From the NCBI RefSeq assembly GCF_963675165.1, contig NC_087390.1:3176001-3240000 (forward strand): 64,000 bases of DNA. The letters are read 5' to 3'. The notes beneath the pieces are model-generated. The model searched no databases. It worked only from the letters and a program-made list of their open reading frames with translations, and was not told where the DNA came from. The DNA is from Halichondria panicea (lineage: Eukaryota; Porifera; Demospongiae; Suberitida; Halichondriidae). Both the position numbers and the translations under genes were made by a program. Shown piece after piece: positions 1-64,000 of the stretch (the first letter of the stretch is position 1; each line of letters begins with the position of its first letter).

Positions 1-2103
1 TTGTAGTCTTAGCACACTATCACTTCCAGGTTGCCCATTTAGTTGCACCTTTCTATTGGATATATACGTGTACGGTTGACCGAGTTTGACACTTGATGTA
101 TTTTGACTTAGTGTTGCGTAGTATACTGCATCTATTGTTTGGTAGTAATCATTTATTACTGATATTGGCAAATTAGTTTTACGTCCAGGGTATACTTTAA
201 AGTACTGGTTGTCACCAAGAAACATTGTTTTGTTTATTTGAAATTGTCCTCCTGAAGTTGATAGATGACATTTGATATCGGCAGCATGGAAAATGAATGT
301 ACCAACACAGGTGAATGTATGTGCATAGTGATGAGTCGTACGTTTGAATCCCTCAGTTGGATGATTGCATGCAGTAATACACGTTTGTAATGAAGGAGAG
401 ACGATGTCATGGCCAGCAGCGTAACATTCAGTTTGATTGCCCTCGGCAATCTCAGCGTAATTGTCTTTAAATTCAAATGTTACATTCGAATTTTTTGAGT
501 CAACTGATCCATGATATTGAATAAAACAACTTCTCGATGATACAAAGTTGTGTTTGTCAATGTTGTACTCATAGATAGCTCCACCCCTTCTCAAAGCAGT
601 GTTTTTATTGAAAGTAAATGAGTTTTTTCCATCACAAACAAAGCTGATAATCCAACAAATGCAATTGCACCACCTTCAAATCCGTCATTTCCGACAAACT
701 TGCATATGGTCTCAGGTCTTGTTGTAATGATACTAGATGAAAGGTAGAGTGCAGAGCCTGAGTTACCTTCAAATATTATCAAACCACTAAATATTGCATT
801 GAAATCTGTAAGCATCATTGAACCCCTTCCATTTCATAACCTGTATAGTTCTGAGAATCCAAACTCACTGTATTTGATCTGAATTCACAGTTATGAAACA
901 CTGGTACTGGTAAGAATCCTTTAGATAAAATCTCCCATACATGTGGAGCAATATCAATTGCTGATCCGTATTTAGCTTCATTTTGTGTCCAATTACAATG
1001 ATAAAACTCCAAGACATTGAGCAAATCAGATTTTTCTCTTCGAATTGAGTAGACTCGAATCCCTCCCCCATAAACTGCCCAGTTTCTTTCAAATGTACAG
1101 TGATTAAAATGCACTGTATTGTTGGATATTAAAGCAGTATTGTAGCCTATGTCCACACCACCACCTCCAAAATGTTTACACGTATTATCTTGAATCGTAG
1201 CTTAATGATGTTGTGACTGCTAGAGTCTTGTATGACTATGTAGAGACCACCTCCCCAATTTGCTTCGTTAGCTCTGAATGTACAGTCACGAATTGTAAAT
1301 GTATTGAAGTTAGATTTCCCACTTAGCTGTATTGACAGTCCACCACCTCTGCCCAGCCCTTGGTGATTTAGCCGTGAGTTATTCTTGTATTGCATGTATT
1401 TTGAGCCCCGAAAATGTGCAGTTAGCCAGCAAATAACGATTCCCCCTTGCTCTCATATTTTCAGGCTTGCTGTTAAAATCTGTGCAGTAAACACCAGTTG
1501 CGCAGACAGTGAATTCAATGTAAAGTCCACCGCCTCGGAAACAATTTTTGTGTTCTGCTGTGAATTGTGCTCGAAAACAGAATTTAATATCTCAACAACT
1601 CCACTGACATCATACATAACAAGACCAACTCCAGAATTGTTGAAGACATAAAGTCCATTAACGAAAAGGTCAGTACAGTTAATAATGTACAATGCGCTGC
1701 TCAGTTGAATCGTGCTATTCATATACTTGTCCTCGGTTGTACTGTCATGTACCAAGCCACAACCAACTATTTTCAAACTTCTGATAGTCAAGCTGGTAAC
1801 GTGTACAAACTTTAGGCCGCCTTCGATCCCATTGCATCTTAATGTAGTGTTATTCTTGCCAACAAATGTGATATTGGTGAGATTGCTCAAAATAATTGGC
1901 TTGGAAATATCAATATCTCCTGAGCAGAAACGAATTATTGTGTCATTTCCAATCTTCTCCGTATCAAAAGTAATATCACACTCTTTTTGATGACCGTTCG
2001 TCTCTATAGAACAAATACAGTTTGAATCTTGTCCAAATGCGATGTGGTGTAGGATGATGATAGCTGTTGCTAAAAGCAGCATGAAGTGTCTCTGGTTACT
2101 CAT
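1..2103 (-). pseudogene. Secreted beta-helix-like protein, frameshifted; 3' end runs off the window
   Basis: The reading starts at the ATG at 2103, giving a hydrophobic signal peptide (MSNQRHFMLLLATAI...) followed by Asn-rich, Cys-containing sequence. Glycine-rich turns (RGGGL, WGGGLYI, FGGGGVDI, YGGGI, EGGAIAF, RRGGAIY) recur about every 60-80 residues and alternate with NCTF/DCTF/HCTF motifs. This resembles parallel beta-helix surface proteins. The repeats fall in different frames: breaks are needed near 1545, 1395, 1190, 820 and 600. From about 602 down to base 1 a single frame stays open and leaves the window. There are no convincing splice sites at the breaks, so I read this as a pseudogene or error-rich assembly rather than an intron-split gene. 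Family resemblance is by eye only and the function is unknown. Confidence 0.6.
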
Positions 2104-2620
2104 CTTCACAGACAAACTTAGTCTGTCTAGAACTGCTCAGCTATATGATATTGAAACCCAATAATTATTATTGTTATAGATATAGGAGTAGATTGAAGTT
2201 TTGGGGTAAATTAATTGTTAGTAATCAAGTTAAAATCATTATACTATCATAAAGAGAGCCAAAGCAAACTGATATTATAGTAGTTGTATTCGAATAAGGG
2301 CTATATACAGCAAAAAATAACGAAATGTCACAACCATTGTTGTTAACTTGAGCTTCACTCTATATATATATAACAAGAGAACTTATTTCTTAATGCCTTT
2401 TAAAGTTTTCTTTGTCAGCCTGTTGTTTGGGTGTGTATATTGTTGAAATCAAAAATAAAATTTGTTTCCTACTTCTGGCTGCAGAGAACAAACAACTTAG
2501 ATCTAGCAAGGGTAACATAATAATTATTATAACACCAGGTATAGTGCTATATGCATGTAATAATGCTGTCGAAGCCTTCCTGTCCTGAGCTGGTGTGGAA
2601 TACGCCGTTGACAATATTAT

Positions 2621-3178
2621 AATCCGACTAGAAAAACATTTGCAATGTGAAAAATTGCTAGGATTGGCCAGGGGAACCACAAAAAAGCGTGGGAACAAGA
2701 AATCAGACGAGAGCATAACTCCAATCCGTTACAACGTCAATCACATGTATACTGGTAGTTTTCCCATGTTTTCCCAGCCAATATGCCACGCAATTTTTAC
2801 TGGTGGAGTGATGACCAATCCCTATATATATTTATTATACATCCATTTTAGAATGTGGGGCACATAATCATGATGATTTGTGATGAATTGATGTTCCTAA
2901 TACATGCAGTGTTGAGCACAGGTACACACAGTCCATCCATGCGTAGTAACATGCACGGACCGTACTGGTGACTGCATGGAATGATGTGGTGGATGGAAGC
3001 TGATAGGTGGATCTGGAACACAGTCTATTATTTAATATACTATGTATTGTACATGTTCATGACGTTGTAACGGATTGGAGTTATGCTCTCGTCTGATTTC
3101 TTGTTCCCACGCTTTTTTGTGGTTCCCCTGGCCAATCCTAGCAATTTTTCACATTGCAAATGTTTTTCTAGTCGGATT
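2621..3178. mobile_element. Long-inverted-repeat element, 119-bp perfect arms
   Basis: Bases 2621-2739 and 3060-3178 are perfect inverted copies of each other, beginning AATCCGACTAGAAAAAC. They flank about 320 bp without a convincing ORF. No clear target-site duplication is visible. Related but diverged arms occur near 16377-16480 with 16805-16905, and a single arm at about 55505-55625, so this is a dispersed family. It is probably a non-autonomous DNA transposon; the superfamily is not determined. Confidence 0.8.
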
Positions 3179-3739
3179 CCCTTTCTTTTTCAGTACAGTT
3201 TACGTATCATGACATGCATAAGTGGAACGTCAAGAGGTAGTACAAGAAGAGAAGACAGGACTAATCAGATATCTTCTCGAATATCTCTGGACTAATAATT
3301 ATAGTATAATGAGTAATAATTTATTGCTTGATAATTATGTTGAATTTGCGAATCAGTATTAAATGACAGCCATTTTAAGAGCATGATATCTAGCCAGTGC
3401 ATATAGCATGCCTGTCAGAGAAAGGGAGCTAGAGCTGATCGAACAGTGTGAAGAAAAGGAACACCTCAGGCTCTGGAAAAGCACTGCTGCACTGATTTTA
3501 GGCGCACGGTTTATTAGCCACGCCTATCTATTATTATTGGCCACAACACAATAATTGCTGAGTCATTAAAGATGGCGGAATTGTCTAGGTAAGAGAAATA
3601 GAGACTGAGAGGTCATCTGTCTCGTGGAAGCAATCGCAAATCTGAAGAAGCGCTTTGTAATCCAGGTTGTAGTCGTTTGGAAACCCTGTGCAGAATGTCC
3701 TGGAGATGGCTGTACTTGGAGTAAATGCTGGGCAAGAAA

Positions 3740-3783
3740 CTTACTTACTTACTTACTTACTTACTCACTTACTTACTTACTTA
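3740..3783. repeat. (ACTT)n microsatellite
   Basis: About eleven tandem TTAC/ACTT units with one interruption (ACTC). It sits in a stretch (3179-4062) in which I see no gene. Confidence 0.95.
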
Positions 3784-4062
3784 GTCAGTCAGACAAAGAG
3801 CGGTGAAACGTCGAAATAGTGCAATTTTTAAAATGAAAATATTCATTCATTAAAATGTTTATGGATTATGAAATGAGAGATACAAAGAGAGAAAAGGCTA
3901 AATAAACTATCTGTTCAGCCAGTTTCTTGATGTGGCCTTTCCCTGCAGAGATAGAACAGTTTGAACATGAGTCAAAATAATTGAAATATTGCTAAACACA
4001 GGCAAACCCACTGCCAATCCTATGTAAAACCTACTGGTTTTACTAATAATATTATAATAATA

Positions 4063-4362
4063 GCTCTTGCATGGTTGATTTTGATCTGTGTACTTATCGA
4101 TAGCAATGACACTATATGCCCACACTGTTGATTATGCTCTTGCATGGTTGTTTTGATCTGTGTACTTATCGATCTAGCAATGACACTATATGCCCACACT
4201 GTTGATTATGCTCTTGCATGGTTGTTTTGCTCTGTGTACTTATCGATCTAGCAATGACACTATATGCCCACACTGTTGATTTTATGCTCTTGCATGGTTG
4301 TTTCGATCTGTGTACTTATCGATCTAGCAATGACACTATATGCCCACACTGTTTATTATGCT
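4063..4362. repeat. Tandem repeat, about 4 copies of a 73-76 bp unit
   Basis: Copies start near 4063, 4136, 4210 and 4286, each beginning GCTCTTGCATGGTTG and containing CTTATCGAT and GACACTATATGCCCAC. Units differ by a few substitutions and 1-3 bp indels. The array ends 200 bp upstream of a broken transporter gene. Short ORFs across it simply reflect the repeat and are not believed. Confidence 0.9.
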
Positions 4363-4562
4363 GTATGTGTATGTATCTATACAAACATTATTGTTTGTTG
4401 TTTTATACTGAAGCCACAATGTAGTTGTAAATTGAAACTGATTGCGTTTTGGACTAACATGGAAGACTTCTAGTTTGTCTACATTATGTTCATAATAATC
4501 CAATCATAAGTTATACAGTACCTTAATTTGCATCTTGAAGTTTTCTACAATCTAATCTCACG

Positions 4563-6076
4563 ATGAAAGCCACATTTGTATCAAGATGCAAGTGCAAGTA
4601 CAGAGTGGGGTGGTTCTATTCAAAGGGAGCATTTCTTGTTTTGGTATGGATTATGCTGTTGACCATAACATGTTTCTCTGTGGGACATGTACTCAATATT
4701 ACGTACACCGCAATTCTACAAAATGATGGCTTGAACATTCCTAAGTGGGTAAATGCTATCCCAGCCATATTTGGTATGTTCGGAGCTGTTTTCTCGGGAT
4801 GGCTAGCCGACGCTAAGCTTGGGAACTACAGAGTTCTGAAATGCAGTTTTGTGCTTTTGTTTTTCACAAGTTTGTGTTGTAGTGCCTGCACCATAGTCCC
4901 TGGTAATATGCCGTACATATACGTTAAAAGTTTCTTATTTTGTATCGGTGTAGGTACGTACGTTTGTAGTATCTACAGTGGCATGCTTGGTTACTTTACT
5001 ACAACTCGGTTTGGACCAGATGCCTGATGCTTCATCTTCTAGTATCACCAGCTTTATTTCCTGGTTTATATTCAGTATATTTGCTGGTATTTGGATCAGT
5101 ACTTTATCAATACACTTTTATTCAAACAAAACATTGTCAATTTTGATTTTCCAGCTATACAGTTTAGTTCCACCTTTTTGTATGACTGGTGTCTTAGTTT
5201 CAGACTTCATTTTTGCCAAAAAATTGTTGATAAGTCACCTCAGTCCCTCAAAACCATCTACCAAGTTCTCAAGTTTGCAGCCAAGCACAAGGCTCCCCTA
5301 AATCGCAGTGCTCTCACATACTGGGAGGAAGATGTACCTTCAAGAATGAACTTGGAAAATGGGAAAGTCTAAGTATGGTGGACCATTCACTACAGAGCAA
5401 GTTGAAGATGTAAAGACCATCTTACGTTTGTTGCCCCTCTGCTTAACACTATGGTTACTAGGGTGCTCACTTGCATTCTTTCATCCATCAACTTCTGTTA
5501 CGGTTTATCTTCCTAATTGGACCCTATATTCATCCATGTTTCTGGCCTTATTCACTTACAACTCTTGGTGGTGTGGTGTGGTTTGGACTGTCTTATATGA
5601 GTTTGTAATCTACCCAGTAATACAAAATAGACTTCTCAGCATCCTTAGAAGACTTGGAATAATCTCTTTCTTCATAATGGCTCTCAGTATTGTGTTCCTA
5701 ATTCTGGAAGTAGTACACTACTATCACAGTGATTTAATGGCAGTCTGTTTCATCATTGACATATTGCATTCAGTTTCTAAAGGTTTGTTCACAATGCTGC
5801 TTTTTAGTACATGCTGGAGTTTGTTTGTGCTCAACCTCCATAAGAGGATTGTTTGGAGGGTGTACGATTCTTGTGTTGTTTTCATCATTTATTATCAGTT
5901 ATAATCTTCCGTTGAATCTCACACTTACAATGTATGGGATTAGAGTAGGCATCAGTCTGCTTGGATTCATCCTGTACTGCCTCCTGGCTCGCTGGTACAA
6001 GAGGAGAGTTAGAGACGAGGACTATAATACACAAACGGTTGTGGAGGAAATCTATGATCGTTACTTGTCAGCTTAG
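4563..6076 (+). pseudogene. POT/SLC15-like transporter, multiply frameshifted
   Basis: The family start (CKCKYRV.WFYSKGA), GWLADAKLGNY, DQMPDASSSS, the cytosolic HKAPLNRSALTYWEED segment, GGPFTTEQVEDVKTILR and the C-terminal RWYKRRVRDEDYN are all present in order but not in one frame. Frame changes lie near 4965 (before the DQMPD segment), near 5232 (loss of the bases encoding IEPK), near 5355 (an extra base around GAAAATGGGAAAG), and near 5812-5850, where paralogs read LELVCAQAPYNMRG and bases are missing. Length matches intact paralogs. It was probably a full transporter of the WLADAKLGNY subgroup that has decayed recently, since the codons are otherwise well kept. Confidence 0.85.
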
Positions 6077-6481
6077 TAGTGAGTGATATTTTCTGGGGAA
6101 GGGGGTTGTTATTATAGAGTTATAATTATAGCAAATGCATTGACTGCAGCCTCCACCTCATGCAATAGTTATACTAAGCACATCAATGTTACTCATCATG
6201 TATTATAGCAGTACGTATACATGCAGTGTATATGTGAGGTATCAACTATTACATTGTTTTATCAGTGAGATGTGCTGCATAATTTTTTTATTGTATTGTA
6301 TTACATCAGTTTAGAATATTGCTTAAAGGTTTTTCATTTACCACATGATTTTTGTTATTTACTACAATCAGCTACGTAGCAGCACAGTAAAAAGAATTTA
6401 ATCGTCTTCACCGACAATGAATGACTTAATTATGAGTAGGAGCTTGCATGAGGAAGTGATGTATACAATTATATATACATA

Positions 6482-6735
6482 CAGTAGACTCTCGCTATTC
6501 CGGCTCTCTGAAGTACGGCCACCTCGATATACCGGCCATTTGGTTTGGCACGGAATGCTACCTCTATGTTTACTGCACAAAACTCACCCTGAAGTACGGC
6601 CACTCGCTATTCCGTTTACCGGCCAGTGCTGGCTGTCCCAAATAACGTTTTCAATGTAATTTTATGTGTGTATTACGGCCGGATATGATGTTTTGGGTGT
6701 GGTTTAGTAAATAAAATTGGATTACACAAGCGAAT
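6482..6735. mobile_element. Pogo/Tigger-like MITE, 5' part
   Basis: Begins CAGTAGACTCTCGCTATTCC directly after a TA. It matches the complete copies at 21847-22193 and 23131-23505 through the segment reading GATGTTTTGGGTGTGG. Its right part is missing where the retrotransposon inserted; the DNA beyond 8650 no longer resembles the family. Confidence 0.75.
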
Positions 6736-8641
6736 TTTTTTATTTTTTTTTTTTTATGATAATAAACATGTAATGAATGAGTGACTGAGGCTTAAATATA
6801 GATATGACAGGGTAATGTGAAGCTATAATATTATTATTATTCAGAGTTTAGACAGAGAGGTTGGAGTCCGCAATGGTGAGGTCCACGGAAGCAGCTAGAT
6901 GGCCGTTGAAGGATGACTTCGAAGATCTGGCGCCTCTCAGACACATGATGGAGGATCTGAGTAGAGAGAAAGATATTCTACATCTTAGCCAGCCAATGGT
7001 GGTGCTGTATGGTTGCTTCCATTTGTCTGAGAGCATGCTGGCCAGGCGTTTGTAGAAGGCTCCAGCTGCTGGGCCAAGGCCACCTGTGGTAGCGAAGACC
7101 AGGGGGGTAAAAGAGGAGTGCTCCACTTCTCTTATACGTTGTTCATAGTGCCTCTTTTTCAGGTTCTCATGGTGGCGATAAGATGCGGTTAGAGAGGAGT
7201 GTCTGTTCGAGGGAGCAAATGGGTTAAAAACCCTAACGTCAAAGAACGCTCTCTCGAAAGAACTTCCCCAAAAACCATTAGCCACTACATCAAGACGGGC
7301 ACCGTTCTGTCGATTTGCGGTGGTTCTGTTGAATGTTTCGCTTGTGATGGGTTGTAGAGACGGTTCAGTGGCCACTCCATGGCAAGTTTCTTTTAAAAGC
7401 GATGCTGTGATGTCTCTCAGCTCGTTGTGTCTAATTGAGGGGAATCCTCCTCTAGGGCACGAGAGGGCATGTTGCACTGAAAAAGAATGGCCACACACAC
7501 AGTTTGTGGGGATCTGCGATGGGGGCCAGCCATACCGAAGGGCAATGGCATCACGGAATGCTGTTTTGTGGAGTGCGAATCCGTGCTCTTCTAGCGGTAA
7601 AGCAGTGAGCCAGCTGGAGGCACCTTTTTCTCTTGCAAGGTCTGTTGCTAATTGCATTGGTGGTGTGAGAAACTCTTGTATCTCATTAGCCACCTGCAGT
7701 CCTGTACTTCTTCTTGTTTCTTTTATTTTGTTCTTTGTGTTGATTTGGTGTACGAGGACTTCATAGGGGTAATTTTTGTTTTGCGAAGCTATTAAGTCAA
7801 CGAGAGGTTTTGTCACCTGTTGTGATGATGTGTATTGTTCGACTGCCAACGACGCCGGGTTTCCTATATTTAAACCTCCTAGGCGAGCGGGGAGGGCAAA
7901 TAGACTCCTCTCGAGATCATTGGGTGCGTCTCTGCCTGTAAGTTTTGGGAGCAAGGTGGTTCGAATGGAGTTCTCAAGGGGAAGCAGTAGTTGGTCAATA
8001 TCTGGGGTAGTTCTTGAGAGGTAGGCCCATTTACTTGCAAGGCCATGAGTGATAGCACCATAGGCTGCGTGCGGTTGGCTGTCTGCTATTTCCGACAGTT
8101 TTTCAATTTCCGCTATCCAGTGTGTTACTTTTCCTGTTACAAAATCAGATATGAACTCCTGTTTGCCAATTGGGGAACCAAGCACTGGTCTTCCTTCCGT
8201 GGTGATGTTGACCTCGGAATCCCCAAATATCTGAGAGGCTGTGGAGAGGGAGCCATCTTTAGTGACTAGCCACGTTTTCTTGGGGTTAACAAAGTAACCA
8301 AAAGATGGACCAAGTTTTGTCAAGTTGTCCCACCATTTCTTCAGGTCTGAAATTTTGCCTGCAGCAGTGGCATCATCAGCATACCAGATCTGTTTTAGGT
8401 CGGGTGTGTCTGTGGACAATCTGTCGATCAGGGGTTTTGTTGCTAGAGCATAAAAGGGCATTGCTAAAGGATCTCCTTGTGTGGTGCCCTCTTGGGACAG
8501 CAGGGTGTTGGCTCCTAAAAAGAGATCTGTGCTTTCTCTGTAGATGTTAATTAGAGCGGTGGAGAAGGGGGGGCAAAGAGTTTGAATGTTCATTAGGCCA
8601 TTGGCTCTATTAAAGTTGTTAAACGCATTGCTGGCGTCTTG
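6736..8641 (-). mobile_element. 5'-truncated non-LTR retrotransposon with 9-bp target-site duplication
   Basis: On the minus strand an RT ORF is followed by a short 3' region (6847-6760) and an A-rich tail, seen as a T-run at 6736-6757 on the + strand. The nonamer CAAGCGAAT occurs at 6727-6735 and again at 8642-8650, exactly flanking the element. A-tail, 5' truncation and target-site duplication together indicate target-primed reverse transcription. It landed in or beside a pogo-like MITE. Confidence 0.85.
6848..8641 (-). CDS. Reverse transcriptase with zinc knuckle and nuclease-like C-terminus (N-terminally truncated)
   Basis: About 597 codons stay open. The first element-derived codons read QDASNAFN, which fits RT motif A with its catalytic Asp. 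QGDPLAMPFYAL follows (motif B), then WYADDATAAG, the YADD catalytic box. After the thumb-like region comes CVCGHSFSVQHALSC, a CCHC-type knuckle. The C-terminus has RLDVVANG...FFDVRVFNP and a YRHHENLKKRHYE stretch, which I read as a possible PD-(D/E)xK restriction-like nuclease as in R2/NeSL-type elements. The upstream fingers and any N-terminal DNA-binding domain are missing, so the copy is dead. The gene has no true ATG at its 5' end because the coding region is cut by the truncation. The RT assignment is firm; the clade is a guess. Confidence 0.85.
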   Translation of the reverse strand, partial: QDASNAFNNFNRANGLMNIQTLCPPFSTALINIYRESTDLFLGANTLLSQEGTTQGDPLAMPFYALATKPLIDRLSTDTPDLKQIWYADDATAAGKISDLKKWWDNLTKLGPSFGYFVNPKKTWLVTKDGSLSTASQIFGDSEVNITTEGRPVLGSPIGKQEFISDFVTGKVTHWIAEIEKLSEIADSQPHAAYGAITHGLASKWAYLSRTTPDIDQLLLPLENSIRTTLLPKLTGRDAPNDLERSLFALPARLGGLNIGNPASLAVEQYTSSQQVTKPLVDLIASQNKNYPYEVLVHQINTKNKIKETRRSTGLQVANEIQEFLTPPMQLATDLAREKGASSWLTALPLEEHGFALHKTAFRDAIALRYGWPPSQIPTNCVCGHSFSVQHALSCPRGGFPSIRHNELRDITASLLKETCHGVATEPSLQPITSETFNRTTANRQNGARLDVVANGFWGSSFERAFFDVRVFNPFAPSNRHSSLTASYRHHENLKKRHYEQRIREVEHSSFTPLVFATTGGLGPAAGAFYKRLASMLSDKWKQPYSTTIGWLRCRISFSLLRSSIMCLRGARSSKSSFNGHLAASVDLTIADSNLSV

Positions 8642-8650
8642 CAAGCGAAT

Positions 8651-9254
8651 CGGTTTATTATTTATTGTTGGTGGGGCCGATTGAAAGTGGGACTAGAATT
8701 ACTCGTGTTTCTTGTTGCTTGAAAAGTCAAATCAGAGTTGAAACACTGCTAAAGTATCTAAGGGTACTTCTTCACTCACTATCAATGGAGTGTATAGTTC
8801 CCTCACAAACAAGCTAGAGAGAGTCTAGTCTGTTACACTTGTTTCAAAGGTATAAACTTTCACGGAATGACTGGTAGAAAGGTTTTCGCGGATTTAATTT
8901 CGTTGAATAGCAGTTTGCATGCATGTATGCGATAGTAATTAAATGTTCGCGGTAGATGCTTGATCATGAACATTTACCCTCGAAATATATCCACTATACG
9001 GTAGTATTTGTACCAGTACAACTGATGCCTTTGATCTTTGGTGCAACCATAGTACAAAGCTATACACACGCCTACTGTTAGCGTCATTGTACAAACTGAA
9101 ACCACAAGTAGCTGTATATACTGTAATATTATAAACTTTGAAACCATAATTTTGTACTGACATAAATACTGCGGAAACTGATCGTGTTTTTGAACAAGGG
9201 GAGAGTACTTTGACAACTCAATATGCGATATATCACCACAGTCTCTTAAAGTTC
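8651..9254. other. Intergenic DNA with a fold-back element terminus
   Basis: No gene seen. Bases 9020-9057 (ending GGTGCAACCATAGTACAA) match the terminus of the fold-back element found in full at 11286-13204 and 46091-47064, so this is a solitary truncated end. The remainder is AT-rich upstream sequence of the transporter gene. Confidence 0.6.
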
Positions 9255-10796
9255 ATGATGAGAGCCAAAAGAATTACATCTGTATCAAGATGCAAGTGCA
9301 AGTACAGAGTGAGGTGTTTCTATTCAAAGGGAGCATTCCTCGTTTTGGTATGGATTATGCTGTGTACCATAACATGTTCGTCTGTGGAACATGTACTTAG
9401 TACCTACAGAGCCACTCTACAAGATGATGACCCAATCATTCCAAAGTGGGTAAATGCTATCCCAGCCATATTTGGCTCGTTGGGAGCTGTTTTCTCGGGA
9501 TGGTTGGCTGACGCAAAGCTGGGAAACTACAGAGTGATGAAATACAGCTTTGTGTTGCTATTCTTCACAAGTTTGTGCGGGAGTGCCTATACCCTAGTTT
9601 CTAGTATTGTACACTTCAATTTGTACATTGAAAGTGTTTTCTATTGCATAGGTGGTAGTCTCTTTATAGTAGCTGTAGTAGCAGGCTTGGTTACTTCACT
9701 ACAGCTAGGCCTGGATCAGATGCCCGATGCTTCATCTTCTAGCATTACCAGTTTTATTGCCTGGTTTGTATTCAGTGTCTACACTGGTAATTGGATTAGC
9801 ACTTTTCCATTTTGGGCAATAAAATATTGTTCAAATACAGCAACTTATGTTACCCAGCTATACAGTTTAGTTCCACCTTTTTGTATGACTGGTGTCCTGG
9901 TTTCAGACTTCGTCTTTGCCCAAAAATTGTTGATAATTGAGCCAAAGTCACCTCAGCTCGTCAAAACCATATACCAAGTTCTTAAATTTGCAGCCAAGCA
10001 CAAGGCTCCCCTAAATCGCAGTGCTTTCACATACTGGGAGGAAGATGTGCCCTCAAGAATGGACCTGGGAAAGTCGAGGTACGGTGGACCATTCACTACA
10101 GAGCAAGTTGAAGATGTAAAAACTATCTTACGTTTATTTCCTCTCTGCTTAACGCTATGGCTACTAGGGGGCTCACTTGCAATCTTCCATCCCCAAAGTT
10201 TTGTGACAGTCGCTCCAACAGGCTGGACCACATGTACTTCCAGACTTCTGTCCTTGTTCACATACAACTCAATGTGGTGTGGTATAATTTGGACTTTCTT
10301 TTACGAGTTTGTGGTTTACCCAGTGATACAAAACAGTCTTCCCAGCATTATTAGGAGAATCGGAATCATTTCTCTCGTCATAACAACTCTCAGTATTGTG
10401 TTTCTAATTCTGGAACTAGTTTACTACTATCACAGTGATTTAGTGGCAGTCAGTTTCGTCATCGACATATTGCATTCAGTTTCTAGAGGTTTGCTCACAA
10501 TGCCTCTTTGTAGTACCATACTGGAGTTGATTTGTGCTCAAGCTCCATACAACATGAGAGGATTTTTTGGTGGGTGTATGGTATTTGTGTTGTTCTCATC
10601 TTATATTATTGCCAACTACTTTCCATCAAACCTCAACTTAACATTATATGGGGTTAGAGCAGGCCTCAGTATATTCGGATTCATGCTGTACTGCCTCCTT
10701 GCTCGCTGGTACAAGAGAAGAGTTAGAGATGAAGACTACAATGCACAAACGGTTGTGGAAGAGGTCTACGATCGATACTTGTCAACTCAGAATTAA
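9255..10796 (+). CDS. POT/SLC15-like transporter, intact (513 aa)
   Basis: Predicted 12-span membrane carrier of the proton-dependent oligopeptide transporter family, presumably in the plasma or an internal membrane; substrate unknown. GWLADAKLGNYRV fits the PTR2-type signature in the loop after TM2. LGLDQMPDASSSSITSFIAWF corresponds to the conserved DQ...FxxWF stretch near TM4-5. A central cytosolic segment (HKAPLNRSAFTYWEED through GGPFTTEQVEDVKTILRLFP) leads into the second helix bundle. The TM1 ExxER proton motif is not recognisable: this position reads CKYRVRCFYSKGA. The ATG at 9255 is chosen because the frame upstream has no ATG and MMRAKRIT matches the start of the 19934 paralog (MMGAKSIT). 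Single exon. Bases 10050-10255 are almost identical to 20700-20905, suggesting gene conversion. Confidence 0.8.
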   Translation: MMRAKRITSVSRCKCKYRVRCFYSKGAFLVLVWIMLCTITCSSVEHVLSTYRATLQDDDPIIPKWVNAIPAIFGSLGAVFSGWLADAKLGNYRVMKYSFVLLFFTSLCGSAYTLVSSIVHFNLYIESVFYCIGGSLFIVAVVAGLVTSLQLGLDQMPDASSSSITSFIAWFVFSVYTGNWISTFPFWAIKYCSNTATYVTQLYSLVPPFCMTGVLVSDFVFAQKLLIIEPKSPQLVKTIYQVLKFAAKHKAPLNRSAFTYWEEDVPSRMDLGKSRYGGPFTTEQVEDVKTILRLFPLCLTLWLLGGSLAIFHPQSFVTVAPTGWTTCTSRLLSLFTYNSMWCGIIWTFFYEFVVYPVIQNSLPSIIRRIGIISLVITTLSIVFLILELVYYYHSDLVAVSFVIDILHSVSRGLLTMPLCSTILELICAQAPYNMRGFFGGCMVFVLFSSYIIANYFPSNLNLTLYGVRAGLSIFGFMLYCLLARWYKRRVRDEDYNAQTVVEEVYDRYLSTQN

Positions 10797-11285
10797 CTAA
10801 ATCTTATACGTGTATATATATTGACTTGATACTCTCATGTAGTGAAAGAGAATATGAATGACCGTTCTACAAGCATGAATTAGTGTGTCCTGATTTTATT
10901 ATTAAGTGTTTGTTGAAAAGTTTCCATGCACATTACGGTACTGTAAAATCACACCTTGAGAGTCTTCCAAGTCTAGCACTGAGAGTCCTGAGAGTCTGCG
11001 AGTGTAGTAAGTCTTGGTTAGCTTAAAAACTCGTTGTTTTGTGTTTTGGAATGCACTTTTTATTGTTAAACCTGTCAATAGCATAGGTCTGGAAGGTAGT
11101 TGATTATTTTACAGTTATGAATAATTATGGCAAACATTTCGAGTCAGTAAACTCCAGTGGAGCAAAAATACTATAAGAGCTCTATACAAAATTGAATTTA
11201 CAATAACACCATGAGAATACAGTGATACATTACATGGCTGTACGTATAGTAACTTGCCTCTCTCTATATATATAGTGCAGCATTA
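10797..11285. other. Intergenic, no gene seen
   Basis: AT-rich 3' flank of the transporter gene. No ORF, RNA gene or clear repeat was recognised before the fold-back element begins at 11286. Confidence 0.5.
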
Positions 11286-13204
11286 GTTATAGTTAAACAA
11301 TGGCCTCGAGTGGTATATTTGATTTACACGCGAGAGTAATCTGATAAACCACGAGGCGCAGCCGAGTTGGTTTATCTGATTACTCGAGCGTGTAAAGCAA
11401 ATATACCACGAGAGGCCATAGTTTAACTGGCTTGTACTATGTTTAGAACTGTACTACTATGTTTAGCTACTTCCTGTCATGCTTCTTCAATGAATATGCT
11501 TATAACTACTGTTTGACGTCACTGTTGCTATAACTATGCAATGAATTTGCTATTTTTTTAAAAAGCGATGGCTGATTCAAGCAAGCGTCTATGATTCAAG
11601 CAAGCAATTGTGAAGGCTGTGTTTCTGCATCTTTATAGAAGGCACTTCAAGAAAGTACACTGGTGCTACTTGTCTACAAAGAGTGCAAATGTACCCCAAA
11701 ATATCATTCCACAAGCCTACTGTACTGGCCCAGTGCAGTGCAGTCTCTTTAGTCTGAGAAACACTTGGCAGTCTGGACCCTTCTTACTGCTCCTGGTCCC
11801 ATGCAGCAATGTAATAAGCAGGTTGTGACAACCAATGTTGAAAGTTGAAAAAAAGCAACACAAACAAACCAGTATCGTTCGATTCACGATCACAGAGTTC
11901 TTCCAAATTTGCCTCCTTTTTGGAACTATTTATCGCTCGAACTTGGCTCTTTTTATGTTGACTAAAATCATTAGTATAGTAGTCTGTTTTGTATTGAATT
12001 CTCTCTAACTCTAATATTTATGCCTCGAGGCGTAGCCGCACGAGGGATACGGTAAAGCTGACTGTGTGTGTCTGTGTGTGTGTGTGTCTGTGTGTCTGTT
12101 CCAGCTGTAACTGCTCAACGGTTGCAATACGACGAAAACTAACAGCTTCTATAGGCTTCTAGCCACGTTCTCTTGGATTTTGATTCGTGGATTAGCAAAC
12201 TAAAGCTTCTTTCTAGAGTTATGGCTAGTTTGACTCACATTGAAGGCTGTTGCAGTCTCTTCAGAATCTTTCATAGCATCATCTGTCCGCACAAACTTTC
12301 TATTCAACATATGAGTTAGCCTTGCACTAAAGCGCTAGCTTTTTGTTAGCTACAAGACTCAGAAAATACCTGTTAAAACAGCTAGCTAGCAGTAGCCATT
12401 TGTGAAATTGATCTCTTTGGACACACCCTTTAATTATTCCTATGGATGTAATGCGCATGCGCGCTCATTCCCCAGATCCAGAATCATATTTTTCTTGAGG
12501 GCCTGGTAAGCCACAAAACACTACTATAGATAACAATATGTATGTACACAAGTCTTTTCTTCTTAAATATTATAATTATACACTGCATGAACTACAGATC
12601 CAATTTTCTTCTTTCTTGAGGTCCTGGTATTAAAGCCACATAATACAACAATAGATGCATGTAATAAGTCTTTTCTTCTCAGTGACTTTATATAGATAAG
12701 CTAACTTTATGAAATAATTATGCACTTCCGCTTATAATTAATTGAAAACAAAATCTTCTTCTTTGTTGCTTCCTAGATCCTTGAGGTCCTGGTATAAGCA
12801 GCCACAAAACACAACAATGATACCATAATTATACAATTGCAAGTTAGTTTTAGACAGATTATTTTATACACTTTTTCCTCTTCTATACTTTCTCTTCTAT
12901 ACTTTTGAGCGAAAGCAAATCATGGCGAGAGGCATTAGCACAGCGCCAGCTTGAACACTAGTGCTAATATTGATTGAATTGAGTAGTGTGTCATTGTTTT
13001 AATTGAAACAGTGTGTCAATTTTGTTGCAAAGGTGGGATACTGTATTCAGTTCTAGCTGTACATGTAGTTTGACCACAGCCATGGTATATGGCAGTTATA
13101 CACTAGGGTATAACTGCCATATACCATGGCTGTGGTCAGACAGGTTGTATAAGTAGTATAAACTACAACTGAAGCCTTTGATCTTTGGTGCAACCATAGT
13201 ACAA
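11286..13204. mobile_element. Fold-back (palindrome-rich) element with a nested insertion
   Basis: One end reads GTTATAGTTAAACAATGGCC and the other ...GGTGCAACCATAGTACAA. The same ends bound an inverted copy at 46091-47064. Close to each end is a large imperfect palindrome: about 11296-11432 (arms carrying GGTATATTTG and TTTACACGC) and about 13076-13142 (arms carrying CCATGGTATATGGC). A 72-codon open stretch at 11610-11828 is nearly identical in the other copy but lacks an ATG start, so I do not call it a gene. The element is enlarged by a 945-bp insertion at 12019-12963. No target-site duplication is seen at the outer ends and the class is unknown. Confidence 0.75.
12019..12963. mobile_element. 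Insertion flanked by 8-bp direct repeat, inside the fold-back element
   Basis: CTAATATT occurs at 12011-12018 and 12964-12971, and only once at the matching point of the uninterrupted copy near 46350. That identifies an insertion with an 8-bp target-site duplication. The left part carries the TATGCCTCGAGG...(TG)n repeat family. The right half holds three diverged direct repeats of about 130 bp marked by TTGAGG(T/G)CCTGGTA (near 12494, 12615 and 12780). No ORF of note. An 8-bp duplication fits hAT-like transposition, but matching terminal inverted repeats are not evident. Confidence 0.7.
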
Positions 13205-13224
13205 TGCTCTATATGTTATAGTTA

Positions 13225-13327
13225 TTGACTGGTTGACTAGTAATTATGGCTTATAAACAACCAATGCCGAGGGCGCAGCCCGAGGCTGAGGTTGTTTATA
13301 AACCATAATTACTAGGCAACCAGTCAA
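13225..13327. repeat. Large imperfect palindrome (hairpin MITE)
   Basis: Arms of about 38 bp (TTGACTGGTTG...TATAAACAACC against its inverse) surround a GC-richer loop containing GAGGGCGCAGCCCGAG. It abuts the end of the fold-back element. From here to 13934 I see no gene, only AT-rich DNA with AGCT-rich simple sequence near 13565. Confidence 0.75.
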
Positions 13328-13934
13328 CAACTGATTTATTTACTGCAAAAACAGCAAAACAGTCATTTGAGCATCAGTGGAGACAGTCAAACTTGCTCTC
13401 ACAGCCTCAGAATTATGCAGTTAGAACAGTTACAGGCATAGAACTAGCAGTACTACTGTGGAGCTACATGAGCTAGCTAGGTTCAGCTAGCTGGAAGCCA
13501 TGCATAAACTTTGACCAGACCCGCCCACCACTAAATGCAGCTGTGAGGTTTGTACATGTAGCTTACGTAGCTAGCTAGCTAGCTACCTGTACTGTAGCTC
13601 TGAACTAGTCTGTTATTGTCAACAACACCACAGTCTACTTGTAATTGTCTACTTCTGAGCCACAGCCTTGACTACTGAGAAAGCACAGAGCAAGAATTTG
13701 ATTACAGGCTTCAGCTAGTTCAGTTCAATACTGTCAAGCTTACACAACATTTTTGAATTTTATTGCGTGCAATGTACCAAATTTTGTCAAGATGCATCAT
13801 ATCAATTCAAATCTGCTGAGGAAGTAGATTATAAGAATAGTGCCTGGGGGAAGTAATTATATAATATAATTACTGGACATCACCTAGGATACGGACTGAA
13901 TCAGTAAATAAAGTATCTTATATATATATATATA

Positions 13935-14054
13935 CAGTGGAACCTTTTATAACGGACTCTTTAAATAGCAGACCCTCCCAATAAAAGACACCTCCGAATA
14001 TATAGCAGACAAAACCTCTTGCACCAACTTGTCCGTTATTCGGAGGTTCCACTG
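13935..14054. mobile_element. 120-bp MITE with TA target site
   Basis: CAGTGGAACCTTTTATAACG at the left and CGTTATTCGGAGGTTCCACTG-type sequence at the right form terminal inverted repeats, flanked by TA on both sides. Size, ends and TA duplication fit a Tc1/mariner (pogo-like) non-autonomous element. Confidence 0.8.
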
Positions 14055-14472
14055 TAGTTATAATTAGTACATTTGCTTCTCAGGTTGGTTAGGACTGTTT
14101 CACAAATAAGGGCCATTAAAATGAGAGAGAGAGTGCATTATTGCATAATTGTCATTGTGAAATGGTTTCATTGTGTACCTTTTTTATATACGTGAAAAGG
14201 ATCAGGATGATAACAACATTGCCATGGTTATTTCCATGTTGTTTATTTAATAACCAAAGAATGCTGCCAATACTAATCACTTTTATGTACAATCTTACTA
14301 TCCGCAAAAGAAAGCTCTTACTATAGTGCATAGAAACTAGATGGATACTTATAGGACTGCATGCATGCTATCACGTATTTTGTTACAAATCATAAATGTC
14401 ACGATATTTTACAAGAAATGGTAGTTGTTTATAGAACCTTCTTTATCTTTGCCTTCAGTCATCTTCTCACTC
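14055..14472. other. Intergenic, no gene seen
   Basis: AT-rich DNA downstream of the minus-strand transporter. Short open frames here have neither compositional nor motif support. Confidence 0.5.
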
Positions 14473-15993
14473 CTAAGGTGGATTACGAGGTGTTAGATAT
14501 CGATCATAGACCTCCTCCACCACTCTGTGTGCATTGTAGTCCTCATCTCTAACTCTCCTTTTGTACCAGCGAGCCAGGACACAGTACAGAATGAATCCAA
14601 GCAGACTCATAGCGGCCTTGATTCCAATCACAATCAGTGCCATTTCATTTTTTTCTGAGGCAATTGCACCACTTATAAAAATACCAGCATATGTAGAGGT
14701 AACATAAGTTACACTCATAAAAACAGCAAATAATCTCCGCATGTTGTATGGGGCCTGAGCACAAACTAACTCCATAAGTGCACAGAGAAAAAAATTTGAC
14801 AGCAAACCGCTCGACACAAACGATAAAATACTTATTGCTTCGTTTTTGTGAAGAACCTCAAATAATTGTATCAAAATGAGTACTATACTCAACATTAAAG
14901 AAAGGAAGGAAATACTACCGATTCTTTTTAGAATACTTGGAAGTCTATCTCTTAGAAGTGGGTAAATAAGGAACTCATTAATCAGGGTACTGATCATAGA
15001 CCACCACTGATCACTGTACGTGAAATGGAAAAACATGTCAGATTCGCAGTTGGTGAAATTATTCAATTGAATTTTTATAGTTGTAGGATTAAAAGCAAGC
15101 GCAAAAGAGATTAACCATATTGGTAGACTCATAGCCAACAATCGTAAAATTGATTTAACGTCTTCAACTTGTTCTGTAGTGAATGGTCCACCGTATCTCA
15201 ACTTTCCCAGGTCCATTCTTGAAGGTATATCTTCCTCCCAGTATGTGAGAGCACTGCGATTGAGGGGAGCCTTGTGCTTGGCTGCAAACTTGACAATCTG
15301 ACAAATAGTTTTAAAAGATTTTGGTGGGTTAGGCTCGATAATCAACCAGCTTTTAGCGAAAAGAAAGTCAAGAATAAGAATAAAACTTGCAAATATAGGA
15401 GGACACAGACTATATAGCTGGGTAATACTTACTGAATCTACAACTAACCCGAAACAGTTGTCCTTCAAGACAAAATCCAAAAACTCCCCAATCCATCTAC
15501 CAGCACTTATACTGAACACAATCCAAGCGATAAAACTAGTGATACTAGAAGATGATGCATCAGGCATCTGATCCAGGCCCAGCTGTAGTATACACATGAA
15601 ACATGTGAGGGCCACCACACCCAAACACAATAACATACAGTATACGACTTCATTGATGAGCCTGTACTTTCCAAAACCAAAGCCGTATCCTAGTCTAGGA
15701 CCGAGGACTAGGACGTATATGCTGGAAACCATTGTTACAAGAAACAGGAGGATAAATCCGATTCTTGATATTGTGTAGTCCTGAAGCTTGGAATGGGCTA
15801 ACAATCCGAGACACGATGTTATCAGCAGAACTAACGAAATTGATATCGCACCTAGCCACACAGGATACATTACTTTAACTACATTGACTGTGAAAACGAA
15901 AGTCCTAGCTGCAACACTCGCAAGCAGCATCCAAGCTAGAACGAGGTAGGCTCCCTTTGAGTAAAACTTTCTGACTCTGTATTTACAACTCAT
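14473..15993 (-). CDS. POT/SLC15-like transporter, second subgroup, intact (506 aa)
   Basis: Starts MSCKYRVRKFYSKGAYLVLAW at an ATG. It shares the family landmarks DQMPDASSSSITSFIAW, HKAPLNRSALTYWEEDIPSRMD, GGPFTTEQVEDVKSILR, CAQAPYNMR and RWYKRRVRDEDYNAH. It differs from the neighbours after TM2: the signature loop reads LLAHSKLQDYT instead of WLADAKLGNYR, so the conserved acidic residue is lost. It groups with 47962-49482 and with fragments at 41350 and 43637. Single exon, about 12 predicted spans. It lies on the opposite strand to the flanking copies, so the array is not a simple head-to-tail series. Substrate unknown; transport activity is inferred from family only. Confidence 0.8.
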   Translation of the reverse strand: MSCKYRVRKFYSKGAYLVLAWMLLASVAARTFVFTVNVVKVMYPVWLGAISISLVLLITSCLGLLAHSKLQDYTISRIGFILLFLVTMVSSIYVLVLGPRLGYGFGFGKYRLINEVVYCMLLCLGVVALTCFMCILQLGLDQMPDASSSSITSFIAWIVFSISAGRWIGEFLDFVLKDNCFGLVVDSVSITQLYSLCPPIFASFILILDFLFAKSWLIIEPNPPKSFKTICQIVKFAAKHKAPLNRSALTYWEEDIPSRMDLGKLRYGGPFTTEQVEDVKSILRLLAMSLPIWLISFALAFNPTTIKIQLNNFTNCESDMFFHFTYSDQWWSMISTLINEFLIYPLLRDRLPSILKRIGSISFLSLMLSIVLILIQLFEVLHKNEAISILSFVSSGLLSNFFLCALMELVCAQAPYNMRRLFAVFMSVTYVTSTYAGIFISGAIASEKNEMALIVIGIKAAMSLLGFILYCVLARWYKRRVRDEDYNAHRVVEEVYDRYLTPRNPP

Positions 15994-17723
15994 TTCGACT
16001 TTTTGTCTAATACAGTATGCAGTGATTTAGTCTCTAGCTACGATGGAGCTTTTGCATCTATGCAATGCTACATAAATGGAGATGCTCTGCATACAGGGTA
16101 GTCCCGTACCATAGATTAGAATAACATATTATGTGCACGTAATTAATCTAAATAATTAAACGGCACTCATATACCATTAACATTAACATTAAAGCAACAA
16201 TTCATAGATGACATTAATTATCTCAAGATAGACTATGATAATGCACTCAATAGCTAGGCACAAGCAATATACACAACACTGCATGGAGTTAGATCAAACT
16301 GCCATTTCAGTAATCTGTTATTATTATAGCTATCTTAATACTGAACTCACTGGGCTATAATTGTATTGACAACAAGTCCCACAAAAACATATACAATGTG
16401 AAAAGTTGCTACGATTGGCCGGGGGGAAACACCAAAAAGCGTGGAAACAAGAAATCCGACGAGAACAACGTCGTCATTCATGTATACATTTTCGAGAATG
16501 TTTTTGCTGGTAGTTTTTCCATTCTATTTTTCACATTGCTGGTATAGATAGCGCAATGTTCAATTCCCTATAATTACACAACAGTACATGAGACAATAAT
16601 TTGTGGGATAATGATTTGACAGTGCATTTTGTGCAAGCTATATATCAAGTGAGTTGTGTGCTCATTTTCTAATACAGTAGTGTAGTACAGGCAAACACAC
16701 TAGATGGAAGTATAGTCTGTAGATTTCCTAATTGTATACATTTCCTAGTTTTAATGTCAATTTTGATGTATTTTTAGAGACAACTCGGCCTGCATGGGAG
16801 GAGGTCATGACATTGTAACGGATTGCTTTCGCCAGATTTCCAGGATTTTTGGTGCTTCCTCCAGCCAATCCTATAGCAACTCTTTTAATGTTTTTGTGGG
16901 GCTTGTTCCCATGCTTTTTTTGGTCAGATCGTCGAATGGAGATGGTATAGTGGGTGTCTTCGTGTATTGCAATGTCTCCGTAAGTTTATAATTTTATAGT
17001 GTTGTCTTGTTTTCTCGAAGGAATTAAGAGAGAATATGTGCATGGCTACAGTTTTGTTAGACTCGCAAGCCACTCTTTTTTTCCCGAAAAGGTGGCTTGC
17101 GAGTCTACAGTTTTGTCTGTTTATATAATGTAGTATATGCATGTAATTATAGATGCAACAGATGAGAATCTAGGAAGAATAACTTGGAAGACAGAATAGC
17201 TGAGGTAGTTCTGTTTGTAGTCACAATTTGTTTTTCGAGTACTGGCCGCTGTCTTTTTGAGCGGATGATTAATTCGAGGCAAACCGATAAGCGATCGCAA
17301 ATCTGAGGAAGTGCCGATGGCCAAGACTCAATCTTGGAAACTGATTGCAGAATATCATGAGGATGCTTGTACAACCAGGGAAAGCTTATCAAAAAAAAAC
17401 TTACTTATAGGCCTATCACTGTAAGGATGGTCATGAAATTAAAAGACATTGTGTGTTGTGTAAATGATAACACAGTTATCAGTATTGAAATAGGAGTTCA
17501 ATGTTTGGCAAACATTCCCAGTCCAAAACAATATAGCTCAGTCGAGTCCTTTTGATCATACGAAATTGAAACAAGAATAGTTTTTGTTGATAAATTAACA
17601 CCATGAGAATGCCTTACACATGTAGTGAGTGTGTCAAATAAAGGTTTTCCACATGCATGCAACATCACACAATTTGACAGTTTGATATTGTAAACTCCAG
17701 TCAACGAAAACTATAGCCTAAAA
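15994..17723. other. Intergenic with diverged inverted-repeat element
   Basis: No gene seen. About 16375-16905 holds a diverged copy of the element at 2621-3178: a left arm with ACAATGTGAAAAGTTGCTA and a right arm with GTAACGGATTG and CCAGCCAATCCTATAGCAAC in inverted order. A separate hairpin lies at 17058-17107. Short ORFs near 17121-17392 are not supported. Confidence 0.6.
17058..17107. repeat. Perfect 16-bp stem hairpin
   Basis: TAGACTCGCAAGCCAC (17058-17073) and its exact complement (17092-17107) surround an 18-base loop containing a T-run. The words CTACAGTTTTGT flank both sides as direct repeats. It could be a small MITE or a structured RNA; nothing nearby decides this. Confidence 0.85.
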
Positions 17724-19229
17724 ATGTCGGAGGAATGCAGCTCAGTGCGACTATCAAAATGTAAGTGCAAGTACAGAGTGAGATGCTTCTATTCAAAGGG
17801 AACTTTTCTTGTCCTACTGTGGACAATACTGAAGGGGTTAGCACTCTCCTCAGCAATTAAAATTTCATCTGATTCTGGATATCCAAGCTGGCTTGTAGTA
17901 TTTCCTGTTGTGTTTGGGTTGTTTGGAGCTGTTTTATCCGGTTGGCTAGCTGATGCTAAAATTGGGAACTATAAGGTGATGAAATGTGGTTTTATTTTTC
18001 AGTTCTTCGCATTAGTAGGCTTCAGTACTTGTACCCTAGTTCCTATCTCTGTTCAAAACAAGTATGTCTTTGCAGTGCTGTACTGCATACTCAGTAGTTT
18101 GTTCCTAGTAGGAGTAGTGGCCAGCATCATTACTTCACTACAGTTAGGTCTGGATCAGATGCCTGATGCTTCCTCTTCTAATATCACCAGTTTTATTGCC
18201 TGGTTTGTATTTTCCTTAAGTTTTGGTAGCTGGTTAAATGATGCTTTATCTTCTACATGCTTATTACACGACAATATCCAGATACATACTTTGATACCGG
18301 CTGCATCCATTGGCTCTGCACTTCTAATTGATTTCATCTTTGCTAAGAAATGGCTGATATTTGAGCCGAAGACACCTCAATCTCTCAAAACCATCTATAA
18401 AGTTCTCAAGTTTGCTGCCAAGCACAAGGCTCCCCTAAATCGCAGTGCTCTCACATACTGGGAAGAAGACATACCTTCAAGAATGGACCTGGGAAAGTCG
18501 AAGTATGGTGGACCATTCACTACAGAGCAAGTTGAAGATGTGAAGACTATTTTAAGGGTGTTAGTCACCAGCTTCTCCATATGGGTCATCAGTTTTTCTC
18601 TTGCTATGCATCCTCACATTTCACTAACTATCAACCCTTTGAAATGGACATATTGTAATTCATATGTAGTGGGTCTCTTTACGTACAACTCATGGTGGTG
18701 TGTTGCAGTTGATACTCACATACATGAGTTTGTTTTGTACCCCATGTTAAGAGATAAAGTTCCCAGCATTATAAAAAGAATCGGTTTTGTCTCTCTAACG
18801 AATACGATTTTCAGTATCGTTTTCCTGATTTTAGAGCTTGTTCATCATTTTTCAATCATCGATGATAACACAAACGACTCTGTTGTAACTCTTTTATACT
18901 CATTTTCAAGAGGTTGGCTGCTACGGCTTCTTCTTTGTGCAATGTTGGAGTTTGTTTGTGCCCAAGCTCCCTACAACATGAGAGGATTATTTGCTGGTTA
19001 TATAGTTTTCATTTCTATGCTATCAACCTTTATGGGTGAGTACTTTAGCCAGTTCCCTTCTACTATTAGACTGCACTTATTTGGAGTGAGGCTAGGTGTA
19101 AGTCTGTTTGGATTCATCTTGTACTGTGTCCTGGCTCGCTGGTATAAGAGAAGAGTTAGAGACAAGGACTACTGTACACAAACGGTCGTGGAGGAAGTCT
19201 ACGATCGCTACATGTCTGCTCAGCATTAG
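17724..19229 (+). CDS. POT/SLC15-like transporter, intact (501 aa)
   Basis: ATG at 17724 gives MSEECSSVRLSKCKCKYRVR, then the family's FYSKG.FLVLLW TM1. Landmarks in order: GWLADAKIGNYKVM, LGLDQMPDASSSNITSFIAWF, IFEPKTPQSLK, HKAPLNRSALTYWEEDIPSRMD, GGPFTTEQVEDVKTILR, CAQAPYNMRG, and C-terminal RWYKRRVRDKDYCTQTVVEE. The hydrophobic spans differ strongly from the 9255 gene, while the cytosolic segments are nearly unchanged. The extracellular loop after the DQMPD helix is shorter than in other copies. Single exon. The ExxER motif is absent as in all copies here. Substrate unknown. Confidence 0.8.
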   Translation: MSEECSSVRLSKCKCKYRVRCFYSKGTFLVLLWTILKGLALSSAIKISSDSGYPSWLVVFPVVFGLFGAVLSGWLADAKIGNYKVMKCGFIFQFFALVGFSTCTLVPISVQNKYVFAVLYCILSSLFLVGVVASIITSLQLGLDQMPDASSSNITSFIAWFVFSLSFGSWLNDALSSTCLLHDNIQIHTLIPAASIGSALLIDFIFAKKWLIFEPKTPQSLKTIYKVLKFAAKHKAPLNRSALTYWEEDIPSRMDLGKSKYGGPFTTEQVEDVKTILRVLVTSFSIWVISFSLAMHPHISLTINPLKWTYCNSYVVGLFTYNSWWCVAVDTHIHEFVLYPMLRDKVPSIIKRIGFVSLTNTIFSIVFLILELVHHFSIIDDNTNDSVVTLLYSFSRGWLLRLLLCAMLEFVCAQAPYNMRGLFAGYIVFISMLSTFMGEYFSQFPSTIRLHLFGVRLGVSLFGFILYCVLARWYKRRVRDKDYCTQTVVEEVYDRYMSAQH

Positions 19230-19933
19230 TTTCACTATAATTATAATTATTATATACGGCAGATTAACTTTCTAGTGTGTGTGGATTGCAATTTACTACA
19301 ATGATCTGCCACGGCCTATAAGTACTATAAAGTAGTGCATGCATGCATGGGAGAACTATAACACAATTATGTGGAAAGGACATTATATAACATTTGTACT
19401 AGATGACTACAACTGCATGTATATATATTTTATGCATAGCTTAGAAAAGTATGATTTATTGTTAATAGTGAACTGTCACTATAATTATTCTGGTTATTAT
19501 AGTTCATGACCTTAGTAAAAAACTTCTTTTGTGTTTTGGTTTTGTATAAATAGCATGTGTGTCTCTTTGTGAATATTGTTTGCTTATTGTTACCTGAACC
19601 GGCCTCTGTGACGACGCATTTGATCCTGCCAACAAGTAGTAACTCCCCTAATAATTATTATAGGGCATTATAAAAATGGAGGTTTCAGTATTTATGGCAT
19701 TATGATAATGTTGTTTCTGCATGTGTATATAATTATATGACACAGTATACATTGGTGTGTAATCCTGTTACTTGTTTCATTGTATAGTAAAACCACACTC
19801 TGTAGTTGTACAGACAACGTTACTGAAACTGATAGCGTTTGTAATAATTATAGAGATAGAGAGAGTGTGACTACAATAAGAAAACGTTTGCTATTAGATC
19901 TAGTATTAATTGTTATACTAGTATACAAATCTT
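19230..19933. other. Intergenic, no gene seen
   Basis: AT-rich spacer between two same-strand transporter copies. No repeat or RNA gene was recognised. Confidence 0.5.
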
Positions 19934-21464
19934 ATGATGGGAGCCAAATCAATAACAAGCAAGTGCAGAGGGAGGTGCTTCTATTCTAAGGGAGCCGCTC
20001 TCATTTTGGTCTGGATTATGCTGGTGACCATAGCATACATCTCTGTAATAAATACAGTTAAAGCGTACGTAGAGCTAAAAAATGACTTTATCTTACCAAA
20101 GTGGCTACCTGCTATCCCATTTGTGTTTGGTTTGTTGGGAGCTGTTTTCTCGGGATGGCTAGCAGACGCTAAGCTGGGGAACTACAACGTGATGAAATCA
20201 AGTTTTGTACTATTGTTGTTCATAAGCTCGTGTTTTAGTGCATTCACCCTAGTCCCTGGTATCATGAATTACAAATATGTTGTGAGTGTCTTGTATTGTA
20301 TAGGTGAGAGTATTTTTGTAGTAGCTGTAGTAGCATGCTTGGTTACTTCATTACAGCTTGGTTTGGATCAGATGCCTGATGCTTCATCTTCTAGTATCAC
20401 AAGTTTTATTGCTTGGTTTGTATTCAGTATCTACACTGGTGTTTGGATCAGCTCTTTTCCAAATTTGTTGATAAAATTCTGTTCAAATACAGCTATTTGG
20501 TTTATCCAGCTATACAGCATAGTTCCACCTCTTTGTATGACTATTGTCCTAGTTTCAGACTTAATATTTGTAAAAAAGTGGTTACTAATTGAACCAAAAT
20601 CTCCTCAGTCTCTCAAAACCATCTACCGAGTTCTCAAATTTGCAGCCAAACACAAAGCTCCCATCAATCGCAGTGCTCTCACATACTGGGAGGAAAATAT
20701 ACCTTCAAGAATGGACCTGGGAAAGTCGAGGTACGGTGGACCATTCACTACAGAGCAAGTTGAAGATGTAAAAACAATCTTACGTTTATTTCCTCTCTGC
20801 TTAACGCTATGGCTACTAGGGGGCTCACTTGCAATCTTCCATCCCCAAAGTTTTGTGACAGTCGCTCCAACAGGCTGGACCTCGTGTACTTCCAGACTTC
20901 TTGTCCTTGTTCACATACAACTCTCGGTGGTGTGGTATGGTTTGGACAGTCTTATATGAGTTTGTGATTTACCCAGTGATACAAAACAGTCTTCCCAGCA
21001 TTATTAGGAGAATCGGAATCATTTCTCTCCTCACAACAACTCTCAGTATTGTGTTTCTAATTCTGGAACTAGTCCTCTACTATCACAGTGATTTAGTGGC
21101 GGTGGATTCTGTCATTGATATTATACATTCAGTTTCTAAAGGTTTTCTTACAATACTGCTTGCTAGTACCATGCTGGAGTTGGTTTGTGCTCAAGCTCCA
21201 TACAACATGAGAGGATTGTTTTGTGGGTGTATGGTGTTGGTGTTGGTTTTATCCTTTTTTGTTGGCTATTATTTCCCATCAAACATAAAAATGACAATAT
21301 ATGGGGTTAGAGCGGGCATCAGTCTCCTTGGATTCATCCTGTACTGCCTCCTGGCACGCTGGTACAAGAGGAGAGTTAGAGACGAGGACTACAATGCACA
21401 AACTGTTGTGGAGGAAGTATATGATCGATACTTGTCAGCTCAGCATTCTGGACATGCCGAATAA
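19934..21464 (+). pseudogene. POT/SLC15-like transporter with one frameshift
   Basis: ATG at 19934 (MMGAKSITSKCRGRCFYSKGA). The frame is intact through GWLADAKLGNYNVM, DQMPDASSSS, HKAPINRSALTYWEENIPSRMD and GGPFTTEQVEDVKTILR to about 20900. There CTTCTTGTCC carries one more T than the 9255 paralog (CTTCTGTCC). Reading continues in the next frame (FTYNSRWCGMVWTVLYEF) to the normal C-terminus RWYKRRVRDEDYNAQ, with a slightly longer tail ending HSGHAE. With a single base removed, the length would match intact copies. Either a very young pseudogene or a sequencing/assembly error. Bases 20700-20905 are almost identical to the 9255 gene. Confidence 0.8.
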
Positions 21465-21846
21465 GATTGTGTAGTATATACGTATTGTAGTAGGTACGTG
21501 TGTATAATGTACATTTTGAAGTTGATTTGTGTATGTGTGTGCACTTAGTTTAATGTGTGATTGTTGTTTTGTATTGTTAGCTAGTGCTTAATAGTAAGAG
21601 ATAACTTGTCCAGTAACGAATAATAGTCAACACCATGCAGATACACAAGTATAAGAGTCCTAAATATAGACTCTAGCTAAATATACACAACACCATAATA
21701 ATTGTGTAATGTTCAATACAGTTACATCACAAATTTCAGTTATGGTTTATGAATATTAAGTGAAGCAGAGCCGATAAGGTCATACCTTCCTTTTTGTTTG
21801 GGCGCATGTTAGATTACATTGTCTATAAATCGCTGTTAATGTTATA
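21465..21846. other. Intergenic, no gene seen
   Basis: AT-rich 3' flank of the transporter copy up to the MITE at 21847. Confidence 0.5.
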
Positions 21847-22193
21847 CAGTAGACTCTCGCTATATTCCGGCTCTGAAGTACGGCCACCTCGATATACGGC
21901 CGGCCATTTGGTTTGGCACAGATTGCTAGCTAGATGTTTACTGCACAAAACTCGCCCTGAGCCACTCGATATTCCATATACTGGCCATATACTGGCTGCC
22001 CAAACTAGGTTTTCAATGTACGTTTATTACAGCCAGATATGACGTTTTGGGTGTGATTTGGCTGAATTATCCTCGAGACAGAACCGCAAAATTAGTCATT
22101 AGATTCGAGGTAAGGTCATTTTTTTAGCCGCGGCTGTTTCTGAAATGTGGCCACCTCGCTATTTCCAAGGGCCGGATTAAGGAGAGTCTACTG
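21847..22193. mobile_element. Pogo/Tigger-like MITE, complete (347 bp)
   Basis: Ends CAGTAGACTCTCGCTATATT and ...GATTAAGGAGAGTCTACTG are inverted repeats with TA on both outer sides. The interior repeats the words TACGGCCACCTCGATATA and ATGACGTTTTGGGTGTG. No coding capacity. Homologous copies lie at 6482 (truncated) and 23131. Confidence 0.85.
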
Positions 22194-22744
22194 TATATCC
22201 TTGAACTCATCAATCTTGCAAGTTGACTCCGCGCTTAGCTATAGACGTCTATAATTATAGTCAATGCTAAAATTAATGAAGACAGAACTCGGCTAATTAT
22301 GAGGTGTTCTATAACATGTTTGAAGAAAAAGTTACCGTATAACGGGAAAATGTGGAAATTTAGCTATTAGACGCCGATTTAAAACTGCCAATATTATAGT
22401 TATAGCTCTTATGAGTCAGTGTTCTCGCACATATAATAGTTCGATTAATAAATAATAACGTAAACAAACTCTCTAAAGCCATTCTCGTAATTCATTATTA
22501 TTGTATACAAGGAGCATAATTATATAAACACACTATAGAGTACCTATAATGCATTACCGGCACATCTATACTCGGAAAGATATCATTATACCTGTGCCCC
22601 ATGCTATTCCATCCATTGAATGAACTGAAGTTGGTAAATCTAACCAGTAAAGTCGCTGGATCGTTGAACAATCGTATTTTAAAATACATAAATAATATTA
22701 TTAGTCTTTATGCACATTGTACACAAAGCACAGTTAAGCTATAG
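22194..22744. other. Intergenic, no gene seen
   Basis: AT-rich 3' flank of the amino-acid transporter gene. Confidence 0.5.
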
Positions 22745-25700
22745 TCATGAAAGGTCAAAGTAAGTTTGGTTCCATAGTTCAACAGTCCTACACTCCAGCT
22801 GAAAACACAATCCACCGCTATCGTTGCCAGTCTCTATAACAGTGTAGAGAGCTTGATAATTAGTGAGGAAGAGTAGTACAATACCAATCAGCAGGATACA
22901 CCACGCTATGACTTCTTCTACAGCTGCCTTGGTAGTGTACTGCGATCGAATGCTTATGTTGTTATCTTGACCACGTTTTTTGTATCGAGCATATCGTAGC
23001 TTGAGGTAAATTGCCGCAGGGTAGATGTAGAGGATAAGCACTCCTCCTATAGAGCTGACAAAGTTCCATACGATTCCAACCTGCATTCACAGTATAAAGG
23101 ATTAATGTGAGCATGCATGTTTTGTATATACAGTGGACTCTCGCTAATCCGGCTCTCTGAAGTACGGTTACCTCGATATACTAGCTGGTCGTTTCCTTCG
23201 ACACGGATGCTAGCTAGATCGTTATTGCACAAAACTCACCCTGAAATGCGGCCACTCCGAAATGGTTTTTACCGGTTTTTTATTTTTTACGGCCGGATAT
23301 GACGTTTTGGGTGTGGTTAGATGAAAATTGGATTACACTAAACAGAGAGCATAATGATCCAAATATCTTCGAGACATATCCGCAAACTTATTCATTAGAT
23401 TCGAGGCATGACCGCTATTTTAGACGCGGCTATTTTATGAAATGCAGCTATTCCGGCCAAACTGCACTGTCCCAAGGGTGACTGGATTAACGAGAATCTA
23501 TACTGTAATTATTACCATGGAGGAGCATTCATACACTCCTGATATTACACACAGGCCGTGATACAAGGACATTTGCTTATACCTCTTTAGAAATACATTC
23601 AATGAACACATGCAGCTAGCGTAATAACTATTTTATTATGCAGTGCAATAATAATTGCATGTATAGTGTGGTGTAGCTCCTCAAATGTAATGGCTGCTGG
23701 TCTAAATCACTACTGTAAGACAAACTTACGTTCAAGATGAAGCTGGCCGGTATGAACGAGAGTGCAAAAAACATGTAGGTCTCACAGAACCAGATTACTG
23801 TCGGAACCTGTGATTGTATGATCAAGTATAATAATTATTATTATAAGCAGATTTATGCCACATTGCACCATTAACAATTAAGATGAATTTTTCTAGCCAC
23901 TATACACTTGACTTACACTAATTAGGCCATTTCTTCTCATTTCAGGTCAAAAGAGAGTTAATAGTTGATGGTGTCAGGCCTTTATAGATAATAAGCACAA
24001 ACCTTATGATTGCCATGTTTAGATTCACCAGCTGATCTTGAATCTTCCTTGCCAGTGCTCCCACTGCATTCTGAAGGAGACTGCAATTCGTCCTTATCAC
24101 TTACGCTGTCAGGTTTGGGCGATTGCATATCAGTTTCGATGGTATTAACATTTTCAGATTCTCCATTTGCTCTCAAATTAGTATTTTGGCCATTCTTCGT
24201 CGACTTCTTTTTCTTGCAGAATTTACTTGAAATAAGGTCGTGTACCAGTAGGAACACACTGAGAGAGTGTGTGGTGCATGTGCACAGATAGGCAAATAAG
24301 TACACAGGGAGAAGGGGTGGATGGATGGTTCACTTATAGGGTCTACCATGGCATGCAGTACTTAGCCACAGCAAATAACTGTAGTATTGCATGCATTCTC
24401 GAACTGTATTTAATTAGGATGGATTTAATTCTAACTGTTCTCAAACATGAGCTACGTGCAGAGCAATCTAAATTCATATGCTGTATGAATCCAGGCCAAG
24501 AATATCACCTGTTTGTAGCGTCTCTGCCCGGGTGCAGTCCCACAGGGTAACTGGTGATTAGCATGAAAAGCAGGGCCACACGAGCAGCTATCAACAGGTA
24601 GTTACGCCTCGAGTAGTTTAGTATTACATTTTCCTTCAAGTCTTCAAAAAACTGCATGCGTGTGGGGTGAATGAAGTAATACGTCCAATGACACAAATTC
24701 TATCAATACGATACCACAAATAAATATATTGGTCCTCAGGTACAAAATTGTCACTAACGCTCACCCTAAAATATCCTGCAAAAACCGCAATATTGAAGAT
24801 TGTATACGCAATCACAGCATAGCCAATGTTGATTGCATACAGCCTCAGTTTTGTAGGTCGACCTCTTAACTCCTTCTGAAGTCGTACAATGTTGAACTGA
24901 CAGACAAAGGACAAACTGCAATAAGAGATGGCAGTTATGGACCCAGGGAAGCTGACGGGAAACAGTTGAATGGTTTGATCAGAGATGCTGACATTGGTGT
25001 TGGTCGTCCAGTATAAGGTAGTGTCGACTGTCATCGCTATTACAACAAAGATGACGCAGAAGATACTGTGTACGTATGTGTTAGTGTGGGGGGAAGTGGT
25101 GAAATATGCATGCACATGCAACACACAAAATTAAGGCTTTCAAAAAAATATATACGCTGCAGATATCGAATGGAAATAGGTGATACTTAATCCCATTCGA
25201 TATGTGCAGCGCATATATTATTTATACTGTTTGCTCTTCCATTCACGATCAACCCAGAGTACACAGTGAACCCTCTAAATGAAGTGTACGAAAAGTGTTC
25301 TGCTAGCGCTATTCGAGTTTACTGATATCAGTGACTACTTTCAATGAGCTTCGGTTCGGCTGAGTATCCGGCAATGTTTATATACAATATTACATACCTG
25401 AAGTAGGTGATGAACTGTAAGGCTGTTAGGTTACGAAATAGGGTTACTGGAAAGATGGGCAGAAAGGCTATGCACATCAGCACAGTGCAGTTGGTCAGTG
25501 GGGAACATTCAGGAACATAACCAGTCACTAATAGACCAAATGAGACAATATCTTGGAGCTGAATGGGGCGCAAAAAATCGATTATGATGAGCCAATAGAA
25601 TAATTATGTGACCCCTTCAGTCTTGTATCAGTTATTTCATAGCGATGAGTGCCATATAAATAAAGTCTATATACACAGGCCTTCAACTACTTATTACTAC

Positions 25701-28226
25701 CACGGCTGATACCTTTTTCGCCTTTGGGCCTACGTTACTACTGAGCCAATATATGGCATTTGTGGCTATTAAATACACATGTATAACCAATACTTATCTT
25801 ATTACTGGCGTATATACAATCCAATTGAATATACAGCTTTTCTCTGAATTTGACCCACACTTATGGCGAATCCCCCCCCGCCCCTCCAAATGAGTTAAGA
25901 ATTTAGGCAACAAAAATCAGTACTTTCAAAACACGAGGGACTCAGCAGTGGGTAAAGATTGTTGTAATTGCCTACTTTATACTTAGTTAATTGATAATAC
26001 TACAATTAACTATTCTTAGACTCCATGGTATCACTCTGATAAGTGGATTCATAAAGAGAACAAACCTGATCTCGAGCCAAGATCATAAGTGCTATGAGAA
26101 ACAAGAATTGACTAACGGCGATCGTCAGCAGCACAGCAATCTGCAAATAATGCAATCATACTTCAACATGGGCTTTCGATAGCTAAAAAAGAAAATCCAC
26201 AATCTGCAGCCAGTGTTATAAGATGGACTACGCATGAACTATAATTATAAAATTAAACGTATAACGATATTTTTACCTTTCCAAGTTTCCCAAACGCCAC
26301 TTCTGCCAAATCAGCATAAGCGTCCACTTTTTTGTCTGGGTACAATTCATTTGTGTATCTCCCACAGGCAAAAATCATTGTGCCAACATGGATCGCAATC
26401 AGCTACAGGTACAATCACATGAGTTATGACACCATAATGATACTTACGTAAATGCAGTTTAGAACAGCTATAATCTATATACACTGTGTGCATGATAAGG
26501 CCCTGCCGGCCATGCATGCAGGTCCGACTAAAGTAGGACGGTTATAATTATAAGCCTCTGTAACTATATGCAGGCTTCTAGAAGTTGATACGATGTGACA
26601 CTAGAGCACACTTCATTGCAGCGAAAGAATGCTTATGACATATTAAACAGTACTCCTGACTGAATAACAATCCTACAAGCACTTAGTGCTTAATGCCTTG
26701 AGGCATGTTTTGCTTCGGTCCACGGTGTCGAAGAGGAGCTTGATGGAAGAATATTGATAGTAGATCTAGAAGTTTTACAAGTAGTATGCATTTCCTGTCA
26801 ATATAAATAATTAAAAAAGGGATGGATCTGAAGAGGTCAGAGTTTACAGTGGCTGCTTCCGGCAGTATAGCTTTGCAGCTCTATTTTCTGGCTCTTGTAG
26901 CTAAAAAAATAGCTATCGTTTTAGTGTAAGGCTAAGTTAATAAACTCATAATTATGTTGAATAGATGTGAACAGGAACAATTCTACGACAGCCTTCATTG
27001 AAAGCAAAACTAGATAAAGTTTGCAAATCTACGAATCTAATCCAAGAAAACGTGGCTAGAAGCCTATAGAAGATGCTGCATTACAATCGTTGAGCGGTTA
27101 CAGCTGGAACACACACACATTCAGCAGAGCTTTCTTTACCGTATTCCTTGTGTGGCTACACCTCGAGGCATAAAGAAATGTAGCTGATTATTATCTAGCT
27201 GAGCACCCCTTCTCTTCCATGCAGATAGCTAGTTAGTAGGCAAGCAAAACGATTCAGTCTAAACTGTGATCTATTCTGGCTTAAATCTATAAACTATAGT
27301 TCTCTTTTGTAGCCAAAATACAATACATGTAGAAGATTGGGCTACGCCAATTAGGCAGATAAGTTAATTATAACGTCACTAATAAGAGGTGTGACTTCCG
27401 GTCAACCAAAAATCTATGGTAGCACCCCTTTCCCCCAAATCCTGGCTACACACCTTGAGCAACATGTATCATACATAGATGGCGTCAACTCACCATAACA
27501 ATAAAGAAGACAACACTGGAGAAGATCAGTCCACCTTGTGCAAATGCAAATGGCAGAGAGAGTGTCCCCGCCCCCACACATGTTTTGACGAGGATGAAAA
27601 TGGACGACAGTACAGTACCTTGAGTTGCAAACTGCCATCTGCTTAACTTCTTACCACTATCACTAATGCTTGCTTCTACTTCAGGATTATCTGCAGGGTA
27701 CAGGAGAAGATATTTTTTTATTAAAGAGGTGTTAATACCACTGATTCATTTAGTACGTAAGTAAACAACACGCAGAATAAATTAAATCACCCGAAGGGTC
27801 CACATTGTTGGCTGAAGGCTTAACGTCTTCTTCATCAGTTGTACAGTCACTGGTAACTACCTAGTGAGCGGTGTAGAGAGTAAACGCCTTTATATTCATT
27901 AAAATATGAGTTACAAGGATTTAACTAGCCTCCTTCACAGACGAGACTAGGATTTAACGAGTGTGGTCTATTCACCTGGTCAGCACTGCCTGTGTTCATT
28001 TGATCTATGTCCACTGGCACAGTGCTCATCTATACATTATTGCATGTTCGGTTGGTTATGCAATAATCAGTTGTGTTGACTTTGTAGATTATCTAGAGAG
28101 TCAGTCTGCTCATTATTTTTGTTAAGTGTTACTATAACAAATTTCATGACCAACCATAGGCTACAACAACCAGCTTGATCAATAGTAACAACTTACCTCT
28201 ATCACGTCACTTAGTCCAGCTTCCAT
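22745..28226 (-). CDS. Amino-acid transporter, AAAP/SLC38-like, 12 exons (608 aa)
   Basis: Exons (minus strand): 28226-28197, 28029-27976, 27860-27791, 27690-27494, 26402-26277, 26140-26066, 25558-25398, 25065-24765, 24651-24509, 24258-24003, 23807-23730, 23080-22745. All junctions are GT-AG and the phases match; the total is 1827 nt, 608 aa plus stop. A hydrophilic acidic N-terminus of about 90 residues precedes QFATQGTVLSSIFILVKTCV and GAGTLSLPFAFAQGG, the TM1 hallmark of amino-acid/auxin permeases. Further support: TSYPVGLHPGRDA (late-helix SLC38-type motif) and GIVWNFVSSIGGVL...YPAAIYLKLRY near the end. Exon 10 encodes a charged Ser/Glu-rich cytosolic loop. Likely moves neutral amino acids across the plasma or lysosomal membrane; the subfamily is not fixed. 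The long N-terminus and loop make it longer than most SLC38 proteins (about 450-560 aa). The start could also be the ATG of exon 2. Confidence 0.85.
23131..23505. mobile_element. Pogo/Tigger-like MITE in an intron (375 bp)
   Basis: CAGTGGACTCTCGCTAATCC at the left and GATTAACGAGAATCTATACTG at the right, flanked by TA. Same family as 21847-22193. It lies in the intron between exons 11 and 12 of the amino-acid transporter gene. Confidence 0.85.
25149..25216. repeat. Hairpin repeat in an intron
   Basis: ATATATACGCTGCAGATATC-type arm and its near-perfect inverse about 45 bp on, with the shared core ATCGAATGG/CCATTCGAT. It sits in intron 7 of the amino-acid transporter gene. Probably a small MITE. 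Confidence 0.7.
26630..27175 (-). repeat. Dispersed repeat of the TATGCCTCGAGG/(TG)n family in an intron
   Basis: Inverted relative to the copy at 12019: it ends ...GGCTACACCTCGAGGCATA on the + strand, preceded by ACACACACA, GCTGGAACAC and GTGGCTAGAAGCCTATAGAA. It occupies intron 4 of the amino-acid transporter gene. Its left limit is approximate. Confidence 0.65.
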
Positions 28227-28465
28227 CGATCCCTGGCCAGAAACCAGAAACCCTTTGTCTTTGAGGAGGGTGTGGCCAGCTAAAATGGCTTTGTAATCCT
28301 TTGATGGTGTTAATTAGCTAGCTCTATTGTACACTCCCTCTAGGCGCTAGGCTTAATCATAGATATATGGGCTTAATCATTGGGTGCCATAATTCAGAGG
28401 TATAATAAGAATGACATTCACACACACCACAATAAGTGTAATGCAAGTCCAGTATAAGTTCAATG

Positions 28466-31400
28466 TCAATGTTTTCTTTTGTTGCCTTTCCCTCGAGAAT
28501 TTTGCGAATTCTTTTTCTTGCTCTTATTGTCTTTCTTCATCCTGGGGTCGACTACCTTGTAGTGACCTTTGACACCGGCTGGACGAGGCATACGTTTGGC
28601 GGCGGATCTCTTCTTAGTCACTACATACTTAACTTCCTTCTTCTTATCTCCCACACCAGCTTTCTTGTACATCTGCTTCAACTGCTGTGCCTTTTCCTGT
28701 GAGCTGACATCAGGGGCATCCGTAATCACTTCAACCTTCTTGCGTACTTTCTCCATCTTGCGAAGTGCACGCTTCTTTTTCCTACCCTTGGCTTCAGCAA
28801 TTTTCTTAATCGGACGGCTGTTGATGTCTTTTAGTTTATTGCGATACTGGGTAACCATTTCTTTCGAGATGGGAATCTGTTTAATGCAATATTTTGATTC
28901 TTCTGCAAGGAACCAGTCAGGTAAGGTTTCATCGTTGCTTGTCCATCGATTGTAAGCACTGTCGATAAGCTCCTCTCGTTTTTTCTTAGACTGGATCATT
29001 ACTGCCCCCAGGGCAAGCCCCTCAGGGTCCAACTTCCTCTTGATTCCCAATGAGACGGGCACCACCTCTAGAGAACTGCTCTCCTTTTCAGCTGTGTCAC
29101 CTTCAGAGGACAAAATTAATACACACAACATAAAAATTCAATTATGCAGGGAATGGTAGAAAAAAGTGGGAAATGATCGATCTTGACAATTGCTAAAGGA
29201 TGAAAGTTCAAAGTCCATAATTAGTTGGTTTCTAATCAGAGGAGGTATGACAGGCGCGGTGCAGATCTAACAATTTGAGCAATAATTAACCGCCCACATC
29301 GTCTGTTTTTGCTAATTGCTTGAGCTGCACCACGCCTGTCGGACCTTCCCTGGTTTCTAATGATGGTACTATAACTAGCAAGAAATGCCTCTTCAGAACA
29401 TAAACACGTAAGAATAAGATTAAGTGCTGACTCAGGGGCTGAAGTCGAAAAATCAAGGCCACACAGTTTTCTATGTACCTCGATTATCACACGCGTCCAA
29501 CCTCCTCTGTATGCCCAGTATTAACATTGATTAAGAAGTGTCATGACTAATATTCTAGAAGGACGAAGCTAAATGACATGAATATATTTACTACGCATGA
29601 GAGACTGCAACAGCTATTAATGTAAGCAAAAGACCGAGAAATAAGGTTGTCCTCTGCAAATCTAAAAATCAAACTCCAAGGAAAAAGACTAAAGCCTAGC
29701 TCTTAAATAGATGTATCGCATTGAGCAGTTTTACAGCTGGAATACACAGACAGGCAGACACACACAATCAAAATCATAATTATAAGCAGCTTTAACTACT
29801 TCTAGCAGCTACACCCTGAGGCACAAGAAAACATTGACTAACCATTGAGTTTTTTCTCAGCATATGCCTGCCTGGCCTGTGAGATATGGAGGTCATCATC
29901 ATCATCGTCATCAGCAGAGGAGTCGTCGTCAGAACTAAAGTCGGAGCCGTTAAGATTGCTAGGGGCATCCTCATTATCTAATTGAGGCTCTGCTTGACCT
30001 TCATCGTCACAGGCTGCTTTTTCCCCGTCATCATCTACGACCTGTATAACATTATGTAATGCACTTACCACCGTACCATCGACAAAAAAGTTCCCGTTCT
30101 GTTTGCGTAAATGCACTGTTCCCGTTTTAAATGCACAATGAACGCATTGTAATAAGCATGTGCAGATAAATTTCTGAGTAAGCAGATTCGTTAACTTGTG
30201 ATCGTGTGTACAGTGTAGCTTGTGTACTACAGTATAGCTGATTGTGTAGCGCTTTAATCCTCATAGCTCGCATCAGCCCCAAGACTAAGTTGCCCTCCAT
30301 GCAAGCCATCTGTGACATGGAATGACTGTTTTTGAAGACATCTGTGACCTGGAATGACTGTTTTTGAAGACCGTCGTCTCTAGCTTCTCCAGTGTGGTAT
30401 CAGTATGTCTGACTGTCTGCGTACTTTATAATAGCTAGCTAGCTCATTGTACAAATCATACAATATCATAAATTTAATTTTTCCTGATGACGTAACCGTT
30501 TTGATTTATAATGAGGAAGTGGCCGTTCTACATCTGGTTTAATGCTACGGTTTATATGTGCGTTTTAAGAAACGGAACGGGAACTTTTTATTGCTGGGTA
30601 CTGTACATGTATTAAGTCATATTGAATTTCTAACATACGTAATATTACTGTAGATGTGCTGTAAGTTTAGCAAAGTCTCAACAGTGGACGCAAGATTTCT
30701 TTTTATCACAGCCAAACACTATTACCTGTTCTACACTGTTGCATGCACGAATTACTACAAGTTCAGTGCATTGATGTCACGTGATAACGTCCAGGCCAAA
30801 TACACTAGCACTTGCAGTGATTCGTGCACGCATGTCGGACCTCCTCTGGTACATGTACAAGCACATGTACATGTAGTATTACGCCACTACAATAATTATA
30901 CCTCATCTTTAGCCTTGGCTTTTTTCTTTTTATCATTCTTTTTGCCTTTCATTGTGTCTCCTTCCAGCCCGCCTATATTCTTATAGTTTTCCACCATCTG
31001 CTGTAACTCTATATCCTCGTCTCCTTCGTTACTAAGGCCAGCGAACTCAGTCTTGTTGAACCACCGGTTCGTGCGCTTGGAGCGAGTTGTGTCTGCATCC
31101 TCCAGAGAGACCACTAGTGGATTGTCTGTGGGGTGTGAACAATTATTTACATGTACATACGATTTATCTCTAGAGGACGCAATTTCTATTACAATTTGTA
31201 ACTCAAAATAACTAACCAAATCCCGTACATTTTATAGTCTGGCAAATTCGCTCAATAAAATTGCGTATAATGAATATTATGATGAATTTCATACGGAGAG
31301 TAGGCATGTGGTAACCGTACACTGTAGTCAGGTGACAACAGTATATTTACGTTCCGGTATAGAAAGTACAATGTATAGTACAGCCAGATGTGTTGCTTTC

Positions 31401-34400
31401 TCAGACAAATGCCTCAGTGTCACCAAGTACACATGGACCTTGCAAAGAACCAGTTAACACACCGACCATAAAACATGGCAGGGTGGAGACAAGGCCCAAA
31501 GGTCATGAAGTGACAGTCTGTCTCGTCATCGTATCATCACTGAAAGCAACTTTATATTAGGCCAACCTTCAACTAACCAAGTAAATACAGTACATTACAA
31601 TAAGTAGCAATAACTTTCATCCCCACTTTAAAATCTCCCTGGGATAAAACCCATAGATGGTTATGCACACAAACCTGGACTGGCACCACGCAATATCGGT
31701 TCCTCCTCAGATTCTCTCTCAGACTCACTCCCCTCATCATCACTGTCACCTTGGACACTGTCATTGTGGTCACCATTCTCTTGGTCTGAGAATTCGTCGT
31801 CACTCTGATTATCTTCACCTCCATATTCACTCTCTTCATCAGCTGATTCTGTGCGGAAAAATACAAAAAAAAATACTTCGAAACAACGTTAGAGATTGTT
31901 TAAAGTCTGCTGACAATTCTGGAAAGATTTCAATTAAGACTGACTGAAACTAGTACCGAATGTTGCCAGAAAAATAGGACTATGCACGCTTAACAAAATG
32001 TCAACCCAAAGCATTTCCCATGCACCTCTTACCCTCCAATTCTGCCATCTCTCCCCTGTCCACTTCCTCTAGCTGTGCCTGGCTTTTGATGTCCCTCAGT
32101 CGAAACAGGTGCTCCTGGCGAACAATCTCTCCTGCCTCGTCATTGGCTGAACGATTCTTCACTAATCGTTCCTTCAACTTCTTATGTTGCTGCCGGAGAC
32201 GACGTCTTTCCCTGTGGGGAGTGGAATGCACACATTTAGAACATTGTAAAGGGAAGTACACTCGACCACAGTGAGTGATTGATTAGGTGTGACAGATGCT
32301 ACAGGAGAAAAATCAATTACCTTAAGGACACTATTTTAAACGGGTACTAAATTTGGCGGTTTGGAGACCTACCAATTTGGCAGGTACTAATTTTAGCTAT
32401 TTCATAATTCAGTTTCCAAATTTTTTAATTAGCGATAGGAATAATTATCACACACAATTGAATTGAATGAATTAGCTAGTGTCACAAACAATGCATTCAA
32501 AAGGGTCCTCTGGTGGTAAAACAGTTGTTCCATCCAATAGTCCTGATATGCCAGCCTTCATCCATCCATTATATATGACTTTTCTTCCTTTCTCAGTTGA
32601 AAAGAAGTTATACAAGTTAACTAACCATTGGGCATGGAGTGGTTTAATCACTGAAAGACGAAAGTCAACTTCAACATCTTCAAGAATACACTACTAAACT
32701 AGTACTATACTGTACGTACATATACATGTATTATATTTGTTGTACTAGACCTATAATGATAGCTAATAGACTACTTCCATTTAAACGAATTTTTAAAAAT
32801 TTCTTTGGTTAAATAAAAGTATGCGAGTACTTATATTAGCGGTTTGGGTCGTTCTCGCTAAAAACGCTAAATTTAATACCCGTTTATAATAGTGACCTTA
32901 AGGTATATAGTCTAAGGAAAATATCAAAAACATAGGTGCACTGACCGGGAATCGAACCCGGGCCTCCCGCGTGGCAGGCGAGAATTCTACCACTGAACCA
33001 TCAGTGCTTCATATATGTGGATGATGTACCTCCATGCACATCCATGCAATTGGTGACTACAAAATTGTATTTCTACTTACAGCATATTCCCATATGCATA
33101 CTAATTTACAGCTCTCTCACCTCTTAACTTCAGCTGCTTCTTCGCTCTCTAGCTTCTTGATTTGCTCCTCCGTCTTATCCACCCCCTCCACACCATCACC
33201 CACACCATCCTCGTCATCACTACCCACGTCTTCCAGAAACTGTCTCAGCTTGTCCCGCCATTTCACCAGCTGTTTAAAGTCACGAGGGCCAAGCAGTTTA
33301 ATATCGTCGCAACTGGCACGGATTTCATCCGTGGTGAGAGGGTGCTTGGAGAACACATCGGACATTTTATCGAACACTAGTTTATTTGTTGATCCAAGAA
33401 TTTTGATATAGCTTTCTCCAGTGATGAAATCTGCAACAGAAGTGGTCTTGTAAAGTATGCGAGCATCGTCAGGGTAACCCTCTGCCTTGGCAGGTTTCTG
33501 TAGTAGGAGCAAAAATGAAGGCAGTTAATAACATAACACTTCTGAAAAGTACAATTCAGCTGAATTGAAAGCAAAATAGATAAATGATAATGCTTGGATG
33601 TGAGCGGTGGCATTAAATTCTTATGTCATGGTTGATGGGTACGGACACAAAACGCATAATTTACGATATCGAAGGTGCGATAATGAGAAGCACATATTGA
33701 TGAAATCACCTGAATCTTTGTGAGGCTTATCTTCTGTTCGACTTCCTCCCCACCATCCACCTCTTTGAAGACAAACCGTGGGTCCAGTAGTTTAGGGTCG
33801 ACCTTGCTAGGGGCCAGGAAGCCCTGACACACAACGAAGATCTCAGCAGACTCTATACGGGAGGCTTGAGGTTTGGTGGCGTTTACTTTCTTAAACAGCT
33901 GCTCCAACACCCATATTAAAGGCTGGTAGTCTTTAGACCTGAACACCTAGGTGATGGTACATGTACTTTAGTCACGCAAACACTGAAATGGCACATCGAC
34001 TAACATAATTAGCTACCGTAGTAGTTGCTAAAAGAGCATAATTGTTATATCTATACACGTACATGTGTAATCAATATACCAAATCCACATGGCGAGGCAT
34101 AAAACAAAAATACTTATGCTTCTACACGTATGTTACCTTGGTGATGAACCAGCCTCCTTCCCTCAAAAATTCTGTGGCCAGTTTTACAGCTGATAGTGTT
34201 AGCTCGGCTTGTGAGAATGCATCCTGTACCCATGCCGACCCCACATTTGGAGCTCCATCATTGAGTAAGCAGTCAATCTTCCAAGTCTTCAGCTCACGTT
34301 GAAGTTGCTAATGGAGGACATGGATGTGAGCACGCATACACACCGAAGAACAAAAATAAAACTGCACTGACCGGGAATCGAACCCGGGCCTCCCGCGTGG

Positions 34401-35991
34401 CAGGCGAGAATTCTACCACTGAACCATCAGTGCTCAGATACTCAATAAGTATTGGTACTTACTATGACAAAAATACTACAACAGTGGATTTTGGGTACCG
34501 TATAACGTGTATATTTCGAGGGTGTAAATGTTCACGGTTTTCGGGATTGACATGGCTCATCCGCTGGATCTTAGTACAAGCAGTAGGGGGCGACAACTAT
34601 CCCTCCCCCCCCCCCCCCCCCACTCCAAAATGTTGTATGCCACCCTGAGAGGACATCAACACTGCAAGTACATATATATATATACTATTTTTTTGCGTCA
34701 ATTTTATATAAGAGCAGTAAATTAATACTTGAAGAAAGCTTTCTGGCATCTATTTGTAGCTATAAATAGATATCTGTTGTAAAAGTTCATACGGACGAGT
34801 AATAGCTAAGAGTAGACGGTCAGTATCTACAAACAGAGGGCTAGCTGCAACTGGCTCGACTTATTTCAAAATTCTCTTTGTCAAAGATTTCCAGGTTTTC
34901 CCATGCATGCCAAATTAATTTAAAAGGTAAATATAAATGGGCAGTTCAGTTCATACGAACATTTTCACCACAACGAAAATTACCCACTAAATAAAAAGCA
35001 AAGTGCACTGACCGGGAATCGAACCCGGGCCTCCCGCGTGGCAGGCGAGAATTCTACCACTGAACCATCAGTGCTAACACAAACATGACTGGCTGCAGTC
35101 ATTACTCATACGCAGAAGCGACAGTTGCGTCGGCTACATTACCAGACATAACGATAAACATTAGAACACTGCAAACATGTTGGTGCTATTCTAGGATTGG
35201 CCATTGAAAGTGTTTATATTAAATTTATGCATGCGATGTCATCATTATTCGACCAAACAAAATTATAATCATTAGTTTCCATCATTAGTTTCCATCATCT
35301 TCTACACCGTGGCTTCGAAATTTATTGCTGACTGAGCAAGATTTTGTCACGTGACTAAAATAGTGGTGCAAAGTCCATGTGTTGCTAGACAGTGTAGCAT
35401 AGGGCTCCTGGTATCATCTGCACCACAAATTAACGACTCATCCCAATTAAAGGAATGTAGTTATAGTGACGTCACTGTCTTGCTGGTATGCACAAATGCT
35501 GTAGCTACCGTGACCACCCTGAACCATTTTTGCGCGCAACATACATGAATCGTTGATAGTCACCTGCCCACGCCCATTTCTTTTCAACAGAAATGGGCGT
35601 GGTTTCCAGTCTAGAAGATACTCAAACCTCAATGCAGTGCTCAAAAATCGAGCTGTTCCCCATAATATGATAAGACTACACATAGACTCACCTGCTTGCA
35701 TCTGGGTAAGGTGATGTCTTCTTGCAAAGTAATGACGTTAGGGATGCTCTTTATCGGGACCAGATCAATACCAATGATCAAACTGGACATAGGCATGAAC
35801 TTAGCAGCCACTTGTAGCCAACCGCCTGGTGCAGCACACAGGTCCACTAAAACTCTGCTTTTCTGAAGGAAATTGTATTTTCTGTTGAGTTGTATCAGTT
35901 TGAAGGCAGATCTAGCTCTGTATCCTGTCTCTCTGGCGAGATGGTAGAACTTGTCCTTACGGCTCTTGCCAATCTTACCCTTCCTCCCCAT
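28466..35991 (-). CDS. FTSJ3: FTSJ3/Spb1: 2'-O-ribose rRNA methyltransferase, 9 exons (850 aa)
   Basis: Exons (minus strand): 35991-35692, 34307-34137, 33946-33710, 33497-33121, 32211-32033, 31848-31675, 31125-30902, 30098-29843, 29100-28466. All phases match; the total is 2553 nt, 850 aa plus stop, close to the human protein (847 aa). The N-terminal FtsJ fold has the SAM loop DLCAAPGGW (residues 50-58) and a K-D-K-E catalytic set at about K31, D117, K157 and E192 (SAEIFVV). A DUF3381-like middle, acidic Asp/Glu/Ser stretches (exons 4, 6, 8) and a basic Spb1-C tail ([20 protein letters not shown], then Lys-rich) follow. It methylates 27S/28S pre-rRNA and works in 60S subunit maturation in the nucleolus. 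Exon 8 contains a 27-nt, in-frame GTAAGT...ACAG stretch at about 30039-30065; removing it leaves the frame intact. Introns host three tRNA genes and MITEs. Confidence 0.93.
29237..29352. mobile_element. 116-bp MITE with 8-9 bp target-site duplication
   Basis: Terminal inverted repeats CAGAGGAGGTATGACAGGCG and ...CGCCTGTCGGACCTTCCCTG are flanked by GTTTCTAAT at 29228-29236 and 29353-29361. It lies in intron 8 of FTSJ3. Same family as 54451-54606. The duplication length fits hAT. Confidence 0.8.
29570..29825 (-). repeat. Copy of the TATGCC/(TG)n repeat family in an intron
   Basis: Contains AGCTGGAATACACAGACAGG, ACACACAATC and CTACACCCTGAGGCA in the inverted order seen at 56060-56405. Truncated. 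Lies in FTSJ3 intron 8 just beyond exon 8. Confidence 0.5.
30307..30370. repeat. Tandem duplication, 32 bp x 2
   Basis: CATCTGTGACATGGAATGAC... is repeated immediately with one substitution (CTGG for ATGG). In FTSJ3 intron 7. Confidence 0.9.
32937..33007 (-). tRNA. tRNA-Gly(GCC)
   Basis: The minus strand reads GCACTGATGGTTCAGTGGTA... and ends GGTTCGATTCCCGGTCAGTGC plus discriminator A. It has a perfect 7-bp acceptor stem, A box TGGTTCAGTGG, B box GGTTCGATTCC and anticodon GCC in a CTGCCAC loop; 71 nt. A TTTTT pol III terminator follows within 12 bases. It is nested in FTSJ3 intron 4 on the host strand. Confidence 0.97.
34363..34433 (-). tRNA. tRNA-Gly(GCC)
   Basis: Identical over its length to the copies at 32937-33007 and 35004-35074. 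A T-rich terminator (TTTTATTTTT) follows the 3' end. Located in FTSJ3 intron 1, 55 bases upstream of exon 2, same strand as the host. Flanking DNA differs from the other copies. Confidence 0.97.
34605..34621. repeat. Poly(C) tract
   Basis: A run of 17 C bases in FTSJ3 intron 1 between two tRNA-Gly genes. Similar C-runs occur near 40792-40811 and 47146. Confidence 0.9.
35004..35074 (-). tRNA. tRNA-Gly(GCC)
   Basis: Third identical 71-nt copy, anticodon GCC, with intact A and B boxes and a downstream TTTTT terminator. In FTSJ3 intron 1, on the host strand, about 570 bases from the 34363 copy. Confidence 0.97.
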
Positions 35992-36308
35992 TGTCCTCCA
36001 CTGTTTTTCTCTACTTTAGCTAGTAAAAGATAAATTTTTGACAAAGAAGCATTTGACTCCACGTGGCTAGGGGGTGGGGCTCATCAGTCACATGTCTATT
36101 AACCTCGTGCTTTGCTGCGGCTTGAATTTGAGGTTAGTGTTTTGCTGAGCTGTACCCTCGTGTGATAATTTAGTGATTGCACCACTGAAAAGTAACTTTT
36201 CAAGACACTGTACTACGTACCTCTGACACTACCCTAGTCCCTGATACTGAACTTCGAAGGACCAAAACCGGACATAGAGAAAGTTGACCAGTGACCAGTG
36301 ACCCTGTC
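35992..36308. promoter_or_regulatory. Probable bidirectional promoter between FTSJ3 and ZNF622
   Basis: Only 317 bp separate the ATG codons of two divergent 60S-biogenesis genes. No TATA box is obvious, as expected for housekeeping genes. Shared promoter use is inferred from geometry alone. Confidence 0.55.
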
Positions 36309-37421
36309 ATGTCAAGTTTAAGCACTTACACCTGCATAACATGTCGAGTTTCTTTTGCTGAACCTGACATCCAGAGGGCCCACTACAAAACTGACTGGCA
36401 TCGCTACAATCTCAAGCGCAAAGTGGCAGAACTGCCACCAGTGACAGCAGAGAACTTTCAAGATCGTGTGCTAAGCCAACAAGCACCCGCTAAAGAAGAA
36501 GCGAAACACCAAGTGTGTCAAGCTTGCAAAAAACATTTTTCGTCTGAGAATGCATACACAAGTCATCTACGATCAAGAAAACACAAGGAAAATGCTACTC
36601 GAATACATTCTAAAGAAAACGACTTGAAAGAAGACGACATCGAGAAAATTGCCGATAAATTGAATGCAGTGAATTCCAGCAACCATTTTGAAACTGTTGA
36701 TGCTGAAAAGATTGATGAAGAAGACTCTGACGATGAACCTGAGCCTTTGGAAATTACTGAATGCCTCTTCTGCCCTAACACGAGTAAAGACCTTGAATCG
36801 AGCCTTAAACACATGAGTGTCAAGCATGGCTTTTTTGTTCCTGATCTCCACTTCCTCGTCAACATCAAAGGACTTATTGAATACCTGTGTGAGAAAGTTG
36901 GTTTAGGGCTTATGTGCCTCTGGTGCAATACGAAGGGGAAGGCTTTTCACTCGGTGGAATCTGTGCAACAGCACATGGTGGACAAGTGCCATTGCAGAAT
37001 TTTTTTCGAAGGAGATTCAGCCCTTGAATATGCTGAGTATTTTGACTACACCCCAAGCTATCCTGAGCAAAAAGAGGGCGAGACTTCGGCTACATGTGAT
37101 ACTATTGTTCCTGATAATTCACTGAAAATCTCTGACGATCTTGAGCTAGTTCTCCCCTCTGGAGCAAAGGTTGGACATCGATCGTTGAAGCACACTTTCA
37201 AGCAGCATTTGCCAACATTTGAACAGCGAAAGGCTACTCTGGTTGGCCGCTTGATGACACAGTATCGTGCTCTGGGTTGGAAGGAGGACGGGGGAGAAGG
37301 AGTTCTGAAGAAGCAAAGAGATGTGAAGTGGGCGCTCAAGATGAAACAAGCCAGTGACATGAGACTTAAAGTGAAAGCCAACAAAATGCAACCTCATTTG
37401 AGACCTCAAGTTGTATTTTAA
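36309..37421 (+). CDS. ZNF622: ZNF622/Rei1: cytoplasmic 60S maturation zinc-finger protein (370 aa)
   Basis: Single exon; the first ATG in frame is at 36309 (MSSLSTYTCITCRVSF). Four C2H2-type fingers: CITC...HYKTDWH near the N-terminus followed by the family hallmark YNLKRKVAELPPV; CQACKKHF...HLRSRKH; CLFC...HMSVKH; and CLWC...HMVDKCHC. An acidic stretch (EEDSDDEPEP) separates the second and third. The C-terminal part (LPSGAKVGHRSLKHTFKQHL..., then basic KANKMQPHLRPQVVF) matches the Rei1/Reh1/ZNF622 layout. The yeast homologue binds pre-60S particles in the cytoplasm and helps release Arx1-Alb1. Divergently arranged with FTSJ3. Confidence 0.92.
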   Translation: MSSLSTYTCITCRVSFAEPDIQRAHYKTDWHRYNLKRKVAELPPVTAENFQDRVLSQQAPAKEEAKHQVCQACKKHFSSENAYTSHLRSRKHKENATRIHSKENDLKEDDIEKIADKLNAVNSSNHFETVDAEKIDEEDSDDEPEPLEITECLFCPNTSKDLESSLKHMSVKHGFFVPDLHFLVNIKGLIEYLCEKVGLGLMCLWCNTKGKAFHSVESVQQHMVDKCHCRIFFEGDSALEYAEYFDYTPSYPEQKEGETSATCDTIVPDNSLKISDDLELVLPSGAKVGHRSLKHTFKQHLPTFEQRKATLVGRLMTQYRALGWKEDGGEGVLKKQRDVKWALKMKQASDMRLKVKANKMQPHLRPQVVF

Positions 37422-37784
37422 GCGTACTGTGTATTATAATTTTGCACTAAAATTCTTCACATTTTAGTGTACTGGGTTTGAATTGCCTTTGTAAATGATG
37501 TTCTGAAGTGTTTATGAGGCAAATTAGCGAACTTTCACTCAGGGCGGTAGGCGTAACTTTGAAACAACACATAACTAATACATAAATTGTGTTAATTGTT
37601 AGACTCGATTCAATTATGAAGGGAGATAATTATAAACTAATACAAACTTGGCTGCGGCACGTATAGTCGAGGCTAATATACGTACTGTATGTACATGCAT
37701 GTAAACACCGTTTCTCAATACGGGACAATATGCATGATAGTGCAAAAGCATGGTGTTGTTTGGTATCAAAGAAACACGGTTCTA
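37422..37784. other. Intergenic, no gene seen
   Basis: 3' flank of ZNF622, AT-rich. Short frames lack support. Confidence 0.5.
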
Positions 37785-38165
37785 TTTTTGGAGGAGGTCT
37801 ATGATCAATATCTAAATCCAAGTATCACCAACTAATTTAAGCTTGAACACGATAGTAATAGCTTTATTATAGATAATAACACAAACAGCATACATAGTTA
37901 CCTGTAGAGTTATATATCAATGTGTTTAATAATACAAGTCATCATCTCTCACATGCTGCTAGCGCTGTTGTAAGTAGATCAATCCTCAAATATTAATTTT
38001 GAAGCGTTGATTACAGAAATTGAATAGTGATTTTTAGTGAAGCAGTAATAAATAAAGTAGTGATTAAATGAGTGACTGTGGTAAAGTTATGACACACTTA
38101 GTCTAATATACCTGGTGTATATCTAGATCTAGTTCCAACGTTATCATCAAAGTTCAATCGGTCCA
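37785..38165 (+). pseudogene. 3'-end remnant of a POT-like transporter plus its 3' flank
   Basis: GGAGGAGGTCTATGATCAATA and the following codons (NPSITN, stop) match the last codons of the gene at 47962-49482. The flank to 38165 matches 49490-49860 (TTATGACACACTTA, CCTGGTGTAT, GGTCCATTTCAGA). This is the end of a deleted or rearranged transporter copy. Confidence 0.75.
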
Positions 38166-38254
38166 TTTCAGATTTTTGATACCAAATCTCTGAAACAGTC
38201 TATCAGAATCTTTTGTGTTGCATCAGAAGTGTACATGATAAGTATAGGCCTAAA

Positions 38255-38340
38255 GAAGCACATATCCTCCGTTATCGTGGTTACCTCGAGGCGTAGCCGA
38301 GGGGTATGTAACCATGGTAGCGGAGGATATATGAGGTGTA
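38255..38340. repeat. Hairpin repeat (CCTCGAGGCGTAGCCGAG loop)
   Basis: ATATCCTCCGTTATCGTGGT and ATGGTAGCGGAGGATATATG form the arms. The loop carries CCTCGAGGCGTAGCCGAGG, a word shared with the palindromes near 11350 and 12020. Confidence 0.7.
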
Positions 38341-38490
38341 TATCCTCCGAGTAGGTGTCAGTGGTATACCACATGACCACAGCACTATAAAAGGACCTCC
38401 CCCTACTATATAGCAATCCACGATACAGACTGCAAAAAGAGCAAGACTACACCGGAGTTTGCAGTCGTCAAAGAGCTAGTTGAGCAATAA

Positions 38491-38577
38491 TTATGTCAAC
38501 TCCTACAGATACTCAAGAGCCTCCTGGGTCCAAGCGCTGGCCATTCAACGTCCCTTACTGGAGTTGCAAGCTCTTTT
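38491..38577 (+). CDS. Possible 28-aa small ORF (duplicated)
   Basis: ATG at about 38491 gives MSTPTDTQEPPGSKRWPFNV, then PYWSCKLF and stop. A related start at 44335 reads MSTPTDTQESPGSKRWPF but a 2-bp insertion extends it to 63 codons. Conservation may only reflect recent duplication. No function suggested. Confidence 0.2.
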
Positions 38578-38849
38578 AGATAACTAATCACGCCCATGCA
38601 TGGACCCATGGAGGCTTAGCCATCTTGTTAGAGAGCAGCTTCCGTATTTCTGTTGCAGTTCTGACATGTTCGTAGCACCACTGAAATGACTCTATTATTA
38701 TGGGTTGTAGTATAATTATTTCAATGGTGTACTCGGACTGATTAAACCCCAGCAGGAAATAATAATAATTTTATTATCAATAATTATTATTCAAAATTGA
38801 AAACACAAGGTGACAAGCAGTGTAAATATATACATTGAAAACTCACAAG

Positions 38850-39767
38850 CTAAGCTACAAAATGGTCCCTCATAAATGTCGAGACTGAATCACATAAAGA
38901 ATGTGTTAAGCTCCACAAAAAGAGATTCAGATTCTCACACTGCTCAAAATAGAGATATGGATTGTCCGGATGCACTGCCACACATTTGTAAAAGTATTCC
39001 AGATAATCTCCCGGGATTTGTCCTAGCAATTCTTTGAAATGAACTTTTTGTGGGTTTTGAAATAGTTTGCAATCGACGTTTGAAAAGTAGTCAGGGCTTT
39101 TCTTTGTTACAATACAGTGTATTCCATAATACAGATGCAAAACAGTTGATAGACTTTTAACTGAGGAGAGAATGAGATCGGTCACTTCTGAATGGCCATC
39201 TTTTCGATACAGATACGATGCTTTGATTGGAATCACAGTGCTAGAAAAGCTGAGTGCAGTACCAGTAGATTCAAAGATTTCCTTAAACATCTCATCAATG
39301 CCATTGGCTCCATCAAAAACGGGGACAACCTGATCACATTTTGCCAAGAGATATCGCTTGTAGCTATCAAAATTGTCTCTCCAAAGGTATGGGTCAGGTA
39401 GGAGGTAAGAGCTCATTTCAAAGGCTGCCTTTTTATCATCTTTGGAGGAGTGGTGTAGTAGAGAGTGTGCCACAAATTCTTGAAGATGGGGAGTTAGTTT
39501 GTTAGTTTCTTTGGATGTTGAGGAAGCCAGAAGCTCCTTAAACACAATTTCTACAGATTCTTTCAGTAGACCTTTGATAAATATCTCCCACCTTTCCATC
39601 AAATGATTAAAGTGAGGCCAAAGAATTTTTGAAACTTCTTCTCTGGAAAATATCTTCGGTCCATCATTAAAGAAGAGGGTTAGCTGTTCTTTAGAGGCAT
39701 CGAATTTGTTGACAAAATTCACTAGACAAGTGAATTTGTGTGAAGTTTCTAGATCTTTTGTTGCCAT
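38850..39767 (-). CDS. Protein of unknown function, alpha-helical (305 aa)
   Basis: ATG at 39767 (MATKDLETSHKFTCLVNFVN), a single open exon with no signal peptide and no clear membrane span. Sequence is mostly helical and soluble in character, with Trp/Phe-containing segments (SKILWPHFNHLMERWEIFIK, LHHSSKDDKKAAFEMSSYLL, LYFEQCENLNLFLWSL) and no recognised catalytic motif. A truncated copy lies at 44583-45110, where codons for about 17 N-terminal residues and later bases are lost, so the intact version has been kept open while its twin decayed. I do not recognise the family. Confidence 0.65.
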   Translation of the reverse strand: MATKDLETSHKFTCLVNFVNKFDASKEQLTLFFNDGPKIFSREEVSKILWPHFNHLMERWEIFIKGLLKESVEIVFKELLASSTSKETNKLTPHLQEFVAHSLLHHSSKDDKKAAFEMSSYLLPDPYLWRDNFDSYKRYLLAKCDQVVPVFDGANGIDEMFKEIFESTGTALSFSSTVIPIKASYLYRKDGHSEVTDLILSSVKSLSTVLHLYYGIHCIVTKKSPDYFSNVDCKLFQNPQKVHFKELLGQIPGDYLEYFYKCVAVHPDNPYLYFEQCENLNLFLWSLTHSLCDSVSTFMRDHFVA

Positions 39768-41349
39768 AATTATACTTATACAGATTGCCTCATCACGACA
39801 ATATAACGTCCAACTTGGGTGCTTTTTCTACAATCATGCACCTAGAACACAGCAATGTATAGCTAGTCAGGTTTTTTATATAATTATATAACCATGCAGC
39901 TACAGGCAAAAGCAAATGAATTCATAGTTTCCACGATGGCATGCATATGCAGTCATGATAATTATGGTATTGCACAAGCTTCAACAAGCGTAGCGATATT
40001 CATGCACACATGCACACATGGTAATGACATAGCAGCTACAAGACCAAACAATGTCAGCCACAATTAGCCCTAACAGCAGATCTTCAACGATCGATAGAGG
40101 CCACGGTGGTTTTCTGATTCACCTTGGCTCCATTGCAGTACCTCAGTCCGAACTGAGTGCGGGACACCATAGTCTGAAGTTTTGTCTACTGCAGTGATCT
40201 GTGTGTACAGCTCGATGGGTCGGGAGAGGGCGGGTGTCCCTGACAACAGGACAGCCCTCCGAGCACTCTGGGTGTGGGAGGGGGGGGGGGAAATATCATA
40301 CTTGGGTTATGAGTACAGTTGTATGTATACATGCATTAACTAGACTAGCAAAATATCATATACGTGTGTTCAGTATATGTGTGCATGTGCATGTACATGC
40401 CATCCCATCAAGCCTTAGAATGGCTGAAACTTTTTCGGAGAAAGGTTTTTAATATTCAGTAGAGCTAATGAATTTACTTTGAGCCATCAAATCTACATAC
40501 TTGGAATCCTTCTAATTAATCATAGCTTCTTGGCAACCCAGCATAATCAACACACTATACACTGTCTACATATACCTTGATGACTGGAATGGCTGCTTTG
40601 GAGTGAGCAGTGCGATAGTTCTTGAGAAAGTGCATGGGACTCATCCTACACAACAAAAACACACTATGATTATACCAGAGTAAACAATTTTCCTGTTGGG
40701 ATTTAATCTCCATTTAGTTAGTATAGAAGTGGCCATTGCAAATAATTATAATACACACTATTAAAAATGGACTCAAATTTAAGTAATCTACCCCCCCCCC
40801 CGCCCCCCCCCAGGTATTTAATTATAGCGGAATATGCATCATTGGCTTTAATTTATAGTAACACAGATACACTAGATACCGCAATAATGGTACAAGCCGT
40901 CTATATAGCTAACAGTGTTTCTGTACATTTATATTCCCTCTCGTGCAGGGAGTCACCAGCAGTCAGGCTCAACAGATTTATATTAAATTTATAATGCATG
41001 CATGTGCTGGTATACTAAAACGCCATGGCTATAACACAAAAATGATGTTTGTGCAAGCAGTATTTGTGTTTTTTTATTGAGAACATTTTCACTATAATTA
41101 TATCAAAGTGAAAAATGTTATTCTTACGTAATTATTATAGTACAGAGCAGATTCAGCATTTTCGTTAAGTTGTTTACAGAGTCTATTTTCACTTTATTAA
41201 TACACATACGCTTGTGCTAATGCATGGGTATACATACCTTATACCAGACAGTCTCTTACAAAGACTCATAATTATAACAGTTACTATTAGTTATATACCA
41301 CTATAGGTCTACAGCTATACATAATTATTGTCGAAATGAGCTGTAAATA
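39768..41349. other. Duplicated intergenic DNA (block A)
   Basis: Closely matches 45111-46090 and 47065-47965. No gene believed: the short frame at 40201-40452 is not kept in the copy. It contains a poly(C) run near 40792-40811. The junction 40720/40721 is the empty site of the 974-bp element present in the other copy. Confidence 0.7.
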
Positions 41350-41520
41350 ATTTTTATAGAGTGAGAAAGTTCTACTCAAAGGGAGCCTACCTTGTGCTAG
41401 CTTGGACACTGCTTGTGAGTGTTGCAGCTACTGCTATCTATGGCATAATCGAGACACTTTTTACAGACTACCCTAAATGGCTAGTCACAACAACACTGGC
41501 ATTTTTCCTCCCATCCTGTA
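41350..41520 (+). pseudogene. 5' fragment of a POT-like transporter (split copy, part 1)
   Basis: Encodes VRKFYSKGAYLVLAWTLLVS and about 30 further residues, nearly identical to the start of the 47962 gene. The first codons are altered (an extra AATTTTT after TGTAAAT). Homology stops at TTCCTCCCATCCTG and resumes 2.1 kb downstream at 43637. Confidence 0.85.
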
Positions 41521-41720
41521 TAATTATGTGTGTGGATGGAAACAGTGTGTCATAATTAATATAACTATATATGGCAACTATTGTTAACTACTACAACCAA
41601 GTTGCTATATACGTAGACGTATAGTCCAGAGCTTTCACTTCTATGTGATTATAGCGGTCACATGAAACACTGGCATTGTGCTTAAAACCATTCTCTGTCA
41701 AGTTACAAAGCCAAGCCAAG

Positions 41721-42785
41721 ATGTCGTCCTCCCAAACTGCTCATGAGTGCAACATTGAGACAAATAATGAAGTCACTAGGCAGGTAGCGCTTGCAGTTGG
41801 AATCCCAGGAGTGATCTGCCTAACTTTGAGTATAGCTGGACTAATAGCAGAGCTAATGTTTGTTTGCAAGGAGAAGAACAACTTTCTACTGAGGCTCTAC
41901 ATCTACATGACCTTGTCTGTCACTGTTACTCATGTTGTTTACACATTGTATTGGTTCATCGATTTCAATCCAGAAAATGGGAAGCTGTGTGCATGGATAC
42001 AGGCATTAGTAGCGTACCCCACAATGGTTGAGTTTTTGTTCATAATTTCTGTTAACTGTGTTCTACTGTACAAAGTCTACACTAGTGTACGGAGGCCGTG
42101 TTATCACTGTCACGGATCTAAAGCAATCGAGGTTATATTCGTGGTAGTGCATTTTCTCATCCCATTCATTATTGTCGGTATTCTACTGGGGATTGCAGGG
42201 TATCCAAATCCTGGCGAATGCCACATACGTGGTAATGGTTGCAATAGTAGAGTCAACTCCCAATTATTATTTAAGATAGCTACAGAGTGGATCCCAGTGG
42301 CTATAGAGATACCGCTGAGTATACTATGCATCTGTACGCTATCGGTATGGTTGTGTTGGTTGCTAAGGAAACACTTTCTGAGAGCTCGTATGAAAACCAT
42401 CTTGAAGGAAATGGGACTGTTGCTAGGTTTCCTATCAAGTTATTGTATAATACGAATTGTCATCGAAATATTAAACATAATTGAAGGGGACCAAATTTCA
42501 GTCATAACGATAATAACATATGCCCTCTATCCGATAAATCGAGCTACTATTCCGCTATCGTTCATCATCTATGTTTGCATCGTCTACCTCTACCCCCAAA
42601 GATCTAACCAGATTACCAACCCCCGCACGGACCAACACACCCACCCCCCCTCAATCAGGATCAGTCTCCCTAGCAACACTGCCGATCGTGTCCTCGACAT
42701 TCTGAGTAAAGATGAATTTATTAGCAGTAGCCATAAGAATAGTAGGAGAGGTCCCACGGAAGCAACTGCTCTGCTGCTGAATTAA
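41721..42785 (+). CDS. Seven-transmembrane receptor (GPCR-like), unclassified (354 aa)
   Basis: First in-frame ATG at 41721 (MSSSQTAHECNIETNNEVTR). Seven hydrophobic spans follow at roughly residues 18-43, 52-75, 90-115, 132-155, 188-214, 230-252 and 260-286. A Cys at the TM3 edge (GKLCAWIQ) and extracellular Cys residues after TM4 (GECHI, GNGCNS) could form the usual loop disulfide. No DRY box: the TM3 end reads NCVLLYKVYTSVRRPC. The cytosolic tail is short, polar and Pro/His/Ser-rich. The layout resembles cAMP-receptor/secretin-like 7TM proteins more than rhodopsin-like ones, but this is weak. Single exon. A partial broken duplicate follows at 43139. Confidence 0.7.
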   Translation: MSSSQTAHECNIETNNEVTRQVALAVGIPGVICLTLSIAGLIAELMFVCKEKNNFLLRLYIYMTLSVTVTHVVYTLYWFIDFNPENGKLCAWIQALVAYPTMVEFLFIISVNCVLLYKVYTSVRRPCYHCHGSKAIEVIFVVVHFLIPFIIVGILLGIAGYPNPGECHIRGNGCNSRVNSQLLFKIATEWIPVAIEIPLSILCICTLSVWLCWLLRKHFLRARMKTILKEMGLLLGFLSSYCIIRIVIEILNIIEGDQISVITIITYALYPINRATIPLSFIIYVCIVYLYPQRSNQITNPRTDQHTHPPSIRISLPSNTADRVLDILSKDEFISSSHKNSRRGPTEATALLLN

Positions 42786-43138
42786 CTGACACTAACAATG
42801 TTTGTGAGTGCATGCAAGTGCTTTACTCAATAAGCTGATGAGTATAAATCCATGCTACGTATGTGGAATTTAATAATAACTACTCAATAATTATTAGTAC
42901 GTCGTGTAATTTGTGTACCCTAAGAACTCTATAAGTCGTATTGTGAAATGAAAATGCAGCCATTGTATATTACTATAGGAACCATGCAATGATGCATGCA
43001 AGCTGCTATATACGTAAATGTAGTACATAGTTTTAAGGTCTATATTATTATAGCAGCATGTCACATGTAATAATACTGGATGGCATTGTGATTTTAATAA
43101 AGACCATAATAGCATTCTGCCAAGCCAAGATCTTTATA
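42786..43138. other. Intergenic, no gene seen
   Basis: AT-rich spacer between the receptor gene and its broken copy. Confidence 0.5.
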
Positions 43139-43566
43139 TAAAGCCAAGATGTGGATCCCTAAAAATGATTGCAATCATGCATCTACTGAAGTCACTAGGC
43201 AAGCAGCACTAGCACTTGGAATCCCCGGAGTGATCTGCCTATAGCTCTGAGTATAGTTGGACTATAGTAGCAGAGTTAGTGTTCGTTTGCAAGAAAAAGA
43301 ACAACTTTCTATTAAGGCTCTTCATCTACATGACCGTAGCTGTCACCATTACTAATGTTGTCTATACACATCGTATTGGTTCTCATCTATTCCTACCCGG
43401 AAAATGGTTCACTGTGTGCATGGATAGAGGCATTGATGTATTATCCCTCCATGATAGAGTTTCTGTTCATAATCTCTGTTAATTGTATTCTCCTGCACAA
43501 GATATATACTAGTGTGCAAAGATCATGCTTTCACTGCCACAGATCTAAAGCAATAGAGTTTATATG
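43139..43566 (+). pseudogene. Partial copy of the 7TM receptor gene
   Basis: Starts AAGCCAAGATGTGGATCCC, parallel to the 41721 gene. It encodes TM1 to about TM4 in broken frames: a stop arises in CTGCCTATAGCTCTGAG and further indels follow. Recognisable pieces include NNFLLRLFIYMTVAVTIT, CAWIEALMYYPSMIEFLFII and NCILLHKIYTSVQRSC. Homology ends abruptly at AAAGCAATAGAGTTTATATG. Confidence 0.85.
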
Positions 43567-43636
43567 GGGATTTCGGGGGATCCAAAGTATTGGCCGCCCT
43601 CTAATGTATGCCACTCGCAGACTACAGTTTGAACTT

Positions 43637-43930
43637 TTGTTTCCAGAATATATACCATATATGTCTCGGATTTTTAGCCAATTACAAGCTTCAAGATTAG
43701 ACGATAGTGAGGATAGGAATTGTCACCATGTTTTTTGTAACAATGGTTTCCAGTATATACATCTTAATCTTAGGTCGTGGATTAGGATATGGTTTTGGAA
43801 AGTACATGCAGGCTCATCAATGAAGTCGTATACTGTATAATACTTCGTGTGTTTTTGGTGGCAATGACGTGTTTTGTCTGCACACTACAGCTTGGTTTGG
43901 ATCAAATGCCTGATGCTTCTCTTCTATAGT
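43637..43930 (+). pseudogene. Internal fragment of a POT-like transporter (split copy, part 2)
   Basis: Matches 48138-48410 of the intact gene: TTTTTAGCCAATTACAAGC through TTGGTTTGGATCAAATGCC. Substitutions and small indels break the frame. It continues the homology interrupted at 41520. After about 43945 no homology is seen. Confidence 0.85.
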
Positions 43931-43945
43931 ATCGCTATATAGTTG

Positions 43946-44334
43946 TTTGAGCCCTTTCTCGGTATAGACAAATAGTTAGCTAAGTGATACTAGACAGGCT
44001 AGATCTAAATAGAAACAGGTTCTATTCCCCTATATGCAATTGAAATACTGTAGCTAAGCTATAGCAAGCATTTATGCAAATTGACTTCACTATTGCTGTG
44101 CCAACAATTCTTATAATTATAGAGAGCAAAGTGAGTACAAAATGGCTGCAGGAGCACAAAGTACAGTGATAGAGGCCCTGGGTGGGGCTCACATGAACAA
44201 AGAGAGGAAATGTTTAACAATAGTGAGGCTAAATGCTAGAGTCCAAAAGTACAACTTGACTGCAGCAAATTATGGTTTAAATTGTAGTAAATATTACGTA
44301 ATAAGGTATAACATGTATATGCACCAACAGCAAT
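43946..44334. other. Intergenic
   Basis: An open frame from an ATG at 44142 (MAAGAQSTVIEALGGAHMNK) runs toward the duplicated block but has no recognisable motif. No gene called. Confidence 0.4.
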
Positions 44335-44582
44335 ATGTCAACTCCTACAGATACTCAAGAGTCTCCTGGGTCCAAGCGCTGGCCATTCTCAACGTCCCTT
44401 ACTGGAGTTGCAAGCTCTTTTAGATCACGCCCATGCATGGACCCATGGAGGCTTAGCCATCTTGTTAGAGAGCAGCTTCCGTATTTCTGTTGCTGTTCTG
44501 ACATGTTCGAAGCACCACTGAAATGACTCTATTATTATGGGTTGTAGTATAATTATTTCAATGGTGTACTCGGACTGATTAA

Positions 44583-45110
44583 GGTCACTTCTGAATGGCC
44601 ATCTTTTCGATACAAATACGATGCTTTGATTGGAATCACAGTGCTATAAAAGCTGAGTGCAGTACCAGTAGATTCAAAGATTTCCTTAAACGTCTCATCA
44701 ATGCCATTGGCTCCATCAAAAACGGGGACAACCTGATCACGATATATCGCTTGTAGCTATCAACTATCTCTCCAAAGGTCTGGGTCAGGTAGGAGGTAAG
44801 AGCTCATTTCAAAGGCTGCATTTTTATCATCTTTGGAGGAGTGGTGTAGTAGAGAGTGTGCCACAAATTCTTGAAGATGGGGAGTTAGTTTGTTAGTTTC
44901 TTTGGATGTTAAGGAAGCCAGAAGCTCCTTAAACACAATTTCTACAGATTCTTTCAGTAGACCTTTGATAAATATTCCCACCTTTCCATCAAATGATTAA
45001 AATGAGGCCAAAGAATTTTTGAAACTTCTTCTCTGGAAAATATCTTTGGTCCATCATTAAAGAAGAGGGTTAGCTGTTCTTTAGAGGCATCGAATCTTTT
45101 TGTTGCCATA
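44583..45110 (-). pseudogene. Truncated copy of the 38850-39767 gene
   Basis: Starts MATKRFDASKEQLTLFFNDG at about 45110, lacking the codons after MATK that the intact gene has. The frame is lost near 44970 (missing base before ATATTCCCACC) and the 3' portion beyond 44583 is deleted. Confidence 0.85.
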
Positions 45111-46090
45111 ATTATACTAATACAGATTGCCTCATCACGACAATAATAATAACGTCCAACTTGGGTACTTTTTCTATACAACTATGCACCTAGAACACAG
45201 CAATGTATAGCTAGTCAGGTTTTTTATATAATTATATAACCATGCAGCTACAGGCAAAAGCAAATGAATTCATAGTTTCCACGATGGCATGCATATGCAG
45301 TCATGATAATTATGGTATTGCACAAGCTTCAACAAGCGTAGCGATATTCATGCACACATGCACACATGGTAATGACATAGCAGCTACAAGACCAAACAAT
45401 GTCAGCCACAATTAGCCCTAACAGCAGATCTTCAACGATCAATAGAGGCCACGGTGGTTTTCATTACTCCTGATTTACCTTGGCTCCATTGCAGTACCTC
45501 AGTTCGAACTGTGTGTGGGACACTATAGTCTGAAGTTTTTGTCCACTGCAGTGATCTGCATGTGTGTATACAGTTCGAAGGGTCGGGAGAGGGCGGGTGT
45601 CCCTGACAACAGGACTCCGAGCACTCTGCACTCTGGGTGTGGGAGGGGGGGAGGTAAATATCATACTTGGGTTATGAGTACAGTTGTATGTATACATGCA
45701 TTAACTAGACTAGCAAAATATCATATAATTATGTGTGTTCATGTAGTATATGTGTGCATGTGCATGTGTGTGTGTGTGTACATGCCATCCCATCAAGCCT
45801 TAGAATGGCTGAAACTTTTTCGGGAGAAAGGTTTTTAACGTCACAATATTCAGTAGAGATAATGAATTTACTCTGAGCCATCAAATCTACATACTTGGAA
45901 TCCTTCTAATTAATCATAGCTTCTTGGCAACCCAGCATAATCAACACACCATACACTGTCTACATTCACTGGAATGGCTGGTTTGGAGCGAGCAGTTCGA
46001 TAGTTATTGAGAAAGTGAGACTGATCCTACACAACAAAATACACTATGATTATACCAGAGTAAAAAATGTTCCTGTTGGCCATTTAGTTA

Positions 46091-47064
46091 TTGTACTATG
46101 GTTGCACCAAAGATCAAAGGCTTCAGTTGTAGTTTATACTACTTATACAACCTGTCTGACCACAGCCATGGTATATGGCTGTTATACCCTAGTGTATAAC
46201 AGCCATATACCATGGCTTGTGGTCAAACTACATGTACAGCTAGAACTGAATACAGTATCCCACCTTTGCAACAAAATTGGGTTTTTTGACACACTGTTTC
46301 AATTAAAACAATGACACACTAGATCTACTCAATTCAATCAATATTAGAGCTAGAGAGAATTCAATACAAAAAAGGGTCTACTAATGTTTTAGTCAACATA
46401 AAAAGAGCCAAGTTCGAGCGATGAATAGTTCCAAAAAGGAGGCAAATTTGGAAGAACTCCGTGAACCGAACGATACTGGTTTGTTTGTGTTGCTTTTTTT
46501 CAACTTTCAACATTGGTTGTCACAACCTGCTTATTGCATTGCTGCATGGGACCAGGAGCAGTAAGAAGGGTCCAGACTGCCAAGTGTTTCTCAGACTAAA
46601 GAGACTGCACTGCACTGGGCCAGTACAGTAGGCTTGTGGAATGATATTTTCGGGTACATTTGCACTCTTTGTAGACAAGTAGCACCAGTGTACTTTCTTG
46701 AAGTGCCTTCTATAAAGATGCAGAAACACAGCCTTCACAATTGCTTGCTTGAATCATAGACGCTTGCTTGAATCAGCCATCGCGCTTTTTAAAAAGATAG
46801 CAAATTCATTGCATAGCTATAGCAACAGTGACGTCAAACAGTAGTTATAAGCATATTCATTGAAGAAGCATGACAGGAAGTAGCTAAACATAGTAGTACA
46901 GTTCTAAACATAGTACAAGCCAGTTAAACTATGGCCTCTCGTGGTATATTTGCTTTACACGCTCGAGTAATCAGATAAACCAACTCGGCTGCGCCTCGTG
47001 GTTTATCAGATTACTCTCGCGTGTAAATCAAATATACCACTCGAGGCCATTGTTTAACTATAAC
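46091..47064. mobile_element. Fold-back element, uninterrupted copy (974 bp)
   Basis: Begins TTGTACTATGGTTGCACC and ends GGCCATTGTTTAACTATAAC. It is an inverted copy of 11286-13204 without the nested 945-bp insert. Palindromes near both ends: about 46158-46228 and 46920-47058. Block A reads straight across CATTTAGTTA/GTATAGAAGT at 40711-40730, so this is an insertion relative to a known empty site. Confidence 0.85.
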
Positions 47065-47961
47065 GTATAGAAGTGGCCATTGCAATATATACACACATGC
47101 ACTATTAAAAATGGAAACTCAAACTTTGAGTGGGTAAGTAATCTACCCCCCCCAGGTATTTAAGAATTAATTATAGCGGAGTATGCATCATTGGCTTTTA
47201 TGTAACATCATTTATAGTAACACAGATACACTAGATACCGCAATAATGGCTGAGAATCTGTGCTCTTGTGTGCATGCAGTACTGAAACAGGTACAAGCCG
47301 TCTATAGCTAACAGTGTTTCTGTACATTTATATTCCCTCTCGTGCAGGGAGTCACCAGCAGTCAGGCTCAACAGAAGTGTGGAATGAATTACCACTGGAG
47401 CTGCAGGAAAGTATATACATCGATTTTGTCATTTAAGAGAAATGTACTCTGTCACTTGCATTAGTATATTAAATATTAGTCTTTATTTTTAATTTGTACT
47501 CGCTATTGTAAGTAATATATACAGGGCACACATTAGGTTAGCGTAATATGCTACTAGTGTATCCATGCATTTTGCAGAATTATTATAAAAAAAAAAAGTA
47601 TATTAAATTTATAATGCATGCATGTGCTGGTATACTAAAACGCCATGGCTATAACACAAAAATGATGTTTGTGCAAGCATGCAGTGTTTGTGTTTCTTTA
47701 TTGAGAACATTTTCACTATAATTATATCAAAGTGACAAATGTTGTTCTTACGTAATTATTATAGTACAGAGCAGATTCAGCATTTTCGTTAAGTTGTTTA
47801 CAAAGTCTATTTTCACTTTATTAATACACATATACGCTTGTGCTAATGCATGGGTATACATACCTTATACCAGACAGTCTCTTACAAAGACTCATAATTA
47901 TAACAGTTACTATTAGTTATATACCACTATAGGTCTACAGCTATACATAATTATTGTCGAA

Positions 47962-49482
47962 ATGAGCTGTAAATATAGAGTGAGAAAGTTCTACTCAAAG
48001 GGAGCCTACCTTGTGCTAGCTTGGACACTGCTTGTGAGTGTTGCAGCTACCGCTGTATATGGCATAATCGAGACACTTTTTACAGACTACCCTAAATGGC
48101 TAGTCACAACAACACTGGCATTTTTCGTCCCAATAATACTATGTCTTGGATTTTTAGCCAATTACAAGCTTCAAGATTACACGATAGTGAGGATAGGAAT
48201 TATCACCATGTTTCTTGTAACAATGGTTTCCAGCATATACGTCCTAATCCTAGGTCGTGGATTAGGATATGGTTTTGGAAAGTACAGGCTCATCAATGAA
48301 GTCGTATACTGTATACTACTTTTTGTGTTTTTGGTGGCAATGACGTGTTTTGTCTGCACACTACATCTTGGTTTGGATCAGATGCCTGATGCTTCATCTT
48401 CTAGTATCGCTAGTTTTATCGCTTGGTTTGTGTTCAGTATAAGTGCTGGTAGCTGGGTTGGAGAGTTAGGACATTATATGATATTGAAGGACAACTGTTT
48501 CGGGTTAGTTGTAGATTCAATAGGTACCCAGATTTATAGTCTGTGTGCTGCTTCATTTGCAAGCCTAATTCTTGTTCTCGACCTCCTTTTCGCTAAACGT
48601 TGGCTGATTATCGAGCCTAACCCACCGAAATCTTTTATAACTATCTACCAAGTTCTCAAGTTTGCTGTCAAGCACAAGGCTCCCCTCAATCGCAGTGCTC
48701 TCACATACTGGGAGGAAGACATACCTTCAAGAATGGACCTGGGAAAGTCGAGATACGGTGGACCATTTACTACAGAACAAGTTGAAGATGTGAAATCAAT
48801 TCTACGATTGTTTGCTATAAGCCTACCCTTGTGGTTAATCTCGTTTGCGCTTGCTTTTAGTCCCACAATTTATAACATTCCATTAAACCCTAATCTCTCC
48901 AACTGCACATCTGACATGCTTTTCTCCTTCACGTACAGTAATTATTGGTGGTCTATGATTGGTACCCTGGTTAATGAATTCTTAATCTACCCACTTTTCA
49001 GAAATAAACTTCCAAGTATTCTAAAGAGAATCGGTATTGCTTCCTTCCTTTCTCTGGTTTTGAGTATTGTATTCGTTATTATGCAATCATTCGAGGTTCT
49101 TCACAGAAATGAGGTAATAACTGTTTTATCTTTTATAATAAAAGGTTTGCTGGCAAATTTTTGTTTTAGTGCAATGCTGGAGTTAGTTTGTGCTCAGGCC
49201 CCATACAACATGCGAAGATTATTTGCTGCTTGTGCGAGTTTTAATGTTACATCCTCTACATTTGCTGGCATTTATGTAAGTGGTGCAATTCCAATGGATA
49301 ATAATAATAAAATGGCACTAATCATGTTTGGAATCAAGGCCGCTATGAGTCTGCTTGGATTCGTCCTGTACTGCCTCCTGGCTTGCTGGTACAAGAGGAG
49401 AGTTAGAGACGAGGACTACGATGCACACAGAGTGGTGGAGGAGGTCTATGATCGATATCTAAATCCAAGTATTACTAACTAA
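47962..49482 (+). CDS. POT/SLC15-like transporter, second subgroup, intact (506 aa)
   Basis: ATG at 47962: MSCKYRVRKFYSKGAYLVLA. Closest relative in the window is 14473-15993; both have KLQDYT in the loop after TM2 (FLANYKLQDYTIVR) where the other subgroup has ADAKLGNY. Family segments: LGLDQMPDASSSSIASFIAWF, IEPNPPKSF, HKAPLNRSALTYWEEDIPSR, GGPFTTEQVEDVKSILRLF, CAQAPYNMRRLF, and C-terminus CWYKRRVRDEDYDAHRVVEE. About 12 predicted spans, single exon. It ends the duplicated block; the 5' 170 bp also survive at 41350 and the 3' end at 37785, so a whole gene was once present there too. Substrate unknown. Confidence 0.8.
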   Translation: MSCKYRVRKFYSKGAYLVLAWTLLVSVAATAVYGIIETLFTDYPKWLVTTTLAFFVPIILCLGFLANYKLQDYTIVRIGIITMFLVTMVSSIYVLILGRGLGYGFGKYRLINEVVYCILLFVFLVAMTCFVCTLHLGLDQMPDASSSSIASFIAWFVFSISAGSWVGELGHYMILKDNCFGLVVDSIGTQIYSLCAASFASLILVLDLLFAKRWLIIEPNPPKSFITIYQVLKFAVKHKAPLNRSALTYWEEDIPSRMDLGKSRYGGPFTTEQVEDVKSILRLFAISLPLWLISFALAFSPTIYNIPLNPNLSNCTSDMLFSFTYSNYWWSMIGTLVNEFLIYPLFRNKLPSILKRIGIASFLSLVLSIVFVIMQSFEVLHRNEVITVLSFIIKGLLANFCFSAMLELVCAQAPYNMRRLFAACASFNVTSSTFAGIYVSGAIPMDNNNKMALIMFGIKAAMSLLGFVLYCLLACWYKRRVRDEDYDAHRVVEEVYDRYLNPSITN

Positions 49483-49528
49483 ATTGTATGTAATTTACTT
49501 TTAATGTAATTTACTTAGATTTCATAAA

Positions 49529-49605
49529 GAGGAGTATCCAACTCCCACGCACATTCCGTTCTACTTCTTGGCCTACTAGCACTTAATTGTAGTTGGATAC
49601 TCCTC
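49529..49605. repeat. Hairpin, perfect 15-bp stem
   Basis: GAGGAGTATCCAACT (49529-49543) and its complement (49591-49605), 47-base loop, 46 bp after the transporter stop codon. Could be a 3'-UTR structure or a small MITE. Confidence 0.8.
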
Positions 49606-49860
49606 GTCATCATCTCACATGCTGTTGTTGCTATCCATTATTCCATAGTCTGCTATATAAACGCGATTATAATCATTGCAATTGTTTTGAACAAAATAAT
49701 GGTACTAATAAAAGATTCCAGTGAGCAGTAAAGTAGTGATTAAAATTAATGGGTAACTGTATGTGGTATGATACAAAACGTTATGACACACTTATAGTAC
49801 CTGGTGTATAGTTCCAATGTATCGCCCATGTTCGATAGCTGGTCCATTTCAGAGCACGAG

Positions 49861-50489
49861 GATGAAACATTTAACACAGTTGTGTATAAGCTAACCTGGA
49901 TATAGTTTGAACAGTATTATGAAAGGTATATACGTGTATACGTTCGTACTGGTAACATGCAGTGGATTTGAAGCACCACAAATCTTTCAGACCTATATAT
50001 ACACTCTATTCATAAGCACTTTGCAGTTATTAACACACACGGTTTTGCATGCTCAGGATTAGTGAGTGGTAACTAGACCACAAATGGAAGGTCCGCAGTG
50101 GGGGGGGGGAGGGGAGTGGCAAAGGAAAAATTGGCTTGGTCTATTGATTTATGCTATAGATTCAATCTGAGAAATTCTATAGAGAGAAATTTCACCAGAA
50201 TGACACTTACTGTTAATAAATGACGAAGGCATGCAAGGTTATTTTAGACTGTCACTCGGCTATTCATAATAATTATACGTTGGTGGATACAAATATGATG
50301 TCGTAACTAATTTATTAAATGTTTGAAGCACACAAAAAAACCCGAATTGTTCCTCAGATAATCATTCCTCTAAAAAAACGTTTCCCCCTCTCAGCTAAAA
50401 ATCCTGTATGAAACCCTTATTAAACACAAACAGACATAGCATATCATTATTGAACTACCAATACAGGACTATAGCCGTAAACGGCGCTG
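49861..50489. other. Intergenic, no gene seen
   Basis: AT-rich, with a G-run near 50101. No repeat was matched within the window. Confidence 0.5.
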
Positions 50490-50715
50490 TTTTAATCTTA
50501 ATTCAGATCGGGGAGATACAACGTTTCCTAATTAGAGTGGATGGAAGAGTGTAAGTAAGCACCCTAGCTAGTAACCACGATAACGTTAAGCAGAGGGGTA
50601 AAACACATCTTCAACTTGCTCTGCATGTAGTTAGTGGTCTACCGTATCTCGACTTTCCCATTGCACGACCATTCTTGATATCAAGGTACGTCTTCCTCCT
50701 ATGCAGGCAATGAAA
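50490..50715 (-). pseudogene. Decayed fragment of a POT-like transporter
   Basis: CGGGGAGATACAACGTTTCC, GTGGATGGAAGAGTGTAAGT, CATCTTCAACTTGCTCTGC, CGTATCTCGACTTTCCCA and TACGTCTTCCTCC match 61485-61680 of the minus-strand gene at 60914 in the same order, with deletions. Flanking DNA at 50700-51020 also resembles 62660-62940, so a larger duplicate has eroded. Confidence 0.75.
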
Positions 50716-51169
50716 CTATAATTATAGTGATTGAAAAATGAATGCTAGTACAATCAGTGACATAGTGGAACATCAACCACTTTCCCTAACAATTGATGGA
50801 GAATGTACGAAAACTGAAACCTACTCTCAATCACTGTTAATAGCAACATGACTCGTAACCATTTAGAGATACAAGCTCAAAAAGCACCTGACAAGAAGTA
50901 TTGGTAAACTGTTTGCATAGTCTGCATGGCGAAGAATGGTGAGTATGTGCACGTGCTAACAAAAGTTATTGGTACATCTTGCATAAAAGCTCCCTTTAAT
51001 AATTTATTGTCAAAACAAATCTCCTATACCACATCCATGACACAAATGGAAAAATACAAGACGAAAAAAGTATGATTATACCATATACAATAGACTCTTG
51101 TTAATCCAGCCACCTGACCGTTGGGACAGCAGCTTGGCCGGATATTTTTCAATTTGCTGCATGCAAACT

Positions 51170-53210
51170 CAAAGAGTGGGTAATGATCGACCATGATTGT
51201 TGTTAAAAACGATTGATGCCGAAGTTCAAGTCTAAAATTAATGACTGCCGTCAGCAGAGCCTTGCAGCTCTCTTCTCACTCTTGCAGCGATGCTTGCAGC
51301 TACCAATAGCTAGCGTTCTAGTGCAGAGCTAACTACTAAATAGAGTAGCAACACTCGGTAAACAAGTTTGGCTACGTGCTCTTCTGAAAAGGCTGCAATG
51401 GCATTCTAAGTATAAAGCAAAACTAGGCATAACTCGAGAACGAAGCATTATTTTGCAAATCCACGAAGTAAAATCCAAGAAAACATGACTAGAAGCCTAT
51501 AGAAACTCTTACTTGCACTTCATTGATCCTTGAGCAGCTGTAGCAGTCTACACACACAGACACACAGTCACTCCAAACACACTACCGTATACCTCGCTTG
51601 CGCATGCGCACGCGCACCGATGCATAATTATGCAAAAATGTTCATTATTAATGGTACTATTAGTAGCTTTATGTTATAACAAGAGTTCATTAGGAACTCT
51701 TGGTTATAATTATAGCTTTGGCATCTCCACCGAGGCATCAGCATCCGCGGTGCTTTCATTATGCCTCGGTGCGCATGCGCAAGCGAGGTATACGGTAGTG
51801 TGTTTGTGTGTGTGTGTGTGTGTAGACTATTTCAGCTGCTCAAGGATCAATGAAGTACAAGTAAGAATTTCTATAGGCTTCTAGTCATGTTTTCTTGGCT
51901 TGCTATTTGTGGATTTGCAAAATCAGAGATAGAGTAATAGAGGGATTGGCAACGGGAGTAACTCACGTGATCATTTCAAATTGATTTCCTCTCAACCATC
52001 CTTGATGCGCATTATTTCCCGGCACAACGCCCGTGAAATGAAGTAATAGTTATTAGTCTCATGAGACTTTAGAAATGCATATAGTACGGCTACATGTGTC
52101 CTGTGCTTTATTAAAGTGAAGTCCAAGCATGGAATAATTCACTGTGGTGCTCTAGAGCTTGAAAACTAGTTATTATTGGTCTGTGCCCCCTTTTAAGCAG
52201 CACTGCCGTAGCCATATGATGTTTTGCCTACAGACCCTTGTGTCTATGTTGACGAACTGGCCTGCATACATTTCCTTGGTTATAATTTCTTTTGTATGTT
52301 TATATAAACCAGCTAAAATGGAGGCTGTAAAAGACGAGAAAGTGTTATATTAGTTTGTGCCCCTTTTAAGTGTAAGCCTATGATGTTTACCTACATATCT
52401 TGTTTTGTTGTGTCTCTGTTGATCAACTAGGCTGCATAAATTCTTGATTTTGATTTCCTTAAGCATGTTTTTTTTTTACTTTTAGCTATAGATGGAGGCT
52501 ACAAAAGATGAAAAAAGTCGATGACGTAGCGCACACGGATAGTCACATTCTTTCCTCCTTTAGAGGGTTTTGCAGAATCTTTGAAATAGAGGGTGTAGAG
52601 CGTTCCTTATATGGATATCTAATCTTCACACATTGTGGTGTCATAAACACACATTGTGGTGAAATGCCAAGTCTGCTTAGGAAGCAAAATTCAAAAACAA
52701 AATGGCTTTTTCTTGTGAAAAAAGCTGTATTTGGGATATAAGATGAAGAATAGTGCATCAGACAGAGCTGCTTGGACTGTCTTATCAAAGTGTTGTTGAG
52801 AATCTTCAAGTTGATCCATCAACTGTTAGTGCATTGTTGACATGCTGACTAAGATCTACAACTTTATGGTTGACCACAGATAACCTTATAAGGAACGCTC
52901 AACGCAAAACGCTTTTTGGGGATATTGCAAAGATTCTGCAAAACCCTGTATCTCTGGCAAAATAAAGCTTTGTTCTCGAGTTATGCCTACTTGGAATGCC
53001 ATTGCAGCCTTTTCAGAAGAGTCAGTAGCCAAACTTGTTCACCGAGTGTTGCTACTCTATTTAGTAGTTAGCTCTGCACTAGAACGCTAGCTATTGGTAG
53101 CTGCAAGAGTGAGAAGAGAGCTGCAAGGCTCTGCTGACTTGCAGCCAGATTAATTTTAGACTTGAACGTTTGGCATGGTCGATCATTACCCACTATTTGA
53201 GTTTCCGCGA
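51170..53210. mobile_element. Long-terminal-inverted-repeat element with transposase-like remnant
   Basis: 51178-51460 and 52972-53205 are inverted copies (AGTTCAAGTCTAAAATTAAT..., CTCTTCTCACTCTTGCAGC..., GAGTAGCAACACTCGGT). Inside lies a second inverted pair around 51460-51610 and 51750-51945 carrying CGTATACCTCGCTTGCGCAT and a (TG)n tract. Near 52750-52845 the + strand encodes ELLGLSYQSVVENLQVDPST, which looks like a helix-turn-helix of a transposase N-terminus but stops shortly after. Short ORFs at 52508-52741 and 52159-52353 are probably fossil coding pieces. Boundaries approximate. Confidence 0.65.
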
Positions 53211-53365
53211 TTGCATGAATGAGTCATGCAGCAAAATTATCATCATGATGATTGTGTGTAGAAAAGCTAGCTATTATGTTATGTAGCTTTGGCACCTCCA
53301 CCGAGGCATCAGCACCCGCGGTGCTTTCATTTTATTATCAGTTCTGCTTTTACAATATAAAGGTA

Positions 53366-54289
53366 TTATTCTCCAAAGTCAAAAACTAGTCCGGTGTCCT
53401 TGAGCTTCTCTTCACAGAGTTGGTCAATCTCAGCAGATTGCTCGGGTTTCAAGTGGTTCCTCCAGTCACCCACCTCCCCCTTCCTCATGAATGTAGTCGA
53501 ACCAGGCTTAACTAAAAAATCTATGGCTGAATAATTGGCAGTTTCATCTTTCTTCATCGAATCAAAACATGTCTCAGCAACAACTTTATCAATCACCTCA
53601 TCGGAAATGCCAGCACCAATGAACGTTGCAATACGAGTGATGGCTGCTCGTGGATCCTTTTTCATATCTTCAAACATGAGGAAGAGAACATTATCCTCGT
53701 TTCTGTGAGGCCACCAGCTCAAAACATGATCAAAGAAATTTCCAAATTCCACATTGCCATAGATGTAGTTTCGGAAAAAGATATCCCAATCCAAGATAGC
53801 ATCCTTCCTAACTGATATCCGAATGTAGTGGAAGAAAAAGGAGACCACAGCATCCTTTGGGTTGCGAGCAACATAGATGTACTTGCAAGGAGTGGTGCTT
53901 GGTTTTCCACAAGGCAGTAAGTCGTAGGGCAAGTGACTCTTGAAGGTACGAGGTTTCGGTAAAGTGGAGAGGTTGACTCTGAACAAGTCAATGTTTTGAT
54001 CGCTGTTTGCTTCGGCCCATGGAACACTTTGCAGTAATTGAACGCCATCTTTTTCTCCTTTTCTCCTGATTAGTTTCACAATGTTTTGTGTCCATGTTGT
54101 TCCAGCCTTGGGGTAGGTAACTATCCACACGTCACTGGGGTCAGGAGGAAGATTAGCTGCCTCGGCAATGCTCTCAGGGGTCACAAAATATGGTACTTTC
54201 AGTCCAGCATGAGTGGAAATGCTCTGCCTTTGAGGTGTAAGCACCTGTTTAAATGCTTCCCAAGCGTCTTCTTTGTTCAATGTGGACAT
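53366..54289 (-). CDS. Cytosolic sulfotransferase, SULT family (307 aa)
   Basis: ATG at 54289 (MSTLNKEDAWEAFKQVLTPQ). The 5'-phosphosulfate loop reads TYPKAGTTW at about residues 59-67. The catalytic His follows in TFKSHLPYDLLP, then the 3'-phosphate segment ARNPKDAVVSFFFHY, and the C-terminal RKGEVGDWRNHLKPEQ (RKGxxGDWKN family motif). Length matches soluble SULT enzymes (about 290-310 aa); no membrane anchor. It transfers sulfonate from PAPS to hydroxyl or amine groups of small molecules in the cytosol; the acceptor is not predictable. Intact, single exon. It abuts the repeat element that ends near 53330 just beyond its stop codon. Confidence 0.93.
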   Translation of the reverse strand: MSTLNKEDAWEAFKQVLTPQRQSISTHAGLKVPYFVTPESIAEAANLPPDPSDVWIVTYPKAGTTWTQNIVKLIRRKGEKDGVQLLQSVPWAEANSDQNIDLFRVNLSTLPKPRTFKSHLPYDLLPCGKPSTTPCKYIYVARNPKDAVVSFFFHYIRISVRKDAILDWDIFFRNYIYGNVEFGNFFDHVLSWWPHRNEDNVLFLMFEDMKKDPRAAITRIATFIGAGISDEVIDKVVAETCFDSMKKDETANYSAIDFLVKPGSTTFMRKGEVGDWRNHLKPEQSAEIDQLCEEKLKDTGLVFDFGE

Positions 54290-54450
54290 CTTCTGGAGCT
54301 CTATATTGTACTTTCTGCTGAAATTAGAATGTATTCAGGCCACTCCAAGCCATACATTAGCACTTTAGTTAAGAGGGTGTGGGCGGGAAAGTTATGTAAA
54401 CTACAAGACCATGACCACAACTGACAAAGATCAAATGCTTGTTGTGTAAG

Positions 54451-54606
54451 CCAGAGGAGGTACGACAGGCGCGGTGCAGCTCAGGCAATTAGCCTTTGAT
54501 TGAGCAATAATTATCCGCCCACGCCCCTGCCCACGTCGTATGTTTTTGCTGGAGAGTAATCAAGGCTAATTACTTGAGCTACACCGCGCCTGTCGTACCT
54601 CCTCTG
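54451..54606. mobile_element. 156-bp palindromic MITE with 8-bp target-site duplication
   Basis: Inverted ends CAGAGGAGGTACGACAGGCG and ...GTCGTACCTCCTCTG are flanked by TGTGTAAG at 54443-54450 and 54607-54614. Same family as 29237-29352. The 8-bp duplication suggests a hAT-type mobiliser. Confidence 0.85.
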
Positions 54607-54614
54607 TGTGTAAG

Positions 54615-57014
54615 CATAGTAGTAAGTGTAGAAGCAATTAGGTGTGTAATTAGCTAAAGCAGCAAGGAATTTAATAAGCACTAATTGCGGGGCCTGTGAC
54701 ATCACATCCGGGGTACCCATTAATTTAGCCCCGCCCAACAGCATTTTGTCATTGTGAAATCATCATTTTTCAATCCTCTGTGCTATTCTATGCTACACTT
54801 TCTGTTCATTTGTCATAAAAGTCAATGAAATGTTAAACTATCTGCTATATTGCAAGAATTTTTGGCTAAAAGTGAACGGTTCTTGAGATAGCCACCACTG
54901 GTTTTTCTGTTGAAAGTGCTCCTTTTCGGAAAGGGGATAATAACAGGAAGGTTTCCATATGCTGACTCAGTAAATATTGACACTCTAGTTGCTGACTCAG
55001 CACTCACATGCACATTAAATCATCAGCTAAATAAAAATTATTGAGCTCATGTCAATGATTCTTCCAGAGACTAGCTCTAACTAGACTCATATAATACAAG
55101 TCGGGGCCAGCTGTGCGTTGACTTCGATAAAAGGCCGCTCATGGTATTACAAGAGCACTGATTTGTACTTGTATCTCTGCTTCTGAGCAAAATTGGCAAA
55201 AATAAAATTTGACCCTCCCCCTACAAAATAAAGTTTTATGCTTACAGGCACTAAAAACTAGGCTTGAAGTACTCTGTAAGAGAAGTTTGGAGAAATCCAA
55301 TTAGTGACCTTAATTAGCTAATTGTTTCATACGAGTGTTGCAAACTGCGCATGCACTGCGTGCTAATGCCTCTCGCCATGGTTATGCTTTCGCTCAAAAG
55401 TATTAGAGTGTTAGTAGGGAGAATAAGCTTTTCTCTATAATGAATTTTACATTAAAATTGCATTAGACTTTGAAAATGATTGTGAAGTCTATCTATCTAT
55501 CCGAGTAGAATGCTATGTGAAAAATTACTAGGATTGGCCGGGGAAACCACCAAAACGTGTGGAAACAAGAAATCAGACGAGAGCATAACTCCAATCCGTT
55601 ACAACTTCATTCACATGTACTGGTAGAACTACTTTTCCATGTTTTCCCGGCCATGCAATCCACGCAATTTTTACTGGTGGGGTGATGACCAATCCCTTAT
55701 ACATCCATTTTAGAATTTGCAGGCATATAATCATGCATATAATCATTATGATTTGTGATGAATTGATGTTCCTATATAATACATGCAGTGTTGAGCACAG
55801 ATATACAGTCGATTCATGCGTATAGTGACATGCAGTAAAACCTACTGGTTTTACTAATATAACTGAGAAAGGACTTGTGTACATGCATCTATTGTATATG
55901 GTATCATTGTAGTGTTCTGTGACTTTTGAAAATTGATTCTGCCAGGATCTGGATTGTCTCACACGTGGGATGAGCGCACATGCGTATTATATCCACAGTA
56001 ATAAGGGGTGTGTCTGCAAGTCAAGTCACAAAGTTATTAATGGCTATATAGCTAGCTGCTTTAGCAGCTCTTTTCTGGCTCTTGTAGGTAATAAAAAGCT
56101 AACGCTTTAGTGCAAGGGTAACTCATAAGTTGAATAGAAACTTTGTGCAAACAAATGTTGCTACAAAAATTCTGAAGACACTGCAACAGCCTTCAATGTG
56201 AGTCAAACTAGTCATAATTCGAGAAAGAAGCTTTCGTTTGCTAATCCACGAAATAAATCCAAAAGAACGTGGCTAGAAGCCTATAGAAGCTGTTAGTTTT
56301 CGTCTCATTGCAACCGTTGAGCAGTTATACAGCTGGAACAGACACACAGACACACACAGTCAGCTTTACTGTATCCCTCATGTGGCTACGCCTCAAGGCA
56401 TAACAATGTTATGCTTGTATCTGGAGAATGTGGACCAGCCAAATTACAATGCTTAATTTTTATAGACATTATCACGTGCATCGAAGTGTGACCACCCACC
56501 CTGCATACTTCTCAGAGTGCATACTCTCCACCATTTCCTTCGAGTGTAGTGCCCACCTCCATGACAGAGCTCTGGATACCCCCCACAATACTATAGTGAT
56601 GATAGAGTGAGATATTTGGCGTAGACTGGACAGGGAGCGTACAAAGGAGCGTATACAAATACATTGAGCTAAATAACAACAGCACAGATTCAAGCTACAT
56701 AATACTGATATAAGAATTAAGAATACCATGTGATGCAGTTGGCTCTCAGAGAGCTACACAATGTATGCTTTATTTATGAAATGGATATTTTATGCTCAAG
56801 TTAAGCATGCAAGCCAGCAGATGGGCTGATTGTAGACAATGGCAATAGGAATTAGGTTTCACTATGCATATACAATGAAAGCACAGTCATGCATATTAAA
56901 TTCATTTACCACAACATCTGGTAGTCAAACTAGCTTGTAAACACAATCCAACAGGTGCAGTGCATACACTAAATACATTGTTGTAACAGTACACGTACAT
57001 GTCTAACGTTTGCC
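54615..57014. other. Repeat-bearing intergenic DNA, no gene seen
   Basis: About 55365-55400 shares TGCCTCTCGCCATGGTTATG with the right end of the insertion near 12920. About 55505-55700 is one arm and part of the interior of the element at 2621-3178 (ATTACTAGGATTGGCCGGGG, CATAACTCCAATCCGTTACA). About 56050-56405 is an inverted copy of the TATGCC/(TG)n family, ending GGCTACGCCTCAAGGCATA. No coding support elsewhere. Confidence 0.65.
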
Positions 57015-57855
57015 TCAAGTTGAATATGAGCACCTCTCCCCATCTGTCACCACATTGTCGGTAAACCCGCAGGAAAACGTGTCTGGATGATGAGGAATAC
57101 ACAAAATGGTCTAACACAGCTGTACTGAGCCACCTGTATACTCATTTATAGGTACATTTATACTGTAGTGGCACTGTGTACTGTATAGATGTAGAACTAT
57201 AAGAAGTATCTTGTACATGCATGCATGCACAGAGATTAATTAGCAACCCCTTCACAGAGAGACTGACTGGCATATCAGATTATGGAGGGAGTGTGATATA
57301 GAGACAAGGGTATCCATCTTTCACCTGTGTTGCATGTCGCTGCCGTCTCCATGTATATATACAGGTTGCTATGAAACTGCATAGAGGAGCCAAGAAACAG
57401 AAAGACACTGAGGTGCTTCATACCAGAGTAGAGAGAGTGGTAGGGCGGCTTGTGGGCAGCTGTGCATGTGTATCCCTTGTCATAGCGACAGCTTCCACTG
57501 TTGTCAGTCACTCCATAACTCTGTGGGTGAAAATAATGTAGACATGTACTGTATGAATCCAATTACTAGTACTAATTGGTTTAGCTACAATAGTACTGTG
57601 CACAAGTATATGCATGCACCCAAAAGTGTTTAATGTCAATTTCTCGAATATTTAAAGAAGGCAGCTTTACTACATTTTCCTAGGTGTTCAATAATGACAT
57701 TGTTATAGTGTACACACACAAATGCAAATGAACGAAACTGATTCATACACTTTGTTTCCGTCGGGAGTGAATCGTATCATGGTGATATTGGTTCTAGAGT
57801 GGAGACTGGCCAATGGTTACCAAACTCCTACATCACCACAGACGGAGCCATCGAT
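57015..57855 (-). CDS. Three 3' exons of an unrecognised Cys-containing protein
   Basis: Exons 57855-57751, 57520-57424 and 57082-57015 have GT/AG junctions and matching phases. They encode IDGSVCGDVGVW, then (after an in-frame TAA) a segment containing TNITMIRFTPDGNK; SYGVTDNSGSCRYDKGYTCT and onward; and DTFSCGFTDNVVTDGERCSY followed by ST and stop. The splice-consistent reading and six or so Cys residues suggest the C-terminus of an extracellular protein. No upstream exon is seen before the divergent TRAF-like gene at 57952, and exon 1 holds the TAA, so the locus may be a truncated pseudogene. Family not recognised. Confidence 0.5.
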
Positions 57856-57951
57856 CTGAGCAAGTGGGGGTAATATAACAATTGGTTATTGTTGAGGTTG
57901 AAGGACATTATACTGTACATGTCATGAACTAGTTAGTCTTAGTTTGAAAAA

Positions 57952-59150
57952 ATGGCTGCAATTAAGACAAACATGCAGGTTACTCAGGTAAGCTTGTGTT
58001 CCGTGTGGTCTTTGTCACGTTGCTAATACAACTGATACTTATAGCTATATACCATGCAATTAACCAATGCTTGTTTCTACAGCTGGCTAGAGAAATGACT
58101 ACAGTCAGTGGAGGTTACGATTATGATTTTGTAGATCAGCCCTCCAAATCTTTGGAGTGTTCGATATGCCTTTTGACCCTACGAGACCCAGTGGTCATCA
58201 GTTGCTGTGGTAACCACTTTTGTGAGCCTTGCATTGAGCGAATAACTGACAACAGAAAGCCTTGTCCTCTCTGCAATTCTCCGAACTTCACAACGTTTCT
58301 CCACAAGGGTGTGGCCCGAGAGGTGAATGCCCTGAGGGTGTATTGTCCCAGAAAGGCCCAGGGCTGTGACTGGCAAGGGGAGCTAGGACAAGTGGACCGC
58401 CATCTCAACCCCCCAAGCTAACTCTAGGGGATGTGGCTTTGTCATGGTTGAGTGCAAATACAAGTGCGAGGGAATGTTGAGCGACAAGTGGTTCCTTCTC
58501 ATGAGGCTGAAGATTGTGTTAAACGACCGATCGAAGTGCAGGTGGCTTTTCTTGCTAGGAGATTAGAGATGCTAGCTATCGAGAATAGATAAATCAAGAA
58601 TAAGTTTGAAGCTGAATTTACAACACTCAAAGAAGAAGTTTTCACACTCAAAGCTGAGAACACATCATTGAAACAGCAAATAGAAGCTCGACCACTGCCA
58701 CCAGTACCTCCTTTCTACTTCACCGGAATTAACTATCAGCAATGCAAGGAGGACAACAGTGCAATAATGAGCCCACCCTTCTATTCTCATCCTAAAGGCT
58801 ACAAAATGTGCTTAGAAATATACCCAAACGGATTCCAGGGTGGAGTGAATACACACTTGTCATTGTTTGTTCACATAATGAGGGGGGAATTTGATGATGT
58901 GCTTCAATGGCCATTCACAGGAAGAATCACCATAGATATATACAGCCAAACGATAAAACAATGGACTCAAGTAAAAATGGTCAACTTCAAAGAGGGTCCA
59001 GTTGAGAGGAGATGTGACTGTTTCACATACGGTGGGTACGGGGAATCTCAAATTCTTCCACAAGACCAAGTTGTAGCAAAGTATGTATGCACGGATGAAA
59101 AGCATAATTTTGTTCGTTTTCGAGTAAATCGTGTGGAACTACCTTATTAA
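57952..59150 (+). pseudogene. TRAF-like RING/zinc-finger/coiled-coil/MATH gene, disrupted
   Basis: Exon 1 57952-57987 (MAAIKTNMQVTQ), a 95-bp GT-AG intron, and exon 2 from 58083. A RING-HC finger (CSICLLTLRDPVVISCCGNH, then FCEPCIE and CPLC) is followed by the first TRAF-type zinc-finger segment (CPRKAQGCDWQGEL..VDRHL). The frame then breaks in a C6 run near 58412. Codons resume with SRGCGFVMVECKYKCE, break again near 58472, continue as VVPSHEAEDCVKRPIEVQVA, and hit TAA at about 58590. The remaining frame encodes a coiled coil (FEAEFTTLKEEVFTLKAENT) and an intact MATH domain (RPLPPVPPFYFTGINY to VRFRVNRVELPY). Whole TRAFs are signalling adaptors and E3 ligases in NF-kB/JNK pathways. Two frameshifts plus one stop argue for a pseudogene; the RING half and MATH half are each still open. 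Confidence 0.85.
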
Positions 59151-59390
59151 CTATAACTCTGACACAGGCTATAAAATTACTATAAATTTGACTCACGTAC
59201 AATGATCCAGAGTGGGTACTGAATATATGATGCATGTATGTTCTTATTAGCTGCATTATTAGATATTGCTTTACATGCATTACGCATGCGTTGTGTTGCA
59301 ACAAGACCTCATGTTTGTTATTCACTGAACTCAAGCTAAAGTGTCTTAGTGTATTGAGAGTTAGCCTAAGACAAACACAACAATATAAAC

Positions 59391-59580
59391 CAGGCAATAC
59401 TAGTGATATTGGAAGATGAATTATCAGAATGCAAGCTCAAAATTGACAAACTGTTTGCAAAAAATGATGAATATGTGCATGCATGTGTAAACAATTGGTA
59501 TACATCTTGCATAAAAGATAATTTATTGTCAAAACAAACCTCCTATACCACATCCATGCATACAGTATAACGTTCTGCTA
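59391..59580 (-). pseudogene. Tiny fragment of a POT-like transporter and its 5' flank
   Basis: CCAGGCAATAC...AGTGATATTGGAAGATGAA matches 61960-61994 inside the 60914 gene. It is joined directly to sequence matching 62770-62900 (ATGTGCATGC, CATCTTGCATAAAAG, CAAAACAAACCTCC). The intervening 800 bp are deleted. Confidence 0.7.
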
Positions 59581-60913
59581 GTACATACATGACATATAGA
59601 TGGAAAATGAACATAGAATATTATTATACCGTATAGCAGGTGTATTGATCAGTTTGCCTTCTTTTCTGACACATGCGACTGATACTACCACGTGGTCCAC
59701 CACGCGCATGCTCAACACTCGACTTACCCGCGGCTCATACTTGGCGTTAACTACGTTTAATTGCATTAAACTACATTTAACGCCTTCGTATTTTCTCAAC
59801 ACCAACCACCTAATTAACCATTAACAACTTACCTGTAAAATAAGCCACAGCAGCCAAGTTAAGACATGGCCATTGTGTAGAGATTTGGCAAAGGCGTTCC
59901 CTGAGGGGAGGGGGGTGACCCCATCCCGCGACCCCTAACTAATTAGTCATGGGTCACGAGAGGGGTTTTGAGCCCAAATTAAGGGGAATTCCCCTTAATT
60001 AACCCCCCTGGCAAGAGGCATTTGAAGTATAATTGGTGATTATTATAATTTAACAATATGCTGCATGGCATTATTGATCATGCATTACCAGAAGTCTTTG
60101 GAGACTATTTAATTTGGCCATCCTCACCTGAATCGGCAAATATACCAGCTGCTATACGGTACAATGTATGTCTCACACAGTATTAAATTTATACACTTAT
60201 ATTATATAAGGACTTGTTTATCAAGGGTGCATGTCCTAATTTCAGAGGGCTGGTTTCTGTATGTGCTTCTGTTGAGTTGAGACTTTGGTTGAGTGCTCGG
60301 ATTATTAGAGGTGCATGCATGCATGCCTCTGCTATTGAGGGTTCCACGTAACAAATCACACCCATGGTATAATCAGTCAACGTGTACTACTAGGATATTT
60401 TGCGAGCATCAAACATAATTATGTGAATTTTACAAGGGTTGATCAATTCACAACAATAAAATTGCAAAATCTAAATTATTACTAGTATAAATACACACGA
60501 TCCTTGCCGATCGTAAAGGGTCAAATTTTCTACTGATTTGGTTCATTTGTAAAGGTTTTTCACCTAGAAGTATTCGGTATACAGGATAACTTGAACAGAT
60601 TTCTCCCAAACGGTTATATGAATCATGTTGCAGTTAAGACTTAGAGTGCATGTAGTTTCAGTATTCATGCACATGACATGTATCAATTGTTAAAAGATAC
60701 TCAAAGGAATGGTGTCCAATGAAAAATTGCATGTATATACTGTGGAGGAATGATTGACTAATTGTGTGTGCAAACACTGTTTACAAAATCGATGAATGGT
60801 TAACATGCGAACATATAAAACAAACACTATTGTTCTAAACATGCATGATCGACAAATTTGATATTTACAGAAAAATGAGTTAGACGTATTTATAACGGAG
60901 CTTATACATTTTG
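59581..60913. other. Intergenic, no gene seen
   Basis: 59700-60100 has similarity to 63000-63120 (ATGCTGCATGGCATTATTGA, GAATTTGGCCATCC), continuing the duplicated flank. A perfect 24-bp palindrome (AATTAAGGGGAA and its complement) lies at 59977-60000. Confidence 0.55.
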
Positions 60914-62470
60914 TTAGCGCTCAGCTGACAAGTACCGATCATAGATTTCCTCCACGACAGTTTGTGCATTGTAGTCCTCGTCTCTAACTCTCCTCTTGTA
61001 CCAGCGAGCCAGGAGGCAGTACAAGATTAATCCAAGCAAACTAACAGCGGCTTTAATCCCATATAATATTGTTAATGCGATGTTCCCTAGAAAAGAATCG
61101 CTAATAATTTCAGGTGAAAACAACACAAGTGCCATAAATCCACCAAATAATCCTCTCATGTTGTATGGAGCCTGAGCACAAACTAACTCTAGCATGTTAC
61201 TAGCCAGCAACATTGCGAGGAAACCCTGAAAAACTGAATGTATAATGTCAATGACATACTCGACTGCCACTAAATCACTGTGATAGTAGTGGACTAGTTC
61301 CAGAATTAGGAACACAATACTGAGAGCCGTGATGAAAAAAGAAATGATTCCAATTTTTCTAAAAATGCTAGGAAGCCTGTTACAAATCACAGGGTATAGA
61401 ACAAATTCATAAAAGACAGTCCAAACCATACCACACCACCAAGAGTTGTACGTGAATAAGGCCAGAAGCTCTGAAACATAACAATTCGAATTGGGGAGAG
61501 ACAACGTTTCATATAGTGGATGGAAGAGTGTAAGTGAGCATCCAAGAAGCCACAGCGTTGAGCAGAGGGGTAACAAACGCAAGATGGTCTTCACATCTTC
61601 AACTTGCTCTGTAGTGAATGGTCCACCATATCTCGACTTTCCCAGGTCCATTCTTGAAGGTACGTCTTCCTCCCAGTATGTGAGAGCACTGCGATTGAGG
61701 GGAGCCTTGTGCTTGGCTGCAAACTTAAGAACTTGATAGATGGTTTTGAGGGACTGAGGTGACTTTGGTTCAATTATAAGCCACTTCTTAGCTAGGAGGA
61801 AGTCAAGAATAAGAACAGCACTCATACACAAAGGTGGCAGCAAACTGTACAGTTGGACAACCCAGTGCGATAATTGACTGCTACACAAAGTATCGGATCT
61901 AATGGGCAAATTGGAAACAGTAGGTATCCAAACACCAGCATAGATACTGAATACAAACCAGGCAATAAAACAAGTGATATTGGAAGATGAAGCATCAGGC
62001 ATCTGATCCAGGCCTAGCTGTAGTGAGGTAACCAAACATGCTACCACAGCTACAATAGAGAGACTCCCACCTATGCAATACAAGACACTCACAACATACA
62101 CGTATTGTGCAATGCCAGGAACTAGGGTGAAGGCACTAGAAAGCAAACTTGTGAGGAACAACAGTACAAAACTGTATTTCATCACTCTGTAGTTCCCCAG
62201 CTTTGCGTCGGCTAGCCATCCCGAGAAAACAGCTCCGAACAAACCAAACACAATTGGGATAGGAAGTAGCCATTGTGAAATTACAAAATTGACATCAGGT
62301 CGTTTACGGTATACATGGGACACTGAAATACAAGATATAGTCAACAGTACGACCCAAACCAGAACAAGAAAGGCTCCCTTGGAATAGAACCACCTCACTC
62401 TGTACTTGCACTTGCAGCCATTCCTTGATACCAGAGGGCTGCCTCCATTCGTAGAGTTAGTTATTCTCAT
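60914..62470 (-). CDS. POT/SLC15-like transporter, intact (518 aa)
   Basis: The start is taken at the ATG at 62470 (MRITNSTNGGSPLVSRNGCK), which resembles the MMRAKRIT/MMGAKSIT starts of paralogs; an ATG at 62488 would add six residues. Landmarks: CKCKYRVRWFYSKGAFLVLV at TM1 (no ExxER), GWLADAKLGNYRVM, LGLDQMPDASSSNITCFIAWF, IEPKSPQSLKTIYQVLKF, HKAPLNRSALTYWEEDVPSR, GGPFTTEQVEDVKTILRLLP, CAQAPYNMRGLF and RWYKRRVRDEDYNAQ. About 12 spans, single exon. It lies 40 kb from its closest relatives (9255, 4563), and two decayed fragments of it lie at 50490 and 59391. Substrate unknown. Confidence 0.8.
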   Translation of the reverse strand: MRITNSTNGGSPLVSRNGCKCKYRVRWFYSKGAFLVLVWVVLLTISCISVSHVYRKRPDVNFVISQWLLPIPIVFGLFGAVFSGWLADAKLGNYRVMKYSFVLLFLTSLLSSAFTLVPGIAQYVYVVSVLYCIGGSLSIVAVVACLVTSLQLGLDQMPDASSSNITCFIAWFVFSIYAGVWIPTVSNLPIRSDTLCSSQLSHWVVQLYSLLPPLCMSAVLILDFLLAKKWLIIEPKSPQSLKTIYQVLKFAAKHKAPLNRSALTYWEEDVPSRMDLGKSRYGGPFTTEQVEDVKTILRLLPLCSTLWLLGCSLTLFHPLYETLSLPNSNCYVSELLALFTYNSWWCGMVWTVFYEFVLYPVICNRLPSIFRKIGIISFFITALSIVFLILELVHYYHSDLVAVEYVIDIIHSVFQGFLAMLLASNMLELVCAQAPYNMRGLFGGFMALVLFSPEIISDSFLGNIALTILYGIKAAVSLLGLILYCLLARWYKRRVRDEDYNAQTVVEEIYDRYLSAER

Positions 62471-63197
62471 AACAGAGTCTGCATGCATGTAATTATACAG
62501 ACGTGTGCATGCATAGATGGCTGCCAAAAACTATACTGTATTTGGTACTACGGCTGAGAGCAATATCTATTGGCAACAATTTCAGACAACTTACGCACAG
62601 ATACAGACACACTTGTACAATCTTTATCTAAATACACTAAATGCTGCCTGCCTGAGTGGCTCATGCTTACTTAATCAGTAATAGTGGTTATTCACTACTT
62701 CCCTAAATGGTTACGAGTCATGTTGCTAAACAATGAGAGTGGGTTTCAGTTTTGTACATTCCATCGATGTTTATTACAAGCTCAAACAATGACTAACTGT
62801 TCACATATAGAAAAGAATGGTGAATATGTGCATGTGCAACAAAAAAGTTATTAAAACATCTTGCATAAAAGCTCCCCTGATGAATGTATTGCAAAAACAA
62901 ACCTCCTTATACGTTGTATATACCACATCCAGACGGTAACATACCGTCTAGTACACACATGATTACACACAGAAAATTACCATAAAAAATTTATATCACA
63001 TATAGTGGGTGTATTTCAATTGAAGTATACTTGGCGATTATGACGATCATGCTGCATGGCATTATTGATCACACGTTACCGATTATTAATTTTGGGTGAG
63101 ATTATTGAATTTGGCCATCCCTACCTGATTTGACAATTACCGATATAATTATGTACATCTCACTAAGTATGAGTATACAGCCTCTAAATTTAGACAC
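62471..63197. other. Intergenic 5' flank, no gene seen
   Basis: AT-rich. Parts match 50800-51020 and 59430-59560, marking eroded duplicates of this flank. Confidence 0.55.
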
Positions 63198-63236
63198 TTA
63201 TTATGCCTCGGTACGCATGCGAGCGAGGTATACGGT

Positions 63237-63312
<76 letters not shown>

Positions 63313-63570
63313 CCGCTACAGCTGCTCAAGGATGAATCAAGTACAAGTAAGAGTTTCTATAGGCTTCTAGTCATGTTTACTTGGATTTTAATTCGTGGAT
63401 TTGCACTTCGTTCTCAAGTTATGCCTAGTTTTACTTACTTGGAATGTCATTGCAGCCTTTTCAGAAGAGTCCGTAGCAAAACTTGTTCACCGAGTGTTAC
63501 TACTCTAAACTTTTGGCATCGATCGTTTTTAGCAACAATCATGGTTGATCATCATTACCCACTATTTGGT
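63198..63570 (+). mobile_element. Copy of the TATGCC/(TG)n repeat family
   Basis: Begins TTATGCCTCGGTACGCATGC, a hairpin-like GCGAGGTATACGG, a long (TG)n tract at about 63237-63309, then GCTACAGCTGCTCAAGGATG and TTCTATAGGCTTCTAGTCAT. The distal part matches the arms of the element at 51170-53210 (TCACCGAGTGTTACTACTCT). The open frame across it is a by-product of the TG run. Confidence 0.75.
63237..63309. repeat. (TG)n microsatellite
   Basis: About 35 TG units embedded in the mobile repeat at the same position where other copies carry shorter TG or CA tracts (12060, 51800). Confidence 0.95.
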
Positions 63571-64000
63571 TGATTGCATACAGCAAAATTAAAGATGTTC
63601 ATCATGATAATTATAATCAATGTGTGTATAAAAGCTAGCTATTACCGTAATTGATGTAATTACAGCACCAGAAAAAATTAATTCCACTTCTGAGTGGCGC
63701 ATCTTTAGAGCACAAAAATTGCGATCAGCCCAAGCTGGCGCCTAAATTATGGTGGCGCTTATGTTCAACAGCTAGTATAGAATTTGTAGAGAAAATGGGC
63801 GTGGTCTAGCTCAGTTTCACTTGCTAGCTGTGCACCGTTGAGAGCTGAATGACTTGTGAACAACGTTCATTGACTGTAGCTATGGGTTAGACAACTGTTT
63901 AGAAGTGAGGGAAGTCAAAGATGCAGGATGATTGTCTTGATGTCTCAAACAAGCCTTTTTATAAGCGCTAGAAAAAAATAATTCCAACAACGATTGGCGC
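63571..64000. other. Window end, no gene seen
   Basis: Two related words, AAAAATTAATTCCACTTCTG and AAAAATAATTCCAACAACGA, each followed by GGCGC, occur about 310 bp apart (near 63672 and 63971). They suggest a repeat running beyond the window. Confidence 0.5.

Follow-up and report, generated by a model that had tools for sequence, protein, structure and literature searches.

The window analysed here, a stretch of 64,000 nucleotides from Halichondria panicea, carries several genes that resemble proton-coupled oligopeptide transporters (POT/SLC15) and lack the ExxER motif of TM1. This raises the question of whether proteins built on the POT fold without its known coupling residues still move solutes and, if so, by what means, or whether they serve another role in the membrane.

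Intact and broken copies in the window and in the genome

ORFs, alignment and tblastn supported the five intact POT-like genes described in the sequence-only reading, each a single frame of 501-518 aa, and ORFs and tblastn supported its two broken full-length copies (Table 1). Fragments were fewer than the five it had listed: with the five intact window proteins as tblastn queries at E <= 1e-3, two were clear and one was marginal. The two clear fragments cover adjoining parts of the protein and may represent one interrupted copy. The broken copy at 19934 has relatives with open frames in sister segments (C14:3149941 and 3169966), and the protein of the gene at 14473 was matched at 100% over 506 aa at two more places on the same contig.

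Table 1. POT-derived genes, broken copies and fragments in the window.
Feature	Positions	Strand	Product or extent	Evidence
Intact gene	9255..10796	+	513 aa	ORF, alignment A1, tblastn
Intact gene	14473..15993	-	506 aa	ORF, alignment A1
Intact gene	17724..19229	+	501 aa	ORF, PDB match
Intact gene	47962..49482	+	506 aa	ORF, alignment A1, tblastn
Intact gene	60914..62470	-	518 aa	ORF, alignment A1, tblastn
Broken copy	4566..6073	+	full length	ORFs 4563-5027 and 5359-5904; tblastn
Broken copy	19934..21446	+	full length	overlapping ORFs 19934-20959 and 20901-21464; tblastn
5' fragment	41325..41534	+	residues 5-62 of 47962 product	tblastn E 4e-27
Fragment	43659..44054	+	residues 60-145 of 47962 product	tblastn E 9e-37
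Marginal match, chance possible	50530..50682	-	linker region	tblastn E 0.001

The expansion had been called local. Expansion was borne out, whereas "local" understated it, as members were placed on at least ten contigs (C1, C2, C3, C5, C6, C7, C8, C10, C14 and C15). When the whole genome was searched with degenerate-codon patterns, the linker pattern gave 273 exact matches and the N-terminal pattern 230, counts that take in broken copies too, and reversed-pattern controls for both motifs gave none genome-wide. The canonical ERFxYYG pattern had one exact match in the genome, reading GNEFCERFSYYGMRG. By motif count, the family of POT descent is very large (more than 230 copies) and intronless. 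A family-profile search of viral contigs gave 30 pattern matches and no relatives, and no earlier report of such a family was found among the best matches in open-licence PubMed Central. The statistics below refer to 47 sampled loci, or 44 after three duplicates were dropped; sampling was non-random, consisting mostly of top scorers and hand-picked divergent loci, and L072-L076 stand outside the statistics.

Mostly neutral or selfish duplication, yielding tandem arrays and segmental copies without a selected function, would agree with the broken copies in the window, with an array on C5 in which all three sampled genes were without a full-length open frame, and with the near-identical segmental copies present in the genome. 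We consider this very unlikely: an inner stop was absent from 79 of the 87 best-scoring places (a set biased to intact copies and including partial places), and dN/dS was below 1 in every short-family class (0.17-0.64).

Descent from POTs and loss of the coupling residues

In a single-query search of the PDB, the 17724 protein matched SLC15A4 at E 3.4e-11, and SLC15A3 was not among the matches listed. A profile of 22 short members matched SLC15A4 at E 2.7e-20, and a 21-row profile with eight longer relatives at E 4e-43. The short-family profile also matched NPF2.10 (E 2e-10), 2xut (E 5e-8), which we take to be PepTSo, and PepT1 (E 1e-5); SLC15A3, the other PHT, scored E 2.5e-4, below NPF2.10 and bacterial POTs. 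Homology to POT/SLC15 was thus confirmed, with SLC15A4/PHT1 as the best match, and no family other than POT rose above the cut-off in the HMM check. None of the five intact window proteins passed the curated cut-off of Pfam PTR2 (PF00854). Among the 21 rows of alignment A3 (eight longer and 13 short), eight matched PTR2 at E <= 0.1, and all eight longer rows passed its cut-off; the 13 short rows presumably gave no match. AlphaFold2, run on window sequences only, gave mean pLDDT values of 43.9 and 42.5. Homology implies a predicted 12-helix, two-lobed MFS fold, and the family topology was taken from homology and hydropathy.

The sequence CKYRVRxFYSKGA, near-invariant among the 47 sampled members, had been proposed to stand in place of ExxER. 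This assignment is probably off. Direct hhalign of the short family against 14 bacterial POTs (a set cut to this number by hand) favours it, with FYSKGAFLVL opposite YYGMRAILVL at a local confidence of up to 8 of 9, and a short-plus-long profile gave the same register at confidence 1-4. However, an in-genome relative on C17, L028, retains LERLAYY, and in a MAFFT alignment its ER lies opposite L43-T44 of the 60917 protein, 17-18 residues past R26. Bridging through L028, with ER-YY retained, and the longer relatives placed ExxER 17-18 residues later, and the addition of L028 to the profile switched it to this later register (confidence 3-5). Further, FYSKGA of the short family aligned, at E 5e-67, with the segment that immediately precedes TM1 of the longer relatives, and seven of the 47 members have nine or fewer residues before FYSKG, which is not enough for the first third of TM1. 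CKYRVRxFYSKGA therefore probably precedes TM1, FYSKGA is unlikely to be the ExxER equivalent, and we find it quite unlikely that the basic CKYRVR stretch occupies the ExxER position of other POTs, a matter independent of the functional readings.

The loss of ExxER itself held in either register: in the preferred one, E1, E2 and R were missing in 44/44 members. No conserved acidic pair was found elsewhere in TM1, since Asp or Glu occurred in the predicted helix (34-53) in 2/44 and at residues 20-33, the register first proposed, in 0/44. The TM4 Lys, at a position counted from the DQ anchor, was present in none of the 44, and the TM10 Glu, counted from the AP anchor, in one. Both residues have roles in proton-coupled oligopeptide transporters. 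We infer that the short proteins would lack the known proton/peptide cycle.

Proteins of this kind may be proton-independent facilitators, that is, POT-fold carriers that lost ExxER and allow passive flux of many small solutes, with membrane parts varying with substrate and inner loops kept as gating elements. This is a serious rival to the sensor or scaffold role considered below, possible and on balance doubtful. An ExxER site without an acid in all 44 members and the retention of E355 and E428 agree with it, and so does the precedent of plant NPF2a/NAXT and most NPF7 proteins, which have no chargeable ExxER residues and for which passive transport has been proposed (PMC6288477, excerpt).

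Coupling to an ion might instead persist through E355 (TM8), D223 (TM6) or E428 (TM10), or with a cation other than H+. These acids are conserved in predicted helices (44/44, 39/44 and 40/44, respectively), some plant NPFs without chargeable ExxER residues still use the proton gradient (PMC6288477, excerpt), and E. coli DtpC functions despite an altered motif (PMC9309889, excerpt). Nevertheless, E428 is common to the longer relatives (20/20) and, by alignment, SLC15A4, and may be structural; E355 occurs in 0/20 longer relatives; and the TM4 Lys and TM10 Glu were lost too. We therefore assign continued ion coupling a low probability. That the three acids could support other coupling is also counted against a sensor or scaffold role.

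Constraint and silent-site identity along the protein

In 17 disjoint pairs of the short family, dN/dS was 0.17 in the linker, 0.19 in other inner loops, 0.30-0.32 in the termini, 0.50 in helices and 0.64 in outer loops; as the outer-loop value is below 1, positive selection is not demonstrated. The bacterial DtpA control (39 pairs; 80 loci kept from a species-genome search as close enterobacterial orthologues) gave 0.036 in helices, 0.037 in outer loops, 0.088 in inner loops with termini and 0.100 in the linker, a comparison that sets orthologues against paralogues on an approximate topology. Pairwise identity was 0.88 in the linker, 0.51 in helices and 0.29 in outer loops of the short family, and 0.17, 0.35 and 0.30, respectively, in the 14 bacterial POTs. 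The cytosolic parts are strongly constrained and the membrane and outer parts diversified, an inversion relative to bacterial DtpA that is new here. A constant inner face with variable membrane and outer parts is as suggestive of a repertoire of receptors as of a family of transporters. The facilitator reading fits this pattern poorly, because bacterial POTs constrain helices most and the linker least, the reverse of the family, and it would be unusual, in our judgement, for more than 200 such carriers to share a single fixed 67-residue linker.

Four-fold silent identity among 12 clade representatives was 0.70 +- 0.06 in the linker, 0.60 +- 0.06 in the C-tail with TM12 and 0.36 +- 0.02 in the rest. 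The TM4-5 block reached just 0.36 despite comparable amino-acid conservation (0.86 vs 0.84, from all 47 members, duplicates included). The homogenised silent sites of the TM6-7 linker and C-tail are consistent with gene conversion. In same-contig gene pairs, silent identity was raised in TM4-5 (0.60) and TM10-11 (0.70) as well, so that homogenisation extends beyond the linker and C-tail.

Silent-codon constraint is unlikely as the sole cause of linker uniformity, because four-fold identity between short and long proteins was low (0.22-0.54 in the alignment segments that begin at 241-281, where pairs within the short family reached 0.68-0.78). In the segment starting at 231, the corresponding values were 0.72 and 0.58, and some local silent constraint is therefore possible. 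Misalignment was rejected as the source of the signal, since well-aligned TM8-9 was saturated, and TM4-5 too among clade representatives.

A possible role as sensors or scaffolds and the comparison with known proteins

Our best explanation, held tentatively and at somewhat less than an even chance, is that the genes form a POT-derived multigene family without known proton coupling whose products act as sensors or scaffolds with a shared cytosolic partner surface. The membrane cavity and outer face offered to a ligand would differ from copy to copy, and a cytosolic surface common to all copies, composed of the N-terminal CKYRVRxFYSKGA, the TM6-7 linker and the C-tail RWYKRRVRDEDYxxxxVVEEVYDRYL, would engage a shared partner. 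Gene conversion of this cytosolic cassette, together with birth-and-death of genes within tandem arrays, would hold the partner surface constant as the rest diverged. We count as a precedent human PHT1, which has a receptor role independent of transport and recruits TASL (PMC10502012, excerpt).

A bolder form, which we regard as somewhat unlikely, is that the POT fold was made into a large receptor repertoire: hundreds of copies would differ in their ligand-facing parts, share one cytosolic signalling surface through gene conversion and form a chemosensory or microbe-sensing family distinct from GPCRs, ion channels and classical immune receptors. If true, an early-branching animal would have turned a solute carrier into a receptor-like repertoire, with implications for chemical and microbe sensing in animals without neurons or adaptive immunity and for the origin of the PHT1 signalling role. 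Should the proteins be no more than facilitators, the more than 200 POT-derived copies without coupling residues would still offer a natural library for studying the capabilities of the POT fold without protons.

SLC15A4/PHT1, the closest PDB profile match, has in common with the short family the linker signature GGPFxxxxVEDVK and, in alignments, the DQ motif after TM4 and the LEFxxxxAPxxM segment. It differs in that the short family has lost ExxER, the TM4 Lys and the TM10 Glu, has additional conserved N-terminal and C-tail motifs, and comprises more than 200 intronless copies, whereas SLC15A4/PHT1 has few genes. The canonical POTs DtpA, PepT1/2 and PepTSo are distant homologues along most of the length, and the short family shares with the canonical POT of the same genome, as judged by eye, an acid close to the end of TM8; the short family is without the coupling and peptide-binding charges of canonical POTs and its constraint profile is inverted. 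Plant NPF2a (NAXT) and NPF7 are likewise POT relatives that lost chargeable ExxER residues (PMC6288477, excerpt), and they too are large families. However, the profile score of NPF2.10 was weaker than that of SLC15A4, and the homogenised cytosolic face of the short family is without mention for NPF in the excerpt of PMC6288477. Transporters of varied substrates, such as plant NPF, could diversify their membrane parts too, which is counted against a sensor or scaffold role.

The longer in-genome relatives (about 575-665 aa; 24 sequences cut to 20 by a 575-aa minimum) lie on C3, C5, C8, C2, C10, C11 and other contigs. Like the short family, they are full-length single frames, most share the linker and C-tail motifs, ExxER, the TM4 Lys and the TM10 Glu are lost in 20/20, and their outer loops are fastest (dN/dS 0.91). 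Unlike it, they are longer, are without FYSKGA, rise above the Pfam PTR2 cut-off and, in 4/20, carry an acid in the columns of TM1.

Homology and gene copies in the window

The assembly holding the window (C14 bases 3,176,001-3,240,000) comprises 39 contigs and 131 Mb. None of nine window frames, intact or broken, reached the Pfam cut-off for any family. When one window protein was used as the sole query, SLC15A4 chains in the PDB were matched at E 3.4e-11. A profile of 22 members of the short family (the intronless, POT/SLC15-derived genes) matched SLC15A4 at E 2.7e-20, followed by NPF2.10, two bacterial POTs and PepT1, and SLC15A3 reached only E 2.5e-4. Further, a mixed profile of 13 short members and 8 longer in-genome relatives, all 8 passing the PTR2 cut-off, matched SLC15A4 at E 4e-43 and SLC15A3 at E 2.6e-28. 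The POT-like homology claimed in a sequence-only reading was borne out by these searches. On these scores the short family is a descendant of POTs whose best match is PHT1 (SLC15A4), a ranking that places it only tentatively on any one branch.

The five intact genes that had been read were recovered as single frames of 501-518 aa (47-72% identical in pairwise searches), as were both broken full-length copies. Five fragments had also been proposed, of which the window search returned two clear and one marginal. The protein of gene 14476 has three places at 100% identity, counting itself, each near relatives of 17724 and 19934; thus, a segment covering part of the window exists three times in the genome.

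Features of the window
Feature	Position	Strand	Remark
Tandem unit of ~74 bases, four copies	4058-4362		immediately upstream of broken copy 4566
Broken full-length copy	4566-6073		
598-aa frame, reverse-transcriptase-like wording (YADD)	6848-8644		adjoins 9255 gene
Broken full-length copy	19934-21446		
Three near-identical tRNA-Gly (GCC) genes	32935-35074	minus	
369-aa frame, seven-helix-like by eye	41676-42785		between the two POT-derived fragments; no Pfam match
Sulfotransferase (PF00685) frame	53366-54289		amid POT-derived genes
TRAF/MATH-domain (PF21355) frame	58668-59150		amid POT-derived genes

Coupling residues and the register of TM1

A canonical POT exon on contig C6 of the same genome reads GNEFCERFSYYGMRG. 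The ERFxYYG pattern gave one genome match versus three for the reversed control, and the identification of this exon therefore depends on the sequence as read and on a strong PTR2 exon lying next to it. The in-genome relative L028 (C17:4274961-4275572) combines LERLAYY in TM1 with an RSAFSYTxxxxPSRMDLAK linker and might be a transitional form linking canonical POTs to the derived families. Alignment with L028 gives V/I/T-x-L-L/V-T/S as the short-family residues at the ExxER site. As the sequence-only reading had stated, ExxER is absent: E1, E2 and R were missing in 44 of 44 sampled short members (Lys at E2 in three), the TM4 Lys was found in none of the 44, and the TM10 position was Glu in one. 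With the charges that define a canonical proton-coupled peptide transporter checked and found missing, the short family is a derived POT lineage and no such transporter.

Set C (L011-L038; C3:5.66-5.85 Mb and other clusters) is a second POT-derived expansion, of about 575-665 aa. It passes PTR2 and also lacks ExxER; the ExxER residues, TM4 Lys and TM10 Glu were missing in 20 of 20 members.

The same reading had placed a basic stretch, CKYRVR(C/W/K)FYSKGA, at the ExxER site. Direct hhalign of the short family with bacterial POTs agrees with it: FYSKGA pairs with YYGMRA at local confidences reaching 8 of 9, and a short-plus-long profile gave the same pairing at confidence 1-4. Bridging through the longer relatives and L028 speaks against it. 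The longer relatives matched the short family (E 5e-67) in an alignment where FYSKGA faces the segment before TM1. L028 aligned ER on ER with bacterial POTs at high confidence, and its match to the short family (E 2.9e-23, confidence 3-5) puts the ER site well after FYSKGA. The register shifts away from YYGMRA only once L028 joins the profile (confidence 3-5); MAFFT gave the L028 register, with FYSKGA well ahead of the ER site. Some members have just 8-9 residues ahead of FYSKG, and we therefore prefer, on mixed evidence, the register in which FYSKGA would lie before TM1, ahead of the ExxER site. Whichever register is taken, that site carries no acid.

Conserved acids persist in the helices, as would suit an alternatively coupled transporter. 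Some plant NPFs without ExxER are described as still using protons (PMC6288477), and DtpC as working with a changed motif (PMC9309889); we nonetheless consider such coupling improbable here. Passive facilitation, as proposed for plant NPFs that lost ExxER (PMC6288477), is a stronger though still rather doubtful candidate.

Constraint and silent-site identity along the protein

Region classes follow an inferred topology based on homology and hydropathy. In 17 disjoint short-family pairs (72-98% identical), dN/dS was 0.17 in the cytosolic TM6-7 linker (bootstrap 5-95%: 0.11-0.24), 0.19 in other inner loops, 0.30 in the C-tail, 0.32 in the N-terminus, 0.50 (0.43-0.57) in helices and 0.64 (0.56-0.74) in outer loops. 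No class exceeded 1, and positive selection is accordingly not demonstrated in the short family. Eight set C pairs gave 0.20 for the C-tail, 0.25 for the linker, 0.27 for inner loops, 0.39 for helices, 0.52 for the N-terminus and 0.91 (0.76-1.06) for outer loops. In contrast, the order was opposite in 39 enterobacterial DtpA pairs, a control of bacterial orthologues with approximate topology (helices 0.036, outer loops 0.037, inner loops and termini 0.088, linker 0.100). Pairwise identity differed in the same way: 0.88 (linker), 0.80 (inner loops), 0.51 (helices) and 0.29 (outer loops) in the short family, versus 0.17, 0.26, 0.35 and 0.30 in 14 diverse bacterial POTs.

Because the cytosolic surface is kept, the membrane and outer parts are diversified and the coupling residues are lost, ligand-facing variants might report through the retained cytosolic face to one common partner. 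A receptor function of PHT1 that does not depend on transport has been described: TASL binds the inward-open cavity of PHT1 (PMC10502012). We regard such a sensor or scaffold role as a serious possibility, though short of an even chance.

Four-fold third-base identity among 12 clade representatives (<60% identical) was highest in the linker (0.70 +- 0.06), followed by the C-tail with TM12 (0.60 +- 0.06), the N-terminal block (0.49), TM10-11 (0.42), TM4-5 (0.36), TM2-3 (0.33) and TM8-9 (0.24). Other parts gave 0.36 +- 0.02, and the value expected from base usage by itself is 0.25-0.33. Amino-acid conservation of TM4-5 (0.86) is close to that of the linker (0.84). In different-contig pairs <50% identical, the linker reached 0.73 versus 0.38 for the rest, and in same-contig pairs <50% identical TM4-5 (0.60) and TM10-11 (0.70) were also elevated. 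When short members were compared with long relatives, identity at silent sites was 0.22-0.54 across most of the linker but 0.72 in its first window. These patterns would be most simply explained by gene conversion that acts most strongly on the cytosolic cassette.

Family size, turnover and neighbouring features

The YGGPFTxE and RxFYSKGA codon patterns gave 273 and 230 genome matches, respectively, and none with reversed patterns; both counts include broken copies, and the former also set C genes. A 173-kb stretch of C5 contains, by our count, 49 of the first 100 listed matches to the linker pattern (YGGPFTxE), and three of three genes sampled from this array lacked a full-length frame. Among the best 87 places for one window protein, a sample biased to intact copies and including partial ones, 79 had no inner stop. 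The family evolves by birth and death through tandem and segmental duplication.

We found no report of the short family among the open-licence papers listed by our literature searches, and available excerpts of the Ephydatia (PMC7385117) and Oopsacas (PMC10280926) sponge genome papers make no mention of it. "Solute carrier family 15" is listed among coral-diversified genes (PMC6208414), a diversification that may be related.

The 598-aa frame had no Pfam match at E 0.001; its YADD resembles a reverse-transcriptase motif. An inverted segmental duplication in two pieces pairs 11286-11888 with 46460-47064 (~600 bases, 98-99% complementary). A direct duplication, also in pieces, pairs 38587-41513 with 44424-48132 at 97-99% identity; it includes part of a 305-aa frame at 38850, which matched no family in a Pfam search, and the start of the 47962 gene.
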